DNA from: Neelides folsomi
Lineage: Eukaryota; Arthropoda; Collembola; Neelipleona; Neelidae
Assembly (NCBI GenBank): GCA_034687125.1
Contig: JAQGBZ010000084.1
Location: forward strand, 1-64,000
DNA: 64,000 bases
Direction: 5' to 3'
Shown here: positions 1-64,000 of the stretch, piece after piece
Position numbering within the stretch: position 1 is the first letter of the stretch
Layout of the letters: every line of letters begins with the position of its first letter
Program-made: the position numbers and the translations under genes
Notes under the pieces: generated by a model
What the model was told of the DNA's origin: nothing
Seen by the model: the letters and a program-made list of their open reading frames with translations, nothing else
Databases searched by the model: none

Positions 1-2004
1 CTACATATTATTGTTCATTTTGATATATTACTCTTTGAATAAAAGTTTTTAGTTTTTTTAAAAATCGAAATTTAAAGACGGACACTATATAGTTCCCCCC
101 TACTATAAGAAAAGAGGGAATGCAGTGGTGAACGTAACGAACTTCGATAAACTCGGGGTAAATGAAGTGGAGGAACGATAAAGTAAATGGAATTTTCCTA
201 AAAGATCATCAGCTTCCTCATTTTTTCCCTTCATAGATTTCCTTCCTGCGGTTTCCCCATTCGCTTTTCAAATCGAGTGGAAGATTCGGCGGATGAAAAA
301 TTCATTAATAAATTGTTCATTAGCGCCCTGACCATTGTTCCCTAATGAGAGTCTTTTGAGTCGATGAAGGAGACCTTCAGGTTCCTTTGTCGCTCATGAT
401 AACGAGGGTTATTGAGCCTGAGGAGGAACAAAGGGGGCCCATAACCATCTCGGTTCTCAAATCCGCTTCTTTTGGCTCCTCTGGAAAGGTGTCGTGGGAA
501 GAAAGTTCCTTTGTCTCCTAATCTTAAATTCGTGTCCCCTTGGAGGGATCCTGGATTTCATCCCTGCCAATCAGTCTGATTGAAAGTAAATGAACAGGAA
601 AAGTTTCCATCCCCTTTGACCTCCCCTTTCCTCCTCCTCATTAAAAATGAGGAATTTGTAATGAATTAAATAATTATGAGGGGTAATCGAATTGCAAATC
701 CGTTTAGTCGGAAGGGGTCTTTCCAGGGCGGCCAATCTTAGCCAAACATCCGAGGGCTGTGAGATGGTTTTTTAATTAAAATGCCGTTCTCCCTCAGCCT
801 TCTGTAGATTGAAGAGACAGGAGGGTCTTTAATGGTTTCCTTTATTTAATTACCAAGGAAAGTGTAATCTCTCATAAAGGGCTAAAGGGAGCAGGTGAAC
901 GTCCCACACGGCTTCCACAACAAAACTTAAAGTTAGTCAATTGACACTCCCCAATCGTCATCACGTCACGTTCCCCTCCCCCACAATAATAAAACCCGAG
1001 TTGAAAAATAGATCAGGCTTAATAGGATTTATTAAAGAGAGTCGTTCCTTGCAATTTCGGCCGTTGTTCGGTGTAAATCTCGGCCTTCCTTTTTCAAATT
1101 AATGGGCGAGGAAGGAGAATGGGAATTCAAATATGGCCAGGCGTTAAGTAAGGGGAGTGAATTAAGAAATGGAAATTAAATCCCGAGTGGGGCTCTCATG
1201 AGTGAGAGTTGGATGGTGTGCGAAGGGAAGTTGGTGAAAGCCACTTAGGCCTATTATTAATAATTAAATGGGAAGTGCAATTTAGGAGTCTCTACTCCTA
1301 AGTGGGCTTCTATCACTCAGGGACAGGATTAATGTTGATTCGGGAAACGATAATGCTCGGAATGGAGTCTTACACCACGTTGCCTTACATTTGCTCTCTT
1401 AAACTTATTACCTACAATATTATCAAACAAAGTTCCTATCTCTCTCATTCCCTCCTGTACAAATACCATTGGTATATACTGCTCCCATAATATCTTAAAC
1501 GCTCACAATATCTCAAATCCGTCCAATCTCCCTCCCAGACAATGATCTTATTTGCGTAATTTTTCCTCCTTCAATGGTGTAATTAAAAGAAGATATCGAA
1601 GAGACCTGGGACATTGTATGTTTTTCTATAAAGCCCGTTGTGTTATTCCAGAGATGAGGGAAGTTTGGATGGGAGCGCATGTCTCCCCAACTGCCTTACC
1701 ACCACAACTCTCTCCATTCGCCTTCAGTCTTCTGGCAGAAGTGAAGGAAACTCGCACGACCCGAAACCTCCACTCAACTTGAGACCAAAACTCCCCTTTG
1801 CAACCACACTTCAATTCGCCCCGCTCGGCCCAACTCGGCAGCCAAAGTGCTCATTTTATTCAGGTAATTACATTTATTATATCCTCATTCTTAATGGGTC
1901 AATTAAGCCCTCAATTGAGTAGAAAGAGGATTGAAATGGACCTAAGGAACTTGTTGACAAAGAGGCTCAGCTGTTTCCTCAGTATTTACTTTAAATGCTG
2001 TCCA

Positions 2005-2020
2005 ATGAACAATTGTTCAT
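2005..2020. repeat. Perfect 16-bp palindrome
   Basis: ATGAACAATTGTTCAT is its own reverse complement. Its centre AACAATTGTT contains two head-to-head AACAAT words, which resemble SOX-type sites. It lies 6 bp from the hairpin at 2027-2074. Binding is not shown. Confidence 0.7.
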
Positions 2021-2026
2021 AATAAC

Positions 2027-2074
2027 TTCAATCTCACTTATTGTTAATAATAAGTATTAATAAGTGAGATTGAA
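2027..2074. repeat. Hairpin with 16-bp perfect arms
   Basis: TTCAATCTCACTTATT at 2027-2042 is the exact reverse complement of 2059-2074, with a 16-base AT-rich loop. It is shorter than a typical pre-miRNA (about 60 nt or more), though flanking pairing could extend it. It could be a degenerate inverted-repeat element or a chance structure. Confidence 0.7.
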
Positions 2075-2327
2075 TAAAGATTAGTTAAATTAGATGGAAT
2101 TTGGCTTAGTTAATGGTAATGAATTTAGTTATAAATAATGAGAATTCAATTTTTGGAATTTTCTTAAGTTGAATGACTTGGGTCAATATTGTGAATGTGA
2201 TAGTATTTATTTACTATTGAAGGGTTGATCTGTCGAGGTGAGACATTTTGTTGGTTTGAGTAAAGGTTGGGAGGAAATGGGTAATCGGAATGTTAATGAA
2301 TGATTGTGAAAGAAGGAAGGAGATTCG

Positions 2328-2918
2328 TTGAGGGGGAAAGTCATAATCACATTTCCATTATTTTCATTCCTATTCATTTCCCTCTTTCTCCTAATATGTA
2401 ATTCCATAATGCAAAGAGGGTTTCTCTCGGAGCTCGTGGAAGCAATTCCATTATCACCCATCCATCTCTCAGGATTGTTTTCCATCTTGAGGCTTTTCTT
2501 CTCTCGAGAATATCATAATATAAGAGTTTCTCCATTCCTCCCCTTATCGCCTGCATTACATTACGACCACGTTGCAGTGAATTGCACTAGCCCTTCTCGG
2601 ATTGGAACAGCAAACCACACACATTCCCGGCCGATGATTGAATTTGAAATTGAGAATTGGCTTATGGAGAATATTGGTTCTCCCCTTCGGAGCAGAGGAC
2701 AGGTGCGAAGTGGGCCCTCGGAGAAAACTTCCTCTGAATTAGACGACATGACGAATCGGCTCATGTTTGATGCTCCTCTTGCTTATCGCAGGCAAACCCT
2801 CTCACTCAGCCGGAATGGATATGTTCCGCTTTGGTTACCTAATGGCTCCCTTTCTCCGAGCCTCCGCAAATCTCGGCCCGACTCGGGTTCCTTGGCACGG
2901 CCATTACTATTCTATTAG
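2328..2918 (+). other. Longest single reading frame in the window, unrecognised (196 codons)
   Basis: Open from ATG at 2328 to a TAG stop at 2916-2918. The first 27 residues include a strongly hydrophobic segment (FPLFSFLFISLFLLIC) that could act as a signal peptide or membrane segment. The rest is Ser/Arg/Pro-rich with no domain I recognise. In 64 kb of both strands a frame of this length can occur by chance. There is no adjacent gene or obvious splice context, and I do not call it a gene. Confidence 0.15.
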
Positions 2919-5900
2919 CTTTATGAACACAACGATGACACGGTGGAGGATGGGAGCACATGGGGATTCATTCCCAGCATCATTATGCTAAAGATACACT
3001 CGCTGTCAGGGATTCAATTCGCTCTTCTTCCGCTCGTGATTGGGACGATTAGGAGAGCTGGGACGATCATTGAGCTTTAAAAGTAACCACCGGAAGATAC
3101 GGGCTCCAGATGAGAAAAAGAGACCACTTCCCTATGCCCAGCATATGGACCATAATTCTCAATATTCCTCCTTTTGATTTTTGGATAGGACGGATAGGGT
3201 CGCTATCGTTCCTAATTTCATGAAGGGACGTTGGGAGGAGGGGAGCACAAACGAGGTTTGATTGCTTCGTTTTGGGCCCGGTGAATTCTCTGGATAACGA
3301 GGACGTTGTTTGCTCTAAGGATCTCTTAATACTCCCAAGACCTGTGGGGTCTGGGGCATTTAATCGAGCATATTCTTGGCCTCGGCAAATGAGTCCGAAA
3401 TCACCATCCACATATCTTTTGTCGTCCTCATAATAAGGGCCATGTGGATGGGCCTTTCAATAGCCCCCTTGATGAACTCTGATTAGGACCCATTCTTCTT
3501 CCCAAATTACCAAACTGGGGAATCCAGGTTCTTTGAGGGAGGTAGGAAGGTCGAGTGAGCATTTGGCTCAACCGCGTCCACGTCATTACCAGCGTCCACT
3601 CCCGGGGTCTTGAGGAATGAAGGAGAGACAGGGCCTAACAACCAATTTCCTTTTTGACACAAACTGGGTGGAAAATTAATTTTTAAACGAGAAGGACGGC
3701 GGACCACGATGGATTTGGATCACGGAGGGACTGAGGCTTAAAGGAAGCCTTTGAGGAAATTACTTTCATAGATCCCATTATGACAGAGAGAATCTATAAT
3801 CTCCTAATTCCACATGACTAACTACACCACTTTATTATTTACTCCTCCGACACACCTTGGAAGAGGTCGGCCAGCGCGTGGCGTCTTTATGATGGAAAAT
3901 AAGCCCAAGGTTATTGAAAAACCACACTGGGAAATATTCGAGGAATCCGTTCACTTTCACAGATTTCCCATCAACTATTTTTATTTCCCTCCAAGAATGT
4001 CGGGACCTGGAGATGGAAAGCGGAGAGAGCTAATTCTTTCATATCTCCCCCACTAACGAATTAAAGTTGAGTGAATGGAATTTAGCAAACTATGTTGGCC
4101 ATCACAAACCTCTGGTTCTATTTCTATGGCGTTTTTCCATTCGTAAAAGTGGTTCGTTCTCTTTGTATTTATTATAATTCTCCATAGGGGACCGAGAAAG
4201 ACGGATCTGAATATGTAAATAGTAATACCATGAATAGGATATATACGGAGGTAAAAGACAGGTAGTGGGATTTATCATTCCTTCATTTTAATACTGAGCC
4301 GTCTTTGTTCAAATGGGGAGCTTAATTGGTTCAAAAGCGATTGAAAAAACATACGCATAATATGGAAATATGGATATGTCTTTTTTTATTGGTCCTCCGA
4401 GGGTCGAGAATCAAAATAGGATTTATACACAAGAAGGCCTTTTCAAGTTCCAATTCCATTCCCAGACCCCGAATGCCTTTGAGCATCTTTTGAAATTTTG
4501 ATCATAATGAGACCGGACTTTGGGCCCTTTTGAATTAAAAAGGGGAGTTGGATTGAAATGAATCACTCGAATGCCATTTCACATTGGCGGATTAATTAGC
4601 ATGCAGGCTCGAGTCTCGAATTCATTAATTCTCCCATTTCCTCTGAAGGAATCAAACGGGAGTGAGGGTTTATTTGTCTCTCGACACGCGGGCCGGGTCT
4701 CACGGTGAAGAAATGGTCGGGAATTTGTAGCTGTTGTTTCGGCCTCCAAGGCGGCCGTTTAATTATCCACAGCGGAATAGGTTTAATATTTAAAGGACTC
4801 AAATCCACGATCCTTCCAAGGGTCGTTGTCATCTGAGGGCGGAGATGGATTATATGGAAATTAGTCCTTCGGTTTCCCCGCTCATGAAAGAGATAATTAA
4901 TACATTAATGTTTAATAGAGAGGCATTAATGAGGGGAGCACATAAGAGAGGATTTGAATTGACCCTCATGAAGAGTTAAACCTCCCTTCAGAGGAAATGA
5001 TGAAAAGATTAAAGTTTCATCCTCTCATTGAGTTGTAAGACGAGGACAATGTTTCCCAACTTGCGGAAACAATGTTTAATAAATGGAGATTGAATTAGCG
5101 GGAGGGGAAATACATTAAGTGGCTCCCCTGGTTCATCCGACCATGGAGGAAATGTAAACAGAATGAGGCCCCAAAATTAATTAGCTTTCCCTCCCTCCTA
5201 ACACGGGGGGAAATTGGGTTATGAACTGATTTCCGAATGTGTGAAGCTCTGGGAAAAATTCGGGTCCATAAAACCCCGATTGGACCCTATTTAGTAGATA
5301 GGTAATTAAAGATCGGGGGAGAACCCCCTAGGAACCCAAGTCACGGAAACGCCCGGTCTGAGCCCAAATTTCCAATTAAATCTCCTCCTAATTCCTCTCT
5401 CCCTAATGAAGGCTTTGTCCAGGTATAATTAACCTTAACGAGTTCGTAGGACCGTCAAATGCAAATTTAATAACGCCCCTACCCAATTCCTATCTCCTTC
5501 GGTGGGAGTGAGATACCATTAGTAGTGTATAATTGAGAAGTGGAACAGGGAAACTCCAGCTGCTCTTTCTCCACTTTCATCTTCCTCAAAGACGCATTTT
5601 AGTCGGAATTTGGGTATCGCGTAGCCCGTAATCACGTTACTTTTCCTGACGACTCTCTTCATTAATAATTGAAAAGAGGGAAAGTGATTCAATGGGGGGA
5701 AAAGAGCACAATCTCGTTCAAACACCTTTCAGTCCCACCGGAAGTTCCCCACAGAGGGAAAAAAGACTTCTAACGAAAATCAACCATTTGTCTGTCTCCA
5801 AGGTGAGAGATGAAACCATGTGGATGGGACCGTTCCCTCACACTCACATAGGGTCACAAACACTTCTTCGTCTCAATGTGGGATGTTCATACGGAGAGGC

Positions 5901-8900
5901 ATTGAGAGTGCAAAATGCTCGTTGTAAGTGGGAAAACACCAAGTTTTACGAGAATTGCCAAATATGATGAGGCTCCCTGGAGAGGATCATTTAAGGAGGA
6001 GCTCTTCCTAATAGCCCAATTACGAATGAGAATCGCAAAGAAATTGGGCCCATTTCTTTCCCGCAACGATACACGTGGAGATTTGCCTAACTCCTTTGGC
6101 CCATTCTGTCTATCTCTTGCTGTCATCCGTTAAAATAGTTTTTTTCAATTTAAAAGTCCTTTCTAAACCAACACCTGCTTCTACTGTGACCTTTGCGCAA
6201 TGGGATTATTAATTAAATTTCTTATTGAGGGACAGAGTTCATTAGTTATTGCAAAGGGGATAGAACCTTGTTAATAAAATGATTTGTTTCGATTAAGTGT
6301 ACGGCCAAGCCACTTATAAACCCAGTCATTATTACATGTAATGACAATTAGTTTTAAATAATGATTGTATATGTAATTGAGTGGGTTCTCGAGTTTTTCC
6401 TCATCCAGTCGAAATTCCAGTTTATCTTTGCTCATAAGTGAGGGATTGTGGATTAGTATTCCTTTCCCGCTTAGGTAATTCCTACTTATCTCAATCTCTC
6501 ATTCCATTCAATTACCTTTTCCCCTCCTCCCGGACCAGAGGTGGAAGTGAAGGACAGGCGCCTTGGATTAGCCACCCTAATAAACAATTTATATTCAAGA
6601 GTGAGGATGGAGTGATAATGATAATAATAATGAGGGCCGTCCGGTGGAACATAAAGGGCCCTCAATTCCAACTCCAAATATCATTCATTTCACTCATGAG
6701 GGTCGCTCCCGAGCCCCGGAACTTGCGGATGAATCACAACAAATCCATATTTATTCCTTCACACTGTCCTCATTTATGACCCAGGCACTTGAGCGAGATG
6801 AGATTGCGGTCGCCCCTAGGCCTCTAGTTATCCTCCCTATAAGGCTGCCCTTAGGAAATGGGGAATTCTGTGGATGTCTCCTATTCACTCTCCCGAGGAA
6901 GGAAGTATTCAAAGTCGAGACTTGAGTCCACAATGTGTGACTCATGAGGGAATAAATTTTCCTGATTAATCCTTTGCGTGCATCGAAGGAAGTGTGGGGA
7001 ATTTGGGGGAATGGTGGGCATACCCAATGGCCTCACCGTGTTTGTTTAATGAAATTATTAATGGTGGGCATCTTGGCGTAATGAGGAAAATGAGGATGGT
7101 TGGAATTGAAGGTTCGATTAGGAGGATCAACGTCACGTACGGGCTTCATTACGATGCAAACGAGTTTTGGGGAGAAATAATTAATAATGGGGCTCATTGG
7201 GCAAGGTGTGAAATGGAATTAAGGGGTAAAGTAATTGGATTTTCTGTTCCTTGGGAATGACATGTGAGATGATGCGAATATCTTATATATAGTATATGTT
7301 TGGCAGAAGGCCCATCCCCCATATCGTTCCTATCTGCATCGAGATTCGGCCGTTTTCAATTACACGAGGCCACAAAAACGTTGTTGTTGGTTTCGAGGAC
7401 GGAGGATTTTGCGTGTTCCGTTCCCTCAGCATCCCTTTCATATTAGTTGAAAGGGAAGTTGAAACTCGAATGAATCAATGTCAACCGGGAAGGGAAATAG
7501 AAAATGGGAGTGTGGCGGGCCTCCTCTTCCATTACAAGGGGGGCTCAATATTGGACCGGGCAGCGACTCCCCACCAAACTCATATTAAATCGGGACCGAA
7601 TTCCCTCACCTTCCCGCGAACGGCCTAATAATTGAATAGTAGAGTGCTACTTTCCGGTCAATTTCATTAAAGAAATGTTTGCTCTCGCTGATTGAAAGGA
7701 GCCAAAGGGAAAACAATGAAGAGTTATAAACTCCGTTCGATACCCGCTGGATCTCCAGAGAGAGGTGAAGGAGACGCGCCGGCGGGAACTATCCAATATA
7801 AACCCCATATCCCATATATATTATAGGTATGTAGTATGTTCATATGACCAGGACTTTTCATTACGAGAAAGTGATTTAATGTGTCACCGAGAACAGGGAG
7901 TGCAACAGCTGTTTTATATACGAAAATGGCCAATTTCCCCCGCGAGGCCGGGAGTCATATCCTCCGTCGGTCTGATTTCTCCGACGGAACCCCTTTTCTC
8001 TTCCCTTCCTCTCGAGACAATTCGGGACGTCGAGAGTTGACTCGCTGGCCAATATATGGCCGAATTGACAGAGGATCCCGAGCGGAATGAAGCTCCTTTC
8101 TAATTTCGTCGACAATAAGGGAGCTGGTCGTCGCGGGGAGATCCTCCGCACCCTGTCACTCCAAATTGATACAAATATCCCCAATATAGAGAAATGCTAT
8201 TCTCCGACCCCGTGTCAAACCTGTCCTCGTGTCAAAAATATAGCAGTAAATCAGGCTGTCATCTCGGACAATCCGCTCCTATAAATTACTCCCTCCCTTT
8301 AACTACATGCAAGTCTTAATGGAGACTATTCAGACCATTCACCCACTGGTTCCTTGTCCGGTCCATGAATGGCGAACCTCAAGTGGCAGAGATATAAGTG
8401 GACCATTATCCCTTCCGCCTTAAATCTCCTTCCTCTCAATAAGAGACCGGGCCCCAACAACCAACCTTTGTTCCGCGCATTCCTCATACTGTGGGGAAAC
8501 TGCAAGGTTTGCCTAATTGCCCCTTCCCATACTCGCGGATGATGTATAAGTTCATTTATAAGTTCCTCATCGCCTTGTGTGTGAGTTGGTCTTTGAAAGA
8601 GGATAATTGTTCGAACGCGGGAGGAATTGAAACTTGATCATTTGGAGCCGCCGGGTTTTCCCTAACGAAGCCCTTTTGACTGACTAATTCCTCGGCTAAT
8701 CGGGAAACTGGAAGGAGAGACAAAGGAAGAGAGCGATCATTAGTGGGGATAGGATATCAGATAAGGGACGGCCCCAGCCCTGCGACACACAAAAGACAAA
8801 TTGAACCGAATTCATATAAGGCGGAGTTGGAAAAGAGATATTCATCATCTTACTCTTTAATTACATTTTTTCATCTCATTAGAGATTTGAGGAGGATCGT

Positions 8901-11000
8901 TAGGAGTTCCTATTAGGAATTATATATTTATAAAAGACCATCTTTGGACCCCTATTCTTCCCTGTGCACTTTCCCAATTGAGCGATTAAGCTGGAAGTGG
9001 CGATAAAGAGATTCTTCACCGGAGCCCTTATTTATATGAAAAGAACCCCACTTGGCATCTCCCTGAACGAGGAGAGTAATATGGGGTGGGAAGTATGGAG
9101 AGCTCCTTCAGTTAATTGGAGACATATCTATGAAGCTCGTTATTGAGATGGGAAGTGACATTAGATTTTATTATCCCCAAGCTCCTATAATGACCGGGTC
9201 TCGTAACGAGCATACTTGAATGATAAGTTCTTCGTCTCCGATATCCCTCACAATCATAATATAATGAGTGGCGGAGCCCTCCGCTGAGCAACCACCACCA
9301 TCCGCCGCCCACTCAACCAATTACGAACATCCTCCCAACTCTATATCAATCTTTGAAGGCCGCCAAGTGCCGGGATCTGTCTCCGAGTGAATTACACAAA
9401 TTGGGAATCGGAGTAAACGGGAGAGCCTCATTAGGGCCTTCCCTCGGTAGTTGTCCCTGGTCTTTGGAATTATTATGATGATTGAGCAGACGGCGTAATT
9501 GCATCTTTCCCAACCTAAACCACGCTCCTCTCCTGTCCACCCGCCAAGGACGAATTAATTCCCAATCTTTGAGTGACAATTGGTGATTGTGCGAGAGAAG
9601 GACTCCAAATGAACCCAATGGAGGAGGTGGGGAGGGCATATATATTATATAAATATCCTCTCACCCTTAATGAATTCCCTCAGAGATACACACAATCAGG
9701 ATGATGATGAGAATGAGAGAGGTTTTTCTCTAACGACTTCGATCTCACACTCCCGAGTGAGAGAGAAAGCAGAAGGAGCCAACTCACGTCATTTGATACT
9801 AATTGCCGCATTTGGCCTTCTCTCTTCATTATTCTCCTCATTCTGCACATTTCGCCATTCGACAGCCCTTGGAGGACTCACAAAATTTAAACCTCCCCTA
9901 TCCCTCCCATATGTAACAAACAAAACCTTTGACACAAATGGAGGTTCAAATTTCAAGTTCTCCATTTCTACAAGATGAGCGGCATTGGGTGGATATTTAT
10001 TATTTTCCCATGATTGTTGATTTGCCAGGGCGTTTGGTTGAGGGAATAATTCTTCTCCCTCAATTGATCACATGTCTGCCCTGAGCATTGGGGCGACCAC
10101 GAGGCTTAGGTCTCCTCAACCTCTGTCCGACTCTTCCTTCTTATCTCTGTGATACAGGAACACGTTATTCTCAGCGGCTCGAGAGGAACAGACATTACTC
10201 ACATTCTCAAATCGAGGTTTGCCTATACTTACCCATCTAGGATACTTATATACCCTTGTTGTTCCCTTGGGTCCTAAATTAAATAAACCAAATCACTCAT
10301 TTTAAATTTCCTCCACTGAGGATGAAAAATAAATAAAGGCCGGTTCAAAGTAGTGTAAAACGTTTCAATATTTCCATTAGGGCCATTTGAATGAAAATGA
10401 ATTTGAACCAAAATGAAAATGTTTTCCCATATTTGTGGGAAAAATTTAAAAAATGGGATAATGAACCAATAAGTGTGGATATAAATGTGGTAGGCAGAAG
10501 CTTGGAACGGTTCTAATGAGCTGAGTGCACATCATGTGTTTAGCATTAGAGACTCTCTCAGATGAGCTGTGGATGCAGCAACTCTGTGTGAGTTGGTCGG
10601 GAGGCTAATTGAGACGATCCTCGGAGCTCTCCACTAATTCTAATCGGGTTGAAAGGAAGGATGGGAGTTGATCTTCGTTACACTAATTAGAAGAGGGCAA
10701 CAACTGTCGGTTGTAACGAGTTTTTCAAACGAGAGGTTCATCTTGACAACATGGTTGTTTTCATTACTGGCGACATTTCTCAATCTTTTCGGCCCACTCG
10801 AAGACCCACTGATTGAACGCTTCACATTTCCACAACTCCTTGGTGGAGTTTGGGCACAACCAGCGGCCACCTTCAAGGCTCTAATTTCATCCAGCATCAA
10901 TTTCACGTTCCTCGCTCATTAAATCTACAATATTCCAAAGAATACTGGTCTAGTACATTTTTTAAACCCGAGCACCATTGGAGATTATTAGTATAATTGA

Positions 11001-13900
11001 GAGAACAACACGCATCGCGCTCCGCCAGATCCCAGGAAGATTGAGGGATCAAAATGATGGGAATGTTTATTCTAATATTAAAACAACCCTCCGTGAGGCT
11101 TTCAATGATGAGACCACTACAAGAACTCAGATAGCATTTCAAAGCTCACACTTCACAACTCCCCTTAAATACATACATATTTGATACGAGAGTGTATTGT
11201 TACAACTTACAGTATGGATCCTCATTATGACGATTTGTCATATGATTTAACTTAAATGCATTATTTAGATATATATGTACTATATGATTTAGATATTATG
11301 TATACTCCAAGGAGCTCTCAAGGTCTCTTCTTGCTATTATTTTACGCTCCTTCTTTGAAGTTATTAATACTTATATGGGCTCCAGTAGGAAACTACAATG
11401 CTTAATTATAAGGTTTTTATCAAGAGTTTTTCAAAACAATAATTAAGGAAGTTTTTTGGAGTCATATAATAAGACGCACATAGGATACCTTTATCCAGGA
11501 TACCTTTAACCAAGTCCCCCAATTTGAGCCAGGATTGAGGGAATATCCTATGTGTATTTACATTGGATTTGCCAAGTGGGATATAATTCATATTGTCTCT
11601 CTTTATTCTCATTTCCACGGTGTGTGTTTTGTTCCGAATTGGATTCTACGAATGTTGAAAGTCTTGAAATTGAAAAGAAATTTCAAGAGGAGGGATATGG
11701 GACTTTTTTGAATCCTGAAGTGGAAGTAAAGTGGCGATATCCAACAATTCAGATTGAGCTCAAAGGGCATTTCCCGCAAAACTTCCACCTTTAACTTTCT
11801 TTATAACTAAATAGGGGGGTTGAATAAAGGGAAACCATGGTAGTACAATAAGTATGGGAGCCGTATGTATAAATGTCTTCTCCTCCCAACGACATTCATA
11901 CAAAACATCCATATTGAATGTTCAAAATTGTCAGACAGATTCCCTCAGTTTCATTGAACTCAATATGTTGAGAAATGGTCCCAAGTTGTTTATCACCCTC
12001 ACATCTATGAATTTAATGAAGGAGGTAAACGGAAATGGATCAAAAATGTCCCGTTCAAAATGTATAATTCTCATGATCTTTTATTTATAAACCTCATTTT
12101 AATATTTGTCTCCGTGTCTAATCAAATCCCCAAAAAAAGCGTCGGGAGGATCAATGGCGTCGGTGGGATGGGGGCATTGTGGAGGTTTAATCATTCGCTT
12201 ATCATTTCCTGTATAAATCTCTCGACTCAATTGAGCCCCAATCGTAAATGAGGTTGATGGAGCCATTCGTTTGGGGTCCTAAAGGTCCCGTAGTTCAATT
12301 TGGACAAGTGGGGAGAAACTTAAAAAATGAGTTCCCAATTAAGTTCTCCGGGAGTGAATGAAAGAGAGCTCCCCTCCACTAATAATACTTGTTTATCTCT
12401 CCCTTAATGAGCGGCGGAGACGAGCGGGGCGAGTAACAATTTCCTTTGGAATTGCCATCCTGGGGACAACTCGCTCTCTGCATGTGAATGAAGGTCGGAG
12501 CCTCGGAATTATTATGAATTAAAATGTCCTCGATTTGTTGGGCCGAAGAATGTCTTTTGAGGCGGGGGGGAGATAGGGGTCGGATATGGAGAGGGGCTTA
12601 GTGGGAATACACTCTGTTTTGGCGGCCGTCTAAAAATCAATTTATATCACGCCTGATTGCCCTCAATAATTGAATGTGCCGCAGCCGACATTCTGGTGAT
12701 GCCTTGCTCCCCTGCTCTTTATAAGATGAAATATCAATATGAATCCTCCCATCATAGAGAGCATTAAATTTATTCTAGACTGCATAAACCTCATATTATA
12801 TTTTCAAACCGCCGTCAGTTGCCAAGTAAAACCTCGACGTCCCTTTCATGCACACTATCTTTACACTCAAAAATCTTCACCCACCTTTGGTTATTTCCAT
12901 TCCCATGACTTACACGCCCCGTCAATTCCCTATAACCAACCCAATTTGTTTTGCCTTCTTTCTTCTTGACAATTGTCAATAAGATAATTGACAATTATAA
13001 ACATGACTAATTGTGGACCTTGTAATGAATGTGTCAACATTTGGAAGGAATCATATTGAACTCTTCAAATAGAATTCTTCAGATGGACTTGACCTGTTTA
13101 ATAATTTTATCCTCATTAAATGAGTTGTTAAATAAACAATTTAGTTGTATTCTTTTATTGATCGATCCATCAAAGAAAACCACTTAAAATGGGATTCTTT
13201 TCCTTCAAGTTGGCTCTTAAGACAAAATTTAATGGACTTGTAATTTATTCGGAAATGAAATGCACAAGAGCTAAGTTTTTTATGTAATGTATTTAGATTA
13301 GTTGTAAAGTGAAGCACGGAATTCGTGGAGAATTAACATTTATCTAATTCTCGTCCTGTACATTATGATAAGTATCGGTGGGATGTGTATATAAATGGAC
13401 TCAGTTCCTGCCAGAAGCATAATAGATGCAGATTAGCGTTCCTTCTCCGTCAACATCCCTTCAAATGGGCATTGGGCTAAAGCGGAATCAGAAGAATAAC
13501 TTTATGTAATGATGCATTCAACCACGTGGCAGACATTGGAATTGGAATTGAGAAATGAATCTAATGTATAATTTTTCAAAGACAATGGTTAAAGATTTTT
13601 ATATGTAATATTACATGTAATAGGATATTACATAAACCGTATAAAATAAGCGTTGTAAAAAAAGTGTGTCAGTTTCATATGTAAATATATATGAGCAATT
13701 GGAAGTAATGGATAAAATATACTATGTATGGAATGTACTATAACTTTGTATATTTAATAAAATTGTAATATATTTATGTGTAGTAATATAAGTATTCATA
13801 TATATGGTATGTACAAGTAGGTATTCAAAATTTGAACACAATTTTGTACTACTTGGATATGCGGATGATGAGATGATTCTCTGATGTGAACTTGTGCATG
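11001..13900. other. Gene-free stretch, increasingly AT-rich
   Basis: No recognisable gene. Contains TATA/TACAT-rich segments at 11.2-11.4 and 13.3-13.85 kb, a small hairpin at 12971-12996, and the palindrome ATGTAATATTACAT at 13603-13616. Nothing else is supportable. Confidence 0.5.
12971..12996. repeat. Hairpin with 10-bp perfect stem
   Basis: AATTGTCAAT (12971-12980) and ATTGACAATT (12987-12996) flank a 6-base loop. No U-run follows and no gene is adjacent, so it is not called a terminator or RNA gene. Confidence 0.5.
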
Positions 13901-16819
13901 AATTGTATTTGTTATGATAAATTTGGTTGTGTATCTGTATGCATTAGAGATTCTTTGTTCTTGGCTCGACTTCCTTCAATCTCGAGAGGACCGCGGAATT
14001 GGACGTAGAAAGTTTCGGCTATTTAAGTTTTGCCCAACATTGAGAAATGTGTGGGGGGGGGGGTTGAAGGAATTGAAAAATAGTTGGAAGGAAAGCGAGT
14101 TTCTTCCTCCTCACCTTTCCTTGGTGAAGGTGAACCCAAAGTTTAATTTTTGCGTGAGGAGAAGCAATCAATCTTGAGGGAAATGAGTTGGCGATTTTTC
14201 CCTTTTCATCTAACAGGAGAAACCCTCATCTCTTTCCCCCAACTCAAACCATATATTTCCCCGTCAGTCATATTTATTTCTTTTCAAGATCCAATTGGAA
14301 TTTCGCCCCTCGATTATCATAGTAATGGATTGAAGGCCGATGATGAACTTCATTACATAAATGTCCTAGTGGGTAAATCCAAAGCCTTCTCTTTCCGGGA
14401 GACTTATTGAGGGAAATTTGAAATGATGTGAAGGCCCTTGAATCTACATATGCCTTTGGGTAATTGAGGAAATAAAGGAGTTTGGAAAAGGAAGTTCGTC
14501 TTTTTTCCTTTTTGAAAGAAAGGTGAATTTGAAGGAAATTGTATTTTAAGAAGTGTGAAGAATTAATCTCTTCGCCTTCTCACAAATTGAAGCTTCGTTC
14601 AAGTAGGTAATTCAACTTGGGCCAATTTGAGTCCCAGAGCCACGGGAAGATTTATTTTCTTTGAAAAGAAGGAAAACCTTTTCCTATTTATCTCTTGATG
14701 ACTCTTAAGTTAATTTCACAGTAAGTTGATCTCAGCTATTCTCCTTTGTCAACCTTCCTCGAGGGGGAATTAATACACATTTATTTCTCTCTACCTCTTT
14801 CTCTCTCTCTCTCTCCAGTTAGGAGTGTCCTATTAAGGGAAAAATTTGGAATTAAGGAGTTGACGGGTTCCCGAGGCGGAGGAGGAATCTCCGCCACTTA
14901 CTCACTCCCGCCCTAATTAAGAAGTCAGAGAGAAACAATATTATCTCATACACAGTCGAGCAACTTTGGGGAAGAATCTCTCGAAGGAATAATGAGTGCA
15001 GAGAGAGGGACTTTATTTAGGTGGAATGTGAACAGATTGAGAAATTACTTTTTCCAATCACGTCTTTTATAAGCTCCTCTTGTTACTTTTTCGCTGATGC
15101 TTTATCGGGAAATTAGAAAAGATTCGCCTTGGAAGGGAACATAATTGGAATAAGGGATATAGGCCCATATATCCGGTGAGGGTCTTAGGGACTGGTCATG
15201 GGATTCCGTGTCAGCCGTCACCTCCTATCCCCACATCTCTCTGAGGGAGCTGATCAAAAGAGTTGCATTTCCCTTGATTACTCCGATAATTGAAGATTTA
15301 TTGGGAAGCTCTTTCCACTCCGATCCACGTCATTCAACCTTACATTAACTCGGGAGCCTCCGATGGTACACACACAATGTACCTATGTATACCTATAGAC
15401 AATGGTTCCTATTAGGATGGAACACCTTTAGCTCCTCCATTAGAGACCTGCTCATCGGAACCAATTGGGAGGATGAAATATTAAAATGTGAGTTTCATTT
15501 CCTCTCAGTCGGAAGTGAGGGGGAAGGCTCGATTTAAATTTAATAAAAATGCTAATGGGTTTATTAGTATGTATTTGGAAAGTGGCTAATGGGTGGCCTG
15601 AAGATTGTGCTTTACATGTAAATGGATGAAGAGGATGAAAGGATGAGGCTGACAAGTCACGAACTGGATTTGGAATCCATAATGGAATTATGGAATTACG
15701 ATTAGTGCGGAAGGTGGGGGCCAATTGGGCGATTTAGAACGGGTCGATAAAGAATATTCCCCAATTCCTTTCTCCTCATTCTTATTGAGTGGGTATTTAA
15801 AAAAGGTCTTTTGGATGTTGGGCAAACTGAGGGTTTTTGCATGTGTAAATACTAGCAAGGATGGAATTATCATTTCTTTCTTAATCTACCGGATCAAACT
15901 TGATTTCACCTGTCAGAGAGGAAATGGGAATTGTGAATGACATTTGAGGGACTGAGGGAGGGAATTTATTAAATGCCTCATCCACTCAACCGACTCAACC
16001 TTCCCAATCTCATCATGAGAGTAAGTTGGCTCAATGGGGACCATTCAACTCCATTCCTTGGAAGTTTAAAAAAAAGAAAAAATGAGGAGTTCGGTCCAAA
16101 TTAAGGGAAAAGAGACAGAGTAGCACTTGACAAAATAGGAAGAAGGGAAAAAAATTCATGAAAATTTTAGCACATGGAGAAAAACAATTTTGGAAAAAGG
16201 TTTTTTCCCATTGGAAAGACACTTTCATGTCTTGGTTTGTCCAGCGGAGGAAAACGCCATTTATATGAACTTCTAAGCCTATTGTCCCCCATTTATTTTC
16301 CTTTCTTTTCTAATTCGCGGAATTGGTTTTATTGTCATATTCAATGTCCTTTGTGAGTTAATAGACACGTCAGGGCAGTCGGAATAATTCCGCCAAGAGA
16401 TCAGCCATTGGGTTTATTTAAAGTCTTAGCCAGAGAGGAAATGGGTTGGGTAAAAGGTTCTGATCGGCTCGGCAGTCAAGTGCGGCGTCCATTCTTTCTC
16501 CCATCATCACATCACCTTGGAGTCACTCCACTTACGCCCCTATACCTATCCAAGAGGAATCCTCTCTCCTATAGCTCCACAATGCACACTCACATTTCCA
16601 TTAGCTGGTCACGAAGCTACGGTCCTACACTCAACGTCTTACGTTTTATTTCACCTTTTAAAATCACTTTAAGTACGTTGAAAGAGCATCCGCCATATGT
16701 ATTTATCAAAAAAGGCCATTACCGGGCCCTTGTGAGAGCGTCTATTACACCCACTCATCGTTGTAAATATACATGGATTCTAATTCTCCCCCTATTCATG
16801 TCTTCCTTTGTTTGCGTAG
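13901..16819. other. Upstream flank of gene A
   Basis: No confident gene. Contains a run of 11 G at 14053-14063 and a (CT)n tract at about 14797-14815 that runs into CTCCAG and so resembles a splice acceptor. A 151-codon frame at 16408-16863 overlaps gene A's first exon in another frame. If gene A has a further 5' exon or promoter it may lie here, but I cannot place it. Confidence 0.4.
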
Positions 16820-16889
16820 GGAAGTTCGGCGGGGACGACGCGGTCGGAGATGCACAACACTGAGGGGAAGTCTGAGCTGAACGTCAACG
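16820..16889 (+). CDS. Bx: Gene A, probable first coding exon (5' end possibly UTR)
   Basis: A long pyrimidine-rich tract ending in GCGTAG marks an acceptor at 16818-16819. The donor is ACG|GTGAGA, with GT at 16890-16891. The ATG at 16850 gives [13 protein letters not shown] plus one base (phase 1). The acceptor at 22880-22881 leaves an exon that needs exactly one base, so joining them makes a Gly codon and continues into DTIGPPG and the LIM frame. The frame is also open upstream of the ATG to the acceptor, starting in phase 0, so another 5' coding exon is possible; otherwise 16820-16849 is 5' UTR. The exon is clearly GC-richer than its surroundings. Support comes from splice sites, phase and composition. 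I cannot confirm homology for such a short, variable N-terminus. Confidence 0.6.
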
Positions 16890-19800
16890 GTGAGAGTCCA
16901 TATTCAATACATGGCCGGGAGAATAATGGAGGGCTCCCGGGTTTGTAATTTAATTAGTTCCAAGGACCGTGAAATGGCAATTTGACTATTATCATCTTTT
17001 CAATATTAAATGTCAATGGGTTTGATGTCGAGAAAATGGAGTTAATCTCTGGCTTTTATCGGCCTTTGGATTGGGGGACCGGGGTTGTGTAAGAGGGATT
17101 GTTTTCCCATCCACCACTTCAATGGGGTCTCGGAGGAGGAAATGATGAGTAAGGGAGTGAATGGGACTGAAGGTGGGGGCTTTCTCCAGAGAGCGGATAA
17201 AGGGAGACGGAGGAATGGAGAGCAAAGTGCATTTTCAGATTCCATGTTTACCGATCTACCGAATCGGTCTTCTTCTTGGAAATAATAGCAAATTCATGTT
17301 GCAGTCTATTAAGCAAAGGGATTTATTTTCATTCTATGCCCTCCTTTGAGTCGAGACCGGGAGCATCCAACTTCTCCACTTCTCTCTCCCTGACCCCTCG
17401 AGCAACTCCGCCATCAACCCAGGGCCCCATAAATCAAGATATACGCGGCGGGAGTTTGAGCATTATCAAAATCGCTAATGAAAACACCAAAATGAACTCA
17501 CCGTTTTGAGACTTGGGCCGTGTCGGGTTGTTCCCAACCTCGGTGACCCTTCCTCGTGGGGAAGCCCTTAATGCCTCTTGAGATATTAGCATTTGGGGAA
17601 TTGTGGGGTTTGCCGACCGGTCAACCATTTCCATTACGACCTGAGGATGGATGAAGGTGGGGCGGGAGGCTCCAGAGACTGGTGTGCATACCTTCCGCTG
17701 ATCCGACCCCTATTACGGCCCACATTACCCGACAAATGCCAATATATTTCTCCATCATTCCCTCCTATTTATTTCCGAGGGAGGATCCGTCCCTATTACG
17801 TCCTCTTTCTATAAATTGAGATAAACTCGGGAAAGGCTTAGAATAAGGTGTGCTATTGATGTTGAGTTATTGAGGATTGAGGGCCGAGAGTCCTAAGGGA
17901 AATTTCCCCAATTTCGATTACACTCGCCCCAACTTTCTCAAGAGGGTGATGAAGAGCGTGTGTTAAAGAGTTTGTAATAGTAATGAGGAGAATGGCGGGA
18001 GTCATGAACTTTAATTCATTTTCCTTGTTTCCAAACACCCTCCGTTTTGTCTTCCTCGCAAAGGCAGCGGGACATGGAAGTCCCATTATGGAACTCAATA
18101 CACACACTCACTCCATTCCTTCGAGTGGAGGAAAAATTGGGCCGTTTACTGCGGTGAGGAGATTGAGTGTTGGAAAACCACTACTTGATACCTTTCGATT
18201 CGTCAATTTGATTCCGGTGGCTGGCGGTCTTAATTAAATAATTCCCCATTATCCGCTCCCTGTTTACATTTCATTCATATGATTTTAATTTCCTTATCAA
18301 TTCGGTCCTCTTTGTTCACTTGGCGGAAGCGGAGCCTTCGATTCTCATAAGTTGGGAAGTGGAAGGTTTGGCTAATTAAGAGCCCCATTCAGCTCGAACC
18401 GATGCGAACCGATGGTGGGATTGCCATTAGGCCCTGTATGAATATAAGCTCCTCCAGGAGGTGGAAAAGACTAATGTTTGCCTAAGACTAATAGGAAAAC
18501 CTCAGCTCCTTCTCATTTACGGAAAAAGGGGGGAAGGGTAGACAATAGGAACAAGAGCCCGAGGTGGATCAGGCTTATGAGGAAAATCTAATTATAGTTA
18601 AAGTTCGTTAAAACTTTGTTAAATTATTTTGCAAGAAAGTTTTCATTATCAAAAGGACTTAATGAGTTTTCCTCATCATGAAAATATATGTGTTTCCACT
18701 TCGGGATCGTTATAAACTAGGAGAGTGTGCATAGGAACCTTTTTGTGTGTGAGTTTGGGCATCTCTCGGGAAGACGCCGTTCCTCCTCATCTCACAGAGA
18801 TAGTGTTAGCTAATAGGGATTTATTCCTCCTCAACATTCCCAATTCAGTTTACAAGTTTTATTATTTCTCATGTCCTTCTCTTTACATCTATTTGCCCAG
18901 GAAAAATATCATCGGATCTATTAACTCATATTAGAAAGGTCCTATTCAATTTCATTCCCAGATACACATGAAAAATTTATATTTTAATTACCAAAGTTCT
19001 ACAGAATTACTTAGCTTTCTATTATTCTCTAAACTCATTCTAAAGGCGTTTCTTCCCCTTTTAAAAAACATGAAGATTTTGAGCTTTCAAAATTTGTGTA
19101 TTATTTATTAAAAAAAACAGTTTAATTTTGTTGGTTTCTTCCAACTATACAATTTCACTTTTTTGTCCATCAAATTTCTTTTTTTCACCCATCTTCGAAT
19201 TTATTTTTTCACCCATTATTCGAATTTCATTTTAAGGAAACTTTATTGGATTTTTGCATTGAAAATTTTGTTAGAGAACCCATACAATAACAAAGAAAAT
19301 ATTATATGACATGTTTTTAAGCACAAATTTGATTTCAACTGAAAAAAGTATTTATTTCATGATTTGATTTTAAAATCTTATAAATGCTAACTTTTATACT
19401 TAAAAATAACTTCAAAGTTTCCCCCCTTTTTATTGTCAATAAAAAGTCATGTTTTTGATTTTGGCTTCTTTTTCTCAATTCATTCTCTCGCACTTGGATA
19501 TTTCTATCGGTTCTCTTTTTCGGGCCGAGGATTTGGTTGAAGTTGACTCTGAATCCCTTGTTGATGGAAATTGGATATCCGATTATATCCTTTCACATAA
19601 ATTCAATTTCCTCCTACTATCTTTTTGATGAAGGGTGGGTAAATTGATTTGAGATTCAAGGATCAAATCCTCTATTCAGAGGACAAACAGAGAAAATGAA
19701 TTTGAGGGGATGATTATATCTATCCTTCAATCCACTCTATTGGACAGACTGTTTATGCCCCACTAAAGTAAATTGAGGTGGAATATAAAAGTGGAATTAA

Positions 19801-22800
19801 TGGGAATGGAAGGTATTTTGTTTAAGCGCCAGAGCTCCACTTCCCACCCAACATTTTTTAAACTTGGGTTCATCATTTGGAGAAAATTTCGACTCATTTT
19901 GTCATTTCGCATGGGAAAGGGATCCAGGTGGAAAAGAAGTTTGTTCGAACCTTCGGATTTAAACCCTTTCTTGGATCACTTAACAAAATCATGTCCCATC
20001 ATTCACCGTCTCAATTCCTTCCCATAATTGGTCTCAAAACGACTTAAAAATAAGACAAATGAATCTTAATCATAATTTAATCAAACCATCCAACCATCTA
20101 TTCAATAATAGAAAATTTACAAATTAATATTTCTAATATAGTAGATACGATTGATATTTACTATACTATATTCTATATTTAATAAGTACACAAAATACAC
20201 ATATGTGCGTATTTATCCAATATTTTATTATAGGTCTTATCAAAAATTTGTATTTGTTTCTACCAGGTGGAAATGTATTAAATAATTTCCAACAAGGGTT
20301 TGATGATTTGATGCATGAAGTTTTATAGGATTGTATGTGTGTTATTTGTTCTGCATAGCTTCTCGTTCCCGTTCTCGTTCCCGTTCCCTTTGATGAGAAA
20401 ATACCTCAAAGGGGCGAGTGTAGTCTTCCACGTCCGTCCGCGGAGGAATTCTCTCATAGTGGGAAGTGTAAGAATGTCTCAATGATGACGGAGCTGGAGG
20501 GTCCGGTGGAGGGCGGATAAGTGGCCACAGGAAAGGCAAAGCTCCCGCATTCCGCTCCGACTCCTTTATGAGAAAATTCCAGGGAAGAGGCCTAATTACA
20601 TTTTCACCTGTCTCTCCCTTCAAGGGGATGCTCTCCTCTTAATAGACTCCCCTATATACCTAATATAAATATATCCTCCCTCTCACATCGTTCTGCTCCG
20701 CCCAAATTCTAAACAATTTAATTACGGAGGAGATTAAAAATGAAAATGCCTTTCTCCTTTAAATTTGTTAATTAGGAATTCCTGGCCAAATTAATTTCAT
20801 TTGTGTGAAGATCTTTGTTAATTTCTACATTCACTTTACATCTCATTTTTACCTACTATAAAATCCATACCCAAGTATTACTAACTACAACTTGTAAGTA
20901 TAAGTAGATACTTACATGCTGATAATAATTTGTATTTATTTTCCCTATTTTGAATATGGGTATTCTTATTGGACATTTTATATTGGTTTGTACAACTGTA
21001 TTTAAGATATGTAGTTTCCATTTAATCCCAAGGCGAATTAATGATTGAGAGATGGGAGAGGAATTGGCATTAGAGAGTTAATAAAGTTTGGGCGATTAAG
21101 GGAGAGGGGAAGATTTAAGAGGCTGTGGGAGTCGGAAATGGAATTAGATGAGATTCCTCGGGGTTTGTCCAATAGACCAGGTTTTCTCCCATTGTTCTCC
21201 TTTGAGGATGCGGCGGGAATGAGCTGTTCCGAGAAGCTCAAGTGTTAAATGGGCGAATACAAGCGTCAAAACAAGTTGAGTAAAGATCCAACCGGGTTTC
21301 CCCAAAGTTTGTTCGACCGTTGCAATGTTAATTAAATCTGGGAAAACGAAAAGAGACGAGCTAATGAAACGTCAAGTGCGGGCTACTGTGATTAATTGCC
21401 TTGCGATACGTTTATATTCCCTCTTACTTACTCTCTCATGTTCATATACTCACAGTCTTATACATCTTATACAGATCTGTATATCCAAAGAAGATATCGG
21501 AGAAAGCTCACCCATTCACATTTACTTCCATTTACACTATTTACCATCAAAGATATACAAAGAGATATTTCCTCGTATATTCCATATTGAGGGAAGGTTT
21601 CGGGAAATGGGAAGGCTATATAAACAAATATATTAGGTATATCTCTTATTGTTTAGTTAATTCTCTCTTCTCAAATAACAGTTTGAACCGAAATAAAAAC
21701 CTCTTTGGACAACTTATTGTCTTTCCCTTTCATGCAATTTTATGCAATTTGGTTCTTAATTTAAATTCTCCCTCATTTTTATTTCTTTCTCCCCCTTATT
21801 ACACTGCTGTTATTATTGTTAATACCTATGATATAATTTTTGTAAATTATTACCGTTTGGAATGAATAGCTCAAAATTCCCAGAATTATTATTTTTACAT
21901 ATTTCAACAAGAAGCAATTTGAGTCTTGTCATTTCAAATTTTCAATTCAAATGTTATTGGCTTATTCCTTTGATGTAAGAAACAGGAATTTTTCTTTGAA
22001 TTTGAGATTAAGAAAAGGTAAATGGACTCTAATGACATTAACCTTGTGCTTTCATTTGACATTAAACTTCTCTTGCTCAAACAGAGTTCCCTGTAGTTAA
22101 TTAGACTTAAACCCATTTATTTGCCGATTGAAGTTTAATTTCCCTCCTTGTGGAGTTGAATGGGAATGAAAGCACAGGGGTGAAATTCCATTGAAACAAC
22201 CTCACTTTCTTCTCCTCTATCATTTCCCATTTCAGATGAATGGCTCAATTTGACTCTGGCCAACACGCATTTCGTGACCGTGGAAATCTCCTCATTATAC
22301 TTCCAACTAACTCCTCAAATTTAATGATTCATTCCCCATGTTTTCCCATTAATTTCCCTCCTGGAGGATTTTTTCAATCTTCAATCCTCTCTCTCTCGGA
22401 CATGGGAAGTAGCAGTAGAAAAAAGTAGTTAAATTGTCAAACAACTTTCCCCCATAACTTTAAGATAAATTTATTTAACTCCCATTGGCACGTTCAAGTT
22501 GGGAGGGGATTTGGTGATGGGTGTAGATTTAATGTTCTTTATAATGAAAGTTCTGAGCACAAACCAATTATCTCATAAGGACTGAAAGGAATAGGTAGGA
22601 ATTGTTCTATTTATTTGCCAAAGGCAATTATCCGCTCAGGGGAACTGCCAAATTCAATTCCATGTTGTCGACTGATTGAGAAGGCGCGGGAGCTCATTTC
22701 CGGGATTCAACTTGATCCTCATCACTTTCCCCCCTCTTTCTCTCTCTGGCCGTCCTATTGAGAAGGTTCCAGAATTAATTAGGAGAACACGGATGGGCTG

Positions 22801-24639
22801 AGCTTTTATTCCATAATTTCATTTCCTCTCCCAAGCCTTCAAGGTATAAAATAGAGAATCTAATCATGTCTTTTCTCATAGGAGACACCATCGGACCACC
22901 CGGGATGACCAACGGCGAAGGTTTGGGTCTCGGGGCGGGAGTTCCGGGCCCGCCCGCTCCTCCGATCGCCCACGGGGCGGGAGTTCCGGGCCCGCCGGCG
23001 CCCCCGATCGGCCATGGGGCTGTGAGAGTCCAAAGCACCCGAGAACCTGTAGGAGTATCCGGAGGGGCGAAGAACGAATGTGCGGGTTGCGGGAAGCGGA
23101 TCACGGACCGATTTCTCCTCAAGGCCCTTGACATGTATTGGCACGAGGATTGTCTCAAGTGCGGCTGCTGCGACTGTCGTTTGGGCGAAGTGGGCTCCAC
23201 GCTCTACACCAAGGCCAATCTCATCCTCTGCAAACGGGACTATCTTCGGTAAGTTTGGGTAGAATTAGCAAAGAAAAATGGGGCCTAATACATCAAGCTT
23301 TAAAGAGCTTAATTATTATTATTCTTTCATTAAAAGGCGAATGGGGAAAAGTGGAATTTTTACGGGAGCGTAAACAAACTAATTGAAAACTCACAAGTAC
23401 AATAACTCACTGTCAAAAACACGAAGTGAATAGGCCCGGCGCGTTTCTATCCCAAATGGGCTCGTTATTAGCTTCTTCCCCCCATCCGATGTGGACTGAA
23501 TCCAATGTGTAGCAATTCACCAATTACTTTATGTAAATCTGAATTGGTTTTTTCTCCCTGGGCGTGTATAGGGTCTATACAGACCTCTCGTTTAATGAGT
23601 CCCTCTCACTCCGTTTCCTCTGGCTCGGGCGTCTTTGGCTAATTAGCTTTTAGGGACACTCTCCCCATCTCGCCCATCTCTAAACCTCATCAATTCGCAA
23701 TGCATAGAAACTATCACACCGGTTTCATTAACTCTTCTCAATTACGGAACCGCCAGGACCAGACACCGCCCCTTTCGCCCAATTCATCACCCAGGGACTA
23801 ATTGATTCTTGGCAGGTTGTTCGGGAGCACTGGCTACTGTGCCGCTTGTTCCAAAGTCATCCCCGCCTTCGAGATGGTCATGAGAGCGAGGAACAACGTG
23901 TATCATCTCGAATGCTTTGCCTGTCAGCAGTGTAACCACAGGTCAGAATTTAATTCTCTTTCCCAAAATTCGCCCATAATAAATCATAAAAACAATTTTA
24001 TTATTTTAAATATAACAAAACCAATATTGTATAATTATGATACTTATAGAATACATGTAGAATTACAATACCCTGTATATCAATTTACCATAATTATTAC
24101 ATTAATACTAGGTATATAAATATTTATTAAGTGTTTCACAATGTATTTATGAATATGGTATTTATGAATATTTATCCATAAGGTTTTGTGTTGGAGATCG
24201 ATTTTACCTATGTGAGAACAAGATCCTCTGTGAATACGACTACGAGGAACGGATGGTTTTCGCAAACATGACCTACAGCCCTGGAAACCTGGCGATCCTG
24301 AGAAGGCAAGTGATATTACAATATCAATCAATGTCAAATCATTCCCATTTATTTAATCATCCGGGAAAATTGTCCCAATTGTGTTCCGTTGTGTTTGACA
24401 CGTGGAATGAAAGTGATTTGATTTCCCACAGTAGCAACAACCAAGAGGGGAAGACGGGAGGTTCATCTCCGGCCATGACCACGACCAACAACGTTGGGTT
24501 CAACAATTCAAGCGGGAGCAGCTCGCCCAAGTTGCAGGCCCTTAGTCCTTCCTCGACCATGTCTCATCTTCACCATTCGCAGCCGCATCTCCTTCATCAC
24601 CACATTCACCCGCCGATCGCCCAGCGAACAGCAACGTAA
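16850..24639 (+). CDS. Bx: LIM-only protein gene A (Beadex/dLMO, LMO1/3-class rhombotin), whole gene model
   Basis: Model: join(16850-16889, 22882-23248, 23816-23941, 24183-24305, 24432-24639), 864 nt including the TAA stop, 287 residues. Every junction keeps frame. The protein has a Gly/Pro-rich N-terminal region of about 85 residues, then two LIM modules: LIM1 from CAGC through HEDC to LILCKRD, and LIM2 from CAAC through HLEC to ILCEYD. All eight zinc ligands of each module are visible. A Ser/Asn/His-rich tail follows. There is no homeodomain or other DNA-binding domain. In the family, LMO proteins act in the nucleus by binding Chip/LDB and limiting LIM-homeodomain complexes such as Apterous-Chip. 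At 287 residues it is longer than vertebrate LMO1/3 (about 156), because of both tails. A paralogue lies in opposite orientation at 45088-50567. LMO identity is near certain; the first exon and the tail splicing are less sure. Confidence 0.93.
20342..20623 (-). other. Unrecognised 93-codon reading frame with an Arg-Glu dipeptide run
   Basis: Antisense to gene A's first intron. From the ATG at 20623 to TAA at 20342-20344 the frame is open and ends in an Arg-Glu run of about 11 residues followed by AMQNK. The run comes from a 12-bp DNA period (GGAACGGGAACG / GAGAAC variants at about 20361-20392). A Pro-rich patch ([10 protein letters not shown]) lies in the middle. Codon choice varies within the repeat, but that also fits a simple-sequence tract read by chance. 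An internal CATAAAG|GAG could serve as an acceptor. I recognise no domain. It may be a coding exon of an unknown antisense gene or a chance frame across a microsatellite. Confidence 0.22.
20893..20916. repeat. Short perfect hairpin, 9-bp stem
   Basis: TGTAAGTAT at 20893-20901 and its exact reverse complement ATACTTACA at 20908-20916 flank a 6-base loop. It lies in AT-rich intronic DNA of gene A. No function can be assigned, and an arm this short can arise by chance. Confidence 0.4.
22882..23248 (+). CDS. Bx: Gene A exon 2: Gly/Pro-rich N-region plus LIM1
   Basis: Begins after the acceptor TTTTCTCATAG and ends at TATCTTCG|GTAAGT. It encodes the variable Gly/Pro N-region with two 14-residue repeats, then the whole first LIM module up to the Arg codon of RDYLR. 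LIM1 zinc ligands are CAGC, HEDC, the two Cys of CGCC, and C..D of LILCKRD. The intron falls in phase 2 inside the Arg codon; as I recall, vertebrate LMO1/LMO3 genes have an intron at the same RDYLR/LFG point. An ATG at 22866 is in frame but overlaps the acceptor tract, so it is probably intronic. If a transcript started inside the previous intron it would be the start of a shorter isoform, 279 residues. Confidence 0.92.
22932..23015 (+). repeat. 42-bp tandem duplication inside gene A exon 2
   Basis: Two adjacent 42-bp units, 22932-22973 and 22974-23015, are nearly identical and very GC-rich. In frame they encode [14 protein letters not shown] and [15 protein letters not shown] partial third copy (GGGGC) follows. 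The period is a multiple of three, so copy-number change keeps the frame. The product is a short Pro/Gly-rich linker ahead of LIM1. Gene B has no counterpart. Confidence 0.95.
23249..23815 (+). other. Gene A intron 2 (567 bp, phase 2)
   Basis: Donor CG|GTAAGT and acceptor TTCTTGGCAG. It separates LIM1 from LIM2. The corresponding position in gene B has no intron. I see no further feature in it. Confidence 0.9.
23816..23941 (+). CDS. Bx: Gene A exon 3: first half of LIM2
   Basis: Encodes the end of the Arg codon, then [11 protein letters not shown] and on to CQQCNHR: the first zinc finger of LIM2 (ligands CAAC and HLEC) and the start of the second (CQQC). Acceptor GGCAG|GTT; donor CACAG|GTCAG. 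Phase 2 at both ends, 126 nt. All residues are the same as in the gene B product. The match to insect Beadex over this segment is essentially complete as I remember that protein. Confidence 0.96.
23942..24182 (+). other. Gene A intron 3 (241 bp, phase 2)
   Basis: Very AT-rich, GTCAGA...CCATAAG. It sits at the CNHR/FCVG boundary, where gene B also has an intron (4,054 bp there), so this position is shared and probably ancestral. Confidence 0.9.
24183..24305 (+). CDS. Bx: Gene A exon 4: second half of LIM2 and start of tail
   Basis: Encodes [19 protein letters not shown], which completes LIM2 with the C..D ligand pair, then [10 protein letters not shown], a segment shared with gene B, and finally a gene-A-specific stretch SPGNLAILR. 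Acceptor ATAAG|GTT. The donor reads AGAAG|GCAAGT, a consensus GC-type 5' splice site. It joins in phase 2 to the next exon to form an AGT Ser codon. If the intron is retained, translation runs on through it without a stop. Confidence 0.9.
24306..24431 (+). other. Gene A intron 4, GC-AG type, 126 bp, open in frame
   Basis: Begins GCAAGT and ends GATTTCCCACAG. Its 126 nt make 42 codons with no stop in the host frame, so retention would insert 42 residues (starting RQVILQYQ) instead of truncating the protein. It is AT-richer than both flanking exons and has a good acceptor, which favours a real intron. Spliced and retained forms are both coding-competent. Confidence 0.7.
24432..24639 (+). CDS. 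Bx: Gene A exon 5: Ser/Asn/His-rich C-terminal tail and stop
   Basis: In the frame set by AG|T the exon encodes [16 protein letters not shown], then a Ser/Thr/Asn-rich stretch, then a His-rich end ([15 protein letters not shown]) and QRTAT with TAA at 24637-24639. Codon choice is GC-rich, like the LIM exons and unlike the flanks, which supports coding status. The tail is low-complexity and has no known domain. It shares no obvious similarity with the gene B tail. Confidence 0.85.
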
Positions 24640-25390
24640 CGAATAAGCGGGAGCGGACAAATCCCACATGGAGGCTCATCGACTCACGCATCAAAGGAAA
24701 CCATATAATCAAATGTATACTCGGATGCTATGTAGGATACGTGTGTCTTTATATATTAGGAACCTATCTGAATCAATATCTCTTTACTAGGTTAAGAGAG
24801 GTAACTGACGTGTATACGATCTCCGATATACTGGAGGAAGGGCGTAATTGGTTCTACATGTCCGTTCGGGCTTCTTTGGAATAAATTGGAGAGGATTCGC
24901 TAATTAAATAATTGATTGGAAAATGTGTATAATAGTCACATGGTCCGGGGATGAAGGGGGCGGGAGCTGTTTGTTCATCTTGAATATTAAGGACACGAGG
25001 GAGTGGGTGGTCCGGAGGACTCGCGTTCCCCAAATTAATTAAATGAATGAATTAATTAATCTGTCAATGGTGAGTTGAAGGGGAAGATGAAGAGAGTCCG
25101 TGTCCGGAGATTACACTCGTTTCAGCTCCAAAGGAGTGAGGAGTGAAATATGTGACTGTCCGTTTATCATAATTGGAATCCTTGGGAAAGTTGGCCGCTA
25201 ATTCCGCTCCTCTCGCCCTCCTCCTGCTTAATTTACAGATAAATTCAATTAGTGGGAGAACCCCTCTTTGATCAAATGATATCGGAGAGACATAGATCAT
25301 GGCAAGAGGCTCATTACCATTCCAGAACCTCACATGTCGGCGACAATGAACAAAGTTCACTCACTCTCCCATTTACCCATTTATAATCCT
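24640..25390. other. 3' flank of gene A
   Basis: Mixed composition, presumably 3' UTR and immediate downstream DNA. Contains the AATAAA at 24880. No other gene is seen. Confidence 0.5.
24880..24885 (+). terminator. Candidate poly(A) signal AATAAA for gene A
   Basis: The first canonical AATAAA I see after the gene A stop, about 240 nt downstream. A GT-rich stretch (AATGTGTATAAT) follows about 40 nt later. This hexamer is common by chance in AT-rich DNA. Confidence 0.3.
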
Positions 25391-28300
25391 CCCGTTCAAA
25401 GGTTTATAAGTACAAAACCACGTTTCTCATTCTTTCAATTATCCCAATAAATACAAACGAACATGAAACACATTGATTCGCAAGACCTCGTTTCAACTTC
25501 TTGGTCCTCCCAACCACTTCATGTGCTGACACCACAAATTCCTCCAGACACCACACGCCAAAACACACTCGTCTGATTATACAAGAACCAAAAACAATTA
25601 CAACAGACACATGCAAATAATGTATTTAAAAATTATTCTTAATAATTATCTATATAAATACAATGATGGCGATATGGCGAATCAATATTCTAACAGTTTC
25701 AAAAACCCTCCCAAGGCCTCTCTCTCCTAACCAGAGTTATTATATAACCACAATTGGTTAAATTCCAATTCCCTTGTATAATAATCGTTATAATTAAGAT
25801 AAAAAACTCCTTCATGGCCCTTATGCACGTTAGCTTTAACAATAATTGTCTTTGCCTTTAAGTTCTTTTTGAGTGTTGGACAAATAGTAACTTGAAATGG
25901 TCATGAAATCAAAACCCAAGTCACAATGCGAAAATATTTGAAAACGGAGTTTAATGATCAGAAGTGAAGAAAAGAGAATAATGTACATGTACCTACATTA
26001 TTTAAACTTAATGTTTGGATGTGCGGAATTGAAGTCTACGTAGAAATAATTTATTTACAATGGGTTTATAAAATAATACACATGAACGATTCTTTTCCCT
26101 CGGTCCTTAAAAACAAATGTATACGATGAGTCATTATATTGTGAAATTAACATTAAAATTCTTTCTTAAACATGCTGAAAAAAATTATGTAAATGGAGAA
26201 AAATGTATCGTTGAATGTTGAAGCTATTGTAATTTATTATAATTACCTTTGTTACAATGCTATTAGATGTACACTCTGTGCTACTGGATATTTTTAAAAA
26301 TAAATCCGATCAATTGTTGCATCATTATGTCTTAGGATAATATTACGCAAAATATTAAAGATCTTTTTAGGATATAGTTTAATAATTTATATATGAAATT
26401 ATTAATCTTTATTAAATACCTACGTATAATATATATAATCATATATAGATACAATTAATATCTAGTTTATCTTCAATGTATACACTTATTATACGAAATG
26501 GTTCATTCTTTAATCATGAAATTGTTTATTATTTATACCTACTTCTATACCTATAATACTAAATACATATAAATATAATGTATGTAATAAATATAAATAA
26601 ATGTGAAATTAGAGTACACCAATAAACGATTTTGTTTTCTCTTCACGAATGATTTGTAAATAACTAAAGCATTCAATATTTTTCTCATTAGTCGAATACG
26701 ATGATCTTCTGTACCTCTATTAAATTTATAAATAAAATGCATGTTTACCGTTATATAATAACTATATATTAAACATTCTCTAATAAAGAAATATCTTTAA
26801 ATATTCAAATTACTGACTAGTTATTTACTTTAAACGTATTCAATGTAAATTTTTAAAACCATTCACATTTATTTATTAAAAATATGATTCAGTATGTTAT
26901 TTAAGACAAGATTCTCGAGCGTGACTCATTAAATGCTTTTTCTTTGTCAACGTGAATTGTAAGCATTTCTTGGATTCAATCATAATAAATAAAATAATAA
27001 GAATTATATAATTATGTAAGTAAAAGCTGTATAAATGTGAAATTATTTAAATAGTATAATTAGTAATTGTTTCTAGTTGTATTGCACATATAGTTTGTTA
27101 ATAGAACTTCATTGAAAAATGAGAAAAATGTTTACATGTAAAATTGGATACCTAGGTATGTATGTGTGTAATTAATACGCACATTAGGTACCTATAGTAA
27201 TTATGATTAGAAGAAAAATGAACACGAGAGGTAACTAATATTTAAATTAATTTAATCCTTGAAGAAAATGATGTAAAGTTGAAGGCGAATGTGCGATCTT
27301 GGATTTCTCATTTTGTATGGGTGATAAATTCATCATAATGTACAAGTCATAGTTGTTAATGACTCGAATGAATATTAAAAAAAACTTTATGAGACTCCTA
27401 GTAATCAATGTATTTAAATAGTCAATTTACGAAATAATAATTTATAATTTTCACTTAAAACACAATAATTTATCATTTAAAAATTCATATTAAATATTGC
27501 ATTCATGACTTTTGAGGTTTTGGTTTTGATCATGTAATTTGAATCATTTCTAATAATAATGGACAAAAGAGTTGATAAAAAGATTAAATGTCGTCTAAAA
27601 ATGATTGATTCATTATAAAAATTATTTCATAATGCTATGGAATAATAAATCCCGCTTGAGCCAGTTTTGTTTATTTTTTATTTCTATTATTTTAAAAATA
27701 TAAGTAGAAACATACAATATGAGATGGATAATTTTTCAAGTTTAGATTTTGGTTTGATTTAAGAGTCTGTAATTGGGTAATAGAGGAAAGATGTGTTCAA
27801 CAACCTGTATGTAATGGATAATGTTCAAGTTGAGTATAAGTAGGATAATAAATGATCATATTCCGTAACATAATCAATTCCATTTCGAAATAAAAAACAT
27901 ATTATTATTTTCATGGATATTTTTTATTGAAAAATGATAGTTAAAGTTAAATATTTAAGCTATCAAGTTTTCACTAATCAAGTTCAGCCTTATAAATACT
28001 TATATAAATATCGGCATGTTGCTTTTATAGCTTCAAATAAATACAAAATACGATACAATACATACACGAATATGTATGTTCATATACCTTACATGTAATT
28101 ATTTGTATTTAAGTATATTTCTTACCTATATAGGTACACATACAGGTAGTTCTTTACATAGAAACTTAACCAGCTTTAAATGTCCATTAAATGTACTGTT
28201 AATAGAGATACTTTTTATATCTTTCTTTCTTACAATAAAATCTTATATAAAATTAGAATATAAATTATAAGTTAAAATGGTGAAAAGTTTTAAGTTATGT

Positions 28301-28500
28301 GAAATAAAAATACTTTCATAAAAGAGCACTTGGTTGATAATTTAATTTCTTCCATCATTGGATTTTGAAAAGGGATAAAATTTAGGTGGGTATTAAAGCT
28401 AATAAAATAAGTTTGCAAATTTCCTTTTTACAGTCCTAAATAGACGAATAGACTATAAAAAGTTGAATAAGAAGGGTTAAAGTTGAAATGAGATTTGTCC
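25391..28500. other. AT-rich gene-free block
   Basis: Very AT-rich, with many TAGGTA/TACCTA words (for example TTAGGTACCTATAG near 27184 and ACCTATATAGGTA near 28124). No recognisable gene, repeat family or RNA. Confidence 0.6.
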
Positions 28501-30950
28501 GGATTTATTGTTTTATTCGAGCTGTTGGATTTTCTGGTAGGTCAGAGGAGTTTTGAGAGTTTGTCAAAGAATTGAAATTAGGAGGGATCGAGCCGTTTGA
28601 AGGAGGAGAAATTGGAAGATGATCATGGAAGTTAAGTGAGTAGGGGAAGATAAAAGAGGACGAGATATTTGGAAAGTTTGTGGTGAGGGAAGTTGGGAGT
28701 ATATAGAGTTTGATAGGCAATTGGTTGTAATGAAGTTGTAATGGGTTTGATGAGTTGGGAAAATGTAATGATCATTTGGGGAAACATTAACCAGGATTTC
28801 TCATTTAGACTTCCCTGCCTCCAGGCCTTCAGTTGGATTCCCTTCATACTCCCACAAACTTTTCTCCTCCAATCCCTTCCAAATCCTCCATGCATCACTT
28901 CGGCTCAATCATCTCATTTGCAATCTAGGACAAATAGGAGGTTGTGTGTGCGAGACTCCCTTCGCAATCAGTCGAGGGGCTCTAATAACAACTCAACCCT
29001 AATTGTTCCAAAGCCTCCATTTGTCAAAGGATCCTCCTCAATTACCCACACTTTTCTTAAATGCCCATCATCACTCACTCTCAAGAACCTCTTCCACAAA
29101 TTAGCATTTCCACATCATTCCTCTCTTAATTCCCTCCTTTCCCTTTAAATGCTCTCTCAAGTCCTTTAAACCATTTGTTATTAAAACTATTCCTCCTCCC
29201 TTTTCCTCCCAATGCCTTCAATCTTTACACCGCCAACTCAATATGAACGCCTTTGCTCAATTCATTTAATTCAAGCTCGAAATGATCCAACTTGGGCAAG
29301 GTTTTTAATCTCATCGATTGAACCATTGGAAGAAAGGACCTGGTTTGGATGGGGAATTTAAACCATAATTTCTGAGGGGGTAATTAAGGAAGATAAGTTT
29401 GGGAAAATATTCATTGTATTGTGGCTCGGTCACAATGGGCAGATGAATGGAGAGAACTCTGAAGTGAGTCCCAGTGGGAGAAAGAAGCGACTAATAATAT
29501 TAAGAGTTTCTCAAGTTTCCCTGTCTCCGAAATGATAAGATCTCTTTGCCTCCACAAATCTTTCCTCGAAAAGTTGGGAGTCCCTTGGAATCGGAGGTAA
29601 TTGCTGTAGAAATGAGCTTCTAACTTATATTTCCCAGCCATTTGTCCCTCCCTTTGTTTTATGCCCTTGGAGACTAACACAATTAGACGTTGAGTAATGA
29701 CGCTTTCCTCCTGACGACGGAGCTCAAAAACCAACTTTCTCAGTCGGTCTCAAAAGTTAAACTTTTCATTCCTCATCATTTCCCGATGTTCCTACAGGTC
29801 ACCCAAGGCGGGGTTTTGAGTGGGGGGCATTGAGGCGGGTCGCCATTGCTCACACCCACGGCTCCAATTTGAAAAGACAAATGACTCAATTCCTTCCGGT
29901 CAGGGATCGTTCACTCGGGCTAATTGCAAAGTAAATTGATCTACAGCTCTCTCAACTTGATACTTTTATCAAACAAATCGTCCCATTAACTTCATTGGCA
30001 ACCTCCGCGCGTTCCCAATATTCCTCGGATTGAGGGAATCGGGAATTGAACTTGTTTTTAAAAGGTTCGAAGGTTCATTGAGGGTGAGTAATTCTCTTTT
30101 AATGGTTTATGGAAATGTAGTTGGTGAGGAGGAAAAAATATAAAGTGACAGGTTTGTGGTCCCTGCTGAAATATGGAGAATCTTGTATCAATAGATAAAT
30201 GGGGAATAAAGCGGCGGGCAGGGATGAATAAATGGAAGTATGGAGATGACAGGCGGCCCATGAAAGAGAGGGTGGAGGGTTCCATTATTAAATTATCCTT
30301 TATTTCCCCGCTTATTGATGATTGTTCATTTATCTCCATTTGAGTCTCCGCACCCGTTTCTCTCCTCCCTCGCTCTCAACGACCACGACCCATCATCATC
30401 CCACGGTCAAATGTATTCTCAGACCTATCTGTGAGAAACGTCGACAGCTCCCGCTCTCTGACACACGCACCACTCTGGAGCGGATCAAGCTCACAAAGGG
30501 GATGGATGACTCCGGGACTCATGTGGGGATCTCTCAAATGAGAGTCAAATGAGGAACTTAATGAGGATAAGTTAAAATTGAACGCTGCACTTCACTCATT
30601 GTGCAAAAGAGAGGGTTCCCCAGCACAAATGAACCATCAACGGTTCGAGAGAACAAGAGACCATTTATCCCATCTGCGAACCCCAGGATTCTTCCCATTT
30701 TAATCTAATTACATGGGCTGTACATGTACTTGCTAAATCCACTCCTGGATTCCATATGTCTTTCATTTTACCCCGACCCTCACTAAATAAATACTGACAA
30801 TTGTATTGATCCCCAAGGGGAAACAAACTTTCTCTTCCCACTCACATAATCACTTTAGATTCACCCACATAAGGAATCATTTAGGTCTTCATACCAATAC
30901 CCTTAGATTATCGCCATGTATTGGATACTTATATTGTAAATACATTGTGC
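28501..30950. other. Gene-free block of intermediate composition
   Basis: Sharp rise in GC relative to the preceding block. Open frames on both strands (28741-29148, 29411-29734) show no domain. Nothing else recognised. Confidence 0.5.
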
Positions 30951-31760
30951 ATTGATAAAGTGCTAACTAACTATTAACCATGTACGTATCCTACATAGGG
31001 TACATATGTTATGTTATCTAATATTTATATGTATTTATGTATGCACAGTATACTTAGGTATTTATGAATTATATGAAGTTAGGTAAATAGATGTTATACA
31101 GAAGTATTTACATCTAGGTATGTATATACAATGTGCTTCATTTTTCATGTTAAAAGTCAAATTTTCATGTGAAGTTTTGGTGTAAAGACGTTTATCTTCG
31201 GATGTTATGTCATTTACTTCTATTTATGTCATAATTCTCATAATACTTTTTCACGTTTGATGTGTTATGAATTTATATATGGGGCCATTTCTTACCCATT
31301 TACGATTCAAGCACTATGAGCCATGAGGGTTTAAAAAGTAAAGTCATTGGAAGTAAAGTTTCGAGAACAGGCATAATTTGTTATAGGAAAGAGGAAGGAA
31401 ACGTGAAAGCGAAGGTAAGTTGATGGGAGTAAAAACTCAATGTGGAAATTCAAAAATCTCATTTAGGAAAGGAAAAGATAATTTTATATACATTCAAAAA
31501 CCAAGGGTTAAAAGTTAAAATGTTTAAAAATGATGCAAAAGTATGAAAATATTACTCAAATAATCAAAGTTAAACTAAAAGTATTAAATCTTGTAAATTC
31601 TTATAATTGACTACACATATACCATACATTGTATACATAATACACATATAAAGCATCTTATAATTAATAATGTTCTTAAATGTTCTTTCAGTCTATGGAT
31701 GTTTTTATAAGGAAGATTAATTGATTTAACTTAAGTATACTTAAATGATTTAAGCAAGGT
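30951..31760. other. AT-rich block with TAC/TAGGTA words
   Basis: Short AT-rich segment with TAGGTA/TACATA words. An AAG|GTAAGTTG string at about 31410 resembles a donor site but has no plausible exon before it. No gene recognised. Confidence 0.5.
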
Positions 31761-34700
31761 ATAACATATGAATTTATTGGATTTGTGGGGGAAAGTGAAT
31801 CACTCATCTGTTGAATTATCCTTGGTACCTTTTGAGTCGACGTTTTCCTTTGTCCCTCCACTCCATATCTCACTCTGGAGTCATTTTGTGAGAAATGTGT
31901 CTTTTTCCCTTCTCATTCCATTATTACATGAGTTACATACTCATTTATCTCAATGTCGTACTTCGTTTTCTCCACTGGATGAAAGCAAATGTTCCTCATT
32001 TGATGACCCGCCTTTTCCCCCATTTCCGCCAAAATCCATTCCTTTTTATTGCATTCCCTCCTATTACGTTATCTATAAGTAAAAAAGGGAAAAAGTCCAT
32101 TTGTAAAATACCCTCATGACATTTCGACATGGTGGGTGTTGTGTGAGGGGAAACTAATGCTGGGGAAACCTTTTCTATCTGTCTCCATTTTCTACGGGGT
32201 CGACCTGAGGCCGAAATTCAATTACTAAGAATCTATCTCAATCAAATTATTATTTCAAGATCCTTCCGGTCAATCGGAGGAGATGAAGAAGAAAACGAGG
32301 CCTATTAACAATTACTTCTTCCCTTAACCCTATCTTTTCCTTCATCCACTTCCCTTCATTTGATTCACTTTACCTCCCTTGGCTTTTTATCATTACGTTA
32401 TTTATATAGTCGATTAAGGAGATATACACTTAGTAGATATCATACATTTATCTTATGGTGAATTATCATAATAATCGCATCAAATAATTCTCTTTATTGA
32501 GGGCCGACATTAATTAAATATTATTTTGGCCGATAAGAGAAATCGAATTTTTTTTATTGTTCCCTTTTGAATGAAAGGGCCAGAGATGGAAAGATAGGAA
32601 AGGGAGTCTTTTTGTTGATGATATCTAAAAATGGGTGTAAATGAAAAAAAATGATGAAATTTTTATTCGACCCGTCGGGTCTAACTGAATTTGTGTGGAA
32701 GTCATCTGGAAAGGTGTCAATATGAACTGTCGCTCCTCAACTGTGAACCAATGACTTCGGGGCCTTGCGGACGATGAGGAGTAAAAGGAAGTGATAGAGG
32801 GGGAAAAAGAGAGCAAATAAAAAGAATAAACATGTCCCTACACTTTGAACTTCACTGATTCTTTATAACTTTCTCTCTTTCACAGCTTTTCAAGAGATGA
32901 TAATTGGAGTTTTGTTTAACATTTTTTACCAACACAGTATTTAACTGAATTAAAAAGAACTAGAATTTTTATCCTAAAAATTTTCTATTATTTAGAATAT
33001 CATTATTACAATTACTTAAGACTGAAATATTTAAATAGTTAGAAATAGTGTCGTGAATAATTAAGTAGTAAAAGGAAACAAAATTTGTGAACAATTCTGA
33101 GAAATTAATGGACATTTGTGATCATGCAAATAAATACGTATTGGTTGTTTTGCGAATAAATGGAATTTATAGCTCAATAGAGATCTCAATTTCCATTTGG
33201 TAAGGAAGAGGAGAATGGAAAGGAGGAATTAAGCCGAATTACAATTTGAACCTAAAGTCCTTAAATATATAAACGCAGTTAATTAAAGTTCCCACGTACA
33301 ATTAACCGGGGATTGATAAGGACATGGACTTTTCCTAATGGAGAGTTCAGAAGGGAGAAGGCGTATTGATCGGCGAGGAAGCTGAATTTACTGTGTGAGA
33401 TTCCTTGAGAAGAACAATTACTAGCTAATTGAAGAGGTGCTTTGAGTAATAGATAGGTCCTTCCGCCGACCGTAATGGGGAATGGTAATTGAGAAGTCGG
33501 GAGAAAGTTTGGGAGTAATGAGCTTCCGCCCTCGGTTTATGCAAATGATCCAGAGGGAGGAGAGATATGGAGATTGGGGCAGATTGGGGAAAGAAGAGGA
33601 ATCTTCTTGAGATAATCTTCTGTGGCATCCCAAGTGCCATAATAGACACCTGCTACGATCTTATAATTCTCTATGTTCCCTACAAAGCCTAATCCCTTTG
33701 CTAGTTATCCTAAGCCGGCGTGTTCTACGAGGACGCTAACACTCACTTAGGACCGGGAAATGAGGAGGTTCATGAGCCCCTCATAAAATAATAAGGAAGA
33801 CGTTGAGGGGAGAAAAATGCCGTCGCGAGCCTAATTACTCACCCGGATACATCAAATGATCCAACGGCTTCCTCATGAGCGGGAAAAGACTTTCAAATTA
33901 CATTAGATTAACGATCATATGCTGCCAACAACAAACCCACTCATCCTTCCATGGAGAATTAAACTTCAGGTCCCATCTAATACACTTATCTAATCAACTT
34001 CATCCATAGAACTCCATAAGGATAATAAAATATATAAGAACAATTACAGTACACATACAATATACCATAATACATATCTAAAAAACCCTCTTTGCATTCC
34101 CACACCCCACTTGGTGAATTCTTTTACAATTTCCATATTCAGACCAATTTGGAGAGTTTTCATATACCAGAATGTGTATGGTACATATACATACTAATAT
34201 ATGTAACATGGTGATATGAAACAGAATTTTTTAAAAATTTGAGACACGTGTTTTTAATATGATATACTTAGTCCTTGGTACATAAAAGCCTTAGTGAATT
34301 ACTCGCAAGTGTGGAGATGTTGGATTCATGTCTTGTAGATCATTCAGTATATCTTCCATATGAGTCCATAAAAGAAGGGTGAATATTCTTTGGTATAACT
34401 TTTAGTTAACATGGACCTTAATCTACTCATAAAGGAGAAAGGAAGAGATGAGGAGTTTTTTTAATTCCTCCCAAGGAGATTCGTTCCTTTCCCTCCTTTC
34501 AACTTCTTTAATCTTTCTTTTATAATGAAGGGAATTTCCCCTTCTTTTTTTAATTAGCCTCTTTTCTCCTCTTTCCACTCGATGGACGACCTTAATAAAT
34601 ACACACTGAATATATCTACCACCCAGGTCCCCTGTATTTAAGGTTGACATTCATTAAAATCTTTATACCAATTGAAAATTTCCTGTACAAAGTAATTAAA

Positions 34701-36000
34701 AGTAATTATTAATTACCTGCAGATAAGTAATTAATATTTGGAAATTGTGAAACTATTAATAATTGTAATTGTATAGATAATTGAATAAAATTGGTTCGTA
34801 GGTTAATACAGAGAATTGTCTGGTGTCATTATAATTGTGAAGGCTATTATCTAAATATTGGTAATGATGGGAATGAGAGATCAATTATTAAATTGGGAGG
34901 GAAATGTTCATTTGAAAGGGTGAAAGTGCTGAAGAAGCGTAAAAGTGTATCTGGAGCCGGACGGAGATAAAGTGCCGGTGGGAGAGGCGGAAAAACTTTG
35001 AGTAAATGTTTTATTAGGGAAGAGGAATTGGAAGTGTTATTCTTTCTCAATGTTATTATTGAGATAAGAGTTGAGGGAGTCAGAGTTGAAGCCCGGGCCT
35101 CATAGGATCTAGGGGAGATAAGGAGACGAAGATGGGGAAGTTGATGAAGAAGGATCAAAAACGATAATTTTACAGCTTTTAGGGAAATTGGAGGCGTAGG
35201 AGTGGTGGGGCCGCAATTCGTCAGGGGGACTGGATATAAGGGAGAGTCTGGAGATCGGACTCACTGCACATTTACTTGATTGAATTCTTTCTCATTTAGA
35301 TAATGGTCAGCCGTTACTTTTACTTCTTCGGGAGTTGGGTGGGTTTGGAGAGGGATTGGATTCCAACTTCGCTACCAGCGGGTTCTTTCTCAAACTTCCG
35401 CCGTCCAACCCAGTCCGAACACTTGAACCTCTTAACAGCATCAGCTTCCGCTGTCTAATTCGTCTTAATATCATGTCCGCCACTGATCCTATAAATTCTG
35501 TTAAAAAACGATTGCCCCTCCTTCAACCTTCCCCTTCACTTCGCTCGTTCCCTTCCACTTTCTTCATTAGACCTACTTTATTTAATAAGGCCAACTATCC
35601 AATCTTTTATAATCCTCTTTATTTCAACTTACATTTTTAGATTGGCTTAAATATCCAACTTATTCACAATTTATTAAATACTCCCAAAGTCATTTTAAAC
35701 TAATTTACATATATCATCATAATAACAATCTGTATTAGGAAAGGAGGGACAATGAACATGAAAGTAATGTGAATAATAATATTCAAATAAACTCTGGATT
35801 AAAATAGAGTTTAAGGGATTAAATGGGCCATAAATCACGAGGACATTTGAAGGAAATCCTTTGGTTGTGTGAAGGTATGATGAATTATAAATTTTAAAAT
35901 TAATCGGCCGCCTTATTAATAACATGGGAATAAAAGGGTTGTCGGATGGGCTTGAGGTTAATGGATGGGGAATTGAGACTCTTTCCCGGGTGATGGATGG
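31761..36000. other. Gene-free block, mixed composition
   Basis: Alternating AT-rich (32.9-33.2, 33.9-34.4, 34.6-34.9 kb) and moderate-GC segments. A dense patch of TAATTA words lies at 34690-34735. Such words match homeodomain cores but are expected here. No gene recognised. Confidence 0.5.
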
Positions 36001-37160
36001 AACCGGCGGCGGTTGAGGCCGGAGAGATCATTAGTGACAATGCATTAATAACATTAAAGAGGAGCGGAAATCAAGAGGGTGGCGGATTGTCGTCTTCGCC
36101 CACCGCCGTCCTCCGACCACAATTGCTGTACTTAAATGAATGGCGGCCTGCCACGGAACACAAGTGAGATGTCATTTGGTCCGTCGTAAATCATGGGAAT
36201 TTATGAATGCGAAAGTCAGGGCGAGAGCCAGTTAGTGGATTGTGGGTGACTCCTTCAATCTCCCCCTACCATTACGACCTTACTTAAGTTCCTACGAGCC
36301 CCCTGCCCGGACAGAGAATGGTCCTAATGCAGAGTCCTTACCTTCTTCCTCCATTATCCTCTCAACTTCTCCTCCCGCCCGGATTTCCCGGAAAGAATGG
36401 GGAATGATGAACTTTGGAGGTTCCTCCAACTCCAGCTGTCTCCTCACCATTTATCGTTTTCTCCGCCGAGAATCAACGTCAAGCCCTGGTGGAAACATAT
36501 TTACCAAAGCCCCCATTTCACTCCATTTGAATACACTTCTCCTCGATGGCTCCGCTCTCGACCCTCCGCCCAATCCTGAAAGAAATCCTTTAATGCCATT
36601 ATGTTTATTTTTCTGATTTATTATCTCTGCCGTCTTTGAACTCCCAAATCCTTCCCTCCTCCGATTCTCTTCATCTCCGCTGATGACCCTCGTCAAAACC
36701 CAGGATCCACTTGAAACCCGAACGGAAGTTGGCACATTGGAGCTTATGATGTTTGCATATCACCGGAGGAATCCTCTGATATTTGACACGGGAATGAATG
36801 GACAGTGGCTCAAGGACTTCTTTGACACATCTAATAATCCCGCACTCGTCCGACTCCCCGGAACACGAGAAGGTGTGAAGTGGGAGCGGGAATGAAACCA
36901 AACCATTGTTACTTCCTCTTTGAGTGGTCCTTTTAATGGGAAATGAACATCCCCACCCCTGGCCTACTTGAGTATTCGGAGGGCGCGGGAGCTTATGAAT
37001 GCTACTTGATATACATGGAGGGGGTGAGTGGAAAACGAGAGAGTCCTGCATACACAAATCTCCCTCTCATCTCTCTTTCTCTCTCTGAGGTTATAATATC
37101 AGTAAGTAGATTATTACTCCTCCGGACCCTTTCCCAGACGACTCGCATTCCACATTTTCG
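36001..37160. other. GC-richer block midway between the two LMO genes
   Basis: GC-rich start (GGCGGCGG and CACCGCCGTC near 36.0-36.1 kb) and overlapping open frames on both strands up to about 128 codons, none with a recognisable domain. It stands out in composition from its AT-rich surroundings. Confidence 0.45.
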
Positions 37161-40100
37161 GGATCCAATTTAAACTTGAATTCCAAACCCCTTTACTCCG
37201 CCGTGATTTCAATACTAAGATTCCTCCACACAAAATATCATCTTTAACTTTGTACATTTTCTCAATTGGCCCATAGTTCTCATGTGCTCCAGAAGGCTCA
37301 TATAATGAATCTGTACATGATAAGAAACCAGAACAAAGTGGAGCTCCAGATCTTGCATACTAAAACTTCATAAGCTCCGCTCTTCAATAAATAGCTTAAA
37401 TGGAGATAATGTTAACTAAATGTAAATAGTCCAACATATATTCCAACGATATTACAAAAGAGAGTAAGGTTTTGGGTTCAAAATTACCCAAAGCATTTAA
37501 AGGGCTAAAGGAGGAAATCAAAAATGAGAGACTGTTTTGGAAAAAGGGTATCTTTTCTCGCATTAGGATTGAAACTGGTTTTAAAAATCCTTTTGTCCAC
37601 AAATGTAACATTGGATTTGAGTGTGTGTATCATGGTATTTGAACGTCAGTTGAATATAATAGAGAATCTTCTTTTATTGCCGTCCGTGCCTGGTGATGCG
37701 AATTTTGTTTAAACAAGTCCTGGATTACCTCAGTGGAAGTACAGGTCGTGTTTCCGGAATGCACAAGGACGAGACTCAAATTGTACATACGTATCAATTG
37801 GTGGGGTGTTATGGCAGGAATCATCCATTTGGACACGACATAACAATTGAATGCTGGTAGCAGGTCGGAGTCCTTAAACGCTTTCCCCCCTCTAATACAA
37901 AGATAAATGGAGGGAATTGGAAGTAGATGCGGGAGATGTGGCCGTAAAATGAGTCCACACAATGGGGAAGAGTTGGGAGGTTTAAAAAGAGACTCTTCTT
38001 ACGAGGCTCATGAAGCCCCATTTGAAACCGATTTTACGATTCGATCAAGCATAAAATGACGATCTTTTCCCTCCCATTATTTTTCAACACACCATTCCTT
38101 GGATTTGGTCTTCCTGACTCCGGTCCTGAATGCAGAATCAACTCGTTTGTTACTCCATTCCTCCACGGGAATTAAGTCGACCGGTGGAGAGACAAAGGGA
38201 GAATCTTCTGGTTATAATCAACAACCCGAATTTACTCCCACCCGGGAGAGGATTGAGAAAATTATAAAGTTAATCTAATACACAGTTGAAAAGGCCTCTA
38301 CAATGTAGGAAGGAGCCAGTTTAGATTAGAGCTCAATTGTGAGCCGGTGGTAATATATCAGGAGACCCCCATTATGCATCTCTGGGAAAAGGGCTGATAT
38401 CAGATCCAGGGTGACATATATACTGTTAGGTGCGCAAGTTGATACACATTATATACAGATCCATACATATTATTTAAACATTACCCGTAGTTACTCACAG
38501 CATAGTGCATAACATGGATTTAATATATTAATATAGGAAATAAGTTGTGGATTGGGATCCGAGAGCTTTTATGCGACCAGGGAGACCGCAAGGGGTGTAA
38601 GATATTATATATACTCGTACATATGAAGTTTGATATTTTATATTGGGGTGTATATATTCCACCCTCTGGAAATCATCCTCAGTCAGTTCACCCATTCAAT
38701 TATGATCTTATCTCGGGCAGTGAGCTGACACTGCTCTTCCGACACTCCTTCATTCCCTTACTCCCTTCAGTATTAATTTAATTAATCCGCCGCCATCATC
38801 ATCATTACGCTCCCACAAGATCCATACGAAGTTGTATTGACTAATTCGCTAATCTTCTCCGTTTCCCCATCGACGGCAAAATCCAGAGATCCCGTCCCAT
38901 TTATTCATAATCTCTTCAAACTGACTGGTTCCAATGGTGGGATTGTGATGTTGTTCGGGAATGGTAGCTCCATCCGAGTTAATCCAATGGTTTTAAGAAA
39001 GGGGCGTAATAATTCTAATTAGTAAATTGAAGATTATAGATTAATTATCCTTCCTTTCAACCGGCCTTCACTAATTGAAGTTGTCACTTTCACGTAGTCG
39101 ACTCGGAGCTTCCCTAATCACCTTATTTTCTTCCTTCATTCATTGAATATTGGGGAAGAAAAAGGGAGATAAAATATAATAGCTCGATCTCAGACCCAAA
39201 TCCCTTCACAATGAAATGCAGGAACATTATACATCCCATACATCCTGATACAAGGGAGGTCGTTTAAAAACCAAAGCTTTCCCCATAGCGCCCCATCATC
39301 ATCCGTCCCGGGGATGGATGTGGAAATATAGAACATGATATGCAATAACAATATGAAGGCCGAAATCGTCCCAAGATAAACTCACCCATCCCATCATCAT
39401 CCTCCGGTCGAAAATCTACAAAATTTCCGAGTTCCATAAAAGCCTCGTTATGTAATGGGGTCCCTGGCAGAAGATTGGGAAGCGAATCCCATTGTGAGGA
39501 ACGGCGAGGAGCCGCGGGACGTGAGCGGTCATTTAAGGAATCTCGAAGAGGATCAACGTGGCTGTTTTAGTTTCATGTACCTTGGGAACCGCGCTCCCCT
39601 TAATGTCCCTGGGACGGCTCAGCGTTTATGACACATCCCGAATATGGGAAATGTAGAAAATATCGGGTTTTATTGTCATTTCTCCCTTTGACTCCTTAGC
39701 TCGCTGATCTGTAATTCGGATGGAGGATGAGGGTAATGGGTGAGATGGAATATAATGGGGTTTCTATTCCTCCAATCGCCCTTTCCCCCTCAAAGAGATC
39801 CCATCGAGGTCGTACATTATGCCATTGGCTCCAATGGGGGCTGGCCAGTTTGAGTGTGAGTCAAAGTGAAGTTCCTATGGCCAGAGTTAAGCTGTCTGTG
39901 GGCGAAGAGAAGAGTTATGAATTATTACTTCCATGATAGAATTTCAAATGTGAAGTCATAGATAAAGTCGTCCGGAGGAGAATGGCTCCGCGGTCCTTTT
40001 ATGATTGAATGCCCGGGAAAAATAGCCCTCTTCCCCGCTCAATTCCCCCATTCCTCTCCCACTATCGCGGACCCACATCTACTCTCCGGTCATTTATATT

Positions 40101-40400
40101 AGGGAACCCCTTTCATAATAGCTCCACGGCTCTTATCTTCTTGGCAGTTAGTTTCGTGTCCATTCGACGGCCCAATCCCCATCTTCCCCATCATCATCAT
40201 CATCCTCTTCCCGCAGGAAGAAGCCCTCAAAACCACGACATTACACACGCCGCTGGCAAGGACCTCGGGGATATCTGTTTATCCCTTCACCCCGCCTCTT
40301 ACAGCCCTAAATCCACACCCGGTGAAAGATCTTGACCGACAGCCCAATCATTTTCACAACACTCTCCCCATTCTGGCTTTCATAAACCCATAATTCAGAA
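37161..40400. other. Gene-free block, mixed composition
   Basis: No recognisable gene. Short (CAT)n tracts occur near 38795 and 40190. Reading frames here are short or lack domain features. Confidence 0.5.
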
Positions 40401-43400
40401 AGCTCTCGGATAGAAAGGATTTCTATTATACAGGTTTAAAATACCTGTTTCTATAGATACATACTTAAGGAATATTTTATGATAATATTTGGAGTATGTA
40501 TTCATTTATTCTTATTAAATAAACTACATAAAGTAATTTATTTGTATTTCATAAACAAATCAAAATTTTAACCAACGTTAAATTAATATATTGATAACCA
40601 AATATCATTAATTTAAGCTCGTAAATAAAAAAAAACCCATTCTCAGTAATTGTTGTTTTGATCTGAATTAGTATTATAAATTCACATATTACTTTAGTTA
40701 TATAGTATTGTAAGCATAATAAGTTCCAATATTGAAATGTTATTCCAATGTGGATTATTTTCTCTTTGAGAATTAGATGAGTTTGGATATCACACCTCGA
40801 AATCTGTAATCTGTTCATTGTTTCGTTTAATTTTATGCATTGTGGGAAATGGAAGGGGAGGAATTGGAGGATGAACCGAGTTAAGGGATTATAGAGGCGA
40901 AGAATGGATGGGAGGTTTATGAGTTTCATTTCATGATTTAGAATTGAGATTGGCGAACCAATTAGCCGGGAGAGGTACGGATAATTGCAAGGGGGTCTTT
41001 GGATGTAAATCAAATGATTCTCCTCCCAAACTACTCCCGCTCCTTTATAATTAAATACCCTTTATTACAACTGATTTATTTTCGTCCACTCATTCAACGT
41101 GATCTGACTCCCTCGTTGTATTTAGATTACCTGGATTAAACCGGACGGTGTTCTTCCTCCAATTGACCGTGTACAAAATCTACCCAGATCTCCATCCCTA
41201 AATTGGCTCCGGAATATTTATCTTCTAAACAAATCTGTCTTGTTTTAAATGCTGCCCATTTACATGTGAAATTAAAAAATGAGCTATGAGTTCTACACGT
41301 GTATCCACAATCAATTTAATTACCATAACTTGTAGGCAATTTAATTGGCATTTCAAATGAGGCATCTTTAATTAAATTTCCTTCAGAAAAAGTTCAAATC
41401 CTTCCTCCAATTCATATTAGTATCTAATAAGATATGATGCATATATAACTAGGTATATCATATATTTAACTTTTATATATAAATATGAATATTTAGCGAA
41501 AGAAAATGATTAATCGATGACAAACACTTCCTCGATTCCTTCAAAGTAAGGAAGTGTAATTAGATTTGGTATGAGATTATTCCCCTTTCACACCTCCTTG
41601 TCACTCGAAAGAGAAGGTCAAAATAATTCATTCTTTAATTCATTCTTCTTTCCCCGCCACCATTCATTTGGTTCGGGAAGGGAACTTGGGCTCAATTACA
41701 TTACTTGAGGAAACAATTCAAAGGGGAGGTTCAAAGACTCAAAGGGTGAAAAATCGTTCAATTTCAACAACCACCCAATGTTTTAAATCCTCTCACAATT
41801 TACAATGGTCGATGTTGCCTTGGTAGGTTCTGTTTTTAATTTGATTACTCAACTTGATTATTACGAGATAATCCATGTGGGTGGGTGAGCTCGGATGGAG
41901 ATCTCTCTGAGGTATTATTATTATGCATTCTTCTCCTAGTCCAATTATCCAACATTTCATACCAATGTTGTTGATCTTCCACTCACCCTCATCGGCCCAT
42001 CGCTCCCCATCTCTTTACATTAATAAAGTGGTGGGTCGTAAATTAAGAAATTACTCGTTCGGAAATATGCAAGGAAAAAAAATACCCGCCAACTCCAACT
42101 CCAATGAGAATATGAATAATTGAGATCGGAAAATTGGCCCTGTAATTTTCTTTCACTTTATCCAACAACGAAAGTTATTTCCATCATTTTTTATTATTCT
42201 TTTATAGTTTATAAATTTTTTATTTACTCAAATAAAGGACAAAATATACGTAAAAGTTAAGTTTATATTTTATATATGCATACATACTTAATACATACAC
42301 ATATAAATACAACAAGTAAATCATAATAGTATGCCTTAATTTGTTATACATAGTTTTCTTTACAAGCTAGGCAATATTGACGCTATATAATCGACTCCCT
42401 CACGCGCAGTGAATTTACATTCGTAACTACATGAAAAATCATGTTTATCCTTTATTTCCACCCTTCGACCTTTCTTAAAAAAGAATATAAAATAATTCCT
42501 TTAACAATTTTCTTTTTTATACATGGAATTATGTAAAAAGTTTTTGGGTTAGGTTTAAATCGATACACGTTGATTTAAATTTATACATTCATTGATTGTT
42601 CACTTTCTTCATTATTGACGTTCATTAACTAGGCATTTGGTAGTACTCGAACCAATCACGTTTCTTAAACGAGTCACCCAAACAAAAGTCAAGATATAAA
42701 ATTGAGTATTGGAGATATGTAGAACTTATCTACCTAAATACCATATCTATGAATCGTACAGTATGATACTCTGCTGACAATGAGTGAGTATGATGGAATG
42801 ATGTAATGTGTATTTACAATGCACAAAAACAAAAAAAATATTCAAAAGACAATTTTGGTTTAAATGATTTTTCATGTCATTAGTTAATGTAATGACTAAA
42901 ATATGAACATGGGTAGGTAACGTGTCTATTTCACTTCTAATCATTCAAAGTTAATTTCTCGATGGCATTAACAAAGAATAAAAAATGCGCATTTATGTAA
43001 AAAAATCTTGGTAAATTAATTATTAATTAAGATTATATTTATTGGTTTATACAATGAACGACTTTTTAGGTAATAAGTATATAAGTAAATAGTAAATACA
43101 TGAGGATATTATTTATACTTTAATATTATAGAATATTTATATATGATGCATCTGAATATTACTTTAATTGTATACAACGTTCGTTTGGTATATTATTTGT
43201 ATATTGAAAACTTGAACTAAATATTATTAATAAAGCTACCAACAATATTGTTAGCACTATTTAAATTGTAGTTGAATCACAAATTATTGGAATTTAATTA
43301 AATTGTACAAAGTTTTTGTATTTATGATGTTCAATGCAAGTCGAGTCGATTATAAGGTACAGCTTAATTAACTTACACCCAAGGATACTATTAATTATAT

Positions 43401-43700
43401 ATCATTACACCTTAAATGGCCAAGTGTTTAACTTATTATTATAAAAATTGATTAAGGGGTGGATGACTAACTAGCATCATAATTTCTCACTTAACATTCT
43501 ATCTATTTCACATTGAGGAAAAGAATTTGCGAAAGCGAGAATTTGCTCATTGAGTACACGCTTGAAAATGTAAGTTGAGTCGTAATGTTAGTTTTATGTA
43601 CATGTAATAACTATTTATTGGAAAAGTATTAAAAAGAACAGTGTATGTAATAGCTATACTCTACAAGTTTGGGCAGAATCTTATCGTATACACATTTTTT
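40401..43700. other. AT-rich gene-free block
   Basis: Mostly AT-rich with TATATA/TACATA words and a brief moderate-GC island at 40.85-41.2 kb. A 154-codon - strand frame (40549-41013) has an AT-driven Ile/Leu/Asn-rich composition and no domain. No gene recognised. Confidence 0.5.
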
Positions 43701-45087
43701 CATTTGGGAAGTGATTGGAGATCCTTACACATTGGCCGAACGGTGGTGAGATTGTAATTGTAATTGGAGATTAGGAAGCGGGAGTGAATGGAACTCCATT
43801 TGGAATTAGCACCTCCAGGAATGGAAAGGTAGGCGGCGTTTCCCATCTGGATCAATCTCATGAATCACGAGTTTTGATATATGAATCCATTCCCCAATTT
43901 CATATTCGAAGGAGTGAGTTACAATCACAAGGAGATTCGTACAATAACATCATGTTAATGGGCAAATCCCCCATGTTGGATTCCTCGAGTTGGCGATTAG
44001 TTTTGCTTTCGGAGCAAAGGTTACCTGGGAAGCTAAATATATGGAATACCCTCCGGGGTGAGGATGCTATGCGGAATATTCATATATGGACCATATGGGA
44101 TGAATATTACTTGTAGATAACTATTTATTATAAGAGCCAGCCTAGTTCCCAGCAGTAGGAGAAGGAGAATGTGAGAAGTCAATTTCCCCTTGGTGTAATA
44201 AATCCGAAAAGTAAAAAGCGGGTCCGAAATTTCTCATGAATATCATAGTCATGGAAGGGAATAATATTGGGAAGTTCTCATTCATTACTATGTATGGTTG
44301 TCTGGTGATGGCGGGTGGTGTTGGGCCAAAAGAAATTCCCTCCTAGGAGACCTGCGAAAGGGGTGAGGACTGCCGTTAACCAACGATCAAATTGAACTGA
44401 CCACTATTGTTCGTTCAAATATTCATAATCCAATCTCGGAGAGTTAGGGAACATGAAGGGCGCGAGTTGACTTGTGAATACAAAGTGATCCCTCATCCCG
44501 CTCCTTAACTTTCCCCCATAAATTTTCCCCTCACGCACACCTGACTAGGTTTGGGGAGGTGATCCCCTCCAGATTCCTCCCTAATGGCCCCACACCAAGG
44601 CTCATCGGATGAGGAGCGACATTAGAATTAAACCGAGGTCGCTCCCCATCCCAATCCCATTTAAATGATTACCTCGAGGAAATTGTAAAACTTTCCCTCT
44701 CCCCTTCCTTTTAAACTGATTGCCTCCGCAAATTGGGTCTTATCAATATCTCCTCACCATAAATCCACGCTTGCTCAATTATCCACTTCCTCCAAGTAAT
44801 GATGAGAGGTGCCATCGACCCAGGTCTTAATTACTCCCTCAAAAAGGTGAGGAGGAGAAATGACATCATTTCCGTGAGAGATTATGAATCCAAATTTCCC
44901 CTTGGTTGGTGGGAGATAATTCCGTGGAATCCAAAGTCTAACCTACGAACCCTTCTAATATTAGTGTATATGAATATTATCCACTTCTACTTGTTTACTC
45001 TTGAGTGGGGAGGGAGGTCGCCTTCACTCCGTGCGTTCCCGGCTCACATGGAACTTAGAACTGTTCCAACAACTGGGCAAATAACGG
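43701..45087. other. 3' flank of gene B, GC-richer
   Basis: Presumed gene B 3' UTR and downstream DNA. The + strand frame at 43784-44116 has no recognised domain. Composition rises again as gene B is approached. Confidence 0.45.
44124..44129 (-). terminator. Candidate poly(A) signal for gene B
   Basis: TTTATT on the + strand reads AATAAA on the gene B strand, about 960 nt after the stop. It is the first canonical hexamer I noticed downstream. Closer variant signals are possible. Confidence 0.2.
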
Positions 45088-45234
45088 CTAATCTGATGTA
45101 ATAACTCCATTACTCCGGACTCCTTGATGTGAGCTACGCACGTCACCAATCCCTCCGCCGTTCACGTGAAGCCCAGGGTGACCAAGTCCGACCATGTTCC
45201 GCGAGTCCACGAGCGGCGAGCTGCTTTGCGTGTT
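45088..45234 (-). CDS. Bx: Gene B exon 4: Gly/Ser/Asn-rich C-terminal tail and stop
   Basis: From the acceptor GTTGATAG the phase-0 frame encodes [18 protein letters not shown], then [10 protein letters not shown] and a Ser-rich end, with TAG at 45090-45088. It is 147 nt, GC-rich like the other coding exons, and stop-free until its end. No known domain. Gly/Ser/Asn-rich tails are usual for insect Beadex. If this exon is not used, the protein would end within the preceding intron, 14 residues after NHLQ. Confidence 0.62.
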   Translation of the reverse strand, partial: NTQSSSPLVDSRNMVGLGHPGLHVNGGGIGDVRSSHQGVRSNGVITSD

Positions 45235-48200
45235 CTATCAACACCAAATGATCAAATCCCGAGTTTAATTATTCCAACCGGAATCAAACGGGCCCAATGA
45301 GCATACCTGGAGATGATTCCCTTGGCGTTGCTGCTTGAGCGGGTGGATTGGCCCGTTTGAAGTACCCGGGTTCCCTCCGGCACTCATGTTGGCAAACACC
45401 ATCCGCTCCTCGTAGTCGTACTCGCAGAGGATCCGATTATCACAAAGGTAGAATCGGTCACCGACGCAGAACCTATAATGAGAAAAATGACAAAGTTGAT
45501 TACCACTGATCGGGTAAGTGATCCAATGATAACGGATTTAATCCGCTTGGGCGATGGGAAGACTAATAATCCACTCCACTTGTGCTCCAAGTCAATATGT
45601 GCGAGGTTTTGTTGGAGCGGGGAAAGGGCCCCTGGCAAACCATGAGATTAAAGAACTTCATTTTTTTATATCCGGAACCTGATGAACAATCCCTTCAGTC
45701 CCATATAAGGTATAACATAGGGAGAAATTCATATCATCCAATTTCCATCTCACCTCAATAATCAAAAATGATTGGAGGAATGAAGAACTATTAATAAGAA
45801 TTTTTCTCCATCTCCTCCACGATCAAAACTATTCATGGAAATTTGAATCAATTTTCAATAAACTTATTTATTTTTACCACCCAACTTCGCCTCGGGTTTT
45901 CCCCTTCTTGTATAATTTAAATCTAAATGAATATGCCGATATTGATGAGATTCCAAGAGTTTTCTCCATGATTTGAATCGCTCGAGTTTCCGGGATTTGA
46001 TCAAAAAATTCAAACGGATTTGATTCAATTCTCCATCTTGATTCTACACATTGAATCCAAATTTCATTTTTATACATTTTTCATTACATTTGTCCTATCT
46101 TCCCTTTCACCAAGAATCTTCCATTTCTTCAAGTATAACAATTTATTTGACAAAACATTCAACTTATCAAAAATACCTTTACAATTTCACAATTAAAGGA
46201 CAATGCTACACTAAGCTTTTGGAAGACAAATTTTATATATATATATATACCATGGTATATATTGATAACTACAAAAAGAACATAAATTTCGTATTTATCA
46301 TGCCTAAAAAGAGTAAATTGAATAATACATAAAAGTATCGTATATCCATAATGTAACATGATCCATAAGCAACATGATTTCAAATTTCCAAAGAATGGTA
46401 CCCTTTTCGAATTCAATTTATGTAAGAAGGGGGTTATTTTAATATTTGCCTTTTCGAGGCCAGAGGAACGAGGCGGATTGATATGGGATGATAAGGGAAC
46501 GGGAATGGGTTTATGATGGCCGTAATGAGGAGTCGGTGGGAGTGCCAATCCATGAGCCACTGACTCCCGTCACACTCCATTGCGGGGCGAACGGAGGAGA
46601 ATGGAAAGAGAAACGCGGGAGCTCTCAATGGGCCAAAAATAAATGACTCCCGATCCCAATTGAATAACCACAAAAGACGGCAATAAATTAGTCATCGTCC
46701 GGAGTCGAGGACGTTTTCCACACATTGGACGCAACCTCCTCACTTCCCCACACTTCCTTTATCCATCCGTCGTCCGGAATTCAAACAAATGGGGGGCGGG
46801 TTGAGCAGCTCACTCTCACACGCTCTTCAATGAGGAAGGACCTGAATGGGCTGTGGAATACAAAACCCCTTTCTTTAAAAAAACTCTTTCGCTCATACAC
46901 ATTACAACCGACTTTGTGACTCCTTCACTTCCACAATGACCATTTGAACTCAATACATAACATAACTAACTACTTACTTTATATACACACACTATACTCC
47001 TATTAACAAACTAAATCTTTCAATCCCAATCCCAATAAATTAAAGATAAAAGAAGAAAAAATACAATTTTAAAATTATACCAATAAATAAAAAATCTAAT
47101 ACCTGTTAAGCTATACTTATTATTGGTAACACTTTAACCTAACAAAACCTAACCCAACCTTGTAAGTGCAATGTTTATCCTAACATATACAAATTGATAT
47201 TAAAACATATATTTGTTGGCTATGGTTCCATAATACATATAATACTATGGTTCTATGATGGTATGAAAATATTCCAACTGTGAATTGGTGTATTTAAAAT
47301 GTGTAAAATTTTCTCGCATAATAAATTACCAAGCTAACTATCACTTGAGAGCTTTAATTGTTATTTGCCTTTCTGCGTTTGAATGAACTGATGGGGCTCT
47401 TGAGCCGAGAAACAATAAACATGCCTGGAGAAATAAAAAGAGAGGAACTGGGGAGTTATTAAGAATTAGCCTTATTTGGTTGGGAATTGGGGTTGAGGAA
47501 GGATTGGAATAATAATTACACATTAGTTAGTAGGAAATTAACTCTTTCTCTCCTAAGCCTCTCCAAGTGCTTTTCCTCTTCAGAAGGGAGGGGGAGGGGA
47601 ATGATTCCACACACAGTGTTTCTTTCCTCTTGAGAACCCGTGTGGTTGGGAGTTATTGGCGTGTGGAATAATTGGGAGATGAAGGACCACGCGAGAAAGT
47701 CGTTGAGCGAACCCTCCGTTGACCGAATACTCAACCCGTGGGCTTATTATTATTATTGGGAATATATAGGAAATGACTAAGAAACGACATAGAAGTTTAT
47801 AAATGAGAAATTACTCACTTTTAAACAACAATTCCACGGTCAGCGTTGGGAAAATAGGGGACGGGGACCTTTTGTCAAATCAATTATTTTTAATTGGAAA
47901 GTAAATACAAATAACTAACAAATTTCCGAGAGACTCCAACTCTCACTGTTAATTATTTTTCCAGACGAATTCTCATCATTTATGATGATTAATTGGCCCT
48001 ATGCACTCTCATTGTGCAAATATTCGTTTTCATCAAAACATCTGTGTTTTATGTACATATAACTTTGCAAAGCAGAAAATAATAAGATTATAGTGACCCT
48101 TAAATTTTAACTATCTTACTTTAATTCTTTTAAGCAATTCGCATAGCCCATTTTAGTACATTGTTAATTAATTCTCATAAAAATAAAAAACAGGCAGAAT

Positions 48201-50566
48201 GTAAAATAACTATGGGAATAACTACAATCGATATTTCCCTTATACTCAGAGACTCAAATTTGAGAAAAATTTTTCGTTGATGGGTCGAAAGAGAGATTTA
48301 AAGTAAACTTATTGCAACCGTTATCTTTCTTTTATTATTGGCAATTGGGACATTATAAGGATTTGGAAAATGGCAATGTCCACCATCACTGACATCCCTT
48401 GATTTATTTATATTTATTTTCTTAACCACGATGGTCTATAAAAGGGCGAGAGAAAGTCCAGAGTGAGTTATTTCGCAATGTTGGAGTGGCTGAGAGAGGA
48501 AATGGAGGAATTCCTTATATTAAACCACCAGGCCACTTATTCATATCTGGGAGAAATATAAATGGAATTGGACCATTTATTTGGAGGGATTGATGAGGAA
48601 GATGCAGGTAGATGTTGGGGCCCTTCGATTCATCTCGTTGAATGAGGGGATGCCCGATTCGGTCCTGGATTAGGCTTAAGACCGGGAAGAAGGATGAAGG
48701 AGATAGGGCCCGGTTTACACACCAGCGACACAGTCATCCCTCGTAATAATGGTAGAAGGCCTAATCCGCCCTCCGACCCACACGGAAAACCTCGGGCACA
48801 AGTCGGAGGGAAAAAGTCTGATGGCCAGCCGATACAAACTCGCCCTCGCACGTGATTCATTAAATGATAAATATCAAATTTTCAATTTTAATTTCCCAGC
48901 AATAAGTTTTTTAGGGAAAACGTGAGTTCAACAGTGAATCTGAGGAAGTGGATTATACAAAGTAGAGGGATATGATAAACCATGCATTACATTCACCATT
49001 TGAGCCTATTACATTAACTGTATACACAGAGAGACTTAAATGTGTCCCACCCTATACACTCTCGTCTCCATGCATGTAAAGTGAGTGTAGTTGGAAGAGG
49101 CAGGGGAGTTTGTCTACCAAAGTTATTGCCATCAGGGAGGAGATTAGGGTGCAATAAGTAATGGCCCTCGGCTTAATAATATCTTTTTCAGCGGCTTCCT
49201 CTCTCTAATGCTCTTTCCCTTCTCAACTCCTTTTCCTCATCCCCACCGCAATCTCCTCCCTCCCCTCTTATTACCTACAATTAAAATCTGGATCGATGAA
49301 CACGCCCAATATGAATGAATATCAATAAGAATCAAAAGCTCACAATGTTATTTACAACTTATTATAAATTATAAAGAATCTCATTCTCCCATTCTTAACA
49401 TACTCATACATATGAGTCATATGACCATTTTATTATCTGTATAGGTATGTAAAGTAAATGTTGGTTTATGGAATTGTATCCATATTGGATAATTAATAAT
49501 ATGGAATATGGGAGAGTTTTTTTTACCTGTGATTGCACTGTTGACAAGCGAAGCACTCGAGATGGTAAACATTGTTCCTTGCCCTCATGACCATTTCAAA
49601 GGCCGGGATCACTTTGGAACAAGCTGCACAATAGCCCGTGCTTCCAAACAACCTCAAGTAGTCTCTCTTGCACAGGATGAGATTCGCCTTGGTGTAGAGG
49701 GTTGAGCCAACTTCGCCAAGTCGGCAGTCACAGCAGCCGCACTTGAGACAATCTTCGTGCCAATACATGTCAAGGGCCTTGAGAAGAAACCTAAGAAAAA
49801 ATATGATTAATAATTAAGTTAGGTTAGGTTAGTACTGGGAAAATACATAGAGTTGGGTTGAGTTAATACTTCTCTAAGCTTCAAGTGGAATGTTTGAAAA
49901 TAAATGTCATCTAAAGATCGGTTCTGAATGTTTGTCCGATTTGCCCTCTTTTGGAATGAATATGAGTGGGAGGGGATTGGAGGGGAATTTACGTTGGCGA
50001 ATGTGGTGGCTACGGGGTCGGGTGAAATTAGCATTTTATATTCAGAGTAAGTGAGGGACGTGAGGTGAAAGGGAATCGGGGCAGCGATTAGGAAGGCGTC
50101 TATATAATGTTCCTCCAGTTAATTGTCGTTTCACTTGGAGCAGGGGGGATAATTGAATGAGAGGTGCGAGGAAATCCTTGGCCGGTCGTAACTTTCCCCA
50201 TTAGGCTCACGGAGCAATGGTGGGATGATGGAAAGAGGGGACAGGCGGACGGAGGAAGTTTACGGCGGCGGGCCGAAGACCAGACGGCACTCGAATAAAA
50301 CTTCCGCCCTTCGCCCCATCCCAGGAATCTGGGCGTGTGGAGCAATTTAAGATCCAACTTTGTCACTTTGCCCTGAGCCGACTTGAAGCATTAAGAGGAA
50401 ATTGCTTCAGTCCCTCTTTTATAGGGCCAATTGGCCGGGGGGAGATTAAAGGGGGAAACATCATATGTATGTATGTGGAGGGACACCTGTCAGTGATCTT
50501 CTTTCCGCAACCGGCACATTCCTTGGGAGCCTCCGGGTTCCCCACCTCCGTCTTCAGATTCATCAT
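45088..50566 (-). CDS. Bx: LIM-only protein gene B (second Beadex/dLMO paralogue), whole gene model
   Basis: Model: complement of join(45088-45234, 45307-45472, 49527-49790, 50487-50566), 657 nt including stop, 218 residues, frame kept at every junction. The protein starts [16 protein letters not shown], then LIM1 (CAGC, HEDC, LILCKRD), LIM2 (CAAC, HLEC, CQQC, ILCEYD), then [10 protein letters not shown] and a Gly/Ser/Asn-rich tail. All zinc ligands are present. From FLLKALD to CQQCNH it has the same 88 residues as gene A, yet about 37 codons differ silently. The few changes elsewhere in the LIM region are conservative (K/R, E/D). The role should be as for gene A: a nuclear co-factor competitor that binds Chip/LDB. 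The N-region is much shorter than in gene A and lacks its repeats. A non-coding 5' exon further upstream is likely, because the ATG lies directly after an acceptor. Confidence 0.93.
45235..45306 (-). other. Gene B intron 3 (72 bp, phase 0)
   Basis: GTATGC...GTTGATAG. Short, as is common in insects. It contains an in-frame TAA (AATAATTAA). The acceptor pyrimidine tract is weak. Its intron status is inferred from the phase-matched, GC-rich open exon that follows. Confidence 0.6.
45307..45472 (-). CDS. Bx: Gene B exon 3: second half of LIM2 and start of tail
   Basis: Encodes the end of Arg, then [29 protein letters not shown] and a gene-B-specific stretch that begins [11 protein letters not shown] and ends QRQGNHLQ. 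Acceptor TTATAG|GTT. Donor CTCCAG|GTATGC in phase 0. Compared with gene A the LIM2 end differs only by E/D and K/R. Reading on past the donor meets TAA after 14 codons, so an unspliced transcript would give a shorter alternative tail. Confidence 0.92.
46236..46248. repeat. (TA)n microsatellite
   Basis: A pure TA run of about six units within gene B intron 2, followed by ACCATGGTAT. Its length is likely to vary between individuals. Confidence 0.7.
48437..48445 (+). promoter_or_regulatory. Isolated TATAAAAGG box, antisense within gene B intron
   Basis: A textbook TATA-box string on the + strand followed by GC-richer sequence. I see no good initiator (TCAGTY) at the expected 25-32 bp and no recognisable downstream gene, only a 27-codon frame. 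A chance match is quite possible. Confidence 0.15.
49527..49790 (-). CDS. Bx: Gene B exon 2: rest of LIM1 fused with first half of LIM2
   Basis: 264 nt in one exon, from the last base of the Arg codon through [22 protein letters not shown] and CQQCNH. The LIM1/LIM2 boundary intron of gene A (at RDYLR) is missing here, so this exon equals the end of gene A exon 2 plus its exon 3. Acceptor TTTTTCTTAG; donor CACAG|GTAAAA. All 88 full codons translate to the same residues as gene A. Confidence 0.96.
49791..50486 (-). other. Gene B intron 1 (696 bp, phase 2), within LIM1
   Basis: Donor CAG|GTGTCC and acceptor TTTTTCTTAG. The end towards exon 1 is GC-richer; the other end has a TTAGG-type run at 49818-49832. 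No gene is seen in it. Confidence 0.9.
49818..49832 (+). repeat. Short TTAGG-type run (arthropod telomere-like unit)
   Basis: GTTAGGTTAGGTTAG, about two and a half units of a TTAGGT permutation, 26 bp upstream of the gene B exon 2 acceptor. Interstitial runs like this are frequent in insect genomes. It is weak support for arthropod origin and has no inferred function. Confidence 0.7.
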
Positions 50567-50567
50567 C
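50487..50567 (-). CDS. Bx: Gene B exon 1: start codon and first part of LIM1
   Basis: The acceptor TTCCTTTCCCAG ends at 50568. The exon then reads G, ATG ATG, and encodes [20 protein letters not shown] and on to GKKITD plus two bases of an Arg codon. Donor GACAG|GTGTCC, with GT at 50486-50485. An acceptor one base before the ATG means an upstream, probably 5' UTR, exon must exist. An upstream coding exon ending in phase 2 cannot be excluded. The intron after ITDR splits LIM1 and is absent from gene A, where ITDRFLLK is continuous. Confidence 0.9.
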
Positions 50568-53500
50568 CTGGGAAAGGAATTAATTAAACTCCGTTAGTTC
50601 CAACATTTCATTGCCTATTAATAATTGGCTTAACTATCATGGTAATTGCTCCGTAATGGAGTCGAGTCAAAAACTGAGGAAACTTTGTTCATTAGGACCT
50701 GGGTTGGAGATGTGTTTATTACTTTTAAATTTGAAGAATACCCATTTCTGACTCAAATACTATGTATAAGACTTTACACTCGTTGAAATTCGTGGTTGTA
50801 AAGGAATGAAATTGTCGTTATTGAATTGACTTATTTACCTATTGGAGTTTTTTAATGGAAAGGATTGGATTTTCCCTATATAATGTGTATGTATGAGTTG
50901 TTTGAAAACGAGTTGGTGTTGATCGGAGGATCGGCCGTGTTGAGATGTAAAAAAGGAATGGGGTTCTCTTATTGGACTTGTTTCCCACTTTAGAGAGTTT
51001 TCTCGTCCGGTGGAGTGATGTGAGGGAATGAGATAGAGGAATCCATTGAGATGGAATTTTGTTGGATGGGAAATAAGGAGGGTCATTGAAGAGCAGATTT
51101 GTGGGCCGGCCCTGGGCTCTATAGAGGGAAATGGGCAATCTGGAGAGAAAAGGTGTTCAGCTTATATATATTATTGTGGTCGAGAGGAGGAGGACGCTGT
51201 GTGAGAGATCCCCTCGACAACTCCGGAATGGGGAGAATCGATTTGAGAAACGAAATTGGAATTCGGGGCCTTTTTGAAGGTCTGGCAAAAATGGCATTTG
51301 GTGTACAATGGAGATTGTAATCTGCAAAGAGGTAGAAGAGAAAGGTATATTGGCTCCAAGATCAGAGGGAGCGGTGAATGGCGTTAAAAATTGTTGATTT
51401 TTGTCGCTCGTCTCTGCCTCCTGTCCTCCTGATCGAAAACGGAGGTCCATTACCACCAAACGCCGCTCACACATAAATGGCCAGATAGATCCTTCCCCGT
51501 CGAACCCCCAAAGAAAGCTAACCATCTATTCCGAACTTGATAAGATCATAATTGAGTCGAAGTGACACAAAGATTTGCACACGCCGGAGTCGGCTCTCCA
51601 ATTCCTCCAAACTTGTTACACTCGGTCGCTGATAAAACCCCGGATCGGTTTTTCATCGAAATGACCCGCAGACAATCCTCCCGCTTTTCCGACAAATTCA
51701 GCAGCTTTTCCTCCTGACCACGAGAGATACATGGAGGGAGAGTCTTCCACTTAAGCTCAATCCTATTACCTCTCGCCGTCGGGAATATTCGTCATATATC
51801 TCCTGTCACGATGTCATCGTGCCCATTTTTATTCCACTTCCGATCGCAGCTTTTAATTAAACTTCCCAACCACTAAAATCCTCATTTCAAATCTCATGAC
51901 TTATTGTCAAAGGCATATTCATAAATATGCTAAACTTTGATATTTTTAATTCCCCCAGTCTTTCCGTTCAACTGATCAACAAAAAAGAAAAATAGAAATT
52001 TGAAGAATGCTGGAAGTTAATTTCCTTTTAAGGATCTTAAGAATTTGGGGAAACATTTAATTATGCAACAAAGGGAATGAAAGAATATTTATTTACTTCT
52101 AATTTATTTTCTTTACCTGTTAGGTTTGAAAAGTATAATTTGTTAACTTTACCTAAAGGGCACTAATTTGACTTCACGGTCCAAAAATTCATTCTTTTGA
52201 AAATTAGAGTTCCCCTTAAATTCAAATAAAAAACTATTAATTAAACTGTAAGCTAATATATGTAGAGTCATAGCAATGTTTTGCACCATTTATTAAATGA
52301 ATAATAATAATCATTTAGTTTAATGTAACAAATATGTGAATTTAATTAGTTGGAAACTTAACTTTTTCACATATAGTATGTAGTTATATCTATGTAATTA
52401 ATTTGGATGAAAAGTTAATTCTCAATTTGTTTGACTCTTATTCATTTTGTCCTTCAATATATTTGTAATATGAAATACTAATGAAGTATGTATTTAATTA
52501 TATAATAGAGCGAACATTTTATTTATCTGAACTCTATTAATTAAATAGGAAAGTTGATTTAATTTCATTCATTATATTTTTGAGTTTTGTTTTTGAGTAT
52601 TTTTAATTGCCATCGTCGTTTTCCAATGTTTTGGATTTCTATTTTTCAATAAATAGTTAATGAGTTAACTCATAACAGTTTGGGAGCGAGATTGAAATCT
52701 GTAATAGGAGGATCCCTATATGCATAACTTGGCTAGGAAATGAATTGAAGTATTTAAACTTTATAATTAAAATTGATTGCCTTATCAAAAGTTTTTGAGC
52801 CTTTATTGTTTGCTTTAATTCCACCTAATGCGCATTACTTTTGAAGCTCTCGAATGTGTTTTAGGAAATTAATTTCATTTTACTTTTAATCTATTCGTAA
52901 GTAGCCTTGCATATTAATGAACATTGTGAAGGGAGGAAGAAGGAGAGATTTGTTGACGCAACTACTTTGCAAGAGTCGCTTCGCCACTATGAACTAATTC
53001 ATAACTTGTTTGAGAAAGGGTCCGTTAAACAGAGTGGCTTTTAGAGAAAGTCAGGAGAAGAAAAAGGGAATGTGAAATATTTCTTACCCCGCCCTCAATT
53101 AATTAATCTTTGGAGGAACCATTTAGTGATAAGCGACCGCATTTATTAAACATTTAAATATTCAAACCGAATCATAATCAAATGAGGATGGAAATCAAAG
53201 GAACTAAATACAAATAAACTCAACAATTCCTCGGGGCTTAAATAACTCCAAACTTTTAACTTATTTACAAAATCTTAAAATGACGAATCTTGAAATTTCT
53301 CTACGAATATTTTGTGTATATGGAATATGAGGCCATATATTTACTCTTGGTATTAGATATAATTTCCTATATTCCAATGTGTTCCTATCCACTTTGGTTT
53401 ATTGGGCTGAAACTCTTCATTCAATACTAGAAAGCAAGTTGGGGGAAATAAGAAGAATAAGAAAGTTAAGAAATACAATTAAACCTTGACTTGTATGATT

Positions 53501-56500
53501 TTCATTAAATTCAAACATTCAAAAATTTGTCAAATATTCAAATCATAGATTTGGTTATACTCGACAATATCAAATTTGATTCCGCAGTTCTTACGTCACA
53601 AATGCAAATTAATTGGATCTTGGAGGAAGCTGAAATTCATTTTAAACCCAATTATTCTTTTTCTGAGAATGATGACGGATGAATCTATTAAATTAGAAAA
53701 TACGTAAATAAAGTTTTCCTATCAACATACAAACATCCGAATGTGCTATTTAGAGGAATGGATTTTTCAATAATAAAATAATGATATTAGATAACTAGTT
53801 ATTAAATAAGTCCACAAGGGATGAAATTCGAACACATTCCAAATAAAGGCGGGGAAATATCCGAAATGTGTAGAAATTGGATCTATAAGAGAAATCCGTA
53901 ATGATGAAGTGAGTGACAGAAGAAAACAAAATATGTTTTCATATTCATGGTCTACAATTCCAATTCTTTTTGTGTATAAGTATACATAAGATTTATTGAG
54001 AGCTGAGAGAGATTTTAAATTGGCTCGAGAGGGTTTTGATCCTCAACGACTTCCCCTCATCCCGATACTAATAGGTTCGCCTAATGATGTTTTCACTGGA
54101 CATGCTCCCCATTATGATCTCCTTCCAGTTGTTAAATTGGCGCTCAGAATCAGGCCGCTTTCGGACCCAGGGCTTTATCCCCTTCACATCTCCTCCAAAG
54201 GAACCTTTTGAAAAGATGACCACAGGGTTGAGCTAACTAATAGCTCTGCTCGTCTCAAGATCTGTCGTCCGAGAAACCCAATGCGCCCATTACTATTCTT
54301 TCCATTCAAATCTCATTTTGGGAGATCATAACACTTTTTTAACAATCAGGACCGTATATGTGATATATGGCCTATTCATTACCAAATTGACTACTTGTAG
54401 TCATTTACTCAACAATCTATTTAACTTGGCTAACCATGAATAAAAAAACGAGATGTGAATGAGACGAAGGAATAATTGAGGAATCTCATCATATCAATTC
54501 AATTTACAATCCCATCGTTAAAATCTCCTCAGCTGAAAATTTTTCTTCAACTCTAATAATTTCACCAAATTAATTTACAATCAAATTCCCTCATTCACAT
54601 TGTGAATGTTCTTTCACCCTCAACCTTCCTTTAATTAGTTTATCAAAAAGAATAAAAAGATGATTTCCCATTTTAATCCTTTTCACATTATGATTATATT
54701 TATCTACAATATCTTGTATTATATCCACCATATACTCTTCATATGTAGTATATTTATATGAATATAAGATGATATATTCCATATACAAAATTTTGTCCTA
54801 AATATAATTAAAAATGGAAAGCGAATTTTGATAAATTGTGAAAGTACTTACATATTGATTTAATTTCCCCAAAGTATTTTGTTTCTCCTCCACCTCAACC
54901 TAAAGGAAAAAAGATTATGAAAATAATTTGAATAATGTGTCTTAATTAAAAGACCCTTAATTTGACAATGTTTTAATTATTCCATTTTTGAATTTGGTTC
55001 GTGGATAATATTAAGTTTTTAATGAAAAACGTGATAACTTGGGCTAATAGAAAAAATACACCATGAGATTGTAAATTTAATGCAAGCGGGCAATATTCTT
55101 TTTAATCTCATTTGATATCTCCAAAAGTGGGAATTAAGAGGGAGCGAAGAGGAAATGAGTTTATTTGTCTCTGGCCTCCCTTTGGGCCCATTGAGTGTGG
55201 AAAAGACCGGGGGTAAAAGTAATGCGGTTTGGGGAAAGATGGAATCGTGAAGTTAAAATATTTTTAAAGAGGGGTAAGGGGATTGTAAAATAATCCTTGG
55301 AATCGGCCACTAATGACATGCAATCAGCGTTCGACGCCACCAGAATTCATCATGACAATCTGATTCTGTGCATTTGGGGTGATCTGGACTTGTGGAGGGA
55401 AAATGGACCGAATTGTCTCAATGGACCGCGGAGGGAATGGGAGCTAATAAGGTTAGTAATAAGGTTTACCAGCTATCTCCACCAACATCCAATTAAGAGG
55501 ATGATGAGGAGTTTTCGGGTCGTGGAGTAAAAGGTAATCTCCCAGTTCTAACAGTTTGAACCTCAGTTCCTTATCCCTCATTATCCTCCCATTACTTTCC
55601 CTGTTCCGAGGGTTTTCCTAACGGCGAGTCTCGCGGTTAACAGTGCAAATATTTGCATGGGGAAAATGAGAAATCTCATTTAATTAAATTCCACATTATA
55701 ATGATATGAATGGAAGGGGGAAGCTCAATTTGATTTTCATTAATGGTCAAAGCTAATTAATGATGGAACATTAATTTCCGTTAGCTCCGTCGGCTCAAGA
55801 AGAATTAAAAGGCGAATCCTGGAACCGGTAAAACTTTGAGCCTCCTTTTCACTCTTTTCCTTCAATCGAGTCAACAAAGTTTTCCCTATAACTTTTGAGT
55901 GATTAGAGAAAAGGTTGAATGATAATACCCAGTCCGGGTAACCCGGAGGACTCGCCAAACCCTTCCCATTCCCCCCAACATACCTTTTATTAATATTGAT
56001 GGAATGGCAATCACAATTAAGTTAGAGGAGAATTATTAGCCGATTTCAAAGGTTAAATTAAATTAATTGCTGATGAGGAAAAATCTCAATTTCTCCGCTC
56101 TTCACAAATCCCTAAGTTTCTTCTCGAGATTTTAATTCTAATAAGGAGGAACGACGGGGATTTCTCTATGAAAAATGACAAGTGTTTAGTGGAGACGGAA
56201 TTTTTGATAATCTCCTTTTCTCAAAGACTAACGTTGGTTAATTAGAAGAGACGTTTGCCTTCATTTTGCCCCTTTTCAAAATCACTCATTTTGATCCAAC
56301 CCCGCAATCCCTAATGAATCCATTCAATTTATTTCCCTCTTCCCCTTACACTCCAAACTATTAATTGTCTGGCACAACAAGAATCTTGTCTAAATTAAGA
56401 GAAGTGCAATCAGCTAATTAGTTCTTTCTACCTCCAATCTTCCCTTACCTTCATCCCAAAAACTTCTAAGCCAAATCAAATCTCACAATTTATCCAACCT

Positions 56501-56903
56501 AAATTATAACCATAATAGGCCAAATATGATTAAATGATCACAAAGTGTGCACAATATTTAATTACATTCGACAGAATTGGACTGGAAATAGTATTTATAT
56601 TATGAATTCGAGGAGTGTAGGAAAAGAGAATGGTGGGAGTTGAACAATGGGAACGTAATGTTTTGTCTCGTAATTAGGGAAAATAATACTCTTCAATAGT
56701 TGGTGCAAATAAAGGGGTCTGGGAATTATTTGTATCTAATTCCTCCTGGTGTAATTAATTATTCTTATTCACTGCGGGCCTAATCATTAATGAAACGAGG
56801 TTGTGATTGGGAGGTCCCTTTGTTCTCAATATTGGGCTGAGGGCCGTCGGCGGGGCGGAGCGAGACGGGCGGGTGGCGAAGGTCTTAATTTGCAATGTCT
56901 TAC
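50568..56903. other. Region upstream of gene B; probable first intron or 5' flank
   Basis: Because gene B exon 1 starts directly after an acceptor, part of this stretch is probably a 5' intron. Moderate GC at 50.6-51.9 kb, strongly AT-rich at 51.9-54.0 kb, mixed after that. No coding exon is recognised on either strand. Confidence 0.4.
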
Positions 56904-56970
56904 TTGAGCCGGGGAGTTTTGAGAGATTACGGGCTGGTTCGGATCTCTCTGGTCGGGTGTTTTGCTAACT
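56904..56970 (-). promoter_or_regulatory. Candidate 5' UTR exon and start-site region for gene B
   Basis: On the - strand a GAGA-rich stretch (GAGAGAGACCC near 56985) precedes CAGTTAG, which resembles an insect initiator with A at 56970. About 67 nt later comes CTCAA|GTAAGA, a good donor at 56903-56902. The next about 60 bp are the most GC-rich DNA outside coding exons here. This would fit a non-coding first exon spliced over about 6.3 kb to 50567. No well-placed TATA or DPE is seen. Speculative. Confidence 0.2.
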
Positions 56971-59900
56971 GTTACAATATCGGGTCTCTCTCGGAGCTAA
57001 ATACTCTCTCGATCTACTCCACTTGAGAGAGGCGCTTGCGTCTCTCATTTACCATCATCATGCATCACATTTACATCCCCCATTACAAACGTGTGAGGGA
57101 AAAGAGTGTGGCCCCTTCATTCACTCCAATATCAAAAATTCAGAAGTCATCTATGCCTCGTTCCCTTCCAATATCATTTTCATTAGCCGATTCTCCAAAG
57201 TCCGCTTTAATCCCCACAAATTCACATACAGATACTCACTTCATAAAAATACACGAATTCCCCCTTCTAAATAAATATCCCCCTTTCTTCAACTAATAAA
57301 TTTAGAAAAATGTGGTCAAGTCTTTTGTTATCTAATTTAAGAATTAATTCAATTCAAGAATAATTTTAAGCTCAAACATTGAAAATACAGAATGAGATAC
57401 ATTTTTGTAGAAATTTTATTTAGAACAATACAATGCTTGTTTTTATACTCATGCTTGTTGTTAGAGTTAAACAGATAGTGAAAGCACAAAGAAAGTTATT
57501 TGCAAATAAACATCCATATATTAAGCCATGGTTTTTATGAATATGGATCTTTGGGGTAAATGGGTTTAAATATGGGTAAATGGTATATTGTATATTATAT
57601 ATTTGCAAGATTGCGAAACTTTTCACAGCCCTTATTGAAACACGCATTGTAAATAATTGACTGATTGTGAGATGAGGTCATTGAAGCAATTATTCATGTA
57701 TGGAAGAGACAATAGGGGTATTGAAATCGAAATAAATAAATGTATTATCTACATCCAGGGTTCGGTCGGGTAATGGCCGATACCGCCGGACGATCATAAT
57801 CTATCCTATTCTATCCTGACATATCAAATACATGGCATTCCCTGTCCCCAATGTCCCATTACTGCAAAAATTCTTAACATTTAAACAAATTTAATACAAT
57901 TTTTAATACTAATCTAAATTGCCTTATTTATTATAAAGAAAGTTATTGAGAAACATACATACTACATACTATAATATACATATATTACATCGTACATATG
58001 TATGTCACACCATTATGCCCTTTTGGATGTTTGTGGGGCATCGTAGGGAAATGACCAGATGAATTGGGGCAGCATAGGAGGGAGCTCTGTTCACGTATTG
58101 AGTGTGTACATCGTAATCTCAAATTAATTTCAAGACAAAGGAAGTTTATGTGTGAGTGTTTATCCAAAGTAGTTTATTGATCTTTTGTATCAAGTTTGTT
58201 TGGTTGTTAAACCCGAGTTGATGTTCTTTTAAATGCTATCTGTTTACGAGGAGAGAAAAGGGAATTGAAATAATTCATTAAGTCAAATTTAAGATAGGAG
58301 AAATTCAATTATTAATGGTTATGATGGCGTTGCGAAATAGAAACGATTGTGAATTGGAGCGAAAGACAACTTGAGCTCGGTTTCATTTCCAAAAATATCG
58401 AGGGAATAAATAAGGGATTATAAATGGGTGATTTTAATTAGAAATTGAATAATTTGTCCTTTTAATTTAAAATGTTTCTCCTCGAAAGTTATTTTGGCCA
58501 ACATTAAATCCAGAATATTGTTTTTAATAATGAAGATGAAAATGAGGTTTATGGCAGTTGGGAAAGAAAAGATAAATGACCTAATGAATGGGAATGGCAT
58601 TTCATTATATAAATTATATTGTTTTCCCTACCTTCCCACACCCTCATCTCTTTGAATGAAAGACTCCGCGGCTCGAAATGAAATATCATTTCAAATATGA
58701 GGAAAGAAATAATTAATTTAATTACAAGGAGCCCAGGAAGCAAGCCATTAGCCATTGTGTGGAAGTTCTCTGGCTAATCTCCCTTACCACGACTCTCCCG
58801 CCTCACATTTCCCAAAATCGGAGACTATGCGAAATCGGGATTCGCGGGGAATTAACTACTGCCTTTGATTCAACCACATTATTTCTTCCATATTTCTTTC
58901 CGTACATCTTTTACATATCTATTACTACTTACATAAATATTAATTACATCACCCTCATACTATGTATTCAATTATTGATAAATATGAAGGTGCGGATTAA
59001 TTAAGGATCCGAAAAACAATTATTTTGTGTCCACAATCATTCTCTTATTCTTAATTAATTTCCCAAACAGGATTCGGACAAAGACCCAGGGGTTTCCTTC
59101 TTCTTCATTATGAGAAAATGAAAGGCCTCCCAAGGGGCTGTCGGGTCTCTGTGAGTGACAGATGTAAACAAGGACCGAGGCAGACCACTGTGGACAGGTA
59201 CAATGACATATGCTCTCATATTTGTTTGCTCTTCAGTTTAATTCAAAGTTTTCATACACGATTGGGCCCCAAGTCTCATGAAGAATTCAGGAGTGGCCAA
59301 AGGGGAGAGGAATGAAATTATATGGTACCCCAACTGGACATTGTCCACAATGTAAACGCCAAGGTTAATTCAGGAATTATGATCCAGAGCAAACGTATTT
59401 GCAAACAAGGCAAACAAACTTCATCTCTTATCTATGAATGAGCATACAAAGGGCTATTTACACTACTCGGTGAAAGGAATTCTCCAAGGGAGCTGCATAT
59501 TAATTGCAAGTTATTCAACTACACACGTTAATCATAATTTCATAATTGTGGGGGAATCGAAATTTAATGAAACGTTGTTGGTTCAATTTTAAGCTTTTTA
59601 TTTATGAATATTTACCCATCGGGGAATATCAATATGAGTGGAAGCGGGTGATATATAAATTTCGATTATTAGATTTAATTATTCTTCCCTGTGATTTACT
59701 GTGAACTAAAACGCCAATTTGGATTGTGGAATTAAAAAGTAAAATGGAAATGAATTATTCATAATTGAAATTGAATTATTACTCAATCACCCAATCTGAT
59801 TTACTGGGAAATTGTATAGCACATATACGCATATGAATCATCATATATAATTTTTTCTATTCAATATGTAATATGTATATCTGTAATAGGATTTAATAGT

Positions 59901-62500
59901 GTTTGTAAAAATTTTGAAAATTAATATCAGAATAAAGGGCGATGAAATATTGACAGAAGATTTTCGTGCTTTGCATTCAAAAGGGACGATGATGATTCTT
60001 CTCATTCCACTTGAGAACTTGAGACCAAACTCCTTCATTTTTCCTATTTATGCAAATGCGGGAATTTTGCCCAAACTCTGCTTTTTCTATTACCAACAAA
60101 GCTTATCGACATCATTTCCCCTAAATCTCTCTTGTCAACAGTCGGCTTTTAATTCATTATGCAAATAGCCCCAATTTCTTTCATTTCCTCCACTCACTTC
60201 CAGACTAACTTTCTTCTAATTCCAATTTTGTTTATTAAAACAATAGGCATTGGTTTTAAGTATAATTACACGGCTGATTATTGTAAAACCATTATTTCAT
60301 ATCTTAGAGTACAAGACTATATCTTAATTGTTTAGCACTATAACAATAACTCTTTATAGCGTCTTTCTTGATAAAGGCTTTAAAAACTGAAATGAGTTTT
60401 GTTCCAAGGAATAAAATTCCTTTGTATTTCAATGGGCCATTGTAGTGGCCATCTCTCACGTAAACTTAAAGTAAATAAAAAGCTAATGCCAACCATCCAA
60501 CATCAAACTTTAAACAGGTTTGGAGCAAGCGGGGAAAATCCTTCGAAATTTAACCGTAGTTTATAGGGATGAGGGGGGGGGATAATTAAAAAGATAAAAT
60601 TAGCACCTTAAAAACGTTCTAAATGGGTTATTTTAAAATAGCAAGAAAGGAGTAAATGAAATAAATTAGAGGCAAAGAATGGAGAAAGGATCGGGAGATA
60701 AAGGGAAAGTTTAGGGATCGGAGGAAAGTAAAGTTTGTTAAGAAATTAAAAGTTTTACCATTTAAAGGCTAAAATGAGCGTTGGGTTAATTATGTATAAT
60801 TTTGGAAGTGATGAGGATGGGAAGTTTGAGGGAGGAATTGGAGTCGACAATAATAGAGAGCCGTTGGAGTGGGATGAAGGAAGCGATAAGGATGATTATC
60901 TCTCCTCCACTCCATATTATCTTCTCTCATTACGAGACTCGGTTGGATAAGTGTGAGATTGGGACGTAAAGTCGGGAGGGTCTTATCGGTCCTTTACTTA
61001 CACTTACTACCCAATTACGCTTCCTTGTCTCGAGCCATGTTTAAGCTCTGCAGAGACTTAATGTTGGTCCAATGGAGGGCCAATTGTGATACTGGCCATG
61101 TAGAAAAAGATCTCGAATCAAATCCCTCTTAGGGAGAAAAGCGAAATAGACCGGAGGGATCAATGTTCCAAAATGTTCCTCACTTCCACTACCAAACTAC
61201 TTACTTCATTCTCCAACCACCAATTTCCCACAGTTTCTCTCTCCGTCCAATTCCTCTCGCCAAGGAAGAGGAAAACAAATGTTGGAGGGTTAATTGCTCC
61301 CAAGGACAACATATTGATTTGGCAATGCTAATTGCCCCAACAGCCAATTAAACCCCCCCCCCCCCCCCGGATTCCAAAACAAGAAAGTAAGAGTTTGCCA
61401 AATAAGAATTTTAAAAGATTTAAAGGAATTTAAACCAGAATGGTAAATATGAGACATTTAAAAGCAAGTGGGAAGATTTCCAATTGACAGATGGATTTTT
61501 GTTCCAAACAATGAGAAGTTAATTAAACGGCGGAGGAGCGTCGGAATAAATTTTTCGGTGTAAGTGATCCATTAAGAGAAATAATTGGTGCGGGAATTAA
61601 ATTTCCTTCTCGTGAAAGATGTGATGAAGGAGATCTTTAATTTGGGTATAGAGAGATTCTTGAGAAAGGAATGAATTGTGCCGTTGTTGGGGCTGAGCCA
61701 TAAGATTGTGAGATTCCCGGGTTTGGGGAAACAAAAGGGCCGGGATGAGGAGAGAGTTATTAATATGGAGGCATCATAGGGGACAAAGTTGCAATTTTGG
61801 GGACGGGAGGGGGGGAGAGGCTATTCTCTTGTTTTAATTAGGTGCTAAAGTTTCTGGTGGCTTTTTGTTTTTCCTCTCCCGTTTTCCTCCGACGAGGGAG
61901 GCGAGAGACAAGAGTTCTCTGCATTAATTAGGGAATTTATTTGTAATTACTCCCGAGTTTTGGATTTTCTCGAGAAATGGAAAGGAGGAGATTGCTAAGT
62001 TTATAATAATAATCGTCTTACCAGATGGCTCACATTCGAAAATGACACAAAACTAATTAAAATTCTCTAGGGTACCTCGGCCGACGTCCTCACAAAGCCC
62101 TGTCCTTCCCACCCGAGACTCCCACCTAACAGTCCAACAGTTTGAACAAAGTTGATTCTAATACGGTTCAATGAACTCTCTTTTAATTTAAACCTGGGAC
62201 TCATAATGGCAAATTCATTTACATTTAATCACTCACTCACAAAACTTATTATCACTCTTTTCCCTACGCCCTCAAATTGATAAATTTATCTAGTTGCAAA
62301 ATACTTTAAACATTTAATTTATTTCACACATAAATACACTTACATTAAATATTTAATAGGTATATAATATAATACGTATATATGGTAATATATACATAGT
62401 TTGACAACCCGAAAGGACCGGTGAGCTAATGCGGAGTAAAAGCACAAAATGAATAAATTATAACTTGCTTTATTTAACCAATATTTAACTTGAGCACAAA
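56971..62500. other. Gene-free stretch, mixed to AT-rich
   Basis: No recognisable gene. AT-rich at 57.3-58.6 and 59.5-60.6 kb. Contains homopolymer tracts: 9 G at 60573-60581 and 16 C at 61353-61368. Nothing else is supportable. Confidence 0.5.
61353..61368 (+). repeat. Poly-C run of 16
   Basis: Sixteen consecutive C residues. Such tracts are unstable and often mis-sized in assemblies. Confidence 0.9.
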
Positions 62501-62583
62501 ATAGTAAGAATTAATTAAGGGAATAAAATGAAAAATGAAATAAAATATTAAACGAAAAACTTAATGAACTATTAAATGAAAGA

Positions 62584-62646
62584 AATAAATGAAAAAGAAC
62601 TTGAAAATTAAATAAAGTATGAGAAGGGAACAAATTGGGAAACTTG
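62584..62646 (+). repeat. Direct repeat copy 1
   Basis: A 63-bp A-rich sequence, repeated nearly exactly at 63042-63132. It ends with a distinctive string, GGGAACAAATTGGGAAACTTG. The two copies flank the degraded coding-like segment. Confidence 0.85.
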
Positions 62647-63400
62647 TTTTGCCTCCTAGTTTTCCTGGTTCTGTTGAATCGGAGGAACCGAAGAAGCTCC
62701 AGCATAGGGCGATTGTCTTTGCATTGGCAGCTGCATGCATGACTGTTGAAACGAGCCGGAATGAAATTGTTGCTGTTCCCTCCTTAGCTGTTTGGCGGGG
62801 CTGAGAGGAACAAACATCTCGGCCTTTAAGAGCTCACGCAATCGACGAGAACGAACCTCGTTGATTTTGCGGAATCGGGAATAAAATTCGAGACTTGATT
62901 GTGTGTGGGATAGTCCTGAATGTCATTGGGCACAGTGCGGATGAGATGACGAACGCGATCGGCTTCATTTATGAAGGTCTAGAAAGTACATGGAGTTTTC
63001 GCCATAAAGGATTGCACATCATCACCGATGTTGAATTTAGGAATAAATGAAAAAGAGCTTGAAAATTAAATAAAATATGAAAAAAATTGAAAATTAAATA
63101 AAGTATGAGAAGGGAACAAATTGGGAAACTTGGCGAATTGAGCGTAAGGCCTTAGAGCAATGAACAGTGTCGCGAACGAGCCCAGGTGTAGCAGATGAGT
63201 GAAGAGTGAGGTCGAGAGAAAATGTCAAGGAGGGCGGATGAGTCTTTCCAGCAAGCGTCTTCAGTGGCCGTATTGGATTGGATAGAGATAGTAGGGGCAG
63301 GGGAGTTTAATGGATAGATTGAATAGAAGGAGCCTTGGACTCTGAGGAGCAGGAAACGGGAAGGTGATTGACAGGGCATTGCTAATTAGAATAATAAATA
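62647..63400 (-). pseudogene. Degraded coding-like segment, possibly a retrotransposon gag remnant
   Basis: On the - strand, 62656-62841 is open and encodes a Gln-rich, basic stretch (RELLKAEMFV, then QLRREQQQ). Upstream, 62850-63040 reads in a different frame with protein-like content (INEADRVRHLIRTV) but has a stop and a frame change. 63152-63379 is open again. Charged helical segments followed by a Gln/Pro-rich end resemble Gag-like polyproteins of LTR elements, but I see no protease, reverse transcriptase, zinc knuckle or LTR. The frame breaks and the repeat insertion indicate a dead copy. Unspecific and low confidence. Confidence 0.25.
63042..63132 (+). repeat. Direct repeat copy 2, with internal duplication
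   Basis: Matches 62584-62646 and has an extra insertion of about 28 bp created by a second copy of GAAAATTAAATAAA. The same GGGAACAAATTGGGAAACTTG end is present. Confidence 0.85.
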
Positions 63401-63618
63401 AGGAGATTGAGGATTCTTCCTCAAAATAGGTATATTATGTAAACATTATATATGATATACATACCTATAGTATAAAATATATGTACAGGTATATAGTATG
63501 TAAATAACCAAATACCATTGATAATTGTTAAATAATAAAATTGTCTGATTGTTCAATATTCATGCCATAAATATTGTTCCACTCTGTTAAATTGTTTTGA
63601 AATAAAAACATACACTTA
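63401..63618. other. AT-rich spacer
   Basis: TATA/TACATA-rich sequence between the degraded coding-like segment and the foldback element. No feature recognised. Confidence 0.5.
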
Positions 63619-63755
63619 TTCTCCGTTACCAGTTAGCTGCGGATTTCACGGTTTTGAAAAACACGTGATTTTCTAACGTTCGATTTCATTGTAAATCAAT
63701 TGAATATTTCTCGCGAAAAAAACCGCGAAATCCGCAGCTAAGTGGTAACGGAGAA
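63619..63755. mobile_element. MITE-like foldback element with TA target duplication
   Basis: 137 bp. Left arm 63619-63647 and right arm 63727-63755 are 29-bp inverted repeats with one mismatch, starting TTCTCCGTTACC. Weaker pairing continues inward (ACGGTTTT against the CCGCG side). The element is flanked on both sides by TA, the target duplication typical of Tc1/mariner-type elements. It has no coding capacity, so it would need a transposase from elsewhere. The interior is AT-rich. Confidence 0.75.
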
Positions 63756-64000
63756 TACATTTAGATCTTATATGTAATGTCTGTAGTTACTAGGAAGTGG
63801 ATGAAGCGTGTAATTGAGCTAAATAGTAAAAGATGAAGTCATGTTAATGCAGTAAAAGGACTGAGATTTAGACCAAGTTTATCATTCCCTTCTTGTCAGG
63901 GTTGAATCGAGATGGGAAGAATTACGAGACCCTCAATTGCCTCCATGTGAGGAGATAGGAACAAGAGTTTGAGTTGATAGGGGCTCTTTACTTTTATTGA
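63756..64000. other. Right edge of window, no feature seen
   Basis: Mixed composition after the foldback element. No reading frame or repeat of note. Confidence 0.5.

Follow-up and report, generated by a model that had tools for sequence, protein, structure and literature searches.

Two tail-to-tail Beadex-type LMO genes with nearly identical LIM domains and different tails in the collembolan Neelides folsomi

The genome of Neelides folsomi contains two open and spliceable LMO paralogues, here genes A and B, that come from an old duplication. LMO proteins do not bind DNA themselves and serve as adaptors. We consider it highly probable that A and B are an old LMO pair with interchangeable LIM cores, in which both copies would be kept by their expression and by their different tails. 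The two genes were found in a window of 64,000 nucleotides (positions 1 to 64,000 of contig JAQGBZ010000084.1, assembly GCA_034687125.1), to which positions refer unless another contig frame is given. They lie tail to tail on one 212-kb contig, gene A on the forward and gene B on the reverse strand, with 20.4 kb between their stop codons, much as the earlier note on this DNA had described (tail to tail, about 20 kb apart).

Gene A extends from 22.9 to 24.6 kb. An exon at 22882..23248 encodes LIM1 as far as KRDYL(R), preceded by a Pro/Gly-rich N-terminus, and ends in a phase-2 donor (CG/GTAAGT; here and below a slash marks the exon junction). A splice-acceptor-like AG stands directly before 22882, and the protein may be entered by splicing at this position or may start at a methionine at 22866 or 22905. 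A TATAAAA-like box at window positions 22845-22851 is found 21 bases 5' of one of these candidate start methionines and 60 bases 5' of the other; given this box, gene A may start at 22866 or 22905 without an upstream exon. The N-terminal coding part also harbors an in-frame 42-base tandem repeat (window 22931-23020, 2.1 copies), yielding two repeated peptide units. The core is interrupted by a 567-base, phase-2 intron in the Arg codon of YLR/LFG, after which the exon at 23816..23941 encodes the first half of LIM2, from (R)LFGS to CQQCNH(R). The end of LIM2, from (R)FCVGDRF, is encoded at 24183..24305, an exon that has a GC-AG type donor (AG/GCAAGT) or is read through. The spliced and unspliced frames of this candidate GC-AG intron near the gene's end (24306-24431) are both open, and exon coordinates give a tail after FANM of 80 residues, or 122 if unspliced. 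The last coding exon (24432..24639) encodes a Ser/His-rich tail and ends in a TAA stop codon at 24637-24639.

Gene B extends from 50.6 to 45.1 kb on the reverse strand. Its first coding exon (50487..50567) has an ATG at 50566 and an acceptor-like AG upstream, and ends in (R). A single exon (49527..49790) then spans (R)FLLKALD to CQQCNH(R), without the YLR/LFG intron. The end of LIM2 and the start of the C-terminal tail are encoded at 45307..45472, and the remaining tail at 45088..45234, the last coding exon, which ends in a TAG stop codon at 45090-45088; from the exon coordinates, the tail after FANM has 74 residues. The first intron of gene B contains two TTAGG units (window 49819-49828), which we take to resemble the arthropod telomere repeat. 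Both bounds that the earlier note had set for the pair coincide with exon edges in these models, 22882 following the acceptor-like AG of gene A and 50567 being the first base of gene B's first coding exon.

The protein sequence of the core is the same in both genes and its codons are not. From FLLKALD to CQQCNH, 87 of 87 residues are identical between A and B and 36 of the 87 codons differ, at 39 nucleotides, all of them silent; when the Arg that flanks it at either end is counted in, the core comes to 89 residues and 37 differing codons. A hand count of 88 identical residues and about 37 silent codons had thus been right within one. Of the 128 codons that span both LIM domains (CAGC to FANM), 54 differ silently and 3 by a replacement. 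The replacements (R/K, E/D and K/R) are all conservative, leaving 125 of 128 LIM residues identical. The dS between A and B depends on the method, being 0.96 (LWL85), 1.27 (YN00), 1.93 (ML) or 3.14 (NG86) as calculated in Biopython. Being spread between about 1 and 3, these values yield no date. Over the same 128 LIM codons dN is 0.010-0.024 and dN/dS roughly 0.005-0.025, which supports the notion, already put forward in the earlier note, that both LIM domains are under very strong purifying selection.

The silent sites of A and B are near saturation, because the 54 observed silent differences compare with about 63 expected in 125 codons when codons are drawn independently from the pooled usage of the A and B cores, itself a small sample. 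When the two parts of the window (1-35000 against 35001-64000) were compared by blastn with a threshold of E 0.01, four matches far beyond chance were obtained (best E 9e-37). All four are at LMO exons and reach no more than about 15 bases into the introns, and at this threshold introns, tails and flanks of A and B did not align. By eye, the two proteins share little in their N- and C-terminal tails except for short Ser/Pro-rich pieces.

The intron pattern differs between the copies as well. A phase-2 intron at the YLR/LFG place is common to gene A and to the LIM genes on contigs C29, C246 and C210 (junctions read by eye) and is absent from gene B, and was thus most likely lost in B. The intron of gene B at TDR/FLLK is present in none of these four genes, and may have been acquired by B or lost from A. 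The CNHR/FCVG intron is common to A and B at the same phase-2 place. The two differences in intron position agree with an old split; together with the near-saturated silent sites and the exon-only alignment, they bear out the earlier proposal that the duplication is old.

Both proteins have the two LIM domains of an LMO, the LIM region of gene A being 3 residues off that of gene B. When the gene B LIM region was searched with phmmer, two tandem LIM domains were matched by an LMO4 chain (E 6e-47) and an LMO2 chain (E 3e-45), these matches spanning residues 1-121 or 1-123. Gene A is identical to LMO2 at 71 of 121 residues and to LMO4 at 65 of 121. By eye, no homeodomain follows the LIM domains in the tails of A or B, unlike in C246, which is a LIM-homeodomain gene. 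In a tree of 7 rows, without LMO1 or LMO3, A, B and LMO2 are grouped with support of 94/94, slightly short of the 95 that the program itself uses as its mark, apart from LMO4 and from the LIM genes on C29, C246 and C210. LMO2 and the C29 gene form long branches in this tree, and the order of A, B and LMO2 inside their group is not split out. With LMO2 as the sole LMO1/2/3 row, the tree places A and B in the LMO1/2/3 (Beadex-type) class. The LMO4 class is likewise LIM-only with two LIM domains, but A and B fall outside it; membership there, which the earlier note had named as the outcome that would speak against its reading, is rejected for both copies by their position on the LMO2 side.

At least 15 matches to the LMO core are found in the 75.1-Mb, 840-contig genome. 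The five on the contig of A and B have identities of 81-99%, as compared to 47% for the best of the others. The C210 gene, a LIM gene, groups with the C246 gene in the tree, and the C29 gene is not joined to LMO4. The latter gene (L020, C29 2001-12000) was named LMO4-like by eye, and its LIM2 stretch RAGMSHSGPNSQLVYHQKC is longer than that of LMO4 at this place. On C44, two matches to adjacent exons, which pass the family cut-off narrowly (E 2e-4 and 4e-4), probably represent the gene for the Chip/LDB partner. A search for relatives returned 6 pattern stretches in the viral contigs and 34 in the genome contigs, with none confirmed in either set.

Between the stop codons of A and B (24640..45087) no gene was recognised in the small part of the interval that was scanned. 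One long frame there (40552-41061) matched no Pfam family, and the interval gave no blastn match across position 35000 at E 0.01. Among 10 long frames of the contig searched against Pfam, one contains C2H2 zinc fingers, another has a Stn1_C match below its cut-off, and the remaining eight had no match. The zinc-finger frame (C84 97862-98596; L015 3862-4596) lies about 47 kb beyond gene B, and resembles ovo/shavenbaby. In Drosophila, Beadex regulation has been linked to miR-9. A miR-9-type seed has no site in the 3 kb 3' of either the gene A or the gene B stop, so that this Drosophila link is without support here.

Several other origins could be envisaged for such a pair. In an assembly of 840 contigs, a single locus might be represented by two copies, one of which could be an inverted haplotype. 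However, A and B are both placed on a single contig, they differ in 36 of 87 core codons, in intron positions and in tails, and only their exons align. Silent divergence, intron pattern and exon-only alignment rule out an artefact for the gene sequences, in line with the earlier note, and we give this explanation a negligible probability. Retroposition of gene B would account for the precise absence of the YLR/LFG intron that A and the three other LIM genes possess. It would not account for the CNHR/FCVG intron that B retains at A's phase-2 place, nor for B's two further introns; a retrocopy origin is largely refuted by this shared intron, and is in our view very improbable. Another possibility is that A and B are younger duplicates that were kept alike by repeated gene conversion while silent sites drifted in places. 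Inverted copies 20-27 kb apart could in principle convert each other, and the first 24 core codons have 6 silent differences, whereas the 93 codons that follow have 44 (Fisher P 0.06). Once the choice of stretch is taken into account by permutation, this clustering is not significant (P 0.20 for the sparsest 18-codon stretch, P 0.55 for the longest run), and silent sites close to saturation, unaligned introns and two differing intron positions mean that conversion would need to be old or very local. We regard a conversion history as improbable. Recent conversion of the core, which the earlier note had ruled out, finds no support given the near-saturated silent sites; this does not extend to conversion that is old or partial.

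An old duplication is thus the preferred origin. It may have been inverted from the outset, as the earlier note proposed, or a tandem duplication that was followed by an inversion. The retention of both copies may be explained as follows. A and B would act as LIM-only adaptors that bind the same partners through interchangeable LIM cores, these partners being Chip/LDB and, through Chip/LDB, LIM-homeodomain, GATA or bHLH factors. In Drosophila, Beadex acts in this manner when it competes with Apterous for Chip. With LIM cores that are 125/128 identical, A and B are predicted to be nearly equal in binding, and selection on the LIM surface would hold each copy. Because the LIM cores are equal, a difference in expression is the simplest reason for retention: the pair would persist mainly through divided or dosage-sensitive expression, in differing places, times or amounts, with the different N- and C-terminal tails as a possible second cause. 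Conversely, the main difference between the copies might be one of protein activity rather than expression, the tails or the three LIM changes directing them to different partners. The unlike appearance of the tails is consistent with this idea, which the near-identity of the LIM domains and the seemingly low complexity of the tails oppose; we consider it unlikely, though worth keeping in mind.

Other traits of the genome bear on the position of the host. A mitochondrial contig has the order I-Q-M-ND2-W-C-Y-COX1-L2-COX2-K-D-ATP6 (protein genes by eye), which we take to fit the ancestral pancrustacean order, assuming that the contig is not a contaminant, as it could in principle be. It has 22 tRNA rows, 21 of them named, with Asn not among these. 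The odorant-receptor family 7tm_6 has three matches in the genome (best E 8e-8), and the odorant-binding family PBP_GOBP likewise has three (best E 1e-4), all weak though over the family cut-offs. An insect odorant co-receptor is expected to score far higher than the best 7tm_6 match. The matches to the two families are possibly those of a hexapod, with which they are compatible. By themselves, these traits indicate a pancrustacean, perhaps a crustacean or a basal hexapod, and do not establish an insect.

The vertebrate proteins LMO1, LMO2 and LMO3, of which LMO2 was compared here, are of the same class as A and B, and are regarded as products of duplications within vertebrates. Drosophila has a single Beadex (dLMO) gene, encoding an LMO1/2/3-class LIM-only protein with the same expected partner, Chip/LDB. 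A and B differ from it in being two genes, arranged tail to tail and with different tails. The assumption that insects have one Beadex-type gene, made in the earlier note, does not hold in view of the two copies reported in Gerris, Cimex and Halyomorpha (PMC6249893, PMC8892508). The Gerris buenoi genome paper describes a duplicated Beadex, and notes that Cimex and Halyomorpha have a similar duplication (PMC6249893). RNAi against either Bx copy changes the bristles in Gerris, and leg length is affected for BxA alone; in Mesovelia, BxA gives no RNAi phenotype and is hardly expressed according to the text, although a figure legend counts defects (PMC8892508). A retained copy thus need not be active everywhere. 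The hemipteran BxA and BxB resemble A and B in forming an old pair of retained Beadex-type genes; how the hemipteran genes are arranged is not stated there. Beadex is also named in a mite, without a copy number (PMC6902594). In the literature searched on Beadex/LMO duplication, most of it surveyed superficially, no report of a tail-to-tail Beadex pair was found.

A retained Beadex pair is thus an already known kind of thing, and what is new here is the arrangement; the A-B pair is possibly also of deeper origin. One could tentatively suppose that the pair was already present in an ancestor of early pancrustacean (or greater) age, that the hemipteran pair stems from the same event, and that Drosophila-type genomes lost one copy, a scenario that we hold to be unlikely. 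A and B are a clean natural pair, in which the core has hardly changed and nearly everything else has, making them useful for the question of why duplicated developmental genes are retained. Together with the hemipteran reports, they correct the notion of a single Beadex-type gene in insects and their kin. Should the pair be ancestral in pancrustaceans, two ancestral genes would have to share the functions now ascribed to fly Beadex, and if one copy was indeed lost in Drosophila-type genomes, work in the fly would have covered half of a two-gene LMO system.
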